This document shows positions 1 to 64,000 of a stretch of DNA of 64,000 nt, piece by piece. The stretch's first letter is position 1. Each line of letters begins with the position of its first letter. The stretch is from Pseudomonadota bacterium (GTDB taxonomy: Bacteria; Pseudomonadota; Gammaproteobacteria; Xanthomonadales; SZUA-38). The translations under genes were made by a program, and so were the position numbers. The DNA lies in contig JBCCCR010000001.1 in the NCBI GenBank assembly GCA_039033415.1, forward strand, positions 62,001-126,000, read 5' to 3'. Below the pieces are notes generated by a model. The model saw nothing but the letters and a program-made list of their open reading frames with translations. It searched no databases and had not been told where the DNA came from.

Positions 1-206
1 TAGCGCCCGTCGTCACGCTTTTCAAAGACCACGCGCGGCGTGACGTTGCCGCGTTCAAAAAAGTAGGGGATGTTGGCAATGACGTACCACTCGCCGTCGT
101 ACTGTTCCATCGACAGCTCGTCGACAACCGTGATTGGGCCGAGTCCTTTGGGTGTGCTCGCACAGCCGCCGAGAAGCAGCAGGGCGACAATCAAAAGCTT
201 GCGCAT
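1..206 (-). CDS. blc: Outer-membrane lipocalin (Blc-like), partial
   Basis: The first 68 codons are present; the 3' part lies beyond the window edge. The start ATG at 206-204 is preceded by a strong AGGAGGA seven bases upstream. The product opens with a lipoprotein signal (hydrophobic LLIVALLLL, lipobox LGGC, Cys15). It continues with YDGEWYVIANIPYFFE, the G-x-W strand that opens the lipocalin barrel in the bacterial Blc family, and then ERGNVTPRVVFEKRDDGR. Blc proteins are outer-membrane lipoproteins that bind fatty acids or lysophospholipids. Family assignment is firm for such a short piece; the ligand is not inferable. This short coding stretch was found by reading the minus strand. Confidence 0.85.
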   Translation of the reverse strand, partial: MRKLLIVALLLLGGCASTPKGLGPITVVDELSMEQYDGEWYVIANIPYFFERGNVTPRVVFEKRDDGR

Positions 207-325
207 GGTTCTATCCTCCTCAGCGAGTATCGTGCGCGCTGCGGAATGGACAAAACGTCAACGGCGCGTGCAGCTCCCGGCACGGTCCGCTCGCAAGCGC
301 CTGAAAAATTGCGCTTTAAGGCGCT

Positions 326-1588
326 TTACGGATTGCGGGGACTCGCGCTGTCGCTAGGTACCAGAGCGGCCACGCGATCGCGCTCTTGGGTGATTTGGTC
401 GATTTGCGGGTGTTTGGCATACCGCGTGACCATTTGATTGAGAATTTTCAGCGCTTCTGCGTCCCGGCCGAGTTTGTCGGTGAAAATCCGAGCGGCGAGA
501 AACGCGTGGCCGACGTTGTCCTTATGCCCCGGGAAGTGGCGAACAAAACCCTGCGCGAGCAGCAGCGATCGCCGAGATTCGCCTCGCTCCAGCAGGTGTT
601 TGCACAGCGTCAGGCTGATGTCGGGCTCAGGAAACAGGAAGTTGGGATCGAGCGCCTGCGCCTGGTCCCAAAGCTCGAGAGCCTGCTCAAACTCATCGTC
701 AGCAAGATGTACCTGCATCCGCAGCCGCAGCACCGCCAGCTGGCTGGTGACGTCTTCCAGCTCGCCGCCCAGCGTCAACAGGGCATCCGCCGCCGGTGAC
801 CATGGCCCCTGTTCCTGCATGGCTTCCTTCAGGAGCTGGCTGGCACGCTGACGATCACCTTCGTCCAGCAGCTGCTGCGCCGCCAGCACCGTCGGGTCGG
901 CGACAGGCTCAGGCGTTTCCTCACGGATGAGCTCCGGGCCTTCCACCGCCATGCCGAACTCGTCCTGGTATTGATAAATCACATAGCCAAGCAGGTAGAA
1001 GATGGACACGATGGCGCAGCGCGTGACCACCTCCGACGCGAGCGTCCCGGCGATGGGAATATAAGACAGCAGCCAGGCGGCCAGTGCGGACACGCCAAGG
1101 ATCAGACCGCACAGCCATAGCAGCTGCACATAGCGTCCCCCGAGAAAGCGGGTCACCGTCATCCAGGTCAGCGGATTGAGTGCCGCCAGCAGGCTTTGGT
1201 CCATCGCCAGCGCCATCGTGGCGACCGGCAAAGCCGCCAGGACGGCCAGCAGCACCGGCACGGCCAACGCCCAACCGCCGGTGTTGTAGGCCATCCCCGC
1301 CGGGATGCCGAGAATGATCCACAGCGCAAACTGCTTCCAGGCGATGGTGCTACCCATCTGGTCGAAATAGCCGCTGTGCGGTGAGAGATTACCCCCGGCG
1401 GTATGGCTCAAGACGCCGTAAGCGAAGTTATAGGTGGCGATCCACACCAGCAGGCCAAGCAGGATCAACGAGCTGGTCAACCAGCCCAGCACGGAAAGGA
1501 CACCGATAGCGATGAGGTTTTCGCCCTTGAGGGGATAGGCCAGCACCTCGGGCATATGCTCCCAGAACGGCGTGATGTCGTCATTCAT
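326..1588 (-). CDS. Integral membrane protein with TPR-like C-terminal half
   Basis: This 420-residue protein has about five or six hydrophobic segments in residues 25-205 (for example LIAIGVLSVLGWLTSSLILLG, and a LAVPVLLAVLAALPVA stretch). From about residue 230 it has a soluble helical region with pairs such as QALELWDQAQALDPN, RRSLLLAQGFVRHFPG and EALKILNQMVTRYAKHP, which have the look of degenerate TPR units. I do not recognise the membrane domain. The layout suggests a membrane anchor with a cytoplasmic protein-interaction surface. It is transcribed toward the lipocalin gene, with 119 bases between them. Confidence 0.75.
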   Translation of the reverse strand: MNDDITPFWEHMPEVLAYPLKGENLIAIGVLSVLGWLTSSLILLGLLVWIATYNFAYGVLSHTAGGNLSPHSGYFDQMGSTIAWKQFALWIILGIPAGMAYNTGGWALAVPVLLAVLAALPVATMALAMDQSLLAALNPLTWMTVTRFLGGRYVQLLWLCGLILGVSALAAWLLSYIPIAGTLASEVVTRCAIVSIFYLLGYVIYQYQDEFGMAVEGPELIREETPEPVADPTVLAAQQLLDEGDRQRASQLLKEAMQEQGPWSPAADALLTLGGELEDVTSQLAVLRLRMQVHLADDEFEQALELWDQAQALDPNFLFPEPDISLTLCKHLLERGESRRSLLLAQGFVRHFPGHKDNVGHAFLAARIFTDKLGRDAEALKILNQMVTRYAKHPQIDQITQERDRVAALVPSDSASPRNP

Positions 1589-1676
1589 GGGTAAATTGTA
1601 CCGTCAGGATCACCGCCGGTGGTCCGGAAGAGAAGAACCGGGGAACAGGGTAAACTGCCGCGACGGAGGTTCGATC

Positions 1677-2048
1677 ATGAAACGACGGTTGGCGTTATTG
1701 CTGCTGCTGGCGGCGAGTGTGTCCGCGCAGCCCGGCATGAAAAACGGGGAAATGCGGCGAGCCTCGCAGGGGACGCTGGAGGCCTGGCACGAGCCGAGTC
1801 AGCAGTGGGTTACTCCCGAGGATTTCTGGCGACGCTACGCGGAAGGTCGGGGTGGGCTCACCTGGGGACAGGGCAGCGAATACCCACCCTATGAGGAGGT
1901 CAAAGAAACCGACACGTTTCTGGCGGAGCTCGATAGCGGCACCTGTCTGATGCTGTTCTGGCACACCCGCTGGCGGCGAGCCAACGACGTGAGGCGCTGG
2001 GATGATCGCTTCAATGAGGTGGGCGGATGCCCGGATGTGTTCAAGTAG
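1677..2048 (+). CDS. Small exported protein of unknown function
   Basis: The product is 123 residues. The ATG at 1677 is chosen over the upstream in-frame start because GGAGGT lies six bases before it and the translation then opens with a clean signal peptide (MKRRLALLLLLAASVSAQ). The mature part is rich in Trp and charged residues (EPSQQWVTPEDFWRRYAE, LFWHTRWRRANDVRRWD) and has two Cys residues (in SGTCLM and GGCPDV) that could form a disulfide. I recognise no family. It is divergent from the membrane TPR gene. Confidence 0.7.
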   Translation: MKRRLALLLLLAASVSAQPGMKNGEMRRASQGTLEAWHEPSQQWVTPEDFWRRYAEGRGGLTWGQGSEYPPYEEVKETDTFLAELDSGTCLMLFWHTRWRRANDVRRWDDRFNEVGGCPDVFK

Positions 2049-2079
2049 CGCCGAGACTAAGTTCGGTGACTGAGACGCC

Positions 2080-2328
2080 GTGACCGGTCGACCGCTGCAG
2101 GCGTCGCTCAAGCTTACCGGGCTGGTGATGTGGCGCGGCGGGTTGGCTTTTGCGGCCGCGGCGGGCCTGTACTACGGGGCCTGGCAGTACATTAAACTGC
2201 TGTCCTGGCCTGGAGCGGTGAAGGTGGCCGCCGCAGCTGCCGTCGCCGGCACCGGGCTGCTGCTGGTCTCGATGATCCTGGAGCGCCGGAGGGATGCCCA
2301 GGCAGAAGGAAACTTAACGGATGATTGA
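2080..2328 (+). CDS. Small two-TM membrane protein
   Basis: An 82-residue protein starting at GTG 2080 with no convincing ribosome-binding site; an in-frame ATG at 2128 is an alternative. It has two hydrophobic helices (GLAFAAAAGLYYGAWQYIKLL and VKVAAAAAVAGTGLLLVSMIL), then a charged tail ERRRDAQAEGN. Its last eight bases overlap the next gene, which has the same two-helix plus charged-tail plan, so the two probably act together or arose by duplication. Function unknown. Confidence 0.6.
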   Translation: MTGRPLQASLKLTGLVMWRGGLAFAAAAGLYYGAWQYIKLLSWPGAVKVAAAAAVAGTGLLLVSMILERRRDAQAEGNLTDD

Positions 2329-2557
2329 CGTATTTCGAATCATGGGGTTTCTCCTGATTCTCTCTGGCATGCTGGTCATTGTGACCTGGATGATCGAACC
2401 GCTGCGCGCGCTCTGGCCGCTGTTTTTGGCGCTTCCGACGCCGGTGCTGATCGGGGTCACCGTAGCGGTCCTCGGTCTGATGCTGCTTATGGCTTCACTG
2501 ATCTGGGAGCGAACTCGTGATAAACGAGAGGAAGAGAACATGCTGGAGCAGGACTAG
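2321..2557 (+). CDS. Small two-TM membrane protein, partner of the preceding gene
   Basis: This 78-residue protein has two transmembrane helices (IMGFLLILSGMLVIVTWMI and VLIGVTVAVLGLMLLMASLI) and ends in a charged tail, WERTRDKREEENMLEQD. The eight-base overlap with the upstream gene indicates translational coupling. The tail position matches ERRRDAQAEG in the neighbour, suggesting paired subunits. No family recognised; it lies upstream of a YbjQ-type gene and 0.85 kb from glmU on the same strand. Confidence 0.65.
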   Translation: MIDVFRIMGFLLILSGMLVIVTWMIEPLRALWPLFLALPTPVLIGVTVAVLGLMLLMASLIWERTRDKREEENMLEQD

Positions 2558-2581
2558 GATCGACGGGAGAAGCAAAAAGCC

Positions 2582-2920
2582 GTGAGCAAGATGCTGATTG
2601 TTACCACCGATTTTGTTGCCGGCCGCGAGATCACCGCGACCCTGGGCGTTGCCCGCGGTAGCACCATCCGCGCTAAACACGTGGGAAAAGATATTCTGGC
2701 TGGCCTGCGGACGCTCGTCGGCGGCGAGCTCAAGGAATACAGCGAGATGCTGGTCGAATCGCGGGCCCAGGCGCTGAGCCGGATGGAAGAGCAGGCGCTC
2801 AAGCTTGGCGCTGACGCGGTTGTCGGCGTGAGGTTCGTGACCTCTCAGGTCATGGCCGGCGCCGCTGAGCTGCTGGCGTACGGTACCGCCGTCAAGCTAG
2901 CCGACGAGGGCGAATCATGA
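2582..2920 (+). CDS. YbjQ/UPF0145 family protein
   Basis: This 112-residue protein starts at GTG 2582. The sequence KMLIVTTDFVAGREITATLGVARGSTIRAKHVGKDILAGLRTLVGGELKEY followed by RMEEQALKLGADAVVGVRFVTSQV is typical of the UPF0145 (YbjQ/DUF74) family, small heavy-metal-binding-domain-like proteins that assemble into pentamers and have no agreed cellular role. Length is normal for the family. The stop codon overlaps the start of the DUF4124 gene (ATGA), so these two are coupled. Confidence 0.85.
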   Translation: MSKMLIVTTDFVAGREITATLGVARGSTIRAKHVGKDILAGLRTLVGGELKEYSEMLVESRAQALSRMEEQALKLGADAVVGVRFVTSQVMAGAAELLAYGTAVKLADEGES

Positions 2921-3408
2921 ATCGGAAAACCTTACTGAGATTGCTGCTTATCGTGTTGCCCTTCGTTTTTATAGCGGCCGCCGGCGGCGCCGAAAAGCTT
3001 TACAAGTGGGTCGACGCCGAGGGTAATCTTCATTTTTCTGATCGGCCGCCGGAGGATTCGTCGCCGGCAGAGGAGATCGAGGTGGATGCGGAGATCAGTC
3101 AGGAGCGGCAGCGGGCCGGTCAGCAGCAGCTGATGGAAACGCAGAGCGCCATGGCTCAGCGCCTGATGGAGCAGCGTGCCAGCGCGGAGGAGCAGTCCCG
3201 CATGAACGCGGAGCAGGACCGCGAACGATTCAACAATCAGGTCCGCTGTGCTGAAGCGCGAGGAAACCTGGCTGTACTGCAGCGCCAGGGTCCGGCGTTT
3301 ACGGTCAATGCGCAGGGCGATCGCGAGTACGTCGAGGATGCTGACCGCGATCAGCGGATTGCCCAGTTCCGCCGACAGGTTAATCAGTACTGCCAACAGG
3401 ACGGATAA
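2917..3408 (+). CDS. DUF4124 domain-containing exported protein
   Basis: The 163-residue product has an N-terminal signal peptide (LLRLLLIVLPFVFIAAAGGA), then KLYKWVDAEGNLHFSDRPP, the diagnostic core of DUF4124, a short beta-rich envelope domain common in Gammaproteobacteria. The rest (residues 55-163) is a Gln/Glu/Arg-rich helix, probably coiled coil. The stop codon overlaps the glmU start (TAATG), so it is co-translated with glmU. Function is unknown; an envelope role is inferred. Confidence 0.8.
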   Translation: MNRKTLLRLLLIVLPFVFIAAAGGAEKLYKWVDAEGNLHFSDRPPEDSSPAEEIEVDAEISQERQRAGQQQLMETQSAMAQRLMEQRASAEEQSRMNAEQDRERFNNQVRCAEARGNLAVLQRQGPAFTVNAQGDREYVEDADRDQRIAQFRRQVNQYCQQDG

Positions 3409-4778
3409 TGGATCAACCGCTGCACGTTGTGATCCTGGCCGCCGGTCAGGGCAAACGGATGCGCTCACCGCTGCCCAAGGTTTTGCAGCCGGTTGCTCAG
3501 CAGCCGCTGCTCGCCCACGTCATCGCAACAGCTCAAGAACTGGGGCCGACCGCGGTGCACATTGTGTATGGGCACGGCGGCGAGCAGGTGCAGGCCGCGT
3601 TCGCCGCGCAGCCCGACCTGCGCTGGGCGTTGCAGGCTGAGCAGCTGGGTACGGGGCACGCGGTGCAGATGGCGCTGCCGGATGTTCCCGAGGGCGCCAT
3701 GGTGCTGGTGTTGCTGGGTGACGCGCCCCTGATGCGCAGCGAATCGTTGCGGCGGGTGCTCAACGACGCAGGCCAGGGTCTGGGCGTCCTGTCAGCGCTG
3801 GTCGCCGATCCCGCCGGCTACGGACGAATGGTGCGCGACGCTGACGGTGCCCTGGAGAGCATCGTTGAGCACAAGGACGCAAGTCCGGACCAGCTAGCGA
3901 TCAATGAGGTCAACAGCGGTGTGATCGCCGCGCCGGCCGGCGCGTTGCAGCGGTGGCTCGGTCAGGTCGGCCGAGACAACTCGCAGGGCGAAGTCTACCT
4001 AACCGACTGCGTGGCGATCGCCCGGGCCGAGGGTGCGAGCGTGGCAGCGACGGTGGCTGAGCACGCTGAAGAAATTCTTGGGGCCAACGACCGGTGGCAG
4101 CTGGCTGAGCTCGAGCGCCACTATCAGCGCCGCGCTGCCGCCGAGCTGTGTGCGCAGGGTGCCACGGTGCTCGATCCAAGCCGAGTGGACGTGCGAGGCG
4201 AGGTCTCGGTCGATGAAGGCGTGGTGATCGACGTTAACACCATTTTTGAGGGCAAAGTGGTCCTCGGCGCCGGCACTCGTATCGGCGCGGGTTGCGTGAT
4301 CAAAGACAGCACGCTGGGGCCTGGGACCCGCGTCGCCCCCTACAGCGTTTTAGAAAGCGTGGAGTGCGAGGGTGACAGCGACATCGGGCCGTTCGCGAGA
4401 ATGCGGCCGGGTACGTACCTGTCGCGAGACTGTAAGGTCGGCAATTTTGTCGAGACCAAAAAGGCGCGCTTCGGCCAGGGCAGCAAAGCCAGTCACCTGT
4501 CCTACCTGGGTGACGCGCAGATCGGCAGCGACGTGAACATCGGTGCCGGCACCATCACGTGCAACTACGACGGGGTCAACAAACACTTAACGGTGATCGA
4601 GGACGGGGTCTTTGTGGGTTCGGACACGCAGCTGGTTGCGCCCGTGACGGTCGGCAAAGGGGCCACGCTCGGCGCCGGCACAACGCTGACCAAAGACGCG
4701 CCGGCCGATCAGCTCACCATCACCCGGGTTCGCCAGCAGGTGATTGAAGGCTGGCAGAAGCCGGTCAAAAAATCTTAG
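3408..4778 (+). CDS. glmU: Bifunctional UDP-N-acetylglucosamine pyrophosphorylase / glucosamine-1-phosphate acetyltransferase
   Basis: GlmU acetylates glucosamine-1-phosphate and then joins it to UTP, giving UDP-GlcNAc for peptidoglycan and LPS in the cytoplasm. The 456-residue length is normal. The N-terminal uridylyltransferase domain opens with ILAAGQGKRMRSPLPKVLQP (nucleotide loop). The C-terminal left-handed beta-helix carries hexapeptide repeats from about residue 255, with the acetyl-transfer region GNFVETKKARFGQGSKASHL and NIGAGTITCNYDGVNKH. Its ATG overlaps the stop of the upstream DUF4124 gene. No clear terminator follows; a short GC inverted repeat lies near 4805-4820. Confidence 0.98.
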   Translation: MDQPLHVVILAAGQGKRMRSPLPKVLQPVAQQPLLAHVIATAQELGPTAVHIVYGHGGEQVQAAFAAQPDLRWALQAEQLGTGHAVQMALPDVPEGAMVLVLLGDAPLMRSESLRRVLNDAGQGLGVLSALVADPAGYGRMVRDADGALESIVEHKDASPDQLAINEVNSGVIAAPAGALQRWLGQVGRDNSQGEVYLTDCVAIARAEGASVAATVAEHAEEILGANDRWQLAELERHYQRRAAAELCAQGATVLDPSRVDVRGEVSVDEGVVIDVNTIFEGKVVLGAGTRIGAGCVIKDSTLGPGTRVAPYSVLESVECEGDSDIGPFARMRPGTYLSRDCKVGNFVETKKARFGQGSKASHLSYLGDAQIGSDVNIGAGTITCNYDGVNKHLTVIEDGVFVGSDTQLVAPVTVGKGATLGAGTTLTKDAPADQLTITRVRQQVIEGWQKPVKKS

Positions 4779-4868
4779 TCGTTTCAGGTTCGACCAGTGT
4801 GCGCCGTCCCCTATCGGGGGGGTGCCTCATCGGAGTCGAGTCGCTCCGCTCGTTTCCACAGTTCCCAT

Positions 4869-7472
4869 TCACTCGAAACCGCTGCGGAAGAGCAGCTCGG
4901 GCCTGACCGGGCCCACCGTGACGGTGACCCAGGCGGGACTGAAATTGCCCTGGCTGTCGGTGGCCCAGTATTTGAACCGATCGACGCCGACATAATCGAA
5001 GTCCGGCCAATACAGCACCGTCCCGTTGCCGTTGTCGAACACCAGCCCGTGCAGCGGCTGCAGCAGGCCGTCGATCGATACCGGGTCCGCCTCCGGGTCG
5101 GAGTCATTGTTCACCACGTTGATCACCACCGGCGTATCGCCGTCGGTAAACGCCGAATCGTCCGACGCTGTTGGCGGCTGGCTCGCAAGGTCGATCATGC
5201 CGGCCTGGAACGCGTCACGCCAGGCGTGGAACGGGTTGCCCAGCAGATCGTCTACGGCGGGGCCAAGTCGCGTCTTGAGGCCTCGTTTGTGCACCTCGCC
5301 AGTGGCTCGGTCGGTGAAGTACTCTTCTTCTAAGGCGTAGGCGTCACCGCCGGCCGTCCGCCGATAGCCGTCCTCAGCAACGATGGTGATCATGTCGAAA
5401 GACGGTGTGCCGAGGTTGTCCGTGCCAGCGGGAATCGGCGACTGGCCGATGCTGTCGACCTTGCTGCCCGTGTAGGTAACGCCGGAGCCGGCGCTGGTAG
5501 CGGGCGACAGATATTCCAGCGGCTCGTTGTCCAGGTTGATCTCGAAGCGTCCGGGCACTAGGTCACCCGAGGTCAGCAGCTGGTCGATGGCCGGGTCGTA
5601 GTCCTGGTAGGCGTTTTGTACGTCGGTCATTGTGATGTCGATGGTCACGTATTGGTTGGCGCTGGCCGGCGTTGACTCATCGGTAAAGCCTTTGCCGAGA
5701 CCGATGCCGGTTTCAAAGCCGCGGATCTGGGCTCGATTGACGACCATGTCTGAGGTGTTGTTGCCGAAGTCGATGCCAAACGACGCGGTGCTGAACGGCT
5801 CCGGGGTTTTGCCGACGAGATCGAAGTCTTCCAGCAGATAGTGAGAGGTGTATTCCAAAGCCGCGCCGGCTCGAACCTCCCATGCCAGGAAGCGGCTCAG
5901 GTGAGAGTGGATGTCGTGCTGCTGATTGGGGTTGGCTTTCACCACGTAGAGGCCAACCGTGCTGGCAAAGCTTTCGTTGTCGTGAAAGCCGAGAATCGGC
6001 GCGTCGTCTGGCGAAGCCTGGCCGTTGCGGCGCAGCGCCTCGGGCAACGTGAAGGCCTGGTTGTCGAACCCGATCATGCCGTTACCCCGGTGCAGGTAGA
6101 CAAAGCCGTGGTTCACGCTCGCGGCGATGTTGCCAACGCTCTTCACCATCCGGCCCTGGAACCAAAACCCGTCTCCGGTCCGTGCCATGTCGAATAGATC
6201 GACGTCGTTGCCGTTCTTGGGATTGAAGGCGCTGTTGCCTTCAGCCTTGATGGCGATATTGTGAGTCCAGCTGCCGATTTCGTTGCCGGTCTCAGCGACA
6301 AAGCCGGCGCCGAACGTGTCGAAGGAGGCGTTGTTGTGAAAGATGGCGTTGCTGTCGTGGTGTACATAGCCCCAGCCGGGTGAACCAAACACGGCATTGC
6401 CGATGACCAACGCCGGATTGCGGGGGTCGGCGATGCCGGCGCGGTGGATATGAAAGGAATATCGGCCGCGGACGTTGCTGTCCGGCTCGACGGTCGTAAA
6501 GTCGGCAGCCTCGAGGCTGGGGGTTTCCTTGCTGGTTCGGCCGAGATGCCAAAAGCCGGCGTAGCGGATGTCGATATTGTCGTTGTGGACAAACATCACG
6601 TGCCCACGACGCTCGCGCGCCGTCTGCGGATTCTGGGTGGCGATGGTCACGTTGCGGCTGAAGTTCGCCACCGAGGTTTTCAGATCTGCGCGCGGCGACC
6701 GGTGGCTGTAGGTCAGCGCGGGCGTAATGCCAACTTCGCTGCCGTTCAAGGTCGTGATCGTCACAACCTCATCCTGGGTGCCGAAGTAGCGGACCTGGCG
6801 GATGTCGTTATCCCAGCGCCAGCCGGGGTAGCGCGTGCCCGCAACCACCAGCGTGTCGCCCACCCGCCAGTTGACCGGTGCCTGCTGCATCTGCAGCGTG
6901 GTGGCACCGGCCACCGGGTCCGTCGCGACTTTGGCGTGGACGGTTTTGGCGGCGCCGTGAATTTGTACCTCGCCACTGGCCACCAGTCCGCGCCCCATCA
7001 AAGCCGGGTCGCTCTGCGGGTCCAGGTCTCCGGAGTCAGCGACCAGGATTTCGACCTGCACACCCGGCGCAACCGGATCCGCGAGCTGACCGATCGTTAG
7101 AAGCCCCGCCGCGTCGACCGTCAGGGTGTCCAGGACCAGCCGGGAGCTCACCGTGGTGGAGAAGGTCAGTGCGCCCTCAACCGTCAGCTGGTCGAGCGCC
7201 GCGTCGCTGATCCCGTCGTAGGAAACGGTGACGCCCGCCGGGATCAGGACCGACTGTCCGGCCTGAGGTATCGCCCCGGACCAGGTTGCCGGGTTGAACC
7301 ACGAGCCATTGGCGACGGCAGAAACGTCGGGGCTGCCTTTGCTGGCCATGATCCCGTGCGCATGAACTTCCCAGTGTTCTTTGGGATGGCCGGATGCCGC
7401 TGACTCCGGCTGTGCCAGCGAATGCTGCACTGTGAGAAGCAACATCAGGCCGGCGGTGATGGTCTTGAGCAT
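4869..7472 (-). CDS. Secreted G8-domain / parallel beta-helix protein with C-terminal LLFRSGFE
   Basis: An 867-residue exported protein with signal peptide MLKTITAGLMLLLTVQHSLA. Residues about 50-180 look like a G8 domain (GSWFNPATWSGAIPQAGQSV, then repeated Gly-centred strands). G8 domains occur in PKHD1, TMEM2 and CEMIP. Residues about 240-600 read as a parallel beta-helix with His-rich patches (YSFHIHRAG, GYVHHDSNAIFHNN, IASVNHGFVYLHRGNG), reminiscent of CEMIP-type polysaccharide-active proteins. Residues about 755-845 form a cadherin/Ig-like domain (NNDSDPEADPVSIDG). The last residues, LLFRSGFE, look like a short C-terminal sorting or processing tag. Substrate unknown; glycan or cell-surface binding or cleavage is inferred. 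Confidence 0.8.
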   Translation of the reverse strand: MLKTITAGLMLLLTVQHSLAQPESAASGHPKEHWEVHAHGIMASKGSPDVSAVANGSWFNPATWSGAIPQAGQSVLIPAGVTVSYDGISDAALDQLTVEGALTFSTTVSSRLVLDTLTVDAAGLLTIGQLADPVAPGVQVEILVADSGDLDPQSDPALMGRGLVASGEVQIHGAAKTVHAKVATDPVAGATTLQMQQAPVNWRVGDTLVVAGTRYPGWRWDNDIRQVRYFGTQDEVVTITTLNGSEVGITPALTYSHRSPRADLKTSVANFSRNVTIATQNPQTARERRGHVMFVHNDNIDIRYAGFWHLGRTSKETPSLEAADFTTVEPDSNVRGRYSFHIHRAGIADPRNPALVIGNAVFGSPGWGYVHHDSNAIFHNNASFDTFGAGFVAETGNEIGSWTHNIAIKAEGNSAFNPKNGNDVDLFDMARTGDGFWFQGRMVKSVGNIAASVNHGFVYLHRGNGMIGFDNQAFTLPEALRRNGQASPDDAPILGFHDNESFASTVGLYVVKANPNQQHDIHSHLSRFLAWEVRAGAALEYTSHYLLEDFDLVGKTPEPFSTASFGIDFGNNTSDMVVNRAQIRGFETGIGLGKGFTDESTPASANQYVTIDITMTDVQNAYQDYDPAIDQLLTSGDLVPGRFEINLDNEPLEYLSPATSAGSGVTYTGSKVDSIGQSPIPAGTDNLGTPSFDMITIVAEDGYRRTAGGDAYALEEEYFTDRATGEVHKRGLKTRLGPAVDDLLGNPFHAWRDAFQAGMIDLASQPPTASDDSAFTDGDTPVVINVVNNDSDPEADPVSIDGLLQPLHGLVFDNGNGTVLYWPDFDYVGVDRFKYWATDSQGNFSPAWVTVTVGPVRPELLFRSGFE

Positions 7473-7624
7473 GATTGGACAACAAACTGTGAGCTGAACC
7501 GCAAGACGCTAGCAAAAAGCGGCCTCTTGAGAAGTGACCTGGTTCACTGATGCTGATCAGTGGCCGGAAACGACCGGCGTGCGGTGCGCGGCGGACTAGT
7601 GTCCGCGCTTAACTGGCCGGCAGG

Positions 7625-8518
7625 CTATTGAGTAAAAAACTCGACGGCGGAGTCCTTGATCACCTCACCCGCGGCCCGGGCGGCGCGGCTGTGCTGTGAG
7701 GACCGGGAGTAGGCCAGGTGGACGTCAAAGCCCATCCGGCTTGAATCGATCCGCCGGGTCTCAAGAATACCGCGCTCCACGTCTCGCACCACCGACGATC
7801 GCGCGAGGATGGCGGCCCCGGCACCGGCCCTAACCAGGTCTTTCATGGCGGGCAGCGCGTCTATCTCAAAGGCGAGCTTGAAGTCTACGCCCTCCTCCTT
7901 AAACACCTCGGCCATGCGGTTGCGAATACCCTTTTTCTCAAACGGCGCAATCAGCTGGAGCGCGGACATCTGGGATACGGTGACCGGATCGGGAGTCTCA
8001 TCCCCGTTTGGCACCACCAGACACAGCTCTTCGCGCCCGATCTGTTGCACCGATAGCGAAGAATTGGCGGGCGCTTCAAAGACCACGGCAAGATCAAGCC
8101 GATCGGCGGCAAGCCATTCGGCGAGGGTTGCGCTGAGACCTTCCGTCAGACGAACGGTGATATCCGGGTGCAGCGTCTTCATTCGCTCAAGCAACGTCGC
8201 TGCCATCACCAGTGTGGTCGACGGCGGCATGCCGATCCTGACCACGCCGGCCGGGTTTTCGTACCAGGACTGGAGATTGCGACGGGTATCCTCGAGCTGC
8301 GCCAGCACAGACCGGGCGCGCTCGTAGAGAAACTCGCCCTGTTCGGTCATGGTCACGCCGCGCCCGGTCCGGATTAGGAGCTGAACCCCCAGCTCTTCCT
8401 CCAGCAGCCTCATGTGTCGGCTCAGCGCGGATTGGGCAATCGGAATCCGTTCCGCGGCCTGGGTAAAGCTGCCCTGGTCCGAGACCACGAGGAAGTACCT
8501 CAGCTGGCGAAGATCCAT
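7625..8518 (-). CDS. LysR-family transcriptional regulator
   Basis: A 297-residue protein with the LysR winged-helix domain at residues 1-60 (LRQLRYFLVVSDQGSFTQAA, SALSRHMRLLEEELGVQLL) and a periplasmic-binding-protein-like effector domain after about residue 90. It diverges from the FAD monooxygenase gene at 8722 across 203 bases, the usual LysR arrangement, so it most likely controls that cluster and itself in response to a small effector. The start codon opens MDLRQLRYF, which is normal for the family. Confidence 0.93.
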   Translation of the reverse strand: MDLRQLRYFLVVSDQGSFTQAAERIPIAQSALSRHMRLLEEELGVQLLIRTGRGVTMTEQGEFLYERARSVLAQLEDTRRNLQSWYENPAGVVRIGMPPSTTLVMAATLLERMKTLHPDITVRLTEGLSATLAEWLAADRLDLAVVFEAPANSSLSVQQIGREELCLVVPNGDETPDPVTVSQMSALQLIAPFEKKGIRNRMAEVFKEEGVDFKLAFEIDALPAMKDLVRAGAGAAILARSSVVRDVERGILETRRIDSSRMGFDVHLAYSRSSQHSRAARAAGEVIKDSAVEFFTQ

Positions 8519-8721
8519 AACTTCTGTGTGCCTGTGCCGGTCAAACCGCGATTATATCCGCTGGCCGCTACGCGCGTCGGAGCGTCTTTGAGCGACGCGG
8601 CGTGGCGCCATTGGTCGGGCAATTTTGCCATTCAATTACGGGATGATGGGCATCGAAAAATTGGATCAACTGACCTAATTCGGACGGTTACACTGGCTTT
8701 TGGCTAGAGGCGGACACCGAA

Positions 8722-9915
8722 ATGCTAAACGTTGATGTAATTGTTGTCGGGGCCGGTCCGGTGGGGACCGTGGCGGCCTACGTGCTGGCGCGCCAGGGTA
8801 TTCGCGTGGCGATCTGCGAAGCCGGAACGACCCACGCGCTCGACCTTCGAGCCTCGACGTTTCATCCGCCAACGCTTGAGATGATGGACGAGCTGGGTGT
8901 TGCCCAGGACATGATTGAGTATGGGCTGGTCGCGCCAAAATATCATTTCCGAGAGCGCGAGACCGGTGAGGTAATCGAGTTCGACATGACGGAAATCGCT
9001 GACGAAACCCGGTTCCCGTTCCGGGTTCAGTGCGAGCAGCACGTGATGGCCGGCATGCTGTCCGAGCGGCTTGAGGCGCACCAGCTTGCGCACGTCATGT
9101 ATCAGCATCGAGCGCTGGGTTTCACGCAGGATGAGAACGGTGTCGAGGCCTGGTTCGAAACCCCCTACTCAGTCGAGAAGATCCGGGCGCGGTACATCAT
9201 CGGCGCTGACGGCGGCAACTCGCTGATTCGGAAATGGCTGGGGACCGAGTTCAGCGGTTTCACCTATCCCGAAAAATTTCTCTGCCTGTCCACCAAATTG
9301 GAGCTGGCAGATCATTTTGAGAATCTTGCCTACGTCAACTACGTGGCCGATCCCAGCGAATGGCTCGTGCTGCTGAGGGTGCCCAGCGTCTGGCGCATCC
9401 TGCTGCCGGCGTCGGAGGAGACGCCCGACGAGGAGCTGCTTTCCGACCAGATGCGCGACGAGGTGTTCGAGCGGCTGATCGGTTCGCCGGACGTCGAGAC
9501 CCAGCACCGCACGATCTACCGCGTGCATCAGCGCGTGGTCGAGAACTTTTCGCACGGCAGGGCGTTTCTCGTCGGTGACGCGGCTCACCTCAACAACCCG
9601 ATTGGCGGTTTGGGGATGAACAGCGGGATTCACGACGTTTGGAATCTGCAGGAGAAGCTGGCCCATTGCCTCGAACATGGCCATGACCCGGAGCTCTTCG
9701 AACGGTTTGATCGGCAGCGACGCAGCGTGACCAATTCCTTTATCCAGGCCCAGACGATCCAGAACAAGGAGCTGCTGGAGCACGGCTCCGCGGAGGGCCA
9801 CGCTCGGAAGTTTGCCCGCATGAAGGCAGCCCGTGACGACCCTGCTCAGCGACGAGATTTTCTGATGCGCCAGTCCATGTTGGATTCCCTGCGGGAAGCT
9901 GAGGAGATTTACTGA
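8722..9915 (+). CDS. FAD-dependent aromatic-type monooxygenase
   Basis: This 397-residue protein belongs to the PheA/TfdB/UbiH-type flavoprotein hydroxylases. It has the dinucleotide fold VIVVGAGPVGTVAAYVLARQ at the N-terminus, the DG motif (GADGGNSLIRKWLG, about residue 155) and the FAD-binding GDAAH motif (FLVGDAAHLNNPIGGLGMNSG, about residue 290). Such enzymes use NAD(P)H and O2 to hydroxylate or oxidatively open aromatic rings. It begins a five-gene cluster opposite the LysR gene. Its stop overlaps the next start (TGATG). The substrate is not evident. Confidence 0.9.
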   Translation: MLNVDVIVVGAGPVGTVAAYVLARQGIRVAICEAGTTHALDLRASTFHPPTLEMMDELGVAQDMIEYGLVAPKYHFRERETGEVIEFDMTEIADETRFPFRVQCEQHVMAGMLSERLEAHQLAHVMYQHRALGFTQDENGVEAWFETPYSVEKIRARYIIGADGGNSLIRKWLGTEFSGFTYPEKFLCLSTKLELADHFENLAYVNYVADPSEWLVLLRVPSVWRILLPASEETPDEELLSDQMRDEVFERLIGSPDVETQHRTIYRVHQRVVENFSHGRAFLVGDAAHLNNPIGGLGMNSGIHDVWNLQEKLAHCLEHGHDPELFERFDRQRRSVTNSFIQAQTIQNKELLEHGSAEGHARKFARMKAARDDPAQRRDFLMRQSMLDSLREAEEIY

Positions 9916-10661
9916 TGACTGACATACTCGGCTACCGCGCCCTGTTCGGGGTGTTGGGACCTTCAACCAACACCGTCGTCCAACCCGACTTTGACGACCT
10001 GCGGCCGGTGGGCGTCACCAATCACTACAGCCGGATTGTGGTGCAAGACGCGGACGCGATCTCCGACGAGACGTTTTTTGCCGGCACCATGGAGATTTCT
10101 CAAAACACTGTCGAAGCCGTCAAAGGCGTCAAAACCTGTGGGCCGGACTATCTGGTGATGGGTATGTCGGCCGTCACGTTTTACGGTGGCGCTGAGGGTG
10201 GCCAGAAGTGGAAGGAAAACATCGAGGAGGTAGCGGAGCTGAAGCTGTCGATCGGCTCCGAGTCGCTGGCGATGGCGCTAGAGGCATATGGCGGCATCAA
10301 GAAGGTTGCCTTTCTGTCACCCTACTATCCGGTCGCGAACAAAGAGGTTCGGAACTATCTCTCGGACTTTGGCTTTGAAACCGTCCGGGACCACTGCCTG
10401 CAGTGCCCGAGCTGGACAGCGATTGCCAAGGTGCCGGAGCAGAAGCTGATCGAGGTACTCAAAGACCTCGACGGCGACGACGTCGACGCCCTCATCCAGG
10501 TTGGCACCAACCTCTCGATGATTCGCCTGGCCGCCGCCGCCGAGCGCTGGCTGGACAAGCCGGTGATCGCCATCAACACCGCCACCTACTGGCACGCGCT
10601 GCGCGCCAACGGCATCGGCGACAAAATTGCCGGATTCGGCAAGCTGCTGGAGCACCACTGA
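9915..10661 (+). CDS. Maleate isomerase / arylmalonate decarboxylase-like protein lacking both active-site cysteines
   Basis: The 248-residue protein belongs to the Asp/Glu racemase superfamily, closest in look to arylmalonate decarboxylase and maleate cis-trans isomerase (GVLGPSTNTVVQPD at the start; LVMGMSAVTFYGG at residues 80-92; IQVGTNLSM at 194-202; INTATYWHALR at 220-230). Family catalysis relies on one or two Cys at the MGxS and second-half SCxG-type positions. Here these read Met84 and Val196/Gly197. Remaining Cys residues (75, 161, 164) are elsewhere. Either the reaction is unusual or the protein is non-catalytic. It is translationally coupled to the monooxygenase. Confidence 0.82.
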   Translation: MTDILGYRALFGVLGPSTNTVVQPDFDDLRPVGVTNHYSRIVVQDADAISDETFFAGTMEISQNTVEAVKGVKTCGPDYLVMGMSAVTFYGGAEGGQKWKENIEEVAELKLSIGSESLAMALEAYGGIKKVAFLSPYYPVANKEVRNYLSDFGFETVRDHCLQCPSWTAIAKVPEQKLIEVLKDLDGDDVDALIQVGTNLSMIRLAAAAERWLDKPVIAINTATYWHALRANGIGDKIAGFGKLLEHH

Positions 10662-10662
10662 G

Positions 10663-11571
10663 GTGCAGTACCCCTACAGCCCCATTCCTCAGCGTGGACC
10701 GCTGAAGTTTCCCAACGGCGCCCGAGTGGCGCTGATTTTGACGTTTAACCTTGAGACCTGGGACCTGACCAAAGACACCGATCGGGCCTACTACGCGGGC
10801 GGGCCGGCCATTCTGCCTGACGTGCTGCCGGGCCGGGTCCCCGACTACCCCAACTACACCTGGCGGGAATACGGTCAGCGGGTAGGAATCTGGCGGCTTT
10901 ATGACGTTTTCGACGAGCTGGGCGTCAAGGCCAGCTGCACAACCAATGCGGTTACCTTCGAACGCCGCCGCCCGATGGTCGATGCGTGCCTGGAGCGTGG
11001 CTGGGAGCTGCTGGCACACAACTATGAGCAGGGTGAGCTGCTGACCGATTTCTCGGGTGACCCGGACCGCGAGGCTGAGGTAATCGGGCGGACGCTGGAG
11101 ATCTATCAGCAGAACGTTGGACGGCCCGCCAAAGGCTGGCTGTCGTCATCGCTGCGCGGCACCCTGGCGACCCCGGGCATCCTCGCCGCCAACGGGCTCG
11201 AGTTTTACTGCGACCTGATGAACGACGATCAGCCCTACATGATCGACACCGAAAGCGGACCGCTGGTCGGCGTTCCGTACTCCAACGAAATCAACGATTT
11301 CACGCTGCTCACCCGCCGTGGCCACACCACCGACGAATACCGGGATATTCTGATTGAGGAGCTCACCCAGCTCCACCGGGAGGGTGAGACTAGCTCACGA
11401 CTGATGAATGTCGGCCTGCACCCACACGTCTCCGGGCGTGGCTATCGCGTGCGTGCGTTGCGCGAATTTTTGGCGTTTGCCAAAGGACTGGACGGCGTTT
11501 GGTGGCCCACGCGAGAGGAGCTGGCGGCCTGGTATCGAGACAACCATGATGGGCACATCAAGCCTGCCTGA
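10663..11571 (+). CDS. Polysaccharide deacetylase-family (PuuE/allantoinase-like) hydrolase
   Basis: The GTG at 10663, two bases after the upstream stop, is chosen because family homology begins at YPYSPIPQRGPLKFPNGARVAL; this gives 302 residues. The NodB-fold hydrolase shows LTFNLETWD, where Glu stands near the usual Asp pair, then CTTNAVTFERRRPMVDACLERGWELLAHNYEQG and a C-terminal LHPHVSGRGYR. In the PuuE subgroup such proteins hydrolyse cyclic amides such as allantoin rather than sugars. With a monooxygenase and an isomerase-like gene upstream, a ring-opening hydrolase of a catabolic route is the best inference. Confidence 0.85.
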   Translation: MQYPYSPIPQRGPLKFPNGARVALILTFNLETWDLTKDTDRAYYAGGPAILPDVLPGRVPDYPNYTWREYGQRVGIWRLYDVFDELGVKASCTTNAVTFERRRPMVDACLERGWELLAHNYEQGELLTDFSGDPDREAEVIGRTLEIYQQNVGRPAKGWLSSSLRGTLATPGILAANGLEFYCDLMNDDQPYMIDTESGPLVGVPYSNEINDFTLLTRRGHTTDEYRDILIEELTQLHREGETSSRLMNVGLHPHVSGRGYRVRALREFLAFAKGLDGVWWPTREELAAWYRDNHDGHIKPA

Positions 11572-11587
11572 AACGGAGCATAGACCC

Positions 11588-12271
11588 ATGACCACAGATT
11601 CACCGGTCCGCGGCGAGACCGCGGTCAAGCAACAGATCTTCGATTTTCTTGATCAGATGGACGAAACGGTTCTCTGCAGTGAAGAGGAGAAGGATCAGCT
11701 CAAGGCTTGGTGTGACGAGCTGTGCACGCACACCGCCGTGCCCGAGCCCATCAACAATCAGGCGGCCGCCTCTGGCGTGTGGCGGTCCCGGTTTGCGAGC
11801 TTCGCCGTCAAACACTCGGAAAACCAGCCGATGTATCACCCGTCCGATCTGGCGCGTCAAAGCTTCAACAACCTGCCGAAGGTGCCGGTGCAGGTGGTCG
11901 ATCTGGTGCAGGAGATCGACGAGGCGACCAAGGCTTACAACAACGTGGTGCATGTCACCAGCCCGGCGGGTGACGCCAAAGGGATTGTGGTGATGTTTGG
12001 CCGTTATGAAGGCGCCGAGGAGAATCCGCAGCGCTATGCCGTGTCGTTTTACCGCGTCGGCTTCTTCTGTAACGACGATCGCAGCGACGAAGCGTTCCGG
12101 GAAGCATTTGGTATTGACGCTGATCGTTCGCTGGACGTGGAGTTTCGCCCGCCGTCCCTACATTCGGATATCGTGTATCTGGACGACGATGCGCGAATCA
12201 ACTACGGCAAGCTCGGTGGCTTTTACGTGCTGTCCCGCGATCCGCGTCCGTTCTACTCGCTGGATATCTGA
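11588..12271 (+). CDS. PAP/fibrillin-like protein
   Basis: The ATG at 11588 gives 227 residues. Two pieces resemble the plastid-lipid-associated protein (PAP/fibrillin) fold: SGVWRSRFASFAVKH near residue 60 (fold opening G-x-W-R), and the C-terminal VYLDDDARINYGKLGGFYVL, matching the YLD-x-D-x-R-I-x-x-G-x-x-G-x-x-F-V-L closing strand pair. Fibrillins bind lipophilic molecules in plastids and cyanobacteria. In this cluster it may bind a hydrophobic substrate or intermediate. No signal peptide, so cytoplasmic. The family call is from motif memory and should be treated as probable. Confidence 0.6.
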   Translation: MTTDSPVRGETAVKQQIFDFLDQMDETVLCSEEEKDQLKAWCDELCTHTAVPEPINNQAAASGVWRSRFASFAVKHSENQPMYHPSDLARQSFNNLPKVPVQVVDLVQEIDEATKAYNNVVHVTSPAGDAKGIVVMFGRYEGAEENPQRYAVSFYRVGFFCNDDRSDEAFREAFGIDADRSLDVEFRPPSLHSDIVYLDDDARINYGKLGGFYVLSRDPRPFYSLDI

Positions 12272-12319
12272 CTCGACGCACGCCCAGCGCCTGGCGCCGG
12301 GCCACACCCGAAGCTGACG

Positions 12320-12337
12320 CCCTCGCGCACGCGAGGG
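12320..12337. terminator. GC-rich hairpin between two co-directional genes
   Basis: CCCTCGC, a short loop and GCGAGGG form a perfect seven-base stem in the 94-base gap between the PAP/fibrillin-like gene and the MFS gene. No T-run follows, so this is either a weak or attenuating terminator or a transcript-stabilising stem. Confidence 0.4.
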
Positions 12338-12365
12338 TGGGCTCCTGCCTGCTGATGCTGCCGCC

Positions 12366-13556
12366 ATGATTATTGTCCCGATTGTGCTGTTTGTCTGCCT
12401 AATTGGCGTCGGGATTGTCATTCCGCTGTTTCCCTTTTTTGGTCAGCGGGTGGGTGCATCGCCCGAATTAATCACGATGCTGATCGCGGTCTTTGCGTTT
12501 GGCCAGTTTCTCTCCAGCCCGTTCTGGGGCTGGCTGAGCGACCGCATCGGCCGCAAGCCCGTCCTGCTCATTTCCCTGCTCGGCTCAGCGCTGTCGTTCG
12601 TGATGCTCGCGTTTGCGGAGACGCTCGAGCTGCTTTTTCTGTCGCGGATTGTCGGCGGTTTGATGACGGGCATTGCGCCCGTGGCGTTTGCGGTTGCCTC
12701 AGATACCAGTTCGCTGGAGCGACGCGCCGGGGCGATGGCCCGAATCGGCGTATCCTTTTCGCTCGGCCTGATCGCCGGTCCGGTACTGGGTGGGCTGCTG
12801 GCGGGTGACGACCCGGCAACCGCCAACTATTTCTTGCTGGGTATGGTGGCGGCCGGTATGAGCCTGCTGGCTGGCCTGATCACGCTGGTGTTTTTCACGG
12901 AGACGCTGCCGTCGGAGCGTCGCCGTGCCTTAGAAGCGTCGCGACAGCCGTCGGGGCGACCTTTGCGCGATCTGTTGAGCTTGCTGGAGGTGCCAGCGCT
13001 CAGGCGCATCACGCTGATCAATTTTTGTTTTGCCGGTGCCCTGGGAATCTTCGATTCAACGTTTGCGCTGTTTGCTAACGCCAGGATCAACTCGGGACCG
13101 GAAGAGATCGGCCTGCTGTTTGCCATGCTCGGCCTGATCAACGCGCTGCTGCAGGGAGTGGCCGTCAGCCGGATTGTGCCCGTTCTGGGAGAGTGGGGCG
13201 CCGTCATGCTGTCGATTGTGCTCTACGGGGTTGGGCTCATCATGCTGGGCGCCGTCGACACCAAGCCTTGGTTTATCGCCTCAACCGTCCTGCTGGCGAT
13301 CGCTTTCAGCATCTTTATTCCGACCTCCAACAGTCTCGCATCCAAAGCCGCAGAAGATGACAAGCGAGGCGCTGCGCTCGGCGTTTTTCAGGGAGCTTCC
13401 AACCTTGCCCGCAGCATCACGCCGCTGTTCAGCGGCTATGCGTTCGCCCGGGTCAGTATCGAAACCCCCTTCCTCTTGGGGTCGCTGCTGCTCCTGTTGC
13501 CGGGCTGGATCGCCTTTGGACAGGTGCGTGCGGCAAGGCGCCGCACGGCTCACTAG
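12366..13556 (+). CDS. MFS transporter (DHA1/TetA-like)
   Basis: A 396-residue protein with twelve predicted hydrophobic segments and the MFS motif A, FWGWLSDRIGRKPVLL, after the second helix, plus a motif-C-like segment (VSFSLGLIAGPVLGGLL) in the fifth. This is the drug:H+ antiporter-1 layout shared by TetA and many metabolite exporters. It is the last gene of the LysR-facing cluster, so export or uptake of a pathway compound is more likely than a dedicated resistance role. The start ATG at 12366 follows TGCCGCC without a strong Shine-Dalgarno sequence. Confidence 0.88.
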   Translation: MIIVPIVLFVCLIGVGIVIPLFPFFGQRVGASPELITMLIAVFAFGQFLSSPFWGWLSDRIGRKPVLLISLLGSALSFVMLAFAETLELLFLSRIVGGLMTGIAPVAFAVASDTSSLERRAGAMARIGVSFSLGLIAGPVLGGLLAGDDPATANYFLLGMVAAGMSLLAGLITLVFFTETLPSERRRALEASRQPSGRPLRDLLSLLEVPALRRITLINFCFAGALGIFDSTFALFANARINSGPEEIGLLFAMLGLINALLQGVAVSRIVPVLGEWGAVMLSIVLYGVGLIMLGAVDTKPWFIASTVLLAIAFSIFIPTSNSLASKAAEDDKRGAALGVFQGASNLARSITPLFSGYAFARVSIETPFLLGSLLLLLPGWIAFGQVRAARRRTAH

Positions 13557-13567
13557 CGAGGACTCGC

Positions 13568-14983
13568 TCAGGTTGGGCCCGCCACCGGCTGCGCGGGAGC
13601 CTGTCCAGGCGGCGGTTGCTGCGGTGCGGCCTTGGGCGTGCTGTGCAGCGTCTCTTTATCCAGCTTAAAGAACAGCAGCACAAACATGCTGAGGCCGATC
13701 ATGATGGCGGGCAGGTAGGCTTTGCCAAACATGATGCCGAACAGAGCGCTGCCGCTCTGCAGCTCGTCAGCGCCCAGCGACTTGTCGTAGCCGGCAAACG
13801 CCAGGGCCCAGCCCACGATGAACGGTGCTAGCGCCGCCGCCAGCTTTTCGACAAAGCTGTACATCGCCGCGTAGATGCCCTCCCGGCGCATGCCGGTCAC
13901 CCGAGCGTCGTACTCGATGGTGTCGGTGAGCATCGACATCGCGAGCATCACGTTGCCGGCGATGGTGACCCCGGACAGGGCCATCCGCAGGAAGAAGCCG
14001 GGCAGAAATTCGTCCATGGGTGGGGCAGGATCGACCAGCATCCAGCTCAGGTTCACCAGGGCGGTCAGCCCTGCACTCAGAAAGTACGCCATTTTCTTCC
14101 CGATGCGGGCGGCGAGCCGCTTCACGAGGGGGACCGCAATCAGCGTGGTCAGTGTGCTGACAATGGACGCTGCGGCGAAGTAGCGCAGGTCCATACCCAC
14201 GTACTGCTTGAAAAAAATGAACGACACCGAGGCGGTGCTCATAATGCCCACCAGCTGCAGCGCCTTCACGGAGATCAGCGTGACGAAGTGGCGGTTGGAA
14301 AACAGCAATGACGCCTGGCTCAAGAAGTTGTGGTGGCTATGAACCCGTTCGACGGTGCGCGCGCTTCCGGTGCCGGCCCAGCAGGCGATCAGGGACAGAA
14401 AGATAATCACCGACATGCCCACGGCGATGATGGCGTACGACTCGCGACTCTGGCCGAGGAGTTCCAGCACAAAGGGTGCGCCGGCGACCGCCAGGGCGCT
14501 ACCCAGCGATACAAAAGCCACCCGGTAGCCGTGCAGCGAGGTGCGCTCCTCATAGCCATCGGTCATCTCTGCCGACATGGCCATATAGGGAACGTTGAAG
14601 ACGGTGTAGCCGATTGTGTAGAACACCAGACAACCGAACGCGTAAGCGGCGGTCATCGTCTGGCTTTCAAACTCCGGGATCGCAAAGAGAAAGCCGAACG
14701 AGCTTGCGGCAAGAAAAGCGCCGATAAACATAAACGGCCGCCGGCGACCGGATTTGAAGGTCGAGCGGTCGCTGAGCATGCCGACAATCGGGTCGCTGAT
14801 GGCGTCGATGATTTTCGACAGAAAGATGAGCGTTCCCGCCAGCGCCGGATCGAGCTTCAGCACGCTGACCAGATAGATCAGAATCAGGAAGGACACGCCG
14901 TTCATCAGCATGGCCACACCCATGGCGCCGCTGCCCCAGAAGAGCTTTAGCCGTGCGGGAAGAACGTGTTCTTTATTGCTCAT
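13568..14983 (-). CDS. MFS transporter of the GPH (MelB-like) cation symporter type
   Basis: This 471-residue protein resembles glycoside-pentoside-hexuronide:cation symporters: KLFWGSGAMGVAMLMNGVSF at the N-terminus, IDAISDPIVGMLSDRSTFKSG and RRRPFMFIGA in the loop after helix 2, and a second-half PLVKRLAARIGKK motif. The C-terminus is a Pro/Ala/Gln-rich tail. It is divergent from the first methyltransferase gene, and the 284 bases between them carry a palindromic operator candidate (15152-15166), so both may be co-regulated. The transported compound is unknown. It converges on the DHA1 transporter with 11 bases between stops. Confidence 0.88.
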   Translation of the reverse strand: MSNKEHVLPARLKLFWGSGAMGVAMLMNGVSFLILIYLVSVLKLDPALAGTLIFLSKIIDAISDPIVGMLSDRSTFKSGRRRPFMFIGAFLAASSFGFLFAIPEFESQTMTAAYAFGCLVFYTIGYTVFNVPYMAMSAEMTDGYEERTSLHGYRVAFVSLGSALAVAGAPFVLELLGQSRESYAIIAVGMSVIIFLSLIACWAGTGSARTVERVHSHHNFLSQASLLFSNRHFVTLISVKALQLVGIMSTASVSFIFFKQYVGMDLRYFAAASIVSTLTTLIAVPLVKRLAARIGKKMAYFLSAGLTALVNLSWMLVDPAPPMDEFLPGFFLRMALSGVTIAGNVMLAMSMLTDTIEYDARVTGMRREGIYAAMYSFVEKLAAALAPFIVGWALAFAGYDKSLGADELQSGSALFGIMFGKAYLPAIMIGLSMFVLLFFKLDKETLHSTPKAAPQQPPPGQAPAQPVAGPT

Positions 14984-15151
14984 GATGTCGGGAGTTCCGG
15001 TGCAGTTGGCGCAGCCGGCTGTGCGGACCGCCTAGGGTGATTGATCTGGCCATTCACCGCTGGATGAAATGACCGCAGCCGACACCTGGCCGACCATTTT
15101 AGCCAGACCCGGTTGTAGCATTTTTATTTCACGGTGGCCCATTACGATTAT

Positions 15152-15166
15152 CTATAGCAGCTATCG
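15152..15166. promoter_or_regulatory. Operator candidate A (15-bp palindrome)
   Basis: The plus strand reads CTATAGCAGCTATCG, close to the ideal palindrome CGATAGC-A-GCTATCG. It lies in the 284-base intergenic region between the divergent GPH transporter (start 14983) and the first methyltransferase (start 15268), centred 109 and 176 bases from the two starts. Related sites occur at 21518, 24821 and 29024, each upstream of another gene of the block. The rest of this intergenic stretch holds no gene that I can see. Confidence 0.6.
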
Positions 15167-15267
15167 CGAAATTGATGCTGGAGTTTATTGCCTGCGCAGG
15201 GCCGGTTAGTCACACTTATGCTCGTCATATTAACCGCAGCCGCTGAGGCTTCTGCAGGAGCAAAGTT

Positions 15268-16296
15268 ATGGAATTCGAATTACGCCAGCGAGGCCGATCA
15301 GCGATCGATTTCGCCGCCGATATGGGCGCGATGGGCATGAAGCTGAGCGCAGCGGTAGGGGCGAAGATCGCGGACGTTGAGCTGCCGGAGGATTTCGACG
15401 AGCAGCTGGCCATCATGGAGCAGCACCTGGGGGACGACCCTCAGCAGCAATACCTGATGGCGATGGGGGAATGGTCCGCAACTACACATGGTGAAATCAC
15501 CTTCGACGCGTTCAAGGAAATTCAGCAGGAGCTGGAGCCCGACTTTAAGAGGCTGCGTGAAGGTGGGACTCAGATCGAAACCCGCCCTGGCTTCGAGCCG
15601 CCAGATTACTGGGTGGGCGTAGACTTTCATCGCACCACCGGGGGCTGGGTCCGCGAGCATCAGGGGTTTGTCCACGGCGAGCTGATTCACCCGAAGTACG
15701 TGGCCAAGAATTTCCCGGGTGGCATCTTCAAGCAGCGGCGTGATGTGCTGAACGAACTCGGCGACCGGCAGTTCAACAACATTCTGGAGATGGGCACCTC
15801 GAGCGGGCACTTTACGGTGGCGCTGGCCGAAGCGTTTCCGGACGCCAAGCTAACCGGTGTCGAGCCCGGGCTTCCGATGCTGGAACAGGCTCAGCGGTTC
15901 GGCAACGAGCGTGGCGCCAGCTGGCGCCTGATCCAGGCGTGTGCAGAAGACACGGGCTTGCCCGATGCGAGCTTCGATCTTGTGACCTCTTACATCTTGC
16001 TGCATGAACTCCCGGCTCGCGCCACGCGGGCGGTGTTTGCCGAGGCTTTCCGGCTGCTTGAGCCTGGCGGCATGATGTTTATGAGCGACGTCCAGCCTTT
16101 CCGTGCGATGCCGCGTATCGCCCAATGGCGGGCAAACGCCGGCGCGTTGCGAGGCGGCGAGCCCTACTGGCGCGAGGCGGCGAGCCTGGATCTGGCGGCG
16201 CTGGCCACCGAGCTTGGGTTTGTCGATGCCCGCTCTTACGGTCTCGGCGAGCGCCAGTACCCGTGGGTCACCATCGCTCGCAAGCCGGCGGCCTGA
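15268..16296 (+). CDS. Class I SAM-dependent methyltransferase (copy 1 of 3)
   Basis: A 342-residue protein with a Rossmann methyltransferase core from about residue 170: motif I ILEMGTSSGHFTVALAE, the acidic end of strand 2 (LTGVEPG), the post-II region CAEDTGLPDASFDLVTSYILLHEL, and motif III FRLLEPGGMMF. The N-terminal 150 residues are family-specific, including YWVGVDFHRTTGG, which corresponds to IDIHCMPGGY and VDIHLQPGGY in the two paralogues at 23534 and 32008. GGAG lies seven bases before the ATG. It is followed at two bases by the small partner gene and then by a flavoprotein. Acceptor substrate unknown. Confidence 0.9.
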   Translation: MEFELRQRGRSAIDFAADMGAMGMKLSAAVGAKIADVELPEDFDEQLAIMEQHLGDDPQQQYLMAMGEWSATTHGEITFDAFKEIQQELEPDFKRLREGGTQIETRPGFEPPDYWVGVDFHRTTGGWVREHQGFVHGELIHPKYVAKNFPGGIFKQRRDVLNELGDRQFNNILEMGTSSGHFTVALAEAFPDAKLTGVEPGLPMLEQAQRFGNERGASWRLIQACAEDTGLPDASFDLVTSYILLHELPARATRAVFAEAFRLLEPGGMMFMSDVQPFRAMPRIAQWRANAGALRGGEPYWREAASLDLAALATELGFVDARSYGLGERQYPWVTIARKPAA

Positions 16297-16298
16297 TC

Positions 16299-16535
16299 GT
16301 GTCCTCCCAGCCGGTGGACAAAGCGACGTTCCAGGTGGTGCTCAACCTGATGCACGAACTCTGGGTGGTTAAGGACCGGGCGGCGGTGCTCGAGCAGGCG
16401 CTGGCAGAAGCCGGCGTGGATGTGGCGGACAAGGTCGATCGCCTGCAGCCCGACGCGGCGCTGGCGGAGCGCCTTGACGAAGAGCGCAAGGCTTTCATTT
16501 CCCGAGTTCTGGCGCCGACGCTGGGCGCCGAATAG
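16299..16535 (+). CDS. Small helical partner protein of the methyltransferase (copy 1)
   Basis: The GTG at 16299, two bases after the methyltransferase stop, gives 78 residues. The segment VVLNLMHELWVVKDRAAVLEQAL aligns by eye with MIMVLASEVSVLRDRLDTFERL and LVLSLASELSVTRDRLDALERL of the small proteins at 23193 and 31670. All continue with an acidic stretch and a closing amphipathic helix (EERKAFISRVLAP here). This copy lacks the RPxxxDDPA N-terminal segment of the other two. It is probably all-alpha and dimeric or a binding partner of the adjacent enzyme. No family recognised. Confidence 0.75.
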   Translation: MSSQPVDKATFQVVLNLMHELWVVKDRAAVLEQALAEAGVDVADKVDRLQPDAALAERLDEERKAFISRVLAPTLGAE

Positions 16536-16538
16536 CCG

Positions 16539-17942
16539 ATGTCGATCCTGTCTGTGAGCGAAGCGGAGTTTGGCTTCGAGGTGCCGGTGGTGATTATCGG
16601 CGCCGGCGGGTGTGGCCTTTCCGCTGCGCTGGCGGCGGCTCAATGCGGCGTCGAAACGCTGGTGCTTGAACGCGATCCAACCCCCTTGGGAACCACCGCT
16701 ATGTCCACGGGCCTGATCCCGGCCGCCGGCAGCGCGCTGCAGCAGGCTGCTGGGATCAGCGATAGTCCCGAACTGTTTACGGACGACGTCATGAAAAAGA
16801 CCCGGGGTGAGACCGACGAGGGCGTGGTCCGCGCGTTGGCGGAGGCGTCCGCTCGCACCGTGGACTGGCTCCATGAGTCGGGCGTTCCGCTGTCGCTCGT
16901 CGACAGCTTTCTCTACCCCGGACACAGCGTGAAACGAATGCACGGCACCCCCAATCGAACCGGCGCTGAGCTGATGGGGGCCCTTCAGCAGGCCGCTGAG
17001 GATGCGGGCGCCGGTATCCTGACCCAAGCGCAGGTCACCCACGTGTTCGCAGACGACACAAAGACCGTCCGCGGCGTTCGCTGCCAGCGCCCTGACGGCA
17101 GCACCGAAGACGTTGGCTGCGAGTCGCTGATCCTCGCGTGCTGCGGCTTTGCCGGCGACCCGGAAAAAGTGGCGCAGTACATGCCGGAAATTGCTGAAGG
17201 CGTGTTTTTTGGTCATCCGGGCAACAAAGGTGACGCCATCGACTGGGGCCAGCAGCTCGGCGCTGCGGTAGCCGACATGTCAGCGTACCAGGGGCACGGG
17301 GGGCTGGCGGACGGCCATGCAATCCCGATCTTGTGGCCCGTCATCATGGAAGGCGGGTTTCAGGTCAACCGGGAGGGCCGACGGTTTTCCAACGAGTCGC
17401 GCGGCTATTCCGAACAGGCCGTGGACGTGCTGCGTCAGCCCGGGCATGTGGCCTACACCATCTTCGATCATCGGCTGCACGAGCTGATGGAGGAATTCGA
17501 CGACTATCGCGATGCGCTGAAGGCTAAAGCGGTGCGCACAGCGCCGACGCTGGCGGCGCTGGCGGAGCTGATTGGGATCGATGCGGTGGGGCTCGTCGAG
17601 ACCGCCGCTTCGGTGGCCCAACTGACCGAAGCGGGTGAGCCCGACGAATTCGGGCGGGTTTTTGCGTCGCGGCCGGCGCTGACCGGTCCGTTTTACGCGG
17701 TACGCGTCACCGGCGCGCTGTTCCACACCCAGGGTGGCCTGGTGGTGGATGAGAACGCGCGCGTGCTGGATGAGGCCGGCACACCGCTGCCCAACCTATT
17801 TGCCGGGGGTGGCGCCGCCCGGGGCATCTCCGGCCCCTCTTGCTGGGGTTATATGGCCGGCAACGGTCTACTCACCGCAACAACTCTGGGTCGCCTGGCC
17901 GGGGAAACCGCCGCGGCCCAGGCGTCTGTCGAGGCTGCTTAA
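16539..17942 (+). CDS. FAD-dependent oxidoreductase (fumarate reductase/KstD-like flavoprotein)
   Basis: A 467-residue flavoprotein of the FAD_binding_2 family, as in fumarate reductase, tricarballylate dehydrogenase and 3-ketosteroid dehydrogenase. It shows VVIIGAGGCGLSAALAAAQCG at the N-terminus, GTTAMSTGLIPAAG, LILACCGFAGDPE, INREGRRFSNES-like VNREGRRFSNESRG, and the C-terminal NLFAGGGAARGISG with GYMAGNGLLTAT contacting FAD. There is no signal peptide, so it is cytoplasmic. It starts three bases after the small partner gene, in one operon with the methyltransferase. A second flavoprotein of another family sits in the same place in copy 2 of the unit. Confidence 0.88.
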   Translation: MSILSVSEAEFGFEVPVVIIGAGGCGLSAALAAAQCGVETLVLERDPTPLGTTAMSTGLIPAAGSALQQAAGISDSPELFTDDVMKKTRGETDEGVVRALAEASARTVDWLHESGVPLSLVDSFLYPGHSVKRMHGTPNRTGAELMGALQQAAEDAGAGILTQAQVTHVFADDTKTVRGVRCQRPDGSTEDVGCESLILACCGFAGDPEKVAQYMPEIAEGVFFGHPGNKGDAIDWGQQLGAAVADMSAYQGHGGLADGHAIPILWPVIMEGGFQVNREGRRFSNESRGYSEQAVDVLRQPGHVAYTIFDHRLHELMEEFDDYRDALKAKAVRTAPTLAALAELIGIDAVGLVETAASVAQLTEAGEPDEFGRVFASRPALTGPFYAVRVTGALFHTQGGLVVDENARVLDEAGTPLPNLFAGGGAARGISGPSCWGYMAGNGLLTATTLGRLAGETAAAQASVEAA

Positions 17943-17949
17943 GCCAAGA

Positions 17950-20454
17950 TTAGTCCGTCCCAGCAGCCGCGCTCTGCTCCGCCGCCTCTTGCGGCACAAG
18001 CTCCGCGCCGGTGGCGTCGGCGTACTGCCGGAGGATGGTGTTCGGCAGCTCGCTGTTGTCCCAGGTCACGTCCTTGGGTGGCCGCACCCCAACCCGCATG
18101 ATGACCATGTTGTGGCGGGGGATGTGGTAACTCACCTGGTGCCCATTGCCGTCGTAGAGAAACAGATCTTTATCCAGATACGGTTCGGAGTGCAGCGTGT
18201 GGCCGAAAGGAACGTCGGGATTCGCCGCGCCGCGATTCTGGATGTAGGGCCCTGCGACGTACATGCCCATGCCGGTATGGGGGTTATAGTCGGTGGCCGC
18301 GGTGATCTCATCGATGAATCCTTCCGGCAGCAGACGCTGGCCGTTCCAGACGCCGTCGTTCATCACGAGCACCGACAGGCGAAGGTAAGACTCCGCCGGC
18401 AGGAGGGCGCAGCATCCCGAGTGGGTAATGCCGTTTTCGCGGTTGACCCAGATCTCGCCACCGGCAGCGCCCAGTGGCTCCAGCACGGCCTCGGACACCC
18501 ACTGCTCGTAGCGTCGTCCGGTGCTGCGCTCGATGAACGGCGCGATGACCTCGCTGTTGGCGTTGGAGTAGTCGTAGCGTGTCCCCGGCGGATGGGTCAG
18601 CGGGTACTCATGGAGAATGACCTCAATATGGTACGGATGCAGATAAGCCCGATTGAGAAAGTGATCCGGCTCCATCGAATTGCCCTGCCGGGCAAGTCCA
18701 GAGCGCATCTGCAGCAGGTGGCGCAGCGTCATGGCTGACTTGTCGCTGTCTTTCCATTCGTAGAAAACCTCGTCAACCGGCTGATCCAGCGACGGGATAA
18801 ACCCTTCCTGAAGCGCCCGGCCTACCGCCATGATGGTGATGGGTTTGGCCAGCGAACGGGATACCACCAGCGTTTCGGGATTGGCGCCGTTGAAGTAGTT
18901 TTCGTAGACAACCTCCCCTTCGTGCCAGATCAAAATGGCGCTAGAGTTGTTTCCGGCACCGAACGCGTCGAGCCAGCCGCGAGTGTCCGAATCCAGCCAC
19001 GGCGTCGGTTCAGCGGCGCGGGGCAGGGGCACGACCTCGTTGGCGCCCGGCAGTGGAATCAGCGAGTCGTAGCCCGCCAGTCCTCGACCGGCCTGCGCTT
19101 CCTCGAGCAGTCGGCTGAAGCGCCGGTCGTAAGCCTCGTCCCCGGCGCCGGCGTCAAACTGGCGTTTGGCCTCCGAGATGCGAGTGTCGATCAGCCCTCG
19201 CAGCAGACTGTTCACGATCATCGAATCGTCGTACGTCAGATCCACTTCGCCGCCGCGTGCCACCACCAGGCTGGCAGAGGGCACCACGTACACGCGCTGC
19301 CCGCCAAAGCCGTCGAAATAGACAACGTCCGGCGCAAGGTAGGGCGCCTCATGGGGAACGGTGGTCTGGGTCGTGGGGCCATACCGTCGCTGCGCTTGCC
19401 ACTTCTGGCCACGCCAGATGTGCATACCGTACGCGGCGTTTAGGTCGCTGGCGCTTGTCAGCATCGCAACCGATTCAGGCTTCAGGATCGTCGTATCCCC
19501 GATGGTGCCGTTATTCAGCAGCAGCAGACCCACGCGCAGCCAGTCAGCGAGTCCTGCCTCCAGTCCGGAGAAAAAGCGCGGGCTGCCGCCTGGCGCTTCA
19601 ATCCAGAGTGCGGCCGCGGAGTTGCCCAACGGCAGCCAAAGCCGCTCAGCAAGGTACTCAGCGTAGCGTTTTCCTCGGTCGGCCAGCGCCTGCTCCAACG
19701 CAAGCCCCACAAGCTGGCTATTCACGTTGTTGTAGTTGAATTCGGTACCGGCGGGCTTGTCCTGAGGGTAGCTCAGGGCCGTGGCGCTGATCTTCGAGGA
19801 AAGGGCCAGGTTGGCCCCCTTCGGGTTGCCGCTCGTAAACGAGTAGTGGGCTATGCCGCTGGTGTGGTTCAGAAATTGCCGCAGCGTAGTGGCGCCCCGA
19901 GGATCGTCGGACCACTCTTCCACATACTTTCCGATCGGATCGTCGAAGCTGTCGATGATCCCGTCTTCCACCGCCGCGGCGATGGTCATGGCCAGCACAC
20001 TCTTGTGCATTGAGAAGGTAGAGAAGCGCTGGCTGGGGCTGAAGCCATCGGCAAAATCGTCGGCGACCAGCTTGCCGTCATGCCACACCAGCAGGCCCAG
20101 CCCGTTGTGCTCGCGATGGTAGGCGATGGCGGCTTCCAAAGCCTCCGGGGCGACAAACGCGCCGGGTTCGCCGGGGCTGCGGGGTTCGTCGGCGCCTTGG
20201 ACTGGCTCGCGAGATTCCCGCCACGAAAGCTCGGTGACGCCCGGGCGACTCTGCATGGCGGCCATGTGTTTCAGCAGGGTCGGATCCTGTTCTGGTGTTT
20301 CGCCGGCCGGGCTCTCGGCGGCCGCCGCCGCACCGCCGTCTGCGGGCTCAGACGCCTGTTCGGCGCAGCCAGCAAGTATCCAGACCAGGGCAGCAGCCAG
20401 CGGGAGCGCCGCCCGACTGCGCGTTGAACGCACGTCGACTGTCGGTTTCAGCAT
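17950..20454 (-). CDS. Lipoprotein with two fused serine beta-lactamase-family domains
   Basis: The product is 834 residues from ATG 20454, which places a lipobox (LAGC, Cys30) at the proper distance; an ATG at 20490 that overlaps the upstream stop is possible. Domain 1 (about 100-425) has SxxK as SMHK (Ser148, Lys151) and YxN as Tyr241-Asn-Asn243. Domain 2 (about 490-815) has SLAK (Ser534, Lys537) and Tyr629-Ser-Asn631. Both look catalytically competent. Family members are class C beta-lactamases, D-peptidases and esterases such as 6-aminohexanoate-dimer hydrolase; an esterase or amidase role at the outer membrane is inferred. It is coupled to the hydrolase gene upstream. Confidence 0.88.
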   Translation of the reverse strand: MLKPTVDVRSTRSRAALPLAAALVWILAGCAEQASEPADGGAAAAAESPAGETPEQDPTLLKHMAAMQSRPGVTELSWRESREPVQGADEPRSPGEPGAFVAPEALEAAIAYHREHNGLGLLVWHDGKLVADDFADGFSPSQRFSTFSMHKSVLAMTIAAAVEDGIIDSFDDPIGKYVEEWSDDPRGATTLRQFLNHTSGIAHYSFTSGNPKGANLALSSKISATALSYPQDKPAGTEFNYNNVNSQLVGLALEQALADRGKRYAEYLAERLWLPLGNSAAALWIEAPGGSPRFFSGLEAGLADWLRVGLLLLNNGTIGDTTILKPESVAMLTSASDLNAAYGMHIWRGQKWQAQRRYGPTTQTTVPHEAPYLAPDVVYFDGFGGQRVYVVPSASLVVARGGEVDLTYDDSMIVNSLLRGLIDTRISEAKRQFDAGAGDEAYDRRFSRLLEEAQAGRGLAGYDSLIPLPGANEVVPLPRAAEPTPWLDSDTRGWLDAFGAGNNSSAILIWHEGEVVYENYFNGANPETLVVSRSLAKPITIMAVGRALQEGFIPSLDQPVDEVFYEWKDSDKSAMTLRHLLQMRSGLARQGNSMEPDHFLNRAYLHPYHIEVILHEYPLTHPPGTRYDYSNANSEVIAPFIERSTGRRYEQWVSEAVLEPLGAAGGEIWVNRENGITHSGCCALLPAESYLRLSVLVMNDGVWNGQRLLPEGFIDEITAATDYNPHTGMGMYVAGPYIQNRGAANPDVPFGHTLHSEPYLDKDLFLYDGNGHQVSYHIPRHNMVIMRVGVRPPKDVTWDNSELPNTILRQYADATGAELVPQEAAEQSAAAGTD

Positions 20455-20486
20455 GGTGTACTCTTTCTGATTAGCAATGGGGAATG

Positions 20487-21455
20487 TCATCGTTTTTCGA
20501 GGCTTGCCAGTACCGTTGAGCCGGTGCTCAGCGGGTCGCTGCAGACGGCGAGCGGTTGCGCGGTATAAGCGGCAAGGAAGCGCTGGCTCACGGCGAGCGC
20601 CTCGTCGAACTGGGGTCTTTGATCGGGCGCTTCCCGATCCAGGCGACCAAAGACGTTACCGAAGTAGTGGTCGACGCCTTCACCCGCCCAGAGCCACTGA
20701 TCGCCCGCCGGCGCCTGCCGGTAGGCGGCAGCGTGAGCTCGCCAGTCGTCAATGAAGCCCGGCAGGATGTCGCTGGTGCCGGTCAGCAGCAGCTGGGGCC
20801 GGGAAAGCTGGTCCCACGCGTCGGGCTCGATGAACCCCGGCAGCAGGCCCGGCGGCGAGAAGGCCAGCACCGCCTTTACCCCCGGTTCTACCCGTCCAGG
20901 CTCATCGCCCACCGCCGCGGCGCCGGCGGCAACCTGCGCGCCGAAGGCACCGTAAGAGTGCCCGGCGGCAATTTTTTCAGCGCTCAGGCTGACGCCGCTG
21001 CCGAGCGCCTCAAGCAGCTCAGGCGGCCCCTTCAGCAGCCGGGCAAAGTCCTCCTTCCGGGTCCGCCACACCTGGTCGGGCGGTGGCGGCGGGTCGGTGG
21101 CGATCAGCTCCGAGTCAATATGCAGCGGCGCTGCAACCACAAACCCCATCGCGGCCAGCGGGCCGAGCAATGCGTCGTAACGTTCGGGGGCGGCGTACGC
21201 CCCGTGCGAAAATACCATGATGGGGTAGCTGCCGGCTCGCTCGGGCTGCCAGAGCGTAAAGCGAGCTTTGCGACCATCCGCATGAGTCAGGGTGAGCTCG
21301 GCGCTGCTAACCGGCAGCGCCGTCGGGCTGCAGTCTGGCACGGTTGCGCAAGCGCTTAGCAGGACGGCGGCGATGCCCGTCAGCCAAACAAACGCGAGGC
21401 TGCGGCTAGAGCGGTTGGCTGATGTCCGGTTCACGGGGTGCACGCTGGTCTCCAC
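20487..21455 (-). CDS. Lipoprotein alpha/beta hydrolase
   Basis: The protein has 322 residues from GTG 21455. The signal region ends in lipobox LSAC (Cys36). The fold is recognisable from IMVFSHGAYAAPERYDALLG (oxyanion-hole strand), the nucleophile elbow AAGHSYGAFG (Ser167) and VLAFSPPG. It is akin to PAF-acetylhydrolase/dienelactone hydrolase-like lipases or esterases. Operator candidate B is centred 70 bases upstream. It forms an operon with the double beta-lactamase-domain lipoprotein, so two surface hydrolases are made together. Confidence 0.85.
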   Translation of the reverse strand: METSVHPVNRTSANRSSRSLAFVWLTGIAAVLLSACATVPDCSPTALPVSSAELTLTHADGRKARFTLWQPERAGSYPIMVFSHGAYAAPERYDALLGPLAAMGFVVAAPLHIDSELIATDPPPPPDQVWRTRKEDFARLLKGPPELLEALGSGVSLSAEKIAAGHSYGAFGAQVAAGAAAVGDEPGRVEPGVKAVLAFSPPGLLPGFIEPDAWDQLSRPQLLLTGTSDILPGFIDDWRAHAAAYRQAPAGDQWLWAGEGVDHYFGNVFGRLDREAPDQRPQFDEALAVSQRFLAAYTAQPLAVCSDPLSTGSTVLASLEKR

Positions 21456-21517
21456 GGCGGCTGACTGCCGACCGGTAAGTCTGCATCAGGAAGGTGTCTC
21501 CCACCTAACGCAATCTG

Positions 21518-21532
21518 GCAAAACTGCTATAG
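21518..21532. promoter_or_regulatory. Operator candidate B
   Basis: The plus strand reads GCAAAACTGCTATAG, with one good half (GCTATAG) and one degenerate half compared with the palindrome at 15152 and 24821. It is centred 70 bases upstream of the alpha/beta hydrolase start (21455) in the 109-base gap after the FAD-linked oxidase gene. This gap could therefore carry a promoter that splits the minus-strand run into two transcription units. Confidence 0.5.
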
Positions 21533-21564
21533 CAAATCGAACAGCCCCGTTCGATCAGCAACGG

Positions 21565-23196
21565 TCAGTTGTCCTCTGTCACCGCCGTCGGAAACTCCAG
21601 TGCGCCTGGGTTCATGAGGTTTTGCGGGTCGAACTGGCGCTTTAGCGTCTGCAGCAGGTCTGTGGCGCCCGGTTCCCGCGTCGACATAAACGGGTAGGAC
21701 TTGCCGAGCTGATAGTGGGTTGCACCATGCGCCTGCATCAGCGCAATCATCTGTTTCTTCATCGAGCGAACAAACGCCCGCGCCGCAGGCTGCGCTGGAT
21801 AAACCGGCAGCTTCTGGCGGTGATCGTCGGGTACAAGGTCGCGGTGAGCAGCGTGTTGACTGTCCTGCCAGTAAAACGTTGGCTCATAGACAAAGCCAGT
21901 GCTGCTGACCGTGACAAACATCGTGGCGATGTGGACCCGATGTTCCGCCATCTCGGCCGCGCGCTGCTCATAGAGCGCTGAGAGCGCTTGATGGAACGGC
22001 TGAACCTGACTGAACGGCAGGACGCAGTGCATCGGCAGCCACCGTTCGCCCTTCGGCCCCAGGACCGGCGTAAACGGACGAAACGGCATCGCGCGCAGCG
22101 CCAGCGCCAGGGTGTTGGCAACCTCCACCCCGCCTTGCCCGACAGTCTGCCGAATCGAGTCGAGCTTGAAGCGCGCTTCACCGGCTGAACGCCCTTCCGT
22201 GATGTAGTTGACGAGGTAGCCTGGGGCTTTGAGCGCCGAGCGCCCTCGGAAGGCGGCCGTCAAGACGGCTCGAAGGCCTGACCACACGCCGGGCGAGCTG
22301 CGAAATATGGCCTTGGCCGCGCCGAGGGCCGCGCTGCTGTCGATGGATCCAAGCTGTCCCTGCTGCAGCTGCGGGTCGATCGCCATGATTTCGCTGGCCA
22401 GGTTTTCGCGGGCCGCCTCCATCATGGCACGCGCCATGTCGGCAAACTCGGGGTAGACAAAACAGCTCCCCTCGACGTGCGTGGGGCGCCGGATCAGACG
22501 CAGCGTCGCTTCCAGCTTCACGCCAAACGCGCCAGAGTCGCCGGTGAACAGCCCGGTCAGGTCGGGCCCGCAGGTGCGGTAAAACCGACTGGGTGTGGTG
22601 CCTGTATCGATGATTTCGCCCCGGCCGGTGATGACCTTCATGCCTGTCACGACGCTGTTCGAAGCATCGTAAAGCCCGGAGCCGAGGCTGATTGCATGCT
22701 GCGAGAGCGCGCCGCCGACGGTGGATTTGAGGCCCGAGTACGGGCCCCAGAAGGGTGTCCGAAGCCCGCGTTCGGCGAGCGCATCGTCCAGCACCTTCCA
22801 GGTGACGCCAGGCTCGACCGTCACCGTCATATCCTCTTCGTCGATCGCGATGATGCGATCCAGCGCCGTGCAGTCGAGCACCACCGCGTGCGTAGTCGCG
22901 GGAACGTGTGCTTGCGTGTAAGAGGCGCCGCCGCCGCGTGCGTTGATCGCCAGGCCTTCAGCCAGACAACGCTCGACGGCCTGCGCCGCCTGCTCCACGG
23001 TGGTCGGACGCAGGACGGCAACGGGGAGTTCGAGCGGCCCAAGAATGTCGGTGCCAAAAACGGTCAGCGTTGCGGGGTTGGTGAGCACCCGGTCATCGCC
23101 GAGCAGCAGGCGCAGCTCGCTGAGGGTTTCGGCGACCTGATTGTCGTCGGCGGTATCGTGCGTTATCGCCGAGCTGACCGGGTCAGCGACGCTCAA
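21565..23196 (-). CDS. FAD-linked oxidase (VAO/PCMH superfamily)
   Basis: A 543-residue protein. The PCMH FAD domain covers about residues 50-235 (VAVLRPTTVEQAAQAVERCL, NARGGGASYTQAHV, WGPYSGLKSTVGGALSQHA, GDSGAFGVKLEATLRLI), followed by a cap domain and the C-terminal SYPFMSTREPGATDLLQTLKRQFDPQNLMNPG, typical of the GlcD and 4-cresol-dehydrogenase branches. These enzymes oxidise hydroxy acids, alcohols or para-substituted phenols. The start is TTG 23196, overlapping the stop of the small partner gene, so translation is coupled. It is the flavoprotein of the second methyltransferase unit and is unrelated in fold to the one at 16539. Confidence 0.88.
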   Translation of the reverse strand: MSVADPVSSAITHDTADDNQVAETLSELRLLLGDDRVLTNPATLTVFGTDILGPLELPVAVLRPTTVEQAAQAVERCLAEGLAINARGGGASYTQAHVPATTHAVVLDCTALDRIIAIDEEDMTVTVEPGVTWKVLDDALAERGLRTPFWGPYSGLKSTVGGALSQHAISLGSGLYDASNSVVTGMKVITGRGEIIDTGTTPSRFYRTCGPDLTGLFTGDSGAFGVKLEATLRLIRRPTHVEGSCFVYPEFADMARAMMEAARENLASEIMAIDPQLQQGQLGSIDSSAALGAAKAIFRSSPGVWSGLRAVLTAAFRGRSALKAPGYLVNYITEGRSAGEARFKLDSIRQTVGQGGVEVANTLALALRAMPFRPFTPVLGPKGERWLPMHCVLPFSQVQPFHQALSALYEQRAAEMAEHRVHIATMFVTVSSTGFVYEPTFYWQDSQHAAHRDLVPDDHRQKLPVYPAQPAARAFVRSMKKQMIALMQAHGATHYQLGKSYPFMSTREPGATDLLQTLKRQFDPQNLMNPGALEFPTAVTEDN

Positions 23197-23537
23197 TTTT
23201 CTTCGGTGTCCTTCAGGACCGCCTGATAGCGCTGGGAGTTATCCACTTCGGAAACTTCCTGAGCTCGCTTGTTGGCCACAAAGTAAAGGCGCTGGAAAAA
23301 CTCCTGGCGCGCTGCCTCTCGCTCGTTCAAGCAGGCCTCGTCGGGCTCGAAGGCTTCAACCTCCTCTCGGCTGGGTCCTGCGCCTGCGGCGCTCAGCCTT
23401 TCGAAGGTGTCCAGCCGATCTCGCAGCACGCTGACCTCGCTGGCGAGCACCATGATCATTGACATCGCCTGGTCCATCGCCGGGTCATCATAAAACTGGG
23501 GGCGGGCGCCCTTGGGATAGCGTCGCATGCCGCTCAT
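23193..23537 (-). CDS. Small helical partner protein of the methyltransferase (copy 2)
   Basis: A 114-residue protein with an N-terminal segment KGARPQFYDDPAMDQAM, then a helix MIMVLASEVSVLRDRLDTFERL, then EAFEPDEACLNEREAARQEFFQRLYFVA. The copy at 31670 matches throughout (KGLRPRYFDDPATDHLL, LVLSLASELSVTRDRLDALERL, SAFHPDEAAAGERRESREAFMARLM). The paired DDPA, LASE and RDRL blocks mark a small family. It overlaps the methyltransferase stop (ATGA) and the oxidase start, so stoichiometric production of all three is likely. No known domain recognised. Confidence 0.82.
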   Translation of the reverse strand: MSGMRRYPKGARPQFYDDPAMDQAMSMIMVLASEVSVLRDRLDTFERLSAAGAGPSREEVEAFEPDEACLNEREAARQEFFQRLYFVANKRAQEVSEVDNSQRYQAVLKDTEEN

Positions 23538-24751
23538 GCGTCTGCCTGCTTGTGGCCGATCAGCACTTCCCAGCCGCCGCCCGGCGCGAACTCGCCGGCC
23601 TCGAAGTCGCGGTCGGCCACCTCACTGGCCGCCTCTTCGCTGTAGCCTTCCGCGTGGGCTGCGGCAAACTCGAGTACCGCCATAGGCGCCGTATCGAAGC
23701 GCACCTGCTCCTGGTCGAAGCCGGCGTCGACGGCGAGCTGTATCTGATCCATGTCTCGCATCGGGCCCCAGAAGGGCTCGTTGTTGTAGTGCGTCTCGTT
23801 ATCCAGGATGAACTCCGAGAAGAGGTCGCTGTGGTCGAAGGGCGGCAGGTCGGCATGGATCATGAGACCGCCTGGCTTCAGCAGGCGGTAGCACTCTTTG
23901 AAAATGGCGGGCATCGCCTTGCTGGAGGTTTCGTGCAGCAGGATATGGCTGACGATCAGATCGAAGCTGCCGGGATCAAAGCCGGTGTCCGCGGCGTCGC
24001 GCTGCTGAAAGCTCACGTCCAGGCCCATGCCGCCGGCCCGTGCGTGGGCGTACTGTACCTGGGGTCCGGCCACGTCGATGCCGATGACCTCAGCGTCGGG
24101 GAAGTATTCTTTGTAGGGCAGGGTGGAGTGACCCACGGTGCATCCCATGTCCAGGATCCGGGTGGGCTTAAAGTCCGGCATGTTGCGGGTAATGTAGTTG
24201 CACACCGACCGCCCCATGTCGTCGTTGGTGGGCCCCACGTACCCCATCGCGTAAAGATAGACGCCACGGTCGTAGAGAGCGGCTGTGCTGATGTCGTTAT
24301 CGGCGGCGCGGCCGGCGTAGCCGCCGGGCATGCAGTGGATATCGATACCCGTGACGTAGCGCGGTACCTCCAGCTCCGGATCCACCACTAGCGGCGCAGT
24401 GTTTTTTTCTGACAGCTGCGTCGCCGTTTCGTTGAGCGCCGGCTGCTGCCGCTCGATGCTGGTCAGCACCGACTCCCACAGCAGCTCTTGGGCGCACCGG
24501 TTGGTGCTGGCGTAAGTCTGGAAGTAGGGGTCTGTCACCATAAACTTACGAACTTCCCGGCGGTCCTTGGGTTCCCGTCCGTGCTCGTCAACAAACTTCT
24601 TCTGCTGGCGCTGGAATACGGGCGCCAAACCCGGAAGAAGCTGGCCCTGGACAAACTGCCTCAAGCTCTTGGAAAACTCCTGGCGGGCCTTTTCATCGTG
24701 GCTGGCTTCCGGCAGCGCGGGATGGGGTTGTTGCTGGAAGATATTAAGCAT
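23534..24751 (-). CDS. Class I SAM-dependent methyltransferase (copy 2 of 3)
   Basis: A 405-residue protein. Its N-terminal helical region includes LPGLAPVFQRQQKKFVDEHGREP, mirrored in copy 3 by KPAFVERHGREP. The family signature YVTGIDIHCMPGGY sits near residue 150. The Rossmann core has motif I ILDMGCTVGHSTLPY, IGIDVAGPQV, FDPGSFDLIVSHILLHETSS and CYRLLKPGGLMIHAD. GGAG precedes the ATG. Operator candidate C is centred 77 bases upstream and is shared with the divergent DUF1838 gene. The methyl acceptor is unknown; association with a flavoprotein oxidase hints at a small-molecule substrate. Confidence 0.92.
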   Translation of the reverse strand: MLNIFQQQPHPALPEASHDEKARQEFSKSLRQFVQGQLLPGLAPVFQRQQKKFVDEHGREPKDRREVRKFMVTDPYFQTYASTNRCAQELLWESVLTSIERQQPALNETATQLSEKNTAPLVVDPELEVPRYVTGIDIHCMPGGYAGRAADNDISTAALYDRGVYLYAMGYVGPTNDDMGRSVCNYITRNMPDFKPTRILDMGCTVGHSTLPYKEYFPDAEVIGIDVAGPQVQYAHARAGGMGLDVSFQQRDAADTGFDPGSFDLIVSHILLHETSSKAMPAIFKECYRLLKPGGLMIHADLPPFDHSDLFSEFILDNETHYNNEPFWGPMRDMDQIQLAVDAGFDQEQVRFDTAPMAVLEFAAAHAEGYSEEAASEVADRDFEAGEFAPGGGWEVLIGHKQADA

Positions 24752-24820
24752 GGCGAATCTCCAAAAAAGGCTTTGCGCTATTGAGCAATATTGAGGCGCT
24801 GATTGCTACCGCGGAATATG

Positions 24821-24835
24821 GTAAAGCAGCTATAG
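24821..24835. promoter_or_regulatory. Operator candidate C (divergent promoter region)
   Basis: GTAAAGCAGCTATAG matches the palindrome family CGATAGC-A-GCTATCG in its central GCAGCTAT. It is centred 77 bases from the methyltransferase start (24751) and 82 bases from the DUF1838 start (24910), so a single bound regulator could control both directions. Flanking AAAATTG is shared with the AAATTG after site A. Confidence 0.6.
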
Positions 24836-24909
24836 CAAAATTGAATTGTGGCCCCCTGGCCCAGCGCTGATACTTGAATCCTGCCACACAGGTATGCAGG
24901 AGACACTTC

Positions 24910-25914
24910 GTGAGCAAACCCAACGAATCTGAAACGAATTTTGACCGGCGCCACTTCCTGGGCGCGGGCATGATCGCCGGCGGCGCGCTGCTCGGTGGTT
25001 CGGCCCTCGGCCTGAAGCCGGCGTCGGCGGCACCGTCGATCGGCGGCCCCAAGTTTGACGAGCGGCTCGGCCCAAAGTATCGCGATCCCGAGTGGAATCG
25101 CGATGCCTATGCCCGCCTTGCCGGTCACATGGACTTTAAATCCCAGAAGCACGGCTGGTACAGCGGTGTGGTCCACGGCGTGGTCGACGGTGAGGCGATC
25201 CGTCCGCTGATGGGTTTTGAAGGCTACTCCGCCGCCCGGCTGATCGACAACGGCGACGGCACCTACCAGAAGCTGCTGCGGGAGACCGTCTTTTACACGG
25301 ACCTGGCAACGGGCGATGTCCTGGAGGAATACACCAACCCATACACGGACGAGACGGTGAAGGTTGTTCCCGTAGCCAACGACCCGTTCAATCACCTGAT
25401 CCGGACAGTCTTTTTCCAGCCGCCGGACTACGGCGGCCTCAACAAGGAAAAGCGGCCGGACATCCCGTTCATCCTGCCCTGGAAGCTCACTGAATCCAAC
25501 ACGGTGACGCTGGCATCAGATATCCATCTGTTCTACCCGTCAGCGCTACAGCCCGACAAGTGGCCTCGCGAGTCGTCCGGCAAGATGAACCGGGTTTCGG
25601 AGATGTTCCGGTACGTGATTCGTCGGGAGGACCTGGAAGACGAGAGCGTCCAGTCGGTCAATTACTCTGGCAGCTGGGGACGTATCACCCCCTGGCTTCC
25701 CTGGATGCTGATGGGCCAAACGCCGGGCCACATTTACTACCAGGGCACCATGGGTGGCTTCAGCAGCCACGACATGGTCTCACCGAAGGTGATGGCCTAC
25801 GGTAAGAAGCACTTTCCGAAGTACTTCAACGCCCCCGACAAGTGGGAAGACCCAAGCCTGTCCAGCCTGGAAAACTACGCCCGGGAGCAAACGCCCGCGC
25901 CGGTGAAAGGCTAG
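24910..25914 (+). CDS. Tat-exported DUF1838 family protein
   Basis: The GTG at 24910 is chosen because AGGAG sits nine bases upstream; this gives 334 residues. The N-terminus carries a twin-arginine signal (NFDRRHFLGAGMIAGGALLG, cleavage near ASA), so the protein is exported folded. The remainder, for example GHMDFKSQKHGWYSGVVHGVVDG, FYTDLATGDVLEEYTNPYT and TPWLPWMLMGQTPGHIYYQG, matches DUF1838, a family of unknown function often found near TonB receptors in catabolic regions. It is divergent from the second methyltransferase unit and upstream of an aldehyde dehydrogenase. Confidence 0.82.
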   Translation: MSKPNESETNFDRRHFLGAGMIAGGALLGGSALGLKPASAAPSIGGPKFDERLGPKYRDPEWNRDAYARLAGHMDFKSQKHGWYSGVVHGVVDGEAIRPLMGFEGYSAARLIDNGDGTYQKLLRETVFYTDLATGDVLEEYTNPYTDETVKVVPVANDPFNHLIRTVFFQPPDYGGLNKEKRPDIPFILPWKLTESNTVTLASDIHLFYPSALQPDKWPRESSGKMNRVSEMFRYVIRREDLEDESVQSVNYSGSWGRITPWLPWMLMGQTPGHIYYQGTMGGFSSHDMVSPKVMAYGKKHFPKYFNAPDKWEDPSLSSLENYAREQTPAPVKG

Positions 25915-25950
25915 TATTCGGTTTACTTCGCGCTAACGCGCTTATCGTCA

Positions 25951-25974
25951 CCCCGCCCGGGATGCCGGGCGGGG
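25951..25974. terminator. Strong GC hairpin after the DUF1838 gene
   Basis: CCCCGCCCGG, a GATG loop and CCGGGCGGGG form a perfect ten-base stem 36 bases after the DUF1838 stop. There is no T-run, so it is a factor-dependent terminator or mRNA-end stabiliser at best. It separates DUF1838 from the aldehyde dehydrogenase gene. Confidence 0.5.
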
Positions 25975-26039
25975 CGGCATCCCGCCAAGCACAAGCGGCG
26001 GTTCGCTGCCGCGGCGCGTAGCCCGCAACCTGCCAACCT

Positions 26040-27557
26040 ATGGATCCCATCTCCCCCGCCACCATCGAGGCGGTCCGGGCGTTTGCCGCCGGACCCCATC
26101 AGCTTTTCATTGACGGTCGATGGGTCGATCCCATCGAGGCAGGGCAACCGGCCCCGCTGATCGAAACGCTGGATCCATCGTCCGCAAAGCGACTCGGCGC
26201 AGTCCCCGCGGCTGGAGAACCCGACATTGATCGAGCCGTGGCGGCGGCGCGCCGGTGCTTTGAGGAAAACTGGTCGCAGCGCGATGCGCGAGCTCGAAGC
26301 ACCGCCTTGCGCAAGATGGCTGAGCTGGTGGATGGGCAGCGGGATTTTCTGGCCTGTCTGGAAACCATGGACATCGGTACACCGGTTGCTCTGACCGGCG
26401 GCCAGATGGTGGACAGCTGGATCGATGCACTCGAGTACTTTGCCGGAGCCCCGAGCCGGATCGCGGGCGAAACGCTGTCGGCCCCGGGAAGCTGGCGCTT
26501 CACCGGCCGCGAAAGCCAGATCTACACGCTGAAAGAGCCGCTGGGTGTCGTTGGGGCCATCCTGCCCTGGAACGCACCGGGTTCCTTTTTTATCAACAAG
26601 GTTGCGCCCGCGCTGGCCGCCGGCTGCACCATGGTTATCAAGCCGGCAGAGCAGGCGCCGCTGACGGCGCTCTATCTCGCGCAGCTTTTCGAAGAGGCAG
26701 GGCTGCCGCCCGGCGCCATCAACGTGGTCACCGGTGACGGTGCGGCGGCCGGCCAATCGCTGGCCCGACATCCAGACGTCGACAAGATTACCTTTACCGG
26801 GTCAACCGCCGTCGGTCAGAGCATCATGCGTGACGGCGCTGACAGTCTGAAACGTTTGACGCGAAAGCTGGGCGGGAAATCCGCTTTTGTGGTGATGAGC
26901 GACGCGGATATGGACAGCGCAATCCAGTTTCTGGTGATGATGGGTGTTTTCAGCGCCGGGCAGTTCTGCATGTGTCCATCCCGCGTATTCGTAGAGAAGT
27001 CCATCATCGACCGATTCAACGAGAAACTCGCCACGGCGATGGGCTCAGTCAACATCGGCAGCGCGCTGGATCACCATACCCAGATGGGGCCGCTGATCAC
27101 GCGGCAGCAGCGCTCGCGGGTGACCGCGCTCGTGGACGGGGCGCGCCAGGAGGGGGCCGAGGTGCTGCTGGGCGGTCATGAGATCGATACCGGTGGGTTT
27201 CACTATCATCCGACGCTGTTGTTCAACCCGGACACCCAGCTGGAGATCGCGCGCGAAGAGGTGTTTGGCCCGGTACTGTTGTCGGTGCCGTTTGATGAGA
27301 ACGACCTCGAGAGCCTCATCGGCCTGGCCAACGAAACCCACTACGGGCTGGCGGCCAGCGTGTGGACCAACAACCTCAAGCTGGCCAGCACGATGGTGCG
27401 ACGGTTTCAGGCCGGGATTGTCGGGATCAACTCCCACGGCTTTGTCGATCCGCGCGCCCCGTTTGGCGGCGTCAAACACTCCGGCCTCGGGCGGGAGTTT
27501 GGTGTCGAGGGCCTGGAGTCTTTCCTGGAGACCAAGACGGTTACCGCGTTTTATTAG
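26040..27557 (+). CDS. Aldehyde dehydrogenase-family protein with Glu-to-Lys at the general-base position
   Basis: A 505-residue NAD(P)-dependent aldehyde dehydrogenase fold: substrate/cofactor segment GAILPWNAPGSFFINKVAPALAAG, MVIKPAEQAPLTA, FTGSTAVGQ, catalytic GQFC (Cys310) and PFGGVKHSGLGREFG near the C-terminus. The conserved L-E-L-G-G-K motif reads RKLGGKS, with Lys276 (codon AAG at 26865-26867). Its distance to Cys310 is 34 residues, exactly that between Glu268 and Cys302 in the classical enzymes. Loss of the general base may reduce hydrolytic turnover or favour another acyl acceptor. The gene ends at the edge of a hairpin array. Confidence 0.9.
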   Translation: MDPISPATIEAVRAFAAGPHQLFIDGRWVDPIEAGQPAPLIETLDPSSAKRLGAVPAAGEPDIDRAVAAARRCFEENWSQRDARARSTALRKMAELVDGQRDFLACLETMDIGTPVALTGGQMVDSWIDALEYFAGAPSRIAGETLSAPGSWRFTGRESQIYTLKEPLGVVGAILPWNAPGSFFINKVAPALAAGCTMVIKPAEQAPLTALYLAQLFEEAGLPPGAINVVTGDGAAAGQSLARHPDVDKITFTGSTAVGQSIMRDGADSLKRLTRKLGGKSAFVVMSDADMDSAIQFLVMMGVFSAGQFCMCPSRVFVEKSIIDRFNEKLATAMGSVNIGSALDHHTQMGPLITRQQRSRVTALVDGARQEGAEVLLGGHEIDTGGFHYHPTLLFNPDTQLEIAREEVFGPVLLSVPFDENDLESLIGLANETHYGLAASVWTNNLKLASTMVRRFQAGIVGINSHGFVDPRAPFGGVKHSGLGREFGVEGLESFLETKTVTAFY

Positions 27558-27720
27558 CAGCGTGTCGAAAAACGCAGTTTTCGGCGCGCTGCAACCGGCA
27601 CAGGGATGTGCCGGCATTTTCGATGGCTTTAAGCCATTGAAAATGTGAGCCAGGTGAAAATCACATTTTTCACTTGGCGTCGTTAAAAAAGCCACGGATG
27701 GCTTTTTTAGCAGCCTGCTA
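27557..27720. repeat. Array of six consecutive inverted repeats between convergent genes
   Basis: The whole gap between the convergent aldehyde dehydrogenase and MFS stops is built of hairpins. They are: a 15-base stem 27557-27571/27578-27592 (two G-T pairs); CCGGCACA/TGTGCCGG 27595-27614; an arm pair 27615-27645 around ATGGCTTTAAGCCAT; GCCAGGTGAAAA against TTTTCACTTGGC at 27649-27678; TAAAAAAGCCA-CGGA-TGGCTTTTTTA 27684-27709, which reads as a bidirectional intrinsic terminator; and TAGCAG-C-CTGCTA 27708-27720. The outer ends (TTAGCAGCGTG and, on the other strand, CTAGCAGGCTG) are imperfect terminal inverted repeats, as in a MITE-like element. Confidence 0.7.
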
Positions 27721-28950
27721 GTCGGTTGCCGGCTCGAACTTCGGGTAGCTCCCAAGGGTCAGCAGCAGCAGCGCGCCGCTGCCAAACAGGCCGGCGCAGA
27801 TCTGCATCACCAGGTTGTAGCTGCCCTGAATATCAAACAGGTAGCCAAAGAACGCGGGCGCCAGGCCGGCGGACACGGCAAAACCGATGTAGGGAACGGT
27901 GTAGATTTTGGCGTAGTGTCGCAGGCCGAAATAGCGACCGACCAGAAAGGCGATCAGGTCGAACTCTGCACCCGCAGCAAAGCCGATCAACACAACGGCT
28001 ACGGTCACCAGCGGGACCGACAGTTCTGGCTGCAGCAAGATTATTGCCGACAGTACGGGGGCTGCCTGAACCACCGCCGCCACGCCAGGCGCCCAGAATC
28101 GATCGATGCAATAGCCGACCACCACGCGTCCGGCGATGACCGCAACGCCGATCAGTCCGACAATGCCGGCGGCCTGGCTGCGCTCCATCGACGCGTCCAT
28201 CAAGAGCGGCACAAGATTGGGAATGGAGCCGCCGATGGCTCCCGACAGCAGAAAAAACGACGCAAAAATCACCCAAAGGCGCCAGTCGCGAATCGCCTCC
28301 GCGACGGTCACGCCGGTGAGCGCGGAGCCCGCTGACTCGCCGTCAGCTTTTGCGCTGTGGCTCCCGGGTGGTTCCTTCAGCAGCAGATAGACGAGCGGAA
28401 TCGCCAGAAGAGGGATAAGCGCCAGACCCAGATAGGCGGTCCGCCAGTCGTAGCGGTCGAGGATGGCGGCCACGTAATTGGGTGCGGTAAGGGCGGCAAA
28501 GCCGGTGCCCGCAAGCGCCAGGCCCAGGGCCAGACCGCGCTGGCGATCGAACCAACCGCTGATCGCTTTGGTCCAGGTAATCGGTGTTGTGCCGGCACCG
28601 AGAAGCGAGATGACGGCGGCAGAGATGTAGTATGTGATCAGAGAACGGGTCAGATAAGCGAGGCAGAGATACCCGATGACGGTACCGATCAGTGACCCCA
28701 GGACCACCCGGCGAACGCTGTACTTGTCGGTAAGCCAACCAATGACCGGAACCGCGAGTATGCCGGTGATGCTGAACACGGTGAACATGCCCTGCACCTC
28801 AGCGCGAGTCCACTCAAATTCAGCGCCTAGCGGCTGGATAAAAAGCCCCAGCGTGTAAAACGGGATACCGGTAATACCTGCGCCAATGCCAATTCCGCAG
28901 GCCAACACGATCGTCCAGTTGCGGCGTACTTCAGACGGGGATTGAGACAC
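27718..28950 (-). CDS. MFS transporter (monocarboxylate/oxalate-formate antiporter-like)
   Basis: A 410-residue carrier with twelve hydrophobic segments. The N-terminal WTIVLACGIGIGAGITGIPFYTLGLFIQPLGAEFEWTRAEVQGMF and the loop GWLTDKYSVRRVVLG are typical of the MCT/OFA branch, which moves small carboxylates. Operator candidate D is centred 81 bases upstream of its start. The stop codon coincides with the last bases of the hairpin array. An organic-acid substrate or product of the block is the likely cargo. Confidence 0.87.
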   Translation of the reverse strand: MSQSPSEVRRNWTIVLACGIGIGAGITGIPFYTLGLFIQPLGAEFEWTRAEVQGMFTVFSITGILAVPVIGWLTDKYSVRRVVLGSLIGTVIGYLCLAYLTRSLITYYISAAVISLLGAGTTPITWTKAISGWFDRQRGLALGLALAGTGFAALTAPNYVAAILDRYDWRTAYLGLALIPLLAIPLVYLLLKEPPGSHSAKADGESAGSALTGVTVAEAIRDWRLWVIFASFFLLSGAIGGSIPNLVPLLMDASMERSQAAGIVGLIGVAVIAGRVVVGYCIDRFWAPGVAAVVQAAPVLSAIILLQPELSVPLVTVAVVLIGFAAGAEFDLIAFLVGRYFGLRHYAKIYTVPYIGFAVSAGLAPAFFGYLFDIQGSYNLVMQICAGLFGSGALLLLTLGSYPKFEPATD

Positions 28951-29023
28951 GTTGGACCCTTTCTTCTCGGCGAGCAGCGGCCAAGCTTCTTACATCACCG
29001 CCCAGATCGCCAGTCTCGAATCT

Positions 29024-29038
29024 CGATAGCAGCTGTCG
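29024..29038. promoter_or_regulatory. Operator candidate D
   Basis: CGATAGCAGCTGTCG is the closest of the four sites to the ideal palindrome, with a single mismatch. It is centred 81 bases upstream of the MFS start at 28950. The flanking GAATTTGG resembles the AAATTG flank of sites A and C. Confidence 0.6.
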
Positions 29039-29134
29039 AATTTGGGTGTCTTGCGGTGCTGGTTGCACCCTTCGGTGTCCCAGCAAGGCGTGTCATCAGC
29101 CGTCGGTGTTGAGGTCGGGCCCTGGCCCGGTCGC

Positions 29135-31324
29135 TCAGTGCAGCGGTGCGCCTTCGGGCTTGTTTCTGCCGCCGAGATTGCTCGCGATGGAGTGCATGGC
29201 GCGGGTGACAAGGCTGCTTTCGTCCATCAGCTCCAAACGCTCAGCCAGCAGATCTTCCGCGAGTTCCTGCAGCGACTTTTCCGCAGCCTTGACACCGCGC
29301 TGGTCGACGAACAGATAGTGTCCGGTGATCGGGCTGATCCAGGACAGCTTGGCGCGCATCGGCTCGTTTTCATCGCGCTTGAATAGGACCCACTGGCCGG
29401 TATTCCAGTTGCGTACGGTGTCGAAGAATTCGGTGAGTTCGCCTTCCGAGGCCGCGACCGGCGTTTCGTCCAGCACTGCCTGCTCAACGATGTTCTCGCC
29501 GCGAATGGTGAGGCCGGTTTCGTCAGCCTCGATCACAATCTTGTCGCTACCGGATTCGCGAATCATGCTCACGTAGAGCTGCTTCAGGTTGATCAGCACC
29601 TTTTGAATTTCCGCGTCCTGATAACCCACCTGCTTGAGTCCGCTGCGCAGGGCTTTGGCGAGGATGGGAATCCGGGTACGCAGACGCTTGACCGCTTTTT
29701 CGCTCTTGTCGAAGGTCACGCTCCAGATCAGCTCGTCGGCCGTTGCGACCACCCGGCGCCACTGCTCTGACTGCATGCCATGCCGCAGCACCGTCAGCAC
29801 CATCACGTGGGCCCAAGCGCGATTCAGCAGATTGCTTACCAGGTGCGGCACCGGCTTGTTGCGAACGCGACGCTGCAGCAAACGAGCAACGTTCTGCCGA
29901 GCGAACTGCAGCTGCTCTTTACCTTTGACCTGCTGACGGACTCGCTCCGCACGCTTTTCCGCCAGCGTCTGCTGCCGGGTATGAAAGGTTTTGAGCTCGT
30001 CGCGGAGCTTCTCCAGAACCTGCTGGTCATCCCAATATTCGCTGATGACCTTGTCGACCGCGGCGTTGACGGTCCCGAGCGTTTCTCCCTTGCGATCGGT
30101 CTGCGTGGTCCAGCCCATGCCGAGCTGACCCAGCACCTCAAGCAGTTCACGGGCCGGCGCCTTGGGCGCTAGAACCGCTTCGGGATTCTTTAAAGCCGCA
30201 CGGAGAAACGGCACCTGCAGCCGATGCAGCGCCTGCTGAAAGGGCGCCGGTAGCTGCCGGTCCGCTCGGACAAAATCGAACATCATGCCGACCATGTCGA
30301 CGGTGTTTTCGTCACCCGGGCCGAGGGCGCGCCCGCCTTCGTTCCGTGCGACTTCCATGAGCTGAGACTTGATGTCCTCAGCGCCCACGTCCCGGCCGGC
30401 GTCGCCGGTGGCGAGCTGGTTCTGCAGAGTGGACAGCACCTCCATCACGGTATTGGTCGGGATGGGGGGCGCAGCGGCCTGGCTGGCTGACCAGCGGGTC
30501 GGACGCTGCTGGGAAATGAGCTTGCGGACCTGTTCCATGAGCCGGCGCTCGATGGCGGCGGCAGCGTCGATCACCACGTCGGAGGTGTCGCGCTCATCCT
30601 GTTCCGGGGTATGCACCGGGGCAGGTCGGCGCTGCTTCTCTTTACGGCGCAGAGTCTTCAGATCAGGGATGACACCCGCTTCGACAAGGATCTGGTTCAG
30701 CGCGCCGTAGATCTCATCGAGATTGCGAACGACGTTCTTCTCAAACGACTTAAAGAGCGCCTGGTGAACTTCCACCTCAGACTCCAGGCCCAGTAGCGCG
30801 TCGCGAAACGCCTCACACAGGGCGCGCGGGGCCAGCGGATTCAGATCGTTTGGAATGGGGCTGGTTTCAAAGATGCTGCCGATGCGTACACCCAAACCGT
30901 AGAGCTCGCGGGTAAAACGAATGTCGGCGGTTTCGACAATTGAATCGATGGCCAGCGTGACGGTCAGATCGCGATCGTCCAGAATACGCAAATCGTCTTC
31001 GTTGAACGCCGCAAAGTTATCCTCGGTGGAAGCTTTGCGCCGATGGCTGAAGAAGTCTTTTAAGGAAGCGTCAACGCGCTCGACATAAAGATGCGCGAGC
31101 CGGCTCTTGCGCTGCTCAATCTCCCGCTTCCCTTCAAAGTATCGGCTTTGTTCCACGTCACTGCGCGCCTCAGAGGCCATCTCGAACAGCCGGTCGCAGG
31201 TGTCGGCGAAAACGCCGGGCACCTTCTGGTCCAGATATTCGAGAACAAAACGCGCGCAGTCGCGGTAAGCCGGATGGACCCCCGACAAAGCCTCGACCGC
31301 ATAGTGTCGCTTAACGCCGACCAT
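29135..31324 (-). CDS. DUF1631 family protein
   Basis: A large cytoplasmic protein of 729 residues from ATG 31324, which has GGAGG and AAGGA upstream; a GTG at 31378 would add 18 residues. The sequence is largely helical and charged: ALLGLESEVEVHQALFKSFEKNVV, LLQRRVRNKPVPHLVSNLLNRAWAHVMVL, and a C-terminal beta-rich part GQWVLFKRDENEPMRAKLSWISPITGHYLFVD. This is the DUF1631 pattern, widespread in Gammaproteobacteria and often mislabelled thymidine phosphorylase; its role is not established. It looks like a core gene that the accessory block surrounds. Confidence 0.85.
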   Translation of the reverse strand: MVGVKRHYAVEALSGVHPAYRDCARFVLEYLDQKVPGVFADTCDRLFEMASEARSDVEQSRYFEGKREIEQRKSRLAHLYVERVDASLKDFFSHRRKASTEDNFAAFNEDDLRILDDRDLTVTLAIDSIVETADIRFTRELYGLGVRIGSIFETSPIPNDLNPLAPRALCEAFRDALLGLESEVEVHQALFKSFEKNVVRNLDEIYGALNQILVEAGVIPDLKTLRRKEKQRRPAPVHTPEQDERDTSDVVIDAAAAIERRLMEQVRKLISQQRPTRWSASQAAAPPIPTNTVMEVLSTLQNQLATGDAGRDVGAEDIKSQLMEVARNEGGRALGPGDENTVDMVGMMFDFVRADRQLPAPFQQALHRLQVPFLRAALKNPEAVLAPKAPARELLEVLGQLGMGWTTQTDRKGETLGTVNAAVDKVISEYWDDQQVLEKLRDELKTFHTRQQTLAEKRAERVRQQVKGKEQLQFARQNVARLLQRRVRNKPVPHLVSNLLNRAWAHVMVLTVLRHGMQSEQWRRVVATADELIWSVTFDKSEKAVKRLRTRIPILAKALRSGLKQVGYQDAEIQKVLINLKQLYVSMIRESGSDKIVIEADETGLTIRGENIVEQAVLDETPVAASEGELTEFFDTVRNWNTGQWVLFKRDENEPMRAKLSWISPITGHYLFVDQRGVKAAEKSLQELAEDLLAERLELMDESSLVTRAMHSIASNLGGRNKPEGAPLH

Positions 31325-31378
31325 GCGTAAAAATCCTTCCTCCCAGCGGGCGGCGCCTGCAGCCCGGCTGGACGTCAC

Positions 31379-31669
31379 AACTTTCGTTACAACTTAAGGT
31401 GGGTACGTTGACTTAAACGCGCCGACACCTCTCCCAATGTGTGTGTTCTACGCCGGCGGGGAGAATTGATCTGTGACCAATTTCTCAATTCCGATGAGCG
31501 GTAGTAAATGGCCGCTCGTCGGCCGGTCCATGGCCCGCGCTGGGGGGTGTCAATCGGGTCTGCCCTCCCGATCAACTTCTGGCGTAGCAGAAGAGTGTTC
31601 GGCGAAAGGCGTCAGACCTTTAGCGGGCTGCGGTCGAATCACCGCCACACGGTGGGGCGAACCCATTGA
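31379..31669. other. Intergenic stretch without a recognisable gene
   Basis: About 290 bases lie between the DUF1631 gene and the third small partner gene. It holds only short open frames and a modest CACCG/CGGTG inverted repeat near 31640-31655. I see neither the 15-bp operator nor a T-run terminator. It probably carries the DUF1631 promoter. Confidence 0.4.
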
Positions 31670-32008
31670 TCAGTCGAGGTTTTTGTAGACCTCGTCTTCG
31701 CTGGTCGGGTTATCGGTTCGGGCCACGCTGTCCAGGGCGGCCTCGATCGACACCATCAGCCGAGCCATGAAAGCTTCGCGGGATTCGCGTCGTTCCCCGG
31801 CTGCCGCTTCGTCAGGGTGAAACGCGCTTAGCGCGTCTCGGTCGAGCTGTCCCTGTGACGCCAGCAGGCGCTCCAGCGCGTCCAAACGGTCGCGGGTGAC
31901 CGAGAGTTCACTGGCGAGCGACAGCACCAGGCCCAGCAGATGGTCGGTAGCGGGGTCGTCAAAGTAGCGGGGCCGAAGGCCTTTGGGGCTGGTGGGGAAG
32001 GAATCCAT
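31670..32008 (-). CDS. Small helical partner protein of the methyltransferase (copy 3)
   Basis: A 112-residue protein, collinear with copy 2: KGLRPRYFDDPATDHLL, the helix LVLSLASELSVTRDRLDALERLL, an acidic linker (SAFHPDEAAAGERR) and a terminal helix (REAFMARLMVSIEAALDSV). The start overlaps the methyltransferase stop (TGATG). Here the gene is last in its operon; no flavoprotein follows, unlike copies 1 and 2. Function unknown; constant pairing suggests a subunit or chaperone of the methyltransferase. Confidence 0.82.
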   Translation of the reverse strand: MDSFPTSPKGLRPRYFDDPATDHLLGLVLSLASELSVTRDRLDALERLLASQGQLDRDALSAFHPDEAAAGERRESREAFMARLMVSIEAALDSVARTDNPTSEDEVYKNLD

Positions 32009-33117
32009 CAGGCCTGCCCCAGCAGAATCGGCCAGGCCAGTGGCCGTTCGGTATAGTTTCGCTGAGCTTTGCTGAAGCCGCCGTCGTTGGCCGTCAGTTT
32101 CACGCGCTCAGGCGAAAAGCCGCCGGCAACCGCTCGCGAGGGCAGATCGATGTGCGTGATGCGCCGAGCGAAGTACTCGTTGTTGTTGTAGGTCTCCCAG
32201 GTCGACATGTACTGATCGAAAGGACCAACGCCGCGCGGAATCTCCATGTGCAGCATGTATCCACCCGGCCTCAGCAGCCGGCGGCACTCGGCCATGATGT
32301 TGTCGATGGCCGGTCTGGATGTCTCGTGCAGCATGATGTGCGAGACGATCAGGTCAAAATGCTGATCAGGAAAGCGGGTCGCCTCGGCGTTGCGCTGTCG
32401 AAAGTGCACCCGCTGCCCCTTCTCCTCAGCGCGCAGATGGCCGTAGCGTAGACAGGGTGCGGCAACGTCGATCGCAAACACCTCCGCATCCGGGAAAGAC
32501 TCTGCCCACGGCAGCGTGCTGTTGCCCACCGCACAGCCCATGTCCAGGATCCGCTGAGGCTTCAGGTCCGGGATCTCCTGTTTGGCTGCGTCGATGAGCA
32601 TGTGGCCGAGGCGATCGCTGTCGGGCCCCAGCGCGCCGCCGATATAAATAGGCAGGCTGGTTTCGTAGAGAACGCCGGCCGTGACGTCGTCGGGACACGT
32701 ATCGCTGTGATAGCCGCCCGGCTGGAGATGAATATCCACGGTGCTGTGGTAGGCCGGGATCTCAAGCTTAGGGTCAAGCTCCAGGCTGCCGCCGGCCTCG
32801 CCGGGCACGGCGCGGAAGTTTGCCACCAGCGCATCACGCTGGCGCAACGCCGGGGCCGCAATCGACTCCCACATCATCTCCTGACTGCGTCGCTGCAGGG
32901 CGCTCCAGAGCCGATAGCCCGGGTCCGGATCCATGATCGATTTCACCTCATCAATCGATTCGGGTTCTCGGCCATGGCGTTCGACGAAGGCTGGCTTCAG
33001 CTGCTGCTCGTAGATGCGAGCCGTCGCCGGCTGGATCGCTCGCGCCAGGTGTGAGCGAAAAGCGCTGACAAAATCCTGGCGAGCCTGCTCATCGTGGGTT
33101 GTTTTCGGTTGGTACAA
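32008..33117 (-). CDS. Class I SAM-dependent methyltransferase (copy 3 of 3)
   Basis: A 369-residue protein that starts with TTG at 33117 behind a good GGGAG. It shares with copy 2 the N-terminal DEQARQDFVSAFRSHL and KPAFVERHGREP blocks, the signature VDIHLQPGGY, motif I ILDMGCAVGNSTLPW, FAIDVAAP, FPDQHFDLIVSHIMLHETS and CRRLLRPGGYMLHME. It lies 15 bases after the spinster-type MFS gene and so is probably transcribed with it from the promoter region divergent to the TonB receptor. Confidence 0.92.
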   Translation of the reverse strand: MYQPKTTHDEQARQDFVSAFRSHLARAIQPATARIYEQQLKPAFVERHGREPESIDEVKSIMDPDPGYRLWSALQRRSQEMMWESIAAPALRQRDALVANFRAVPGEAGGSLELDPKLEIPAYHSTVDIHLQPGGYHSDTCPDDVTAGVLYETSLPIYIGGALGPDSDRLGHMLIDAAKQEIPDLKPQRILDMGCAVGNSTLPWAESFPDAEVFAIDVAAPCLRYGHLRAEEKGQRVHFRQRNAEATRFPDQHFDLIVSHIMLHETSRPAIDNIMAECRRLLRPGGYMLHMEIPRGVGPFDQYMSTWETYNNNEYFARRITHIDLPSRAVAGGFSPERVKLTANDGGFSKAQRNYTERPLAWPILLGQA

Positions 33118-33132
33118 GAGACGTACTCCCTT

Positions 33133-34494
33133 TCACTGCCAGCTGGACGATTCCGCCACGGCGTCGCGGTAGGGTTTCAGATTAAGAAACAGCACCACGG
33201 TGGAAAACACCGCGCCGACGCCTGAGACCCAGGCGATGGAATAGCGCAGGGCGGACTCATCCTGGTAGATAAAGTCGGTAATCAGCGCCACGGCGGTTGG
33301 GCCAACCGTGAGACCGAGGATGGAGATCACAAACAGGTACACCGCCGACGTCTGGCCCCGCATCTGGTTGGGCGTGATCATCATCAGCGCTGAGGCGCCG
33401 GTAGCCGTTGCCATCGCCGGACCGATGCTGGCCGGTACGAGCATGACCATGGCGCTGGTCGCCGTCGGCATTAGCGGCATCAGCGGCGCCGTCACCAGGG
33501 TGATCAACACACCCGTCAGGACCGTGCGCAGGTGGGCGTCGGGATAACCTTTCTGATAGAGATAGTCGGCCAGCCACCCGGCGGCGTTGACCCCGAGCGG
33601 GCCGGCGATCAGCAGCAGGACGCCGTAGCTGTAGCCAACCTGTCCGATCGACCAGCCAAAGGTTCGAATGAACATGGTTGGGACCCAGGAGAAGTACGCG
33701 TAGCCGACGATGGTCACGACCGACATGCCGACAAACAGCTGACCAAAAACCCGCTTTCGTTCGAGCAGGTAACCGATGACAAACTTCAGCGGGAGCTTGT
33801 CAGGGCCGCCTCTTAGCATGCCGCGGCGGCGTGGCTCGCGTACGGTGGCCATGAGGAGCGCCACGCCGAGGCCGGGCAGGCCCACGAGCATAAAAACCAG
33901 CTGCCAGGGTCTCACCGCACCGACCACGGGCAGCATCGTGTCGCCGCCGGCTGAGGCAAAGCCGATGACGGCGCCGCCGAGAATCATGGCCATACCGGCG
34001 CCGACCGAGACCCCCATCTGATAAAAGCCGATCGCGCGTCCGCGCTTGTGCTGCGGAAAATAGTCAGAGATGAGAGACAGCGCGCTGGGCGTCAATGACG
34101 CCTCGCCGACGCCAACGCCCACCCGCGCAATAAACAGCTGCACGTAGCCCCGGGCGAGCCCGCACGCTGCCGTCATCAGACTCCATACCGTGATGCCCGC
34201 AGCGATCAAGGCGCGCCGGCTGGCGCGATCGGCCAGCCGACCCAGGGGAATGCCCATCAGCGTGTAGAACACGCCGAAAGCCAGCCCCATCAGCAGGCTC
34301 ATCTGCGTATCCGTCAGCCCAAGATCAGCTTTGATCGGCCCAACCAGCAGCGCGAGGATCTGGCGGTCGATAAAGGAAATCACGTACGCGAGGGTCAGTA
34401 CGCTGACCACGTACCAGGCATAGCCGGAGGACGGATAGTCGTCGTCGACAGGTGTATCCCGCAACGCAGATTCGGTGGCGGAAGGGGTTGTCAT
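33133..34494 (-). CDS. MFS transporter (spinster-like)
   Basis: A 453-residue carrier with twelve hydrophobic segments. The N-terminus WYVVSVLTLAYVISFIDRQILALLVGPIKADLGLTDTQMSLL and the loop LGRLADRASRRALI are the hallmark of the spinster-related MFS group common beside TonB receptors in sphingomonad-like catabolic clusters. It diverges from a TonB-dependent receptor across 122 bases; with the receptor handling outer-membrane uptake, this could carry the same compound across the inner membrane. A TTCGTATAGCGAA imperfect palindrome sits in the shared region (34553-34565). Confidence 0.88.
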   Translation of the reverse strand: MTTPSATESALRDTPVDDDYPSSGYAWYVVSVLTLAYVISFIDRQILALLVGPIKADLGLTDTQMSLLMGLAFGVFYTLMGIPLGRLADRASRRALIAAGITVWSLMTAACGLARGYVQLFIARVGVGVGEASLTPSALSLISDYFPQHKRGRAIGFYQMGVSVGAGMAMILGGAVIGFASAGGDTMLPVVGAVRPWQLVFMLVGLPGLGVALLMATVREPRRRGMLRGGPDKLPLKFVIGYLLERKRVFGQLFVGMSVVTIVGYAYFSWVPTMFIRTFGWSIGQVGYSYGVLLLIAGPLGVNAAGWLADYLYQKGYPDAHLRTVLTGVLITLVTAPLMPLMPTATSAMVMLVPASIGPAMATATGASALMMITPNQMRGQTSAVYLFVISILGLTVGPTAVALITDFIYQDESALRYSIAWVSGVGAVFSTVVLFLNLKPYRDAVAESSSWQ

Positions 34495-34616
34495 GGGCAG
34501 GCCTTAAACTCAATCAGGTCATCAGTTTACTTGGATTTGCTTAGATCTTATGTTCGTATAGCGAAGTGTCAGAATTGCTGACCCTCCCTCCAATCACTCA
34601 GGGCTGTTGTAAAATT

Positions 34617-36842
34617 ATGAATAAGAAACAAATTCTGGCTGCTGCTATCGCGGGCTGCCTCAGCTTCCCCCTGTACGGACAATCGATCGAGGAGGTGCTG
34701 GTAACCGCTCAGCGCCGGTCGGAAAGCGTGCAGGATATTCCGGTGGCGGTATCCGCTTTTACCAGCGAAACCATGGAGCGGCTGGCGGTCACCGAAACGA
34801 TGGACATTGCCCGGCTGGTGCCGAACTTCCTGTCTCAGAACAATACGGGGCTGGGTACAGCAAACGTTTACTCGCTGCGCGGGCTGAACAACACGGAGTC
34901 GATCGCCACCTTCGATCCGCCGGTTGGCACCTACATCGACGACTTTTTCATTCAGCGGCAGAACGGCAACAACTACGCCCTGTTTGACATCGACCGGGTG
35001 GAGGTTTTGCGCGGTCCACAGGGTTCGCTGTTTGGCCGCAACACGACCGGTGGCGCTGTGCGCATGATCCTACGCGATCCGGCCGAAGAGTTTGGCGGTA
35101 ACGCTGAAATCGGCTTCGGCGCTTTCGGTAAGCTTGTCGCCCGCGGCTCTGTTGACCTACCTGTGTCGGAAAACTTCCGGCTGAAGCTGTCCGCTTACTA
35201 CGTAGAGGACGATGGTTTCGTCGACAACCTGACCACCGGCGAGGAAGACCTCAACTTCGAAGACAATAAAGGCGTTCGGGCACACTGGATCTGGGATATC
35301 AATGACCAGCTCAGCTGGAACGCATCGCTGACCTATATCGATAACGAACATGCCAACATGTTCAACTTCGAGTCTGGCGGCGACCGCTTTACCCGAACCG
35401 GCCTGACCGAAGCCGGGTCCCCGGTGCGCGATCTGGTGGTTGGCAACAAGGGAAACCTGCCCCTCGGCAACCAGACCGACTCACTTCACTTCACGTCAAA
35501 CCTGGGATTTGCCACCCGCTGGGGTGACGTGGAGGTGCTAACCAGCTATCTCTCGCTGGACCAAGATTTCCTGCTGGACTTCTTTGAGGGACCCTTCGCG
35601 TCCGGTGGTTTCACCATTGCCAATGAAGGCAGCCACGATCAGTTTACGCAGGAGTTCAAGCTGTCCGGCTCCACCGAAGACGGTCAGTTCGATTACGTCG
35701 CTGGTCTGTTCTACTTCGACGAGGACAACGAGACCGACTACGCGCAAATCTTCAACCTGGGCGCCATCGGCCTGTTCCTGCCCGGCGGGTTCCCGCTCAT
35801 TCAGTACGACCGGATTCTTGATAACACCACGGAATCCTGGGCTGTTTACGGCCAGGTTGACTGGAATTTTGCGCCGGACTGGACGCTGACACTTGGCGCG
35901 CGATTCACCGAGGAAGACAAGGATCTTGGTATTCGCGATAACGGCAACCCGGGTGCCGGCGCCATCATCAATAACGTTGACCTGGATGCCGCTGGCGTTC
36001 CGCGGACGCTAAATGAATCGCAGTTTACGCCGCGAATCGCCATCGAAAATCAGCTGAACGAGGATTTTATGTGGTATGGCTCGATCACCACTGGCTTTAA
36101 GTCGGGCGGATGGAACGCACGAGGGACGGCGGCAGAGACGCTGCAGCCGTTCACAGCTGAGGAGGTCACCAACTTTGAGCTCGGCATGCGCTCGGAGTGG
36201 ATGGACAATTCGCTGCGATTCAACCTGACGGCGTTCCGGGCGGACGTCGAAGACTTCCAGCTTCCGTCAGCCTTCATTAACAGCGCGGGCGCTATCGAGT
36301 TCATCACGCAGAACTTCGCCGACCTCGATACCCAGGGTCTGGAGATGGAGCTGCTCTGGCTCCCTACGGAAAACATGACCTTGTTTGCCAACGCCGGTTT
36401 GCTGGATTCTGAGTACAGCAACCTCGACCCGTCGATTGTCGCTCAGCAGCAGGTTTGCCAGACGACCGGCGAGCAGTGTGCGCAGGGAATCGTCGATCCG
36501 CGCGGCAACATCGCAGATCCGGTCCGGGCACCGGACTACCAGCTTACCGTCGGTGGATGGTACGACTACCCCATCACGAGCAATTTGACACTGACGCCGA
36601 GCGTAACCGTGACGGACTATGGTGATCACAACGTCGGTACGGCCGGTGAAGATTTCGGTTTGGTGGATGGCTACACGCTGCTGAACGCCAGCCTTACCCT
36701 GGCCAACGAGCAAGACAACTGGCAGCTTAGCTTGGAGTGTGACAATTGCACCGACCGGCTGCAGGTGGTTTCGGTCTTGGCGGGCTTTACCTACCTGAAC
36801 GACCCGAAGTTCTGGCAGCTGTCGTTCCGCAAAAGCTTCTGA
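34617..36842 (+). CDS. TonB-dependent outer-membrane receptor
   Basis: The ATG at 34617 is chosen over an upstream GTG because it begins a signal peptide (MNKKQILAAAIAGCLSFPLYG); this gives 741 residues. Directly after cleavage comes SIEEVLVTAQRR, the TonB box, then the plug domain (ESVQDIPVAVSAFTSETMERL, FDIDRVEVLRGPQGSLFGRNTTGGAV). The C-terminal barrel runs to the end with the terminal Phe of outer-membrane proteins (FWQLSFRKSF). It is in the iron-independent, small-molecule group judged by context only. A strong terminator follows at 36864. Confidence 0.95.
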   Translation: MNKKQILAAAIAGCLSFPLYGQSIEEVLVTAQRRSESVQDIPVAVSAFTSETMERLAVTETMDIARLVPNFLSQNNTGLGTANVYSLRGLNNTESIATFDPPVGTYIDDFFIQRQNGNNYALFDIDRVEVLRGPQGSLFGRNTTGGAVRMILRDPAEEFGGNAEIGFGAFGKLVARGSVDLPVSENFRLKLSAYYVEDDGFVDNLTTGEEDLNFEDNKGVRAHWIWDINDQLSWNASLTYIDNEHANMFNFESGGDRFTRTGLTEAGSPVRDLVVGNKGNLPLGNQTDSLHFTSNLGFATRWGDVEVLTSYLSLDQDFLLDFFEGPFASGGFTIANEGSHDQFTQEFKLSGSTEDGQFDYVAGLFYFDEDNETDYAQIFNLGAIGLFLPGGFPLIQYDRILDNTTESWAVYGQVDWNFAPDWTLTLGARFTEEDKDLGIRDNGNPGAGAIINNVDLDAAGVPRTLNESQFTPRIAIENQLNEDFMWYGSITTGFKSGGWNARGTAAETLQPFTAEEVTNFELGMRSEWMDNSLRFNLTAFRADVEDFQLPSAFINSAGAIEFITQNFADLDTQGLEMELLWLPTENMTLFANAGLLDSEYSNLDPSIVAQQQVCQTTGEQCAQGIVDPRGNIADPVRAPDYQLTVGGWYDYPITSNLTLTPSVTVTDYGDHNVGTAGEDFGLVDGYTLLNASLTLANEQDNWQLSLECDNCTDRLQVVSVLAGFTYLNDPKFWQLSFRKSF

Positions 36843-36863
36843 CCGGACCTTTCGGTTAACGCG

Positions 36864-36892
36864 AAAAACCCCGCCTCGTGCGGGGTTTTTTT
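36864..36892. terminator. Intrinsic terminator, bidirectional
   Basis: AAAAACCCCGC, a CTCGT loop and GCGGGGTTTTTTT form a perfect six-base GC stem flanked by A and T runs. It serves the TonB receptor on the plus strand and the converging beta-lactamase-family gene on the minus strand, whose stop lies inside the T-run. Confidence 0.9.
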
Positions 36893-38078
36893 ATGGACCG
36901 GTAAGGGCCCGGGTCAGCAGGTTTGGAATCCGGGAGACATCCCAGGTTTGGGGTGGCCACTGACGTGCCGCCCGGACGATCACCAGCTCCAGCGAGGGGA
37001 TCACCCAGACGTTCTGGTACCCGTGTCCAACAAACGCATAGATGTCGTCAGCGACATAGGGTTCGGAGCCCCACCAGGTATAGACATCGGGGCCGGGGTG
37101 ATTGCCGATATGCCAGAGGCTGCCGTTGCCCAGCCAGATTTGATAGCCATAGCCTTCGCTGGTCGCGGCCGGCTGAAGCATCTGATCGACCCACGCCTCG
37201 GGCACAAGCTGCTGGCCGTTCCAGCGGCCCCCGTTCAGCATCAGCTGCCCGAGGGACAGCCAGTCGACGGGGCGGGACAGGATGCAGCACGACTTCATCA
37301 CGTGGCCGCCTGGCTCATCCTGATACATGGCGGCGGGGCCAAGCCCCATGGGCTGCCATAGCCGTAGCGACAGGAAGTCCTGGTATTTCATGCCGCTTGC
37401 GCGTTCGAGCGCAAGCCCCAGAAGGTTGCTCTCGTTGTTGTTGTAGTCCCAGCGGCTCCCCGGCGGGTCGACCTGCGGGAGTTTCAGCGTCCAGTAGTCA
37501 AAATTGGTGCCGAAGTGCTGAAGCACCCCTTTGGACCAGGGCACCGGCGTGTAGTCTTCCGAGATCTGGGCCAGACCGCCGGACATCTGCAGCAGATTCT
37601 TGATGGTGATTGCGCCGCGAGGGTCGTTTTCCCATTCGCTGACGTAGCTGCCGACCGGGTCGTCAACCGACCGGATCACGCCTTCGCTGACCGCTACCCC
37701 GACGGCCATGCCCAGCACCGTCTTGGACATGGACTGCGGATTAAACCAGTCGTCGCGCTGGAAGCCATCCCAATACCGCTCAAATTCAATGACCCCGCCG
37801 CGGGCGACCAGCAGCCCGAGAGATCGCTGGGCCTGTGCGTAGGCGGCCGCCTGCTCCAGCGCCTGCGGCGGAATCGTGGGTCGATCGGTGGTCGGCAGTT
37901 CAATCAGCTCGCCGGTATCCAGCGCGACCACGGGATCAAACCACTCGATCGGTGTGGTCAGCGGGTCGGCACCCAGCGATAGATAGCTCACGTAGCGCTG
38001 CACAAACCGCCAGTTGGCGGCGGCGGCAACGGCCAGGGCCAGAAAGAGTACACCTACAGCGATCGCCAGCTTTTTCAT
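36891..38078 (-). CDS. Serine beta-lactamase-family hydrolase, membrane-anchored
   Basis: A 395-residue protein with an N-terminal hydrophobic anchor or signal (LAIAVGVLFLALAVAAAANW) and no lipobox. The active-site motifs are SxxK as SMSK (Ser116, Lys119) and Tyr212-Asn-Asn214. SYVSEWENDPRGAITIKNLLQ closely parallels KYVEEWSDDPRGATTLRQFL in domain 1 of the fused protein at 17950, so the two are related within the block. It resembles EstB/6-aminohexanoate-dimer hydrolase-type serine hydrolases rather than clinical beta-lactamases. Periplasmic esterase or amidase activity is inferred. Confidence 0.85.
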   Translation of the reverse strand: MKKLAIAVGVLFLALAVAAAANWRFVQRYVSYLSLGADPLTTPIEWFDPVVALDTGELIELPTTDRPTIPPQALEQAAAYAQAQRSLGLLVARGGVIEFERYWDGFQRDDWFNPQSMSKTVLGMAVGVAVSEGVIRSVDDPVGSYVSEWENDPRGAITIKNLLQMSGGLAQISEDYTPVPWSKGVLQHFGTNFDYWTLKLPQVDPPGSRWDYNNNESNLLGLALERASGMKYQDFLSLRLWQPMGLGPAAMYQDEPGGHVMKSCCILSRPVDWLSLGQLMLNGGRWNGQQLVPEAWVDQMLQPAATSEGYGYQIWLGNGSLWHIGNHPGPDVYTWWGSEPYVADDIYAFVGHGYQNVWVIPSLELVIVRAARQWPPQTWDVSRIPNLLTRALTGP

Positions 38079-38191
38079 GGTGCTAGCTTTACGGACAAAA
38101 TCATGGCGCAGATCATACCAGCGGAGCGGGCGCCGGAAGTGGGTCTACTTTTCAGCTATGGTTGGGGCCACAATCATTTACGGAGCAAACC

Positions 38192-38752
38192 ATGGCGCGC
38201 CTTCCTGTCGCTGATATTGAAACGCTGGATGAGGCAGCTCGTGCCAACCTGCTGGCCGCCGAGAAGATGCTCGGGTTCAGCCCCAATGACGGGCTGCTGA
38301 TGGCCCACAACCTGCCGCTGATGCAGGCGTTTCTAAAGCTCGTGCAGACGATCTATGCGCCGGGAAAAGTCAGCCAGGAGCTCAAGCGCCTGCTGGGCCT
38401 GATCACCAGCGCCGCCGCGGGGTGTCAGTACTGTCAGGCCCATACCACTTTCTCCGCGCATCGCCTCGGCGTCAGCGAAGAAAAGCTGCGGGACGTTTGG
38501 ACGTTCGCCGAGAGCGCGCTCTATAACGACGCTGAACGGGCGGCGTTGACGGTGGCGCTCAAGGCGGGCCAGTCGCCCAATGGCGTCACCGACCAGGATT
38601 TTGCCGCGCTGGGCGAACATTTTGACCTGGACGCACAGCTGGAAATTGTCGCGGTCATCTCGATGTTTGGATTTCTGAATCGATGGAACAGCACGCTGGC
38701 CACCGACCTCGAAGCGGCGCCGGCGGCGCTGTGGACTCAGGTTGAGCGCTGA
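38192..38752 (+). CDS. Carboxymuconolactone decarboxylase / AhpD-like protein
   Basis: The ATG at 38192, with GGAG eight bases upstream, gives 186 residues. The central AAAGCQYCQAHTTFSAHRLGVS carries the CxxC-xxH redox motif of AhpD-type alkylhydroperoxidases in the CMD superfamily. The helical segments and GVTDQDFAALGEHF fit the same fold. Members with an intact CxxC usually act in peroxide or thiol reactions, not muconolactone decarboxylation. It is divergent from the beta-lactamase-family gene. Confidence 0.85.
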   Translation: MARLPVADIETLDEAARANLLAAEKMLGFSPNDGLLMAHNLPLMQAFLKLVQTIYAPGKVSQELKRLLGLITSAAAGCQYCQAHTTFSAHRLGVSEEKLRDVWTFAESALYNDAERAALTVALKAGQSPNGVTDQDFAALGEHFDLDAQLEIVAVISMFGFLNRWNSTLATDLEAAPAALWTQVER

Positions 38753-38776
38753 CGAAAGGCGGTGGCCCGCCGGCCT

Positions 38777-39514
38777 TTAGTTCTGGCTGTCGGGGTCCTC
38801 GGCTTCTTCTACGCCTTTGTCGTCAGCGTCTGACGTTGCGGCGGCTTCCGGGTCCTCGTCCAGCACCTCAAAATCTTTGTATTCGACGCTGGTCACGACA
38901 TCCAGCAGCTGCTGCTCGAAGGTGTTGATGTAGCCCAGGTATTCGTCGCCGCGTCCGGCAAAGCGGCCGCCGACGGTCGTGATCCGGACCGCGCTGGCGA
39001 GGGAACCGGTGCGTGAGCCGGTGAGCTCGCGCTTCTGCTTGCGAACCCATTTGGCGCGTTTTTCCAGCGCCTGAAAGTCGCCGAAATCGGTCTTCAGCTC
39101 GCGGGCCAGATCAAGCGCCGCCTGCTTTTCTTCGGGCGCCAGCAGGCCCATGATTTCGCGGCGCGTTTTCCGGAATCGGCCGTCTCCTCGCTCGTCAGCC
39201 AGCAACGCCCAGGCTGCGCCTTTCACGCGGTCCACGGCGACGCCGATACCGGCAAAGTGCATGAGCGCCAGGTTGAATTGGGCTTCCTTATTGCCCCAGC
39301 CGGCGGCGAGCTGAAACTGTTCCTGGGCGTGCGTGTTGAAGCCGTCCTTGTAGGACCGGACCGCGGCGCGATAGTGCACGATGTCCGGATAGTCCTGAAT
39401 ACCCTGCATGACCCGGTCTCCCAGATCACCCTGAGTGGTTTGCGCGGTGACGCCCGCGCATAGCAGCACGGTCAGCAGTAGGGTGGTAAAGCAGTGGCGC
39501 GTTTGGATATTCAC
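38777..39514 (-). CDS. Exported Sel1-like repeat protein
   Basis: A 245-residue protein with a signal peptide (TLLLTVLLCAGVTAQ). Residues about 45-115 hold Sel1/TPR-like helices (AAVRSYKDGFNTHAQEQFQLAAGWGNKEAQFNLALMHFAGIGV, VKGAAWALLADERGDGRF). The C-terminus is strongly acidic (EDPEAAATSDADDKGVEEAEDPDSQ). Sel1 proteins usually scaffold envelope or signalling complexes. It sits downstream of the sigma-54-controlled gene, separated by a terminator. Function unknown. Confidence 0.75.
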   Translation of the reverse strand: MNIQTRHCFTTLLLTVLLCAGVTAQTTQGDLGDRVMQGIQDYPDIVHYRAAVRSYKDGFNTHAQEQFQLAAGWGNKEAQFNLALMHFAGIGVAVDRVKGAAWALLADERGDGRFRKTRREIMGLLAPEEKQAALDLARELKTDFGDFQALEKRAKWVRKQKRELTGSRTGSLASAVRITTVGGRFAGRGDEYLGYINTFEQQLLDVVTSVEYKDFEVLDEDPEAAATSDADDKGVEEAEDPDSQN

Positions 39515-39598
39515 GATTTACAACGGGTTATCGGCAGCTTTTGGCCAATTTGCCAGCGTCAGACCGTCGGTGAATGTGCCGTCGGTCCCGCTTGCCGG

Positions 39599-39631
39599 AA
39601 AAAACTGCCGCCAGCGATGGCTGGCGGCAGT
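39599..39631 (-). terminator. Intrinsic terminator of the sigma-54-dependent gene
   Basis: On the minus strand, ACTGCCGCCAGC and GCTGGCGGCAGT form a perfect twelve-base stem followed by TTTTTT. It lies about 50 bases after the stop of the gene at 39683, insulating it from the Sel1-like gene. Confidence 0.9.
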
Positions 39632-39682
39632 TCTTGCAAGCTTTGGGGACGAACGGCTTTTGGTGCCGCTCAGATCCTGAGA

Positions 39683-40279
39683 TCACTCTTCGTTGTCGTC
39701 CTCGACCGTTACAACGTGCTTCTTAATGATGATGACTTCCTGATCGCCGTCACCGTCGAGGGCGCTTTCCACGTCCACCTGGATATCCATCCCTTCGGTG
39801 TGTTCGTGAATCAGCGCGGTGATTTCCTCTTCGCTCAGCGAGTCGCCCTGCGTGTCTATCACGACGCGATGGGCGCTCGAATTGATGACCTTAATCTCTT
39901 TGTCACCGTGCTCAATCCAGACGTTCTCGCCGTCCAGCAGCGCCTCACCGTCCGACAGAAAGACGTGGCTGCCGTGTGCACCCTCCGAATGGGCCATCAC
40001 GTTGGGCAGCTTGACGTCGATCACTCGACCACCCACTTCCATTTCCAGGCCGTCAGGGTGCCGGGTCACCAGCACCTCGTTGCCGCTTTCCGTCGTGAAA
40101 ACCTCAGACTGTCCCTCAGCAAGGTTTTCGATGGTGACGGTTTCAGAAATGCCGTCATCAGTCTTGACCTTAATCTTGAGGGTTTCCCGAACCTCGGCAA
40201 AAGCGATGGTCGCGCTGAGGGTCAGGGCCAGCAGGCCGGCGATACCAATCACGGGGTTCAGCAGAGTAAACAGATTCAT
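39683..40279 (-). CDS. Acidic exported protein of unknown function, sigma-54-controlled
   Basis: The product is 198 residues from ATG 40279 (AGGAG six bases upstream); the adjacent ATG at 40282 is a less well spaced alternative. A signal peptide (VIGIAGLLALTLSATIAFA) is followed by an acidic, beta-strand-rich mature part (LKIKVKTDDGISETVTIENL, GNEVLVTRHPDGLEMEVGG, VIIIKKHVVTVEDDNEE). No family recognised. The promoter (40312-40329) is a perfect sigma-54 type with repeats upstream, and the neighbouring operon encodes an NtrC-type regulator, so this is very likely that regulator's direct target and the output of the two-component system. Confidence 0.8.
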   Translation of the reverse strand: MNLFTLLNPVIGIAGLLALTLSATIAFAEVRETLKIKVKTDDGISETVTIENLAEGQSEVFTTESGNEVLVTRHPDGLEMEVGGRVIDVKLPNVMAHSEGAHGSHVFLSDGEALLDGENVWIEHGDKEIKVINSSAHRVVIDTQGDSLSEEEITALIHEHTEGMDIQVDVESALDGDGDQEVIIIKKHVVTVEDDNEE

Positions 40280-40311
40280 CATAAGCTCCTATGGTGTTTG
40301 TGCGTGGCTTA

Positions 40312-40329
40312 TTGCAACCGCCGTGCCAC
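40312..40329 (-). promoter_or_regulatory. Sigma-54 promoter (-24/-12)
   Basis: The minus strand reads GTGGCACGGCGGTTGCAA: TGGCAC, five bases, TTGCA, identical to the sigma-54 consensus in both elements with the required spacing. It points at the acidic exported protein gene with a leader of roughly 20-30 bases. No other window site with this pattern was found by eye. Confidence 0.9.
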
Positions 40330-40377
40330 TTTCTTGCCCGCCAGAAAACGACGATTTCGGCCAGTTTGCACCCTCGA

Positions 40378-40413
40378 GATTCCCCATTTGCGCCATCGAT
40401 TCCCCAAATGGGG
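40378..40413 (-). promoter_or_regulatory. Candidate enhancer-binding site for the NtrC-type regulator
   Basis: Two copies of GATTCCCC (40378-40385 and 40398-40405) are spaced exactly 20 bases apart, and CCCCATTTG/CAAATGGGG (40382-40390, 40405-40413) forms a nine-base inverted repeat. The cluster lies 50-85 bases upstream of the sigma-54 -24 element, where an enhancer-binding activator would dock, and just beyond the end of the regulator gene. Confidence 0.65.
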
Positions 40414-40442
40414 ACAAGCCTTCGGGTTCTGAGGCCGCCATC

Positions 40443-41822
40443 TTATTCCTCCTGGCCGAGGCCATGTTTTCCCAGACGATAGAGAAAGGCTTTATAGGGC
40501 AGACCCAGGAGCTTCGCCGCCCGGGCGCGATTGCCGCTCGCCATGGTCAGAGCCTGGCTCAGCGCCGCGTGCTCCAGGGCCTCCCAGTTGACGCCTTCGG
40601 GCGGCAGCGTAAAGCCGCTGCCGGCGGGTGTGGACGATCGAAAGCTGGCCGGGAGATCGTCCGCGGTGACCTCGCTGTCGTCCGCCAGAAGTATCAGGCG
40701 TTCCACGACGTTGCCCAGCTCCCGGACGTTGCCGGGCCAATGGTGGTCGACGAGCCGGCGTCGTACCGATCGCGGAATGGCGGCAGGCTCAAGGTTATGC
40801 TGCCGCGCTGTTCGTGCGACAAAATGGTCGATCAGCGCCGAGATATCTTCGCGACGTTCCCGCAGCGGTGGCATCTCGATGGGAACCACGTTGAGCCGAT
40901 AGTAGAGATCCTCACGAAAGCGCCCTGCCGCAACCTCCTCTTCCAGATCTCGGTTTGTGGCGGCGATGATTCGCACGTCGGTGTGGATCTCGCTGTTCCC
41001 ACCCACCCGCGTGACTCGCCCCTCCTGCAGGGCTCGAAGCAGCTTTGGCTGGATCGCGAGCGGGAGTTCACCCACTTCATCAAGAAACAGCGTGCCGCCG
41101 CCCGCGGCCTCAAATTTGCCTATGCGTCGCTGGTGGGCACCGGTGTACGCGCCCTTTTCTGCGCCCAGAAACTCCGCCTCCATCAGCCCTTCGGGAATGG
41201 CGCCACAGTTGACCGCCACAAACGGACCATCGTTTCGGCCGGACAGGGTGTGAATCGCCCGGGCGGCGAGCTCTTTGCCCGTACCGCTTTCGCCGCCGAT
41301 CAGCACCGAGGCCTGGGTGTCGGCAATCTTTTCGATGCGCCGATACAGCCGCTGCATGCCGGGTGCTTTGCCCACGAGATCGACCAGCCGATCGCGCTCG
41401 CCGACCTCTTCGGCCAGGCGCTGGTTTTCGGCCTGCAGATTTCGCGCCCGGAGCGTTCGCTCCACCGCCAGCAGCAGCGCCTGCCGCTCAAACGGTTTGC
41501 TCAGATAATCGTCGGCGCCGGCGCGAATCGCCTCCATGGCGTGAGCGATGCTGCCGTAAGCGGTGACCATGATGAAGCTGCTGTCCACGCCGCTGTCGCG
41601 AAGCTCCCGCAGCAGCGACAGACCATCGCCGCTTTCCAGCTTCCAGTCCGAGATGATCAGCTGGGGTGCTTCGGCCTGGCCCGCCGCCAGCGCCGCCGCC
41701 TGGCTGGCCGCCTGGGTCACCGTAAGGCCCAGGTCGGTCAAGATGTCCGTCATCAGCTGGCGTTGAGCCGGCTCGTCTTCAACTACCAGCACGCTACCCG
41801 TGTACTGACCGTTACTGCTCAT
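40443..41822 (-). CDS. Sigma-54-dependent NtrC-family response regulator
   Basis: The product is 459 residues from ATG 41822, overlapping the kinase stop by 11 bases. The receiver domain (residues 10-125) has the phosphoacceptor Asp59 (LIISDWKLESGDG). The central AAA+ domain has Walker A GGESGTGKELAARAIH and the sigma-54 contact loop as GAYTGA, a tolerated variant of GAFTGA. The C-terminal Fis-type HTH (ALTMASGNRARAAKLLGLPYKAFLYRL) binds DNA. Phosphorylation by the co-encoded kinase should trigger ATP-driven opening of sigma-54 promoters; the adjacent one at 40312 is the obvious target. Confidence 0.95.
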   Translation of the reverse strand: MSSNGQYTGSVLVVEDEPAQRQLMTDILTDLGLTVTQAASQAAALAAGQAEAPQLIISDWKLESGDGLSLLRELRDSGVDSSFIMVTAYGSIAHAMEAIRAGADDYLSKPFERQALLLAVERTLRARNLQAENQRLAEEVGERDRLVDLVGKAPGMQRLYRRIEKIADTQASVLIGGESGTGKELAARAIHTLSGRNDGPFVAVNCGAIPEGLMEAEFLGAEKGAYTGAHQRRIGKFEAAGGGTLFLDEVGELPLAIQPKLLRALQEGRVTRVGGNSEIHTDVRIIAATNRDLEEEVAAGRFREDLYYRLNVVPIEMPPLRERREDISALIDHFVARTARQHNLEPAAIPRSVRRRLVDHHWPGNVRELGNVVERLILLADDSEVTADDLPASFRSSTPAGSGFTLPPEGVNWEALEHAALSQALTMASGNRARAAKLLGLPYKAFLYRLGKHGLGQEE

Positions 41823-43233
41823 CGCCACCCACCTGTCGGGCATTGAGCGTAAGCGAGGCAACGGTTTGGCCGTCTTCGTCGCGGCTCAGCGACACCTCGC
41901 CGCCGTAGTGGGATTCCACAAGGCGGCGCGTCAGATACAGACCCATGCCCGATCCGTCAGCTTTGCTGGTTGTGTGCGGCAGGAAAAGACGGTCCGCGAC
42001 CTCGGGGTTGATGCCGTCACCCTGGTCGAGCACCTGAATCAAAGCGCCGTTGTCTCGAGAGGCTAGGGATACGCGGACCTGCTGCCCGGCGCGGCTGGCC
42101 TCCACTGCGTTGACCATCAGGGCCTGCACCATCGCCCGGAGTTCTCCGGACACCCCGCTGAGTTCCAGCGGCTCGGCGGCATCGATCGCAATCTCCACGC
42201 CGCTGTCACCCTGCATCAGCTCGAGCGCAACGTCTCGGATGACGGCCCGCAGGTCCACCGGTTCACCGACCGCCTGGGTGGCGCTTGCCAGGGTGAGAAA
42301 GGAGCGGATGCGAGCGTCGATGCGGTTGATCTGACCTCGCGCCTCCGTGGCCAGCCTCCGGCTTTCTTCGTTGCTGACGTGGCCGGTGGCAAGGCGGTCG
42401 ATGGTCAGGCCGATGCTGTTGAGCGGATTGCGCAGCGAGTGCGCCAGGCCGCGACCGATCTCTCCAAGTTCCGACAGGTAGTCCCGATCGGCCAGGCGCG
42501 CACGCGCAGCGGCCAGCTCTTCGAGGTCACGCGACATCTGATTGAAGGCGCTAACCGTGTCTTTGAGCTCGGAGACCGCGCTGCCGGTGGCCACCTGTAC
42601 ACCTGGCTCGCCTTGCCCGACCGCCCGGGCCGCGCTGCGCAGTTCTCGGAGCGGCTGAGCGACTCTCTGGGCGATGAGCAGCGCGCCGAGTACGCCGAGC
42701 ACCAGCAGGGCCGCAAGACCTCCGGCCAGCCGCTGGGAATGTTTTTGCAGGGCCTGCTCCACGCCAGCTTTGGGGATCGGGATTCGCCGATCGAGGGTGT
42801 CGCTGACCAGCCGGAGATCGGCGTTGCTGGACTCCCAGCTAAGCGATTGGGTCGCGGCTTCAACCTGCAGCGCTCGCACCTGGGTCAAGGATGGTTGGCG
42901 CGGCAGCTGCAGGAGCTGCGCCGGCTGGTCCTCGACCTGCACGGCGATCCGGGTGATCTGTTGCCCGACCTGTCGGTGCCCCGTGCGCACGATCTTGCCG
43001 TCGTCATCCTCGACAATGCGTTCCACGAGCACTACCACGTCGCTGTTTTCTTCCGGCACGGCGAACTCTTCGTCATCGATCACTTCAAGCAGCGATTGGC
43101 CGACACCCAGCGCAAGCTGGTCCAGTTCGTTGGAGAGTTCAGCCGCCAGCCAGCGTGAGCCCAGCCCGCCCAGCGCAAGCATCACGCTGAGCAGTGCGGC
43201 GATGAGAATCAGAATGCGGTTTCTTAGGGTCAT
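41812..43233 (-). CDS. Sensor histidine kinase
   Basis: A 473-residue membrane kinase with TM1 at residues 7-29, a periplasmic domain about 30-168 rich in acidic and Gln residues, TM2 about 171-188, and HAMP about 190-243. The H-box GRGLAHSLRNPLNSIGL has His265, and the N-box MVNAVEAS and G-boxes GDGINPEVADRLFLPHTTSKADGSGMGL are intact. It overlaps the regulator gene, a standard two-component operon. The sensed signal is unknown; the periplasmic domain is of no type I recognise. Confidence 0.93.
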   Translation of the reverse strand: MTLRNRILILIAALLSVMLALGGLGSRWLAAELSNELDQLALGVGQSLLEVIDDEEFAVPEENSDVVVLVERIVEDDDGKIVRTGHRQVGQQITRIAVQVEDQPAQLLQLPRQPSLTQVRALQVEAATQSLSWESSNADLRLVSDTLDRRIPIPKAGVEQALQKHSQRLAGGLAALLVLGVLGALLIAQRVAQPLRELRSAARAVGQGEPGVQVATGSAVSELKDTVSAFNQMSRDLEELAAARARLADRDYLSELGEIGRGLAHSLRNPLNSIGLTIDRLATGHVSNEESRRLATEARGQINRIDARIRSFLTLASATQAVGEPVDLRAVIRDVALELMQGDSGVEIAIDAAEPLELSGVSGELRAMVQALMVNAVEASRAGQQVRVSLASRDNGALIQVLDQGDGINPEVADRLFLPHTTSKADGSGMGLYLTRRLVESHYGGEVSLSRDEDGQTVASLTLNARQVGGDEQ

Positions 43234-43346
43234 GGCAAATCCTAAGCAACGATTGTGCCATGGATATCTCTATCGTCGGGCCAACATACGTCCGTGCAGG
43301 GCGTCTAAGCGGCATCGCGTAACCGCAGTTCCGAGTGTTAAGAGAA

Positions 43347-43366
43347 CGCGCGGGTTAAGCCGCGCG
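43347..43366. terminator. GC hairpin downstream of the gene at 43373
   Basis: CGCGCGG, GTTAAG and CCGCGCG form a perfect seven-base stem a few bases after the stop of the minus-strand gene at 43373. There is no T-run, so it is a weak or factor-assisted terminator ahead of the kinase operon. Confidence 0.45.
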
Positions 43367-43372
43367 GATGGG

Positions 43373-44110
43373 CTATTCGGCAGTCAATCCGCCGCTAATA
43401 ACTTTCCGTTCGGCGTGCGGAAAGCTGATGTCGACGTCGTAGTTTTTCATCTTCTCGTTGCGCAGATTGGACATGCCGTCATATTTCAGCAGGGTCCTTT
43501 CTTCGACGTCGTAGAGCACCACAATCGGGTCGACCAGCCAGCGAAGCAGGCCGCTGGCGGGCTCCATTGTGAACTCAACCGCGTCGCGGCCCTCGTGCTC
43601 AAGCTCGCCGGTTTTCTTGACGCGAAACTTCACCGTGCGTGTCTGCGCCGGCACCAGAAAGTCGAACTTGACCGGCTTGCCTGTCACCAGCGTGCTCCAG
43701 TCGTTCTCGATAACGCGGTCAAAGCCAGCATCCGCTACAAACTGGTTCTTCTTCAGCATGTCGCTCTTGAGATTGCCTGGTGCAGCGCTGAAGACCTCAA
43801 GACCGCCTTCTGTTTCACGCAGGCCCTCGCTGTAGTTGCGCAGCGTATCTTCCAGTGTAAACAGTGGCCGACGCGGGTTATCGCGAAAGTCGAGCACCTT
43901 CTGGGCAAAAACATCGCCCTCCGGCGCCCGATAGCGGATGATCTGGCTGGTGGTCTTACCGTCCTCGACCGTTTTCTCGTGCTCTTCTAGATACAGGAGC
44001 TCGCCGGTTTTTGCGTCGGTGGCGTAGCCGGTCATCGTTTTGACGATGGTCTCGGCTGATGCTGAAGCGCTCAGGAGAAGCGCGCTGATGAACAACGTCC
44101 ATTTATTCAT
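43373..44110 (-). CDS. Exported protein of unknown function
   Basis: A 245-residue protein with a signal peptide (LFISALLLSASASA). The mature part alternates strands and charged turns (TMTGYATDAKTGELLYLEEHEKTV, LDFRDNPRRPLFTLEDTL, VKFDFLVPAQTRTVKFRVKKTGELEHEGRDAVEFTMEP) and ends with DVDISFPHAER. I do not recognise a family; the pattern resembles periplasmic lipid- or lipoprotein-handling beta proteins. It lies upstream of the two-component operon, on the same strand, with 139 bases between. Confidence 0.75.
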   Translation of the reverse strand: MNKWTLFISALLLSASASAETIVKTMTGYATDAKTGELLYLEEHEKTVEDGKTTSQIIRYRAPEGDVFAQKVLDFRDNPRRPLFTLEDTLRNYSEGLRETEGGLEVFSAAPGNLKSDMLKKNQFVADAGFDRVIENDWSTLVTGKPVKFDFLVPAQTRTVKFRVKKTGELEHEGRDAVEFTMEPASGLLRWLVDPIVVLYDVEERTLLKYDGMSNLRNEKMKNYDVDISFPHAERKVISGGLTAE

Positions 44111-44174
44111 ATCTTTATCCTAGTCCCCGGCCAGCGACAGCCTGCCTTTTTTTGATGAAGCCCAGATGAATGCT

Positions 44175-44968
44175 TCAACCGCCTCCCTCAGCCCGCAATT
44201 CTGCCAGAACCGGCGCTGTTTTGGGCTGAACGCCGCGCCAGATCGCAAACGATAGTGCCGCCTGCTCCACCAGCATCCCCAGGCCGTCGCGGACCTGACA
44301 GCCTCGTGCCTGGCCCCACGCCAGGAACGGCCTGGCGGCCGAGCCGTAGCTAAGGTCGTAGCACCAGCTGCCCTCCCTCACTAAGCATATCGGCAAATTC
44401 GGCATTTGCTGGTGGCCGGCGGCGGTGCTGTGAATGACGCCATCGAAAGGCTCTGCGGACGCCAGTTCCTCCCAGTGGAGCGCAGAGGCGCCCGACTTTT
44501 CCGCGAGTCGCTTCGCCTTTTCGTAGGTTCGGTTCGCGATCACCAGGTTGCTGACCCCGGCGTCCATCACCGGCGTGACGATGCCCTGCGCGGCACCACC
44601 GGCGCCGAGCAGCAGAACGCGCTGACCCGCCAGCGAGAAGTGTCCGTCGATGTCCTTGATGAATCCGCCGCCGTCCGTGTTGTCGCCGCTAAGCCGCCCA
44701 TCCTCGCTGCGGAAGACCGTGTTTACCGCGCCTGCGGCGGCCGCGCGGTCGCTGACGTCCGTCAGAAGATCAAACACGCGCTGCTTGTGAGGGAGGGTGA
44801 CGTTGAAGCCGGCCAAGGCTGTGTCGGTAACAAAAGACGCCAGGTCCGCGGGCGCAACTTCCAGCGCGTCGTAGCTGAGCTGCTGGTGAGTCTGTTCGGC
44901 GAAGCGTCGGTGGATGGAGGGTGACAGGCTGTGGCTGATGGGTTGCCCGATCACCCCATAGCTGTCCA

Positions 44969-44969
<1 letters not shown>
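44175..44969 (-). CDS. aroE: Shikimate dehydrogenase
   Basis: AroE reduces 3-dehydroshikimate with NADPH in the chorismate pathway. The 264-residue length is normal. Visible features are the shikimate-binding GQPISHSLSPSIHRRFAEQT, the catalytic Lys in FNVTLPHKQRV, GDNTDGGGF (catalytic Asp), the NADP loop LLLGAGGAAQGI and ANRTYEKAK. Its start overlaps the hemB stop by one base, so the two are co-transcribed. Confidence 0.97.
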
Positions 44970-45970
<1,001 letters not shown>

Positions 45971-46064
45971 TTACCATCGCTTGCTGGACTGTCAATGCGG
46001 CGGTACGATGAGAGATTCGAGCTTGGGAAGTGCTCGTATTTCATTGATTTCATTCGGGGGAATG

Positions 46065-48650
46065 ATGTCTCAGGGCGTTCTTGTCATAGAGCCGTCGGCG
46101 ACGTTGTCGAACCTGCTGGTGCGCACGCTAAGCGCCGGCAGCTACAGCCTCACGTCCGTCACTCACGACTTCGAAGAGGCGCTGACGCTGATCAAGGACT
46201 CGGTGGAGCGGGAACGCCCCTTCGACGCGATAATTCTCGGCGTGCCGCCGCGGGTCGCCAATCCGATCAAGCCGCTGCTGAAGTTTTTGCAGCGCCAGGG
46301 TCCCGCGAACCAGATCCCGTTTCTCCTCGTGATCCACGACAAGCACGTGATCCTAGAGCGTTGGGCGGACAACCGCGGCCACAGCGCGATTGTTCCCTGG
46401 CAGCGGTTTTCCCAGATTCCGGCGATCCTCGCCGGCATGATTCCCGAGCCGACGCCTAAAAAGGCCAGCGCCAGCGACGAACCGGACGCGAGCGCTGTCA
46501 GCGTGCTGTTCGTCGATGACTCGCAGAGCGCGCGCTATGCCTACCGCCAGTTGCTGGAAAGTCGCGGCTTCCCGGTCGATGTCGCCAGCACGGTCGCCGG
46601 CGCCGAAGCGATGGCGGCCCAGGGTGACTATGATCTGATGATCCTGGACTACTACCTGCCCGACGGCACCGGTGACGAGCTCTGCCGGAAAATCCGGAAC
46701 CTGCCCAACTGCGCGGGCGCCACCCTGGCGATCATCACCGGCAGCTACCGGGAAACAATCATTAAAAGCTGTCTTGAGGCGGGCGCCATTGAGTGCATGT
46801 TCAAGAACGAAGCCAAGGAGCTGTTCATCACCCGGGTCGCGTCCATCGCGCGCGGAATCCTGACCCGCAAGTCGGTGGAAGCTGAGCGCCAGCGCCTCGA
46901 CGGCATCCTCGGGTCGGTGGGTGACGGTGTCTACGGCGTGAGCACCGGCGGCGAAATCACGTTCATCAATCCAACCGGTGTCCGGCTACTTGGGTACGCC
47001 GAAGAGGCCGAACTGGTGGGCGAGCAGGCGACCGATCACCTGCATCATGATGATGCGGATCACAATGACCGGCTGGAGGACTGCTACCGCAGCGGCCACG
47101 CGCTCAGCGGCATGGAAACTATGTTCAAACACCGCCGCGGCCATCCGCTGCCGGTCGAGTGCACCGTGTTTCCGCTATCGATTAAGCAGCAGCGCAAGGG
47201 TGCGGTGGTGGTATTTCGAGACATCTCGGAGCGCAAGTCGGTGGATCAGCTCCGCTGGGAGGTCTCCCACGATTCGCTGACCGGGCTCGCTAACCGGCGG
47301 CACTTCAGCCAGCACCTCGATCGGCAGCTTGAGCGCCTGCACGAGGAAGGGGGCTACGACGCGCTGCTGTGCGTGGATATCGACCGATTTCGCGATATTG
47401 TCGAATCGGGCGGGGAGGCCGAGGGTGACCGCGTGCTGGCTGAGGTGGCCGAACGCTTGGGGACTCGCCTGCGTGACCGCGATCTGCTGGCGAGGCTAGA
47501 GGCGGACCGCTTTGCCCTGTTGCTGTCGCGCATCCAGCTATCCACGCTGTTTACCATCGCCGATGAGTTCCGCGGCGTGCTCGCAGAGGTGCAGGCCGAG
47601 CGATTCGGCGTACGCCGTCCGGTCACCGGCTCCATTGGCGTCGTGATCCTGACCCGCATGACGCCGTCAGCGGAATATGCGCTGGAGCATGCGCGCATCG
47701 CCTGCGACCACGCGAAGAAAAAGGGCCGCAACCAGACGCATATCTATCTGTCTGAGGAAGACACCCGGACGGCACGTGAGCTGGAATCCGGCTGGGAAGA
47801 CCGCTTTAAAGACGCCATTCGAAACGATCGCTTTGTGTTTCTGGCGCAACCCATCACGCCCATCGACTCGTCGCCGACGCTCCAGCTGGTGGACGATGCG
47901 GGCAACGTGGTGCAGGAGCAACCGCGAGAGCTGATCTTCGAACTGCTGCTGCGCATGGTTTCCCGTGACGGTCAGTGGGTGTCCCCGAACGTCTTTGTGC
48001 CGCTTGCCGAGCGGGTCAACATGGTTCAGGAGGTCGACCTCTGGGTGATCCGCAATGCGCTGATCAAGCTGGAGGAGATGGCGGAGGAAAACTACAACGT
48101 CTGCCTGACGGTCAACATCTCCAACGTGACGCTGCAGGATCTCGACGCGCTCCGGCTGATTCGCGACGTGATCGAATCCCGGCGCATGGAGCCCAACCGG
48201 CTGATCTTTGAGGTTACCGAAACCTCGGAGATGGCCAGTCTGCACAGTGCCCGCAAGTTTATGCTGGAGCTACGCAAGCTCGGCTGTCGCTTTGCGCTGG
48301 ATGACTTCGGCACGGGCTTTAGCTCTTTTACCCACCTGAAACACCTGCCGGTCGACTTCATCAAAATTGACGGCATGTTTGTACAGGCCATGGTCAACGA
48401 CGACGTTGACCGCACCATGGTCAACTCGATTACCTCCATGGCGCACGCGTTAGGGCTGGCTACCATCGCTGAGCATGTCGACTCGGAGGAGACCCTGGAG
48501 GCGGTGCGTCTGGCCGAAGTGGATTTTGTTCAGGGCCACTACCTGGGTGAGCCCATGCTGCTCGATACCCTCGATATCGACGCGATGCTCGAAGCGCAGA
48601 CGCCGTCGGCCGCCGGCGATCAGTCGTCAGGATCCGGTGGGCACGGCTGA
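46065..48650 (+). CDS. REC-REC-PAS-GGDEF-EAL protein (c-di-GMP signalling)
   Basis: The product is 861 residues from ATG 46065 (GGGGG four bases upstream; the ATG at 46062 is too close). An N-terminal receiver-like domain (about 1-125) is followed by a full receiver (about 145-265; VDDS, LILDYYLPDGTG), PAS (about 280-390), a GGDEF domain and EAL. The GGDEF motif is EADRF, so cyclase activity is unlikely. EAL shows FELLLR for EALLR, with NISNVTL, FEVTETSEM, LDDFGTGFSSF, FIKIDGMFV and QGHYLGEP intact, consistent with phosphodiesterase or a c-di-GMP-binding role. The layout resembles FimX. Confidence 0.9.
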   Translation: MSQGVLVIEPSATLSNLLVRTLSAGSYSLTSVTHDFEEALTLIKDSVERERPFDAIILGVPPRVANPIKPLLKFLQRQGPANQIPFLLVIHDKHVILERWADNRGHSAIVPWQRFSQIPAILAGMIPEPTPKKASASDEPDASAVSVLFVDDSQSARYAYRQLLESRGFPVDVASTVAGAEAMAAQGDYDLMILDYYLPDGTGDELCRKIRNLPNCAGATLAIITGSYRETIIKSCLEAGAIECMFKNEAKELFITRVASIARGILTRKSVEAERQRLDGILGSVGDGVYGVSTGGEITFINPTGVRLLGYAEEAELVGEQATDHLHHDDADHNDRLEDCYRSGHALSGMETMFKHRRGHPLPVECTVFPLSIKQQRKGAVVVFRDISERKSVDQLRWEVSHDSLTGLANRRHFSQHLDRQLERLHEEGGYDALLCVDIDRFRDIVESGGEAEGDRVLAEVAERLGTRLRDRDLLARLEADRFALLLSRIQLSTLFTIADEFRGVLAEVQAERFGVRRPVTGSIGVVILTRMTPSAEYALEHARIACDHAKKKGRNQTHIYLSEEDTRTARELESGWEDRFKDAIRNDRFVFLAQPITPIDSSPTLQLVDDAGNVVQEQPRELIFELLLRMVSRDGQWVSPNVFVPLAERVNMVQEVDLWVIRNALIKLEEMAEENYNVCLTVNISNVTLQDLDALRLIRDVIESRRMEPNRLIFEVTETSEMASLHSARKFMLELRKLGCRFALDDFGTGFSSFTHLKHLPVDFIKIDGMFVQAMVNDDVDRTMVNSITSMAHALGLATIAEHVDSEETLEAVRLAEVDFVQGHYLGEPMLLDTLDIDAMLEAQTPSAAGDQSSGSGGHG

Positions 48651-49277
48651 GGAGGTCTGCAGAGGCTCCGGCGGGCCCAGCCAGTCTTCCAGCACCTCGT
48701 AGGTTTGTTCGATCCCCGCGCGCGTGTGCCCAGAAAAGGTCTGGCAGGTCGCTCGCAGCTTGTGCTTCTTGAGGTCAGCCCGGACTTTGAGCAGCACAGC
48801 GTTCGCGGGTCCGCGCTTGAGCTTGTCCGCTTTATTGAGCAGCACATGGCAGGGTAGCTCGACCCGCTGGCACCACTTGAGGAACTGCAGGTCGAACGGC
48901 TTGAGCGGGTGCCGGATGTCCATAATCAGGATCAGCCCGCGAAGGCTTCGCCGGCTGCGAAAGTAGCGGTCCAGCTCCTGATCCCAATGTTCGCGCAGCT
49001 TTTGCGACACCTTGGCATAGCCATAGCCCGGCAGATCGATCAGGCGCTGTCCGCCGTCGAGCTCAAAGACCACCATATGCTGCGTTCGCCCCGGCGTTTT
49101 GCTGGTCCGGGCAAGTGATTTCTGGTCGGTCATTGCGTTAATAACTGTGGACTTGCCGGCGTTGCTGCGCCCGGCAAACGCCACTTCACCGCCGCTGTCG
49201 TCCGGCAGCTGGTTGACTCGGTGGGCGTTGAGGCCATAGCGGGCGGCGCGGAAGCGCTGGTATTCGTTGACGGTCAT
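48627..49277 (-). CDS. engB: Ribosome biogenesis GTPase EngB/YsxC
   Basis: The product is 216 residues from ATG 49277; the longer in-frame extension upstream lacks family features. G1 is FAGRSNAGKSTVINAM, G2/G3 are TSKTPGRTQ and LIDLPGYGYAKV, and G4 is LLNKADKL. EngB acts in late 50S assembly and is usually essential. Its 3' end overlaps the converging EAL-protein gene by 24 bases. It diverges from the cytochrome gene, the arrangement conserved in many Gammaproteobacteria. Confidence 0.96.
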   Translation of the reverse strand: MTVNEYQRFRAARYGLNAHRVNQLPDDSGGEVAFAGRSNAGKSTVINAMTDQKSLARTSKTPGRTQHMVVFELDGGQRLIDLPGYGYAKVSQKLREHWDQELDRYFRSRRSLRGLILIMDIRHPLKPFDLQFLKWCQRVELPCHVLLNKADKLKRGPANAVLLKVRADLKKHKLRATCQTFSGHTRAGIEQTYEVLEDWLGPPEPLQTSSAVPTGS

Positions 49278-49408
49278 AGTCTCGCTTGTTATAAGGACCG
49301 GCTGTATTTCACGGCGGTATGACGTTACACCGGCGATCATAGACGCCGTTTTGGATATGTATGGCGGCCTCCGCAAACACCCGGCCGCATCGAACAGGAG
49401 TTTAGAGC

Positions 49409-50038
49409 ATGTTGCCCCACCGCAAGACGCTGGCCCTTCTTTTTGCCGGCTGCGTGTTACTGAGTTCTCCGCTGGCGGCCCAGGTTGTCGGCGATTCTGC
49501 TGCAGGCCAGACGAAGGCGACGGTTTGCGCGGGCTGCCACGGCGTTGATGGTAACAGCACCTTCGGCGAATGGCCGAAGCTGGCGGGGCAGCACGAGCAG
49601 TACATCGTGCGCCAGGTCAAGAATTTTCAGTCGAAGAACCGCGACAACGCGCTGATGTATCCGATGATCGTCAATCTGACGGAACAGGACGCAGCGGATA
49701 TCGGCGCCTACTTCGCCCAGCAGAAGGTGAAGCCGGGAACCGCCGACGAGTCGGTCGTCGAGGTCGGTAAGCGTCTTTATCAGGGCGGTGCCGCCGGTCG
49801 GGGAATCCCCGCATGTATGGCGTGTCACGGCCCCGGCGGTCGCGGCAATCCGGGCGCAAAATATCCTTCCGTCAACGGACAGCATGCGGTCTACACATCA
49901 TCGGTCCTGACGCGCTTCCAGGGTGGCAAGGTGTGGGGTGAGGGCGAAGACGCCAACGCCATCATGGCCTCCATCGCGGGTCGCCTGACGGATGACGAAA
50001 TCACTGCGCTGGCGAGCTACATCGAAGGGCTGCACTGA
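49409..50038 (+). CDS. Dihaem cytochrome c4-type protein
   Basis: A 209-residue exported protein with signal LLFAGCVLLSSPLAAQ. It has two haem c sites, CAGCH (with GVDGNSTFGEWPKLAGQ) and CMACH (with GPGGRGNPGAKYPSVNGQ). The paired domains and Met ligands (ALMYPM, ANAIMASIA) are typical of cytochrome c4, a membrane-loosely-bound electron carrier to terminal oxidases. It is followed by dsbA on the same strand, 148 bases on. Confidence 0.93.
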   Translation: MLPHRKTLALLFAGCVLLSSPLAAQVVGDSAAGQTKATVCAGCHGVDGNSTFGEWPKLAGQHEQYIVRQVKNFQSKNRDNALMYPMIVNLTEQDAADIGAYFAQQKVKPGTADESVVEVGKRLYQGGAAGRGIPACMACHGPGGRGNPGAKYPSVNGQHAVYTSSVLTRFQGGKVWGEGEDANAIMASIAGRLTDDEITALASYIEGLH

Positions 50039-50186
50039 CCTTCTGACATCCGGCCGCCGCCGAACTGGCCTTTACCGCCGCTGGTCCGGGCCAGTGGGCT
50101 TCAAGGAACCATTTGACCTGGACGGGGTCGGAGCAAACGGGAGCGCCTGCCGGCGGTGGCAGGTGACAGATCGGAGTAAAACCAAC

Positions 50187-50876
50187 ATGAGATGGATCAC
50201 GCTGGCAGCGCTGCTGCTCAGTTCCGGAGCGTTTGCTCAGGTGATGGGCCAGGGCGGCGCTTACGTTCCGGGCAAAGACTACAAGCTCATCGAACCGGCC
50301 CAGCCGACCGACGACGCAACGCAGGTTGAGGTTGTTGAGGTGTTTGGGTATCTCTGTCCACATTGCGCGACCTTCCAACCCTATATCGAACCCTGGTCGA
50401 AGAATCGCCCGGATCGGGTCACGTATCAGCGTGTTCCCGTGGTGTTCCAGCGGAGCTGGGAGCCCCTGGCGCGAGCCTATTACACCGCCGAGGCGCTAGG
50501 AATTTTGGAAGAATCACACAACGCGCTGTTTCGGGCGCTGCACACCGAGCGCCGTCCGCTGCGCAACACCGACGACCTCGCCAATTTCTTCACCAGCTTT
50601 GGCGTCACTCGCGAAGAGTTCGACAACACCGCGAAGTCTTTTACGGTGCAAACCAAGCTTTCCCGCGGCGTCAACCAGGCGCGTCGCTGGGGGGTCACCG
50701 GGACACCTAGCGTGGTGATCAACGGCAAGTATCTGGCGAACGGCTCGATGGCTGGCAGCTACGAACGGCTGATTCAGATCGTGGACCACCTGGTGGCCCA
50801 GGAGCTAGCCGCTCTGCCGCCGCAGGCCGAAGCGACTGCTGAAGAAGACGCGACCCAGGCCGGATCCTCACACTGA
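50187..50876 (+). CDS. dsbA: Thiol:disulfide interchange protein DsbA
   Basis: The product is 229 residues from ATG 50187, where a signal peptide begins (WITLAALLLSSGAFA). The active site is FGYLCPHCATF, a CPHC motif as in E. coli DsbA, and the cis-Pro loop is VTGTPSVVING. The helical insert has ALFRALHTERRPLRNTDDLANFF. DsbA introduces disulfides in exported proteins. The C-terminus has an Ala/Glu tail. A strong terminator follows at 50906. Confidence 0.95.
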   Translation: MRWITLAALLLSSGAFAQVMGQGGAYVPGKDYKLIEPAQPTDDATQVEVVEVFGYLCPHCATFQPYIEPWSKNRPDRVTYQRVPVVFQRSWEPLARAYYTAEALGILEESHNALFRALHTERRPLRNTDDLANFFTSFGVTREEFDNTAKSFTVQTKLSRGVNQARRWGVTGTPSVVINGKYLANGSMAGSYERLIQIVDHLVAQELAALPPQAEATAEEDATQAGSSH

Positions 50877-50905
50877 GTGCTGGCAACGGCGCAGCGAAAC
50901 ACCGA

Positions 50906-50943
50906 GCGCCGGGTGGTTTATGTACCACCCGGCGCTTTTTTTT
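50906..50943 (+). terminator. Intrinsic terminator after dsbA
   Basis: GCGCCGGGTGGT, a TTATGT loop and ACCACCCGGCGC form a perfect twelve-base stem, immediately followed by eight T. Confidence 0.95.
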
Positions 50944-51010
50944 GCCGCTTTGGTCGGATCGCGGCGAGTGGTGCACGATTTAGATCGGGAGTTATTGCTA
51001 AACTGATCTG

Positions 51011-51850
51011 ATGGAATCGCGTCCCGACCCAAGCGTCGACCTCCGCCTGCTGAGCTACAACATCCAGGCGGGGGCGCAGACGACCCAGTATGCCGACTAC
51101 GTGACGCGCGGCTGGCAGCAGGTGTTGCCGTTTCCCGGTCGCGGCGCGGTGGTTGCTGCCGTCGGTAATGCGGTCCGCAGCTACGACGTGGTGGGATTGC
51201 AGGAAGCCGATCATGGGTCGCTTCGCAGCGCTTTCCTCAATCAGCCGCAATTTGTCGCCGAGCAAGGCGAGTTCCCCTACTTTTCGCAGCAGTCCAACCG
51301 CCGGGTCAGCCGGCTGGCCAGCACCGGAAACGCCCTGCTCAGCCGAATTCGACCGCAGGCGGTGGAGGATCACCGCCTGCCAGGTCGGGTACCGGGGCGT
51401 GTGTCCGGCCGTGGCGCCCTCGTGGCCCGGTTCGGCGATGCAGCGCTCGGACTGACCATTGTAAATGTTCATCTGGCGCTCAGCCGCCGCGCGCGACGCA
51501 GCCAGCTGGATTTTCTGGCCGACCGCCTCACCGGCTGCCGCTATGCGATTGTGATGGGCGATTTTAATGCGCCGCTCGACGCACCCGAAATCCAGGCGTT
51601 TCTCGAACGTACCGAGCTGCTAAGCCTTCCTTGCGATCTGTCCACCTTCCCGAGCTGGCGACCTGCAAGGCGCATCGACCACATGTTCTTCAGCCCGGGT
51701 GTGCAGCTCAACGCGGCCACCGTCTTGCCGATCGAGCTCTCCGATCACTGCCCCGTTGCGGCTGACGTGAGCGTGCCGGTGAGCGCCATGTTCCATCATC
51801 CGGCCGCGGCAGTGGCCATGCCGGCCCCGGCAAAGGTGGCCGCGCTGTAA
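51011..51850 (+). CDS. Endonuclease/exonuclease/phosphatase-family protein
   Basis: A 279-residue cytoplasmic protein. The fold is marked by LRLLSYNIQAGAQTTQY (the N of the first metal motif), VVGLQEADHGSLRS (Glu ligand), LTIVNVHLAL, VMGDFNAPLDAPE (D-x-N) and the closing RIDHMFFSPG with LSDHCPVAADV (Ser-Asp-His). The family contains nucleases and phosphodiesterases acting on many phosphoesters. Its stop overlaps the slt start (TAATG), so the two are translated together. Confidence 0.88.
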   Translation: MESRPDPSVDLRLLSYNIQAGAQTTQYADYVTRGWQQVLPFPGRGAVVAAVGNAVRSYDVVGLQEADHGSLRSAFLNQPQFVAEQGEFPYFSQQSNRRVSRLASTGNALLSRIRPQAVEDHRLPGRVPGRVSGRGALVARFGDAALGLTIVNVHLALSRRARRSQLDFLADRLTGCRYAIVMGDFNAPLDAPEIQAFLERTELLSLPCDLSTFPSWRPARRIDHMFFSPGVQLNAATVLPIELSDHCPVAADVSVPVSAMFHHPAAAVAMPAPAKVAAL

Positions 51851-53829
51851 TGACCGAACGGGCTCGCGTCCGCTTCTTTGCTTCGCTCTTGCTGCTTGTC
51901 GCGCTGCTCATCGTCAGCGGAGGCGCGTGGGCGGCCGAAGCCACCACGCTGGATCCACGCGAAGCCTACCTCTCCGCTCTCAAGGCGCTGGATAGCAAGC
52001 AGCTGGATCGCTTCGACGAGCTGGCCGACCAGCTGCAGGATTACCCGCTGTATCCTTATCTGCAGATCGCTCGCGTCAGCACCGGCCTCAAGAACGCCAA
52101 GCCGACGGCGGTGCGGAAACTGCTGGAGGACTACCCCAGCATGCCCCCCAGCTATCGTCTGCGCCGGAGCTGGCTGCGCGAGCTGGCCCGGCGTGAGCGC
52201 TGGGAAGCGTTCCTGACCGACTACCGACCGCAGCGCGACATGGAGCTGCGCTGCCAGCACGCGCTGGCCACGCTCCGGGTGCTCGGGAGCGTGGGTTATG
52301 AGCCGGATCTTTGGCTGGTGGGTCGATCCCAGCCGGATGCCTGCGATCCGGTGTTCACCCACTGGCGCCAGCGTGGGCTGCTCACCGCTGATCGATACTT
52401 TGAGCGCGCCGTGTTGGCGGCCAAAGCCGGGGAGTCTACCTTTGCCGGCTTTCTCGGCCGACGGCTGAGCGGCCCCCGCCAGGGAGAGGTGAAGCGCTGG
52501 GCCGCCCTGCAGAGTAATCCGGGTCGTAACCTGGCGGCGGCCAGTCGCTGGTCCGACTCGCCGCCTCACCGGCAGATGGTGCTCAGCACGCTGGATCGGA
52601 TCAAAAGCCGCAACAACACGCTGGCGCTGTCCGCCTGGCCAACGCTGCGAGAGCACTACTCGTTCAGCGCCGATCAGGTGGCGGAAGTTGATCGCAATCT
52701 GGTGTTGTTTTACGCCACGGACTATCCGCTGGACGCGCAGCGCAGGCTCACGGCGCTGACCCTGCAGGATCCACAGATCGTCGAATGGCGGGCGCGGGTA
52801 GCGATCAAAGAAGGCGACTGGTCTTCGCTGCTGGCGGCGCTCGATAACCTGCCGGCGGAGCTCCGCGACCGCGACCGCTGGCAGTACTGGCGAGCGCGGG
52901 CAATGGCTGAAAGCGGCAGCGGCAGCGAAGCGATGCAGCTCTTCGAGCAGCTGGCTAAAAAGCCTAACTATTTTGGCTTTGCGTCGGCCGATCGGGTCAG
53001 CAAGCCTTATGCGTTGTGCCCGGCCCCGCGCGACCCAGACCCCGTGGTGCTGAACGCGCTGACTGCACGACCAGCAATGCAGCGAGCGCTGGAGCTGCAC
53101 GCCCTGGGGGAGTGGCGCGACGCCCGCTCAGAGTGGAACGTGGCCACACGAAACTTGAATCGAGAGCAGCGACGCCAGGCTGCGGTGCTCGCCGACGGCA
53201 GCGGCTGGTTCGGCCGAGCCATCCTGACCCTGGCCGACACCGGGCATACCGACCGCTACGACCTGCGCTTTCCTTTGGCCTGGCATGCGGAGGTCACCCA
53301 AAACGCCGCGCGCTTTGGCCTCAACGCCAGCCTGATTTACGGCGTGATGCGCTCGGAAAGTGCCCTGGTGGTGGACGCGGTCAGCGGCGCCGGCGCTCGC
53401 GGCCTCATGCAGCTGACGCCCCAGACCGGTCGGGAGATCGCGTCAAGCCTGGGTGAGTCGAATCCCGGACGCCGGGGGCTGCTCCGCGAGGACGTCAACC
53501 TGCGGCTGGGTAGCGCGTACCTCGCCAGCCTGTTCGAGCGCTACAACCATCCGCTGAAGGTGCTGGCAGCCTACAACGCGGGGCCTGATGCCGTCGCCCG
53601 CTGGGAGTCGCTGGATCTGCCGGAGGAGCCCGATCGCTGGATCGAAAGCCTGCCGTATTACGAGACCCGGGACTACCTGATGCGAGTACTGGCCTTCACA
53701 ACGCTCTATGACTGGCGTCGTGAGGGTAAAATGGTGCCTTTGGCGCAGCGCATGCCGGCGCTCGACCTTCGACCCGGAGTGACCGACTACGGGATCCGAG
53801 GGCGAGTAGTCCCGCGCTGCCCCTCGTAA
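51850..53829 (+). CDS. slt: Soluble lytic murein transglycosylase
   Basis: A 659-residue periplasmic enzyme. After the signal (LLLLVALLIVSGGAWA) comes the long alpha-superhelical ring domain (residues about 30-460), then the goose-lysozyme-like catalytic domain. The catalytic Glu is in YGVMRSESALVVDAVSG, followed by GARGLMQLTPQTGREIA and LKVLAAYNAGPDAVARW. It cleaves glycan strands to 1,6-anhydro products in peptidoglycan recycling. It is co-translated with the preceding gene. Confidence 0.94.
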   Translation: MTERARVRFFASLLLLVALLIVSGGAWAAEATTLDPREAYLSALKALDSKQLDRFDELADQLQDYPLYPYLQIARVSTGLKNAKPTAVRKLLEDYPSMPPSYRLRRSWLRELARRERWEAFLTDYRPQRDMELRCQHALATLRVLGSVGYEPDLWLVGRSQPDACDPVFTHWRQRGLLTADRYFERAVLAAKAGESTFAGFLGRRLSGPRQGEVKRWAALQSNPGRNLAAASRWSDSPPHRQMVLSTLDRIKSRNNTLALSAWPTLREHYSFSADQVAEVDRNLVLFYATDYPLDAQRRLTALTLQDPQIVEWRARVAIKEGDWSSLLAALDNLPAELRDRDRWQYWRARAMAESGSGSEAMQLFEQLAKKPNYFGFASADRVSKPYALCPAPRDPDPVVLNALTARPAMQRALELHALGEWRDARSEWNVATRNLNREQRRQAAVLADGSGWFGRAILTLADTGHTDRYDLRFPLAWHAEVTQNAARFGLNASLIYGVMRSESALVVDAVSGAGARGLMQLTPQTGREIASSLGESNPGRRGLLREDVNLRLGSAYLASLFERYNHPLKVLAAYNAGPDAVARWESLDLPEEPDRWIESLPYYETRDYLMRVLAFTTLYDWRREGKMVPLAQRMPALDLRPGVTDYGIRGRVVPRCPS

Positions 53830-53840
53830 AAGGTACGAAC

Positions 53841-54773
53841 ATGACACATACGGTTTTGTTGGGTGGCAGCGGGTTTGTCGGAGACGCCCTGGCCAACGAG
53901 CTCGCCACGCGCGGTGAGCAGGTGACCATCGTTTGCCGTAATCCGGCGACGAGGCGCTCGGCGCGACCCAACATCACGGTGAGTATCGCCGACCCTTATC
54001 GCGTCGACAGCCTGGTAGAGGCCGTTTCCGGAGCTGACGTTCTGGTCAACCTCGTGGGTATCCTGAACGAGAAAGGATTTGACGGCAGCGGCTTTCGTAA
54101 GGCGCATGTGGACGTGACGCGCAACGCGCTGGAGGCCTGCGAGAAGGCGGGTATCGAGCGTTACGTGCAGATGAGCGCGCTGCGGGCCGGCGAGGGCACC
54201 AGCCATTATTTAAAATCCAAGGCTGAGGCCGAAGCGCTTGTTCGCGATAGCGCTCTGGACTGGGCCATCCTGCGCCCCTCCGTGATCTTTGGGCCTGCGG
54301 ATAGTTTCCTGAACCGCTTCGCGGCACTGATCGGCCTGACGCCGCTGGTGATGCCGCTGGCCTGCGCCGGCAGTCGCTTTCAGCCGGTGTATGTGGGTGA
54401 CGTGGCCGATGCGTTTGTCAATGTGATCGTGCAGGGTGGAGACGGTCGCACGCTGGACCTGGTCGGCCCCGGGACCTACACGCTCAAACAGCTGGTGGAG
54501 TACGTCATCGCGCTGAAGGGACGGCGGCTGAAGGTGGTGGGTCTGCCGGGATTTGTAAGCTACCTGCAGGCGTTGGTCATGAATCTGGTGCCGGGAAAAC
54601 CCTTCTCGACCGACAACTATCGCTCGCTGCAGCTCGACAGCGTATCGGAGGACAACGCGCTTGAGGCGCTCGGTGTCACGCCCACGCCGCTGGAGGCGAT
54701 CGCGCCGAGCTACCTGGGTCGCCAGCAGCGGGCCCATCGCTTCGACGACGCCCGCAGTCGCGCCGGGCGGTAA
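53841..54773 (+). CDS. NAD(P)-binding epimerase-like protein (NDUFA9/complex I-associated type)
   Basis: A 310-residue extended SDR-type protein with TVLLGGSGFVGDALANELATRG at the N-terminus and VLVNLVGILNEKGFDGSGFRKAHVDVTRNALEAC, matching the NDUFA9-like COG0702 group that lacks the classical YxxxK. LDWAILRPSVIFGPADSFLNRFA and FQPVYVGDVADAFVNVIV are also typical. Bacterial members have no well-fixed role. It sits between slt and cca, an arrangement common in related genomes. Confidence 0.85.
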   Translation: MTHTVLLGGSGFVGDALANELATRGEQVTIVCRNPATRRSARPNITVSIADPYRVDSLVEAVSGADVLVNLVGILNEKGFDGSGFRKAHVDVTRNALEACEKAGIERYVQMSALRAGEGTSHYLKSKAEAEALVRDSALDWAILRPSVIFGPADSFLNRFAALIGLTPLVMPLACAGSRFQPVYVGDVADAFVNVIVQGGDGRTLDLVGPGTYTLKQLVEYVIALKGRRLKVVGLPGFVSYLQALVMNLVPGKPFSTDNYRSLQLDSVSEDNALEALGVTPTPLEAIAPSYLGRQQRAHRFDDARSRAGR

Positions 54774-54834
54774 TGCAGCCGAACGCCATCCTGGCACCGG
54801 CCTTGGCTGCGGGTGGGCGCGGGTAGCACCTGCC

Positions 54835-56079
54835 ATGGAAATCTTTCTGGTCGGTGGCGCGGTGCGGGACGAGCTGTTGGGACGGCCCGTCGTGGACCGC
54901 GACTACGTGGTCACCGGGGCCACCCCCGAGGAGATGCTGGCGCAAGGCTACCGACCCGTCGGCAAAGATTTTCCGGTTTTTCTGCACCCGGAAACCGCAG
55001 AGGAATACGCGCTGGCTCGCCGTGAGCGAAAGGTTGCCGCCGGTTATGGGGGCTTTGAGTTTCATGCCGGGCCTGAGGTGACGCTCGAAGAGGATCTCTC
55101 GCGCCGCGACTTGACCGTCAACGCCATCGCCCGGTCCGCTGACGGGACGCTGATCGATCCATTTGGTGGCGTCGACGACATCGAGGCGCGCCGCCTGCGT
55201 CACGTTACTGACGCGTTTGCCGAAGACCCGGTCCGGGTGCTCCGGCTAGCGCGGTTTGCCGCTCGCCTGGCGGCGCTGGAATTCTCCGTGGTGCCCGAGA
55301 CCACCATGCTTGCCCGCCAGCTGGCGGCCGCCGGTGAGCTCGATGCGCTGACGCCGGAGCGGGTGTGGACCGAAACCGAAAAAGGCCTGATGACGGCCAA
55401 TCCCGAAGTCTTTGTGGAGGTGCTGCGCGAGTGTCACGCCCTGGCGGTGGTGCTGCCCGAGGTCGACGCGCTGTTTGGCGTGCCGCAGCCCGCGGAACAC
55501 CATCCGGAGATCGACACCGGGATTCATCTGCTGATGGTGCTGGCGCAGGCAGCGCGCATGGACCTGTCCAGCGCCGCGCGCTTCGCCTGCCTGACGCACG
55601 ATCTCGGCAAAGCCCTGACGCCGAAGGACGAGCTGCCAAAGCACCTCGGTCACGAAGCTTCCGGGCTGAAGCCGCTGGTGGAACTCTGCGACCGCCTTCG
55701 GGTGCCGAAGGCGCATCGCCGCCTGGCCGAGCTCGTGTGTCGGTATCACCTTCAGGTCCATCAGGCGCTGACCCTCAAGCCCGGCACGGTGATGAAGCTG
55801 ATCGAGGCTGCGGACGGCCTGCGCCGCCCCCACCGATTTGCCGAGATGCTGCGAGCCTGCGAGGCCGACTTTCGGGGGCGGGGAGGCGGAAACGCTGAAG
55901 CGCCGTATCCGCAGGCCGCTTACCTCGCGGCGGCGATGGCGGCCGTGGCCGCGGTGCCGAACGCCCCGCTGAGGGCTGAGGGGCTGGAAGGCCTTGAGCT
56001 TGCGGCCGCACTGCGCCGAGCGCGGATCAGGGCGATCGCCCAGACCAAATCACGCTGGCAAGGATCCAGCCCAGCGTAA
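54835..56079 (+). CDS. cca: CCA-adding tRNA nucleotidyltransferase
   Basis: The product is 414 residues from ATG 54835; the upstream in-frame extension is not conserved in character. The nucleotidyltransferase head is [24 protein letters not shown] with the DxD pair, followed by [12 protein letters not shown] (template Arg/Asp region) and [14 protein letters not shown]. The C-terminal HD-domain part has [13 protein letters not shown]. It adds or repairs the 3' CCA of tRNA. Its last 53 bases overlap the convergent VanZ-family gene. Confidence 0.96.
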
Positions 56080-56392
56080 GTCCGGCAACGTTGGCGATGA
56101 GGTCGGCGATGCTGGCTTCGCGATGGGGCAGGGTCCCCTGAATCAGCTCCAGGATGCCTCCCATCAGGGCGAAGCCCACGAAGTACCACAGCCGGGTCCG
56201 GTTCGTTCGATACAGGCTGCAGAACCATACCATCAGCAGCCCATACGCCAGCAGATGCCCCCATTTGTCTTCCTGAGGAATTTCGAGCCCCGTCTGCGGC
56301 GCGGTGATCAGCGAGGCTGACCAGATGCCGCCGACCAGCGCCCAGCCGAACAAAACACCCAGCGGGTGTGGCCGTTTTGATGAACGGCTCAC
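56027..56392 (-). CDS. VanZ-family membrane protein
   Basis: A 121-residue protein starting at GTG 56392, which overlaps the stop of the methyltransferase gene (GTGA). It has four hydrophobic segments ([68 protein letters not shown]). The KWGHLLAYGLL and GGILELIQ...R...DLIANVAG motifs are typical of VanZ-like proteins. The role is unknown. It is the last gene of the tsaD-folB-methyltransferase-vanZ minus-strand run. Confidence 0.88.
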   Translation of the reverse strand: MSRSSKRPHPLGVLFGWALVGGIWSASLITAPQTGLEIPQEDKWGHLLAYGLLMVWFCSLYRTNRTRLWYFVGFALMGGILELIQGTLPHREASIADLIANVAGLTLGWILASVIWSGRSP

Positions 56393-57546
56393 AGCCGATG
56401 GAGCTGGTTGACGGGCAGCGACGGCAGTTCGAGATCCCGCTGCGCCAGCAGGACCTGGAAGCGCTCGCCCATTTCTGAGGGCAGCGTTAGCTGTTTGACC
56501 TCCTGCACCGTCGCCAGCGATTGCGGTGAGCCGTCCAGGCCGGCCGCCGCCGCGTAGTCTGTCAGCCCGAATGCGAGCAGGAACTGAGCTTGCGACGTAA
56601 ACCCGACTGGCGTCATGCCGGCCAGGTGCAGCGCCTGCGCCACGGCGCTGAAATCGACGCTGACGCTGAGATCCTGGAGCCCGGGCATCCACAGCAGCTG
56701 GTCGTGAGCCCGGTGGCGGTAGTGGGCGATGGCGGTGCCGCTGCTGCGCTGGGGGTGGTAGTACTCGCGCCGCGTGTAGCCATAGTCGATCAAGGCCAGC
56801 GCCCCGCGCTGCAGCTGCTCGGTGATCGCCTGGAGCCAGGGTGCCAGCATCGGCACGTCCTCCGTTACGTACCCAGGTTGGCTGGCCTCGGTTGGCAGGT
56901 CAGCGTCACTCGCCGGGCCGCGTTCCCAGACGAGCTCGTCCTCAGCAAGGGCTACGACCAGCTCGTGCCACCGGTCTTCCTGGTAAATGAGGCGACGGGG
57001 CGGCAGCGCGTCGACCACCTCGTTGCCCAAAATCACGCCGGACCAAGGTTCGTTAGGCGGCGCGTCGAGCCAGCGCACCCGCTCGAGCGCCTGAGGTACC
57101 CGTTCCTCGATGGTTTCCCGCTGGCGTGTCCGCAGTGAACCGCTGACCTCCAGGATCCAATAGGCGTCGGGTGGGCAGCCATGGGAATCCAGCGCTGACA
57201 GCAGGCTCGCAGCCAGCGCTCCCGTGCCCGCTCCGGTTTCAAGAATGGTGGGCGTTGGCAATTGCGCCAGCAGCGGCGCACACCAGCGAGCCAGGCAGTA
57301 CGCCAGGCCGTCACCCAGCTCGGGTGCCGTGATGAAATCACCGCCGGCGCCAAACTTGGCCAGTCCGTTGTGGTAGTACCCAAGCGTGGAGTGGTAGAGC
57401 GCAAGCTGCCAAAACCGCTCTGAGCTCAGAGGGCCGCTGGCCGCAATTTCTGCGGCGATCTCCCGGGTCAGTGCCCGGCTCAAGTCGAGCGCTTCCGGCT
57501 CTGGGGCTGGCAGCGACAATTTGTCGCCGGGAGATCGACCGGGCAT
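56389..57546 (-). CDS. SAM-dependent methyltransferase, MidA/NDUFAF7 family
   Basis: A 385-residue protein of the COG1565 group. Visible are ERFWQLALYHSTLGYYHNGLAKFGAGGDFITAPELG, the SAM motif ILETGAGTGALAASLL, WILEVSGSLRTRQRE, VILGNEVVDALPPRRL and LIDYGYTRREYYHPQRSSGT. Mitochondrial NDUFAF7 dimethylates an arginine in complex I; bacterial substrates are less certain. It sits between folB and vanZ in a tight operon and is unrelated to the three accessory methyltransferases. Confidence 0.9.
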   Translation of the reverse strand: MPGRSPGDKLSLPAPEPEALDLSRALTREIAAEIAASGPLSSERFWQLALYHSTLGYYHNGLAKFGAGGDFITAPELGDGLAYCLARWCAPLLAQLPTPTILETGAGTGALAASLLSALDSHGCPPDAYWILEVSGSLRTRQRETIEERVPQALERVRWLDAPPNEPWSGVILGNEVVDALPPRRLIYQEDRWHELVVALAEDELVWERGPASDADLPTEASQPGYVTEDVPMLAPWLQAITEQLQRGALALIDYGYTRREYYHPQRSSGTAIAHYRHRAHDQLLWMPGLQDLSVSVDFSAVAQALHLAGMTPVGFTSQAQFLLAFGLTDYAAAAGLDGSPQSLATVQEVKQLTLPSEMGERFQVLLAQRDLELPSLPVNQLHRL

Positions 57547-57554
57547 GGCGGGGC

Positions 57555-57911
57555 TCAGGCTTGCCGTTCCCGCCGAATCGCCACGCCAACAACGGGCGTG
57601 CCGGCCAGCGCTCCGGGCTTGCGCAGCGTGAGCGATATCACGGCAATCGGGTAGTTTTCGAGCAGTGTCTGAGCGCAGCTTTCGGCGAGTGACTCGATAA
57701 GCTGCCGGCGGCTTTGCCGGATATGATCGCGCAGATGATCGCAGACCGAGACGTAGTCCAGCGCGTCAGCGAGCTCATCCGTGGCGGCGGCCGACGTCAT
57801 GTCCACTTCCAGCGCCAGATCCAGTCGAAGCTGCTGGCGGATGCGCTTTTCGTGCGGATGGACGCCGACCAGCGCGTCGACGGTCAGGTTTTCGATCAGC
57901 AGGGTGTCCAT
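57555..57911 (-). CDS. folB: Dihydroneopterin aldolase
   Basis: The product is 118 residues from ATG 57911. The family motifs are LLIENLTVDALVGVHPHEKRIRQQLRLDLAL at the start, ALDYVSVCDHLRDHI, LIESLAESCAQTLLE (catalytic Glu region) and LRKPGALAG with the catalytic Lys. FolB forms 6-hydroxymethyl-dihydropterin in folate synthesis. It lies 14 bases downstream of tsaD on the same strand. Confidence 0.94.
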   Translation of the reverse strand: MDTLLIENLTVDALVGVHPHEKRIRQQLRLDLALEVDMTSAAATDELADALDYVSVCDHLRDHIRQSRRQLIESLAESCAQTLLENYPIAVISLTLRKPGALAGTPVVGVAIRRERQA

Positions 57912-57925
57912 CGCCAAGGAAAGCT

Positions 57926-58948
57926 TTAGGCCGCCATCGGCGAAAGGCCGGTCAGGTCCCATCGCGCGTGGACGTCCACCGCCAGGTTATCTCGCTCAGC
58001 CTCAGCGAGCCGCAGGGCACCGACGAGGGCGATCATCGCAGCGTTGTCGGTGCAGAACGCAAATCCAGGGTAGTAGGAGCGCGCGCCGCGCTGCTGAGTC
58101 ATTTTGTCGAGCACGCTTCGAAGACGCCGGTTGGCGCCAACCCCGCCGGCCACCACCAGCCGATCGAAGCCGGTCTGGTCCAGCGCACGGCCGCACTTAA
58201 TGCGCAGCGTGTCGGCCACCGCCTCCTGAAACGCGTGCGCCAGATCAGCTTTGAACTGCTCGCTCTGATCGGACTGCTCCCAGGTGGTGAGGACCTGCGT
58301 TTTGAGGCCCGAGAAGCTGAAATCCAGCCCCGGCCGGTTGGTCATGGGGCGCGACAGCCGGAGGGCGTCAGGGGAACCCGTTTCGGCCAGCGCCGCGAGC
58401 GCCGGCCCGCCGGGGTAGCCAAGCCCCAGGAGCTTGGCGGTCTTGTCGAACGCCTCGCCCGCCGCATCGTCGAGGCTCTGACCAAGCAGTTCGTAGCGTC
58501 CCAGGCCGCGAACGGCGACGAGCTGGGTATGGCCACCGGACACCAGCAGCGCGACAAACGGCGGCTCCGGGGCGTCAGGCTCGAGCAGCGGCGCCAGTAG
58601 GTGTCCTTCCATATGATGGATCGGCAGGGCGGGTACGCCGGCGGCGTATGCCATCGCGCGGCCGGTGCTGGCACCGACCAGCAGCGCACCCACCAGCCCG
58701 GGCCCGGCCGTATAGGCTACGGCACCCAGCTCAGCCGGCTGCAGTCCAGCTTCTTGGAGCACCTGTCGAATCAGCCCCGGGAGCTTGCGTACGTGGTCGC
58801 GGGCCGCCAGTTCTGGAACCACTCCGCCATAGTTGGCGTGCTCGTCGACCTGACTGTATAACGCGTGCGCCAGCAGGCCGCGCTGCGTGTCGTACACCGC
58901 AGCGGCGGATTCGTCACAGGAGGTTTCGATACCTAGAACGGCGGCCAT
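57926..58948 (-). CDS. tsaD: tRNA N6-threonylcarbamoyladenosine transferase subunit TsaD
   Basis: The product is 340 residues from ATG 58948 ([20 protein letters not shown]). The iron-binding HMEGH motif is in [15 protein letters not shown]-site motifs [11 protein letters not shown] and [12 protein letters not shown], and the third metal Asp in [13 protein letters not shown], are present. It transfers the threonylcarbamoyl group to A37 of ANN-decoding tRNAs. It diverges from rpsU, the arrangement conserved across Gammaproteobacteria. Confidence 0.97.
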
Positions 58949-59096
58949 CGGGTTGCGTTGCTCCAAAATCAGGGCGCAGTGTCGCAAAGGATATTCGGGA
59001 GCGCCAGCAGCCGAGTGGAGTGCCTGCCGATTGCCATGGCTCGGCCACGATTCGGTCGTCAGGTCAGTTCGATCCCAAGGAGTTGAGAACACAGCT

Positions 59097-59126
59097 TTGC
59101 GTGAGTCAAAAAATTCACGTTATAAT
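59097..59126 (+). promoter_or_regulatory. Sigma-70-type promoter of rpsU
   Basis: TTGCGT, 18 bases, TATAAT. The -10 is a perfect match. It gives a transcript start near 59133 and a leader of about 65 bases before rpsU, heading the rpsU-dnaG-rpoD block. Confidence 0.75.
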
Positions 59127-59197
59127 GGGCGTCTTTGTCCGCGATTGTGGCTCCACGCCGGCGATCCGGGCTTTTTGCATAGCCAGTTGGAGTTGTA

Positions 59198-59413
59198 ATG
59201 CCAAGCGTAAGAATTCGCGAAAACGAGCCGTTTGAGTACGCCCTGCGTCGCTTTAAGCGCTCATGTGAGAAAGCCGGGATCCTCTCCGAGACCCGCCGTC
59301 GGGAGTATTATGAGAAGCCGACGCAGGAGCGCAAGCGCAAAAAGGCGGCTGCGGTGAAGCGTCATCTGCGACGCATGTCCCGCGAAGTGACCCGCCGCAG
59401 CCGGCTGTACTGA
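59198..59413 (+). CDS. rpsU: 30S ribosomal protein S21
   Basis: A 71-residue, strongly basic protein: [48 protein letters not shown], ending RRSRLY. It is the normal bS21 of Gammaproteobacteria and takes part in initiation on the small subunit. GGAG precedes the ATG. It is the first gene of the classical rpsU-dnaG-rpoD macromolecular synthesis operon, here with a yqeY-type gene inserted. Confidence 0.98.
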
Positions 59414-59507
59414 TAGCCAGCGCTATCCGTCGCGCCGGCGCCAAGGCCGGTGCGTTTGCAGAGTTTGTAATCGGGCCAGTGCAGCGGCCCGGCCCGCCCG
59501 ACAGACC

Positions 59508-59957
59508 ATGACAGCTTCCCTCAAAGCCCGTCTCACCGACGACATGAAAACCGCCCTCAAAGCGGGCGACAAGCAGCGCCTGGGCACGGTCCGCATGGCG
59601 CTGGCTGAGATCAAGCGACGCGAGGTGGATGATCGCCAAGACCTCGACGACGCCCAGATCACGGGGCTGATCGAGAAAATGGTCAAGCAGCGTAAAGATG
59701 CGCTGAGCCAGTTCACGGATGCGGGCCGCCAGGACTTGGCTGACCAGGAAAAGGCGGAGATTGAGGTGCTGGCAGCCTACCTCCCGGAGCAAATGAGCGA
59801 CGACGAGCTCAGTGCGCTCATCGACACGGTGATCTCAGACACCGGCGCCAGCTCCATGAAAGATATGGGCAAGGTGATGGGGCAGGTCAAAGGCAAGGTG
59901 GCTGGCCGAGCGGATATGCAGCAGGTCAGCTCGCTCGTCAAAGCTCGCCTCGGCTGA
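59508..59957 (+). CDS. GatB/YqeY domain protein
   Basis: A 149-residue protein: LKARLTDDMKTALKAGDKQRLGTVRMALAEIKRREVDDR, then EKMVKQRKDALSQFTDAGRQDLADQEKAEIEVLAAYLPEQM, and the C-terminal GKVMGQVKGKVAGRADMQQVSSLVKARL. This is the YqeY family, related to the tRNA-binding tail of GatB. Its position between rpsU and dnaG is common. The biological role is not firmly established. Confidence 0.92.
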   Translation: MTASLKARLTDDMKTALKAGDKQRLGTVRMALAEIKRREVDDRQDLDDAQITGLIEKMVKQRKDALSQFTDAGRQDLADQEKAEIEVLAAYLPEQMSDDELSALIDTVISDTGASSMKDMGKVMGQVKGKVAGRADMQQVSSLVKARLG

Positions 59958-60046
59958 GGCCGGGGCAAGCAGCCATGCGGCGCTGGACGGCGACCTGCGT
60001 CACCAGCGCTCACCGATTGCCCGGGCAGGGAAGGTAAACTGGCTTT

Positions 60047-61825
60047 ATGTCCGGCCTGATTCCCCAGTCGTTCATCGACGAGCTGATCGCTCGATCAGAC
60101 ATTGTCGAGGTGATCTCTAACCGCGTTCCCCTCAAGAAGGCTGGCCGTGAATATCAGGCGTGCTGTCCGTTCCACGATGAAAAAACCCCGTCGTTTACGG
60201 TGAGCCCAAACAAGCAGTTTTATCACTGCTTTGGCTGTGGCGCTCACGGCAACGTCATCGGTTTTGTGATTGAGTACGACCGGATTGGCTTTGTCGACGC
60301 GGTCGAGGAGCTGGCGCAAAAGGCCGGCATGACCGTGCCGCGCGACGCCTCTCGCCGCGATGATGGGCTGCAGGAGGTTTACGCCGTCCTCGCGGAGGCC
60401 CAGCAAACCTATCAGACGGCGCTGAAGAGCAGTCCTCAAGCGGTCGAGTACCTTAAACAGCGAGGGATCTCCGGCACCATCGCTCGCGACTACCACATCG
60501 GATTTGCGCCCGAGGCCTGGGATACGGTGTCCCGCTGGGCTGGCGGCAACCGGGAGCGCGAAGCGATTTTGGATAAAGCAGGCCTGATCAGCGCGCGGAG
60601 CAGCGGTGGGGTTTACGACAAGTTTCGCGGCCGCATCATGTTTCCGATTCATGACACCCGCGGCCGGCCGATCGCTTTTGGTGGACGGATCATGGGCAAC
60701 GCTGATGGCCCGAAGTACTTGAACTCTCCGGAAACGCCGTTGTTCCACAAGGGTCGGCAGCTCTACGGGCTCTACCAGGCACGGCAGGCGCAGAAAAAGC
60801 TGACCCGGCTGCTGGTGGTGGAAGGCTACATGGACGTGGTGGCTCTCGCCCAGTTCGGGTTGACCGAATCGGTGGCGACACTCGGAACAGCCACCACCGC
60901 TGACCACGCGGAGATCCTATTCCGCGCCGCGCCGGAGATCTACTTCTGTTTCGACGGCGATCGGGCCGGGCGCCAGGCTGCGCATCGCGCCATGGAATCG
61001 GTTCTGCCGAGGCTCAAGGACGGGCGGCAGGCGAAGTTTCTTTTCCTGCCGGATGGTGAGGACCCCGACACGCTGATTCGCGAGCGGGGCCTTGAGGAGT
61101 TTGAAGCGCTCCTGGCGGCCGCGCGGCCGCTATCGGAAGTGTTTTTCTCTCGCTATCAGGCGCAGGTGGACCTGAACAGTCTTGACGGCCGGGCAAGGCT
61201 GGTAGAAATAACCAAACCGCTGCTGGCACAGATCCCCGACGGCGCGTTTCGCGACATGATGTTTGAGCGACTGGGTGAATTGGCCCGAAGCAGCACGGTG
61301 GCGCCGCCGGCGCCAAACCTGCCCCCTGCCCATGCCGGCGAGCCGCAGGACAGTCGCCCCGCCGCACCCGTTCAGCCGTCGCTGGTGCGCCAGGCGGTCA
61401 CCCTCCTGGTGCATCATCCGGGTGTGGGCGCGGTGCCGGCGCCGGTGGAACAGCTGATCGACTATCCGCGCGAGGGTGTGCCGCTGCTGGTCGAGCTCTA
61501 TCAATGGTGCCGATCCAACCCCGGGGCGGTAACCGCCCAGCTGCTGCTCAACTGGGAGGGCCGGCCCGACCACCGGGCGCTGAGTAAACTGGCCAACCTG
61601 CCCGATCCGCTGGCGGTGAATCACAACCGGGAGGCAGAGTTTGCGGGCGCCATCGAGCGGCTGCTGGACGAATACCATCGCGACCAGCGGGTGGGGCAGC
61701 TGGCGGAGCTGACGGCCAAGGTCGAAGCGGGCGGCTACGCGAGCCTGAGCGCCGACGAGAAGGCCCACTACCGGAATCTGATGACCGGTGGTGCTCAAAG
61801 CGGTTCAAATGTGCCGAAATCGTAA
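60047..61825 (+). CDS. dnaG: DNA primase
   Basis: A 592-residue primase. The N-terminal zinc-binding domain is CCPFHDEKTPSFTVSPNKQF and YHCFGCGAHGNVI. The RNA-polymerase domain has DKFRGRIMFPIHDTRGRPIAFGGR and the TOPRIM motif LVVEGYMDVVAL with FCFDGDRAGRQA. A C-terminal helicase-interaction region follows a Pro/Ala linker near residue 430. It synthesises primers for replication. A gap of 327 bases separates it from rpoD. Confidence 0.97.
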   Translation: MSGLIPQSFIDELIARSDIVEVISNRVPLKKAGREYQACCPFHDEKTPSFTVSPNKQFYHCFGCGAHGNVIGFVIEYDRIGFVDAVEELAQKAGMTVPRDASRRDDGLQEVYAVLAEAQQTYQTALKSSPQAVEYLKQRGISGTIARDYHIGFAPEAWDTVSRWAGGNREREAILDKAGLISARSSGGVYDKFRGRIMFPIHDTRGRPIAFGGRIMGNADGPKYLNSPETPLFHKGRQLYGLYQARQAQKKLTRLLVVEGYMDVVALAQFGLTESVATLGTATTADHAEILFRAAPEIYFCFDGDRAGRQAAHRAMESVLPRLKDGRQAKFLFLPDGEDPDTLIRERGLEEFEALLAAARPLSEVFFSRYQAQVDLNSLDGRARLVEITKPLLAQIPDGAFRDMMFERLGELARSSTVAPPAPNLPPAHAGEPQDSRPAAPVQPSLVRQAVTLLVHHPGVGAVPAPVEQLIDYPREGVPLLVELYQWCRSNPGAVTAQLLLNWEGRPDHRALSKLANLPDPLAVNHNREAEFAGAIERLLDEYHRDQRVGQLAELTAKVEAGGYASLSADEKAHYRNLMTGGAQSGSNVPKS

Positions 61826-61842
61826 GAAATTGTGCTCAGAAG

Positions 61843-61870
61843 CTTGAAATTTCGCCCATATCCCCTAGAT
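61843..61870 (+). promoter_or_regulatory. Candidate heat-shock (sigma-32) promoter upstream of rpoD
   Basis: CTTGAA, 13 bases, CCCC followed by TAGAT. The spacing equals that of the E. coli groE promoter, and the -35 is exact, while the -10 keeps only the C-run of CCCCAT. It lies in the 327-base gap before rpoD. The rest of the gap holds a perfect GACGC-CATA-GCGTC repeat near 61982-61995 and a possible -10 (TATATA at 62108-62113); no gene is visible. Confidence 0.4.
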
Positions 61871-62152
61871 TTAGGGCCATAGCGTGGCAGGGTCTGTATC
61901 CTGCCCACAAATAAGCAGTCGCTGACCCGAACAAAAAGCGCTCAATCCGACCGATGTCGGAGTAAACCTGAGACGAATTGAGACGCCATAGCGTCATTCC
62001 CGCTAAAGCGACCCCAATAACCAACGCTGTTCGCCCGCGCCCCTTTCGGCTGCGTGCGTTTTGTCGTTGGCACGGAAAAATGCGCGGTTTTGGTGCCGGA
62101 TTACGTTTATATAAGTAATGGCCCGATTCCGTAGCAGTGACGGCAGGAGAAT

Positions 62153-63955
<1,803 letters not shown>

Positions 63956-63971
63956 GGTGCTGTCACGGTCC

Positions 63972-63993
63972 CGCTTGGTGGTTTTGCCAAGCG
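63972..63993 (+). terminator. Hairpin after rpoD, cut by the window end
   Basis: CGCTTGG, an eight-base loop and CCAAGCG form a perfect seven-base stem 16 bases after the rpoD stop. No T-run is seen in the seven remaining bases, so its class is not settled. Confidence 0.45.
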
Positions 63994-64000
63994 CGCCGGT

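Follow-up and report, generated by a model that had tools for sequence, protein, structure and literature searches.

Class I methyltransferases that act on small molecules, such as members of the Methyltransf_25 family, the structure 3bus, the phosphoethanolamine methyltransferases and the COMT-type enzymes, share a Rossmann core, a set of SAM motifs and a histidine after strand 4. Most methyltransferases serve in biosynthesis or detoxification, and methylation is unusual in catabolism; for a few enzymes of this fold SAM is known as a cofactor that does not donate its methyl group. The Trm112-activated methyltransferases combine a class I enzyme with a small dedicated partner, Trm112, which is a zinc-binding protein. 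The MppJ/SgvM-like C-methyltransferases are metal-dependent, the metal being bound through His ligands in the active site; iron is described in MppJ (PMC10784701).

The window, by which we mean the whole 64,000-nucleotide stretch analysed here, contains three units, A, B and C, in which a class I methyltransferase (MT) gene is paired with a gene for a small protein (Table 1). The coordinates and motifs of the three pairs in the original prediction held when we re-checked the sequence. Against Methyltransf_25 the three MTs score 68.6, 77.7 and 77.3 bits, above the gathering score of 27, and they retain the core, SAM motifs and histidine of the small-molecule enzymes. In contrast to these enzymes, the window MTs carry a DIH-GG motif with an invariant histidine (H130), a near-invariant glutamate (E314), a separate small partner gene and an additional N-terminal part of about 150 residues, which has no sequence match in the listed solved chains (in the 60 listed of 82 matches the best stretch begins no earlier than profile position 150). 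The top NCBIfam match of all three was CpaM, a corrinoid protein-associated methyltransferase (NF043040), nearly tied with BioC for B; the scores of 53.7-53.9 bits fall far short of the cut-off of 180, and we rejected membership. We also rejected membership of the anti-phage system MADS: its mad2 protein matches the MT core only (109-133 of 492 profile positions), and the small proteins have no match.

Table 1. Features of the window that belong to or surround the three units.
Feature	Position	Strand	Evidence
FAD_binding_3-type aromatic monooxygenase, A-B cluster	8722..9915	+	nearest solved PnpA, HspB; 54-55% identical in L034, L036, L072, L082
Arylmalonate decarboxylase / maleate isomerase superfamily protein, A-B cluster	9915..10661	+	PF17645 E 2.6e-16; maleate isomerase structures E 1.4e-7; 44-54% identical, four loci
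PuuE-like (polysaccharide deacetylase family) hydrolase, A-B cluster	10663..11571	+	TIGR03212 E 4.6e-35, below cut-off; nearest solved include PuuE; 71-75% identical in L034, L036, L072, L082
PAP_fibrillin-like protein, A-B cluster	11588..12271	+	PF04755 E 1.5e-5; present in L034
GPH-type transporter	13568..14983	-	TIGR00792 E 2.6e-61, below cut-off; adjoins A-type MT in L034, L198, L199
MT-A, class I SAM methyltransferase, divergent (FHRTTGGW) subclade	15268..16296	+	motif VDFHRTTGGW; Methyltransf_25 E 7.6e-19; tree
Small partner A, 78 aa, GTG start	16299..16535	+	2-base gap after MT-A; leave-one-out profile E 3.3e-16
Flavocytochrome c-like oxidoreductase (FAD_binding_2) that follows pair A	16539..17942	+	PF00890 E 1.8e-56; TIGR01813 just below cut-off
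Esterase-like protein, two serine beta-lactamase domains	17950..20490	-	PF00144, two stretches; matches in L034, L068, L082, L198, L199
Alpha/beta hydrolase (chlorophyllase / PAF-acetylhydrolase-like)	20487..21455	-	PF07224 E 6.2e-8, PF03403 E 2.6e-7; matches in L034, L043, L044, L048, L082, L200, L201
VAO-type FAD-linked oxidase (FAD_binding_4)	21565..23196	-	PF01565 E 1e-31; overlaps small B by 4 bases
Small partner B, 114 aa	23193..23537	-	4-base overlap with MT-B
MT-B, class I SAM methyltransferase	23534..24751	-	motif IDIHCMPGGY; Methyltransf_25 E 1.1e-21
DUF1838 protein	24910..25914	+	PF08894 E 3.5e-45; adjoins MT-B relatives in L043, L044, L048, L078
Aldehyde dehydrogenase	26040..27557	+	NCBIfam StyD-like E 1.1e-136, below cut-off; matches in L082, L097, L200, L201
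MFS transporter (start could be 28950)	27718..28908	-	matches in L043, L044, L048, L078, L097
Small partner C, 112 aa	31670..32008	-	1-base overlap with MT-C
MT-C, class I SAM methyltransferase	32008..33117	-	motif VDIHLQPGGY; Methyltransf_25 E 1.5e-21
MFS transporter, co-directional with MT-C and upstream of it	33133..34494	-	best NCBIfam match TIGR00893 E 5.6e-38, no MFS model reaching its cut-off

The small proteins form a family of their own. Leaving out each small protein of the source genome in turn, a profile of the other ten recovered it with E values between 2.6e-14 and 7.8e-23, compared with E 0.42 to 3.6 for the best unrelated ORF among 1928, placing the proposed common core above chance. 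Searches of Pfam and NCBIfam gave no convincing family match (DUF6276 reached E 0.003 with small partner A, below the gathering score), and the family is absent from the models searched. That the pair belongs to no named system, as first suggested, agrees with library searches of Pfam, NCBIfam and defence-system models, which gave no match; listings of open-licence papers on the pair, an expansion, metal-dependent class I MTs and DUF1838 held no account of an MT/small-protein system. Within the family E34, R41 and E46 are nearly invariant and the tails are variable, 66 of 72 members carry a net negative charge, and the alignment has no nearly invariant serine that could take a phosphopantetheine arm. 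We rejected a Trm112-type activator, given that 63 of the 72 have no cysteine and the PDB sequences contain no match at E up to 1. Small B has counterparts of 49-56% identity in L034, L036, L068, L072, L078 and L082.

The source genome contains 11 pairs of MT and small protein, so that the three diverged copies originally described are indeed present but the number was too low. The small gene follows the MT in the three window pairs; in own-genome pairs H, I and K it comes first, and the statement that each MT is followed by its partner is therefore true of the window copies only. In pair K the two genes lie about 1.1 kb apart with an opposite-strand regulator gene between them, and a PhyH gene directly adjoins the small one. 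Among relatives elsewhere, a first scan placed a small protein within 400 bases and on the same strand for 74 of 96 MTs, downstream in 61 and upstream in 13, with a gene overlap of 4 bases or 1 base in 33 of the 74. When the search was started from the small protein, an MT adjoined all nine strong matches checked outside the genus, a count that leaves out weak matches in G014 (E 0.008) and G020 (E 2.5e-5) and 13 matches of G001. Of the small proteins in two alphaproteobacterial MAGs, 31 of 36 and 25 of 29 adjoin an MT, and the other 5 and 4 have none within 500 bases. By these counts the small protein occurs mostly beside the MT; the outcome named beforehand as speaking against the prediction, small proteins mostly free of the MT, was not seen.

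The pairing is one-sided, however: the small protein is usually found with an MT, and many MTs have no partner. In the same two MAGs no small gene lies within 500 bases of 40 of 71 and 30 of 55 MT matches, genome G045 encodes 65 MTs and 8 small proteins, and 18 of the 96 MTs in the first scan were partnerless with no contig end to account for it. The small partner is thus not required throughout the MT family. Plasmid records gave no match at E up to 0.01 to the single small protein C, and nine records with the MT. On at least one of these nine, pJE1, a small-B match (33%) adjoins the MT and had been overlooked with small C, showing that single-sequence searches miss partners. Counts from our 79 loci are not frequencies in nature, since the loci came from the best 80 of 340 confirmed candidates and were found with one peptide pattern.

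We compared 203 distinct MTs with a median identity of 32%, taken from loci chosen for their likeness to the window family and still containing 20 row pairs above 90% identity. Using the numbering of MT-C, H130 of the DIH motif, D255, H264 and E265 are unchanged in all 203, and E314 is glutamate in 201 and aspartate in two. The SAM-binding residues G194 and G198 are retained in 196 and 194 MTs respectively, and the acidic residue of strand 2, D217, is aspartate in 197 and glutamate in six. The subfamily keeps this fixed residue set despite hugely varied members. H264 aligns with the first histidine of the LHHMP stretch in the solved methyltransferase 3bus (RebM), where this histidine is catalytic. 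The fold model of the MT consists of long N-terminal helices and a Rossmann core. Its best structural match was Rv2258c (Z 17.1), level with many methyltransferases; COMT-type entries, which have a catalytic His with Asp/Glu partners, were among the matches, and the [4+2]-cyclase SpnF (4pne) stood at rank 48 of the Foldseek list. Models of read-through chains of MT and small protein gave pTM values of 0.75 and 0.80 with low-confidence linkers, values that cannot settle the interface, since some three quarters of either chain is MT.

The surroundings of A and B are conserved. An A-type MT was found in 6 of the 27 genome handles searched (two handles being one genome); A-type relatives occur in five other genomes. 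All six also contain a B-type MT, which shares 65% identity or more with that of the window, and the two lie 2.5-7.3 kb apart in all four handles with both on one contig. MT-B relatives outside the genus are 65-69% identical. The cluster shared with Caulobacter and other Alphaproteobacteria includes the FAD monooxygenase, the maleate-isomerase-like and PuuE-like proteins, the FAD-linked oxidase and hydrolases. The earlier suggestion that the three copies may act in steps of one pathway is supported for A and B, by their co-occurrence, spacing and common cluster. The VAO-type oxidase subfamily also abuts other MT/small units. Of the six closest VAO-type oxidases in the source genome, five are no more than 15 kb from a unit and three abut one, a figure that counts the window oxidase used as query; leaving it out, four of five are within 15 kb and two of five abut (P about 2e-5 and 1e-4). 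Neighbour families were obtained by BLAST clustering of simple gene calls, which give only approximate starts and small genes and missed some genes; the labels CaiB and HMG-CoA lyase, and hydantoinases outside pJE1, were read by eye from the sequence.

The MT family has expanded to 71 and 55 matches in the two alphaproteobacterial MAGs, the 71 within a genome of 3.5 Mb. Dozens of diverged paralogues per genome are likewise described for SAR202, where expansions of flavin monooxygenases and enolases, with up to 114 copies, are proposed to let the cells use a broader set of organic molecules (PMC6946804). Those expansions concern other enzyme families in another phylum, and the word "methyltransferase" is absent from the main text of that paper. 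In our tree, made by a quick method and with four long branches (ownI, ownJ, ownK and L094), MT-A, MT-B and MT-C fall into three separate clades, in agreement with their identities. On this basis we rejected a recent local triplication, and the view of the three copies as a recent unit is not supported. Distances between MTs correlate with those between their partners (r 0.685 over 150 distinct pairs, with none of 2000 permutations as high); in the source genome alone r is 0.36, with 19 of 2000 permutations as high. The mirror-tree rows exclude MTs shorter than 300 aa, small proteins shorter than 85 aa and any second partner of the same MT. Correlated trees are also expected from neighbours that are merely co-inherited.

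The pairing, the largely intact SAM motifs, the residue invariance, the expansion and the cluster conservation were observed directly, and we give an even chance to the reading that each pair is a two-subunit SAM-dependent methyltransferase which acts on small molecules in catabolic pathways and has diversified through gene duplication. In such an enzyme the MT would combine a long helical N-terminal domain with the class I Rossmann core, and H264-E265, H130 and E314 may come together in one active site that deprotonates and then methylates an oxygen or nitrogen of the acceptor. The small protein would bind to the helical domain, where it would stabilise the pocket or give it its shape; its putative role as subunit or activator agrees with the operon structure. 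The clusters that contain the units look catabolic, with FAD-dependent oxidases and hydrolases as neighbours, and duplication of the units may have led to different acceptor specificities. Against this reading we counted the many partnerless MTs, the lower correlation in the source genome, and that a catabolic step needing methylation was not identified.

The same clusters could instead be biosynthetic or detoxifying, with the MT capping a product or a toxic compound. This would accord with the usual roles of methyltransferases; transporters and esterases equally suit export or resistance, and a PhyH neighbour is closest to MysH, a mycosporine enzyme. We nevertheless think it rather improbable, as the recurring genes for ring hydroxylases, maleate-isomerase-like, PuuE-like and MmgE/PrpD proteins, hydantoinases and TonB indicate breakdown. 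The rarity of methylation in catabolism could also mean that the MT-like protein keeps SAM as a structural or electrostatic cofactor and carries out another reaction, such as cyclisation, decarboxylation or hydroxylation. The conservation of H130 and E314 beyond the usual core and the presence of SpnF among the structural matches would fit, but the SAM motif residues are retained in at least 194 of the 203 MTs and the closest sequence matches of solved structure include ordinary methyltransferases, which makes this unlikely.

Alternatives concerning the small protein appear weaker. Its nearly invariant E34, R41 and E46 between variable tails, together with its acidity, could suit a role other than subunit, as a substrate, carrier or regulator which the MT methylates or which titrates the MT; lacking a conserved serine for a phosphopantetheine arm and, in most members, any cysteine, it is decidedly unlikely to act in this way. 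It is very improbable that the small protein merely hitch-hikes in the operon and serves a neighbouring oxidoreductase. An FAD enzyme is often the third gene, and in pair K the PhyH gene is the one abutted, yet across loci it is the MT that recurs, on either side of the small gene, while the third position is taken by changing genes (VAO, FAD_binding_2, permease, membrane protein, TonB or opposite-strand genes).

Returning to the two-subunit methyltransferase, a more far-reaching version is possible but doubtful: a two-component enzyme whose His/His/Glu and near-invariant Glu site, possibly metal-binding, would activate chemically diverse organic molecules, natural or recalcitrant, for oxidation. 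Methylation would be the catabolic entry step, and the system would have radiated in some uncultured Alphaproteobacteria, whose genomes can each hold over 50 paralogues, in the manner of the flavin monooxygenases of SAR202. If the units are catabolic, they would represent a methylation-based bacterial route into complex natural products or dissolved organic matter, a role that could be examined in relatives such as Caulobacter, Novosphingobium and Sphingobium.

The original prediction held that the window carries three class I SAM methyltransferase (MT) genes, each beside a gene for a small helical protein, and on re-examination the positions of all six genes, their motifs and their spacings were borne out. 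The small proteins form a common family, as had been proposed from their shared core: each of the eleven members encoded in the 6.4 Mb assembly that contains the window (G000, the own genome) was recovered by the other ten with an E value of 2.6e-14 or better. In these leave-one-out tests with profiles of ten small proteins, the best unrelated ORF of 1928 was not below E 0.42. Searching the own genome with MT-C gave 13 matches at E 1e-5, eleven of them family members with a small partner (own A-K) and the remaining two, C27 and C11, weak matches to the MT core. The eleven-member small-protein profile found eleven places in this genome, a search set that includes the profile's own training rows, and thirteen in the sister species G001. 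In eight own-genome pairs the order is MT then small gene, and in own H, I and K it is reversed; in own K a regulator gene on the opposite strand lies between the two. Scanned singly, 72 small proteins gave scattered weak matches only (1/72 with Pfam, at most 3/72 for any NCBIfam model), and no solved chain matched the small-protein profile.

Coordinates of the MT genes, neighbouring gene runs and individual loci
Feature	Location	Strand	Description
MT-A	window 15268-16296	+	Methyltransf_25 core, residues 172-268 (Pfam match)
MT-B	window 23534-24751	-	Methyltransf_25 core, residues 199-295 (Pfam match)
MT-C	window 32008-33117	-	Methyltransf_25 core, residues 190-286 (Pfam match)
Gene run	window 8722-12271		FAD monooxygenase, maleate-isomerase-like, PuuE-like and PAP_fibrillin-like genes
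846-residue protein	window 17950-20490		Two serine beta-lactamase-type stretches on one chain
PhyH-like dioxygenase gene	L013 8363-9286		Immediately 5' of small gene
PhyH-like dioxygenase gene	L015 10719-11660		Immediately 5' of small gene
FMN-binding-domain and ApbE-like proteins	L014 7989-9441		After MT own-I
Distant MT relative	L098 11717-13014		Antarctobacter plasmid pSMS3-3; 31.6% identical
Tandem small proteins	L033 ~5733-6413 (also L101)		One MT with two differing small proteins behind it
MT run	L102 (G044:C10:146000-162000)		Five family MTs; zero small proteins called in the stretch

One scan of a species-genome collection, taking the best 80 of 340 confirmed candidates, gave 79 loci, labelled mostly as Alpha- and Gammaproteobacteria, plus one Nostoc and one MAG each from Acidimicrobiia and Acidobacteria. 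Among these best candidates a small-protein match was present in 64 of the 79 loci, and 74 of their 96 MTs had a same-strand small protein within 400 bases, downstream in 61 and upstream in 13, with a 4-base overlap in 27 pairs and a 1-base overlap in 6. Four of the 22 partnerless MTs were either truncated at a contig end or uncertain, which reduces the number to 18; in one of these, at locus L059, the small gene is present one gene further away. In L098 a 76-residue hypothetical protein precedes the distant MT with a 4-base overlap, and is perhaps a diverged partner.

Searching from the small protein led back to the MT. Of 299 genomes sampled from the phylum, four gave a positive result, and beyond the eleven of the own genome there were four matches in three genomes, all adjoining an MT; G350 shares coordinates with G063, already represented by an MT locus, which means that two of the positive genomes are not new. 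Among 40 relatives, strong matches were seen in G003, G007, G013, G015, G022 and G026, at 84-121 bases from an MT match. Together these make nine of nine distinct strong matches outside the genus that adjoin an MT; two further matches were weak.

Thirty of the loci led to 28 genomes, in which copy number was counted at E 1e-25. Each of 21 genomes carried 1-7 MTs, with 13 in G041 and 14 in G064. Five genomes stood above these: where 69 candidates were scored each we counted at least 69 in G044, 65 in G045, 54 in G056 and 53 in G065, and G058 had 22. The expanded-genome records are labelled as Rhodospirillaceae or Alphaproteobacteria MAGs, or as a single-cell genome. A published precedent for such numbers is SAR202, for which PMC6946804 gives up to 114 flavin monooxygenases in a single genome. 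Forty G044 copies shared a median of 29% identity and at most 69%, and are therefore not assembly duplicates. A full re-run gave 71 MT matches in G044 and 55 in G056, fragments among them, and 36 and 29 small proteins; 31/36 and 25/29 of these lay within 500 bases of an MT, 29/31 and 24/25 on its strand, leaving five and four without, one of them at 1.4 kb. No small protein lay within 500 bases of 40/71 and 30/55 MTs, of which 10 and 13 had another MT no more than 300 bases away.

A quick tree of 107 MTs placed MT-A, MT-B and MT-C in separate groups. MT-B shares up to 72% identity with alphaproteobacterial relatives, and every MT in its 21-row tree set has a small gene after it. The partnerless state changed 10 times on the tree, at least six times on starred branches, which indicates that the partner was repeatedly gained or lost. 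MT and partner distances were correlated, with r 0.685 for 150 distinct pairs, 0.757 in G044 (15 pairs), 0.645 in G056 (19) and 0.572 in G065 (15), and 0/2000 permutations as high in each case; in the own genome the correlation was weak (r 0.364, 19/2000 as high). Co-inherited neighbours correlate even without binding, so this shows only that the pairs duplicate as units.

Two natural in-frame neighbour pairs, MT and small protein read through the stop codon, were modelled with AlphaFold2 (mean pLDDT 89.8 and 84.0; pTM 0.75 and 0.80). The predicted MT begins with long helices (in the first model at 16-56 and 74-114) that lead into the Rossmann core; its small partner is predicted as one long helix plus shorter helices. 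A structure search with the first model matched mainly over the core, the top place being shared by Rv2258c (Z 17.1, 220 aligned at rmsd 3.5) and many methyltransferases. Across 203 distinct MTs with a median pairwise identity of 32%, P121, H130, D255, H264 and E265 (MT-C numbering) were unvarying, and position 314 was Glu in 201 and Asp in 2. In 3bus the residue aligned with H264 is the first of the two His in LHHMP. In COMT-type enzymes, according to PMC10784701, the usual base is a His at one place, aided by Asp or Glu, and MppJ of this family binds iron. We infer one chemistry common to the MT family, with varied acceptors and with or without a metal.

The neighbouring genes were compared over 87 stretches (the 79 loci, seven own-genome stretches and the window). 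VAO-type FAD oxidases recurred in 22, TonB receptors in 20, DUF1838 proteins in 19, amine oxidases in 10 and FAD_binding_2 enzymes in 7, together with transporters and hydrolases. Of the six VAO-type oxidases closest in the own genome, three directly adjoin a unit and five are no more than 15 kb from one (2/5 and 4/5 without the query itself). Plasmid pJE1 carries an MT and a hypothetical protein matching small B among genes annotated as TonB, MFS, MmgE/PrpD, hydantoinase A and B, semialdehyde dehydrogenase and FAD enzymes. The L013 dioxygenase is assigned by Pfam, its nearest solved relative being MysH (E 3e-25), and the L015 gene clusters with it. The genes after own-I in L014 hint at a flavinylated partner.

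Thermaurantiacus, two Caulobacter genomes and an alphaproteobacterial MAG share part of the A-B region with the window. In the alphaproteobacterial loci L034, L036, L072 and L082 the FAD monooxygenase is 54-55% identical, the maleate-isomerase-like protein 44-54%, the PuuE-like protein 71-75%, MT-B 67-68% and the VAO 42-45%; MT-A, where seen in the conserved-cluster loci, is 42-50% identical. Of 27 genome handles, in which G063 and G350 stand for a single genome, six carry an A-type MT, each together with a B-type MT; the two lie 2.5-7.3 kb apart in the four handles that have both on one contig, and on different contigs in G049 and G060. Comparison of the cluster loci turned up no C unit, except that MT-C cross-matched the MT of pJE1. 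The nearest solved relatives are PnpA and HspB for the FAD monooxygenase, maleate isomerases for the maleate-isomerase-like protein and PuuE-type proteins for the PuuE-like protein, and this sequence kinship suggests that the cluster may serve aromatic or N-heteroaromatic breakdown, with the gene run at window 8722-12271 a candidate ring-opening pathway.

Within the open-licence papers covered we found no description of the MT and small-protein pair. The large fraction of partnerless MTs counts against a strict two-subunit rule. The most likely function of the pair, to which we give about an even chance, would be that of a two-subunit enzyme methylating small molecules within catabolic clusters.
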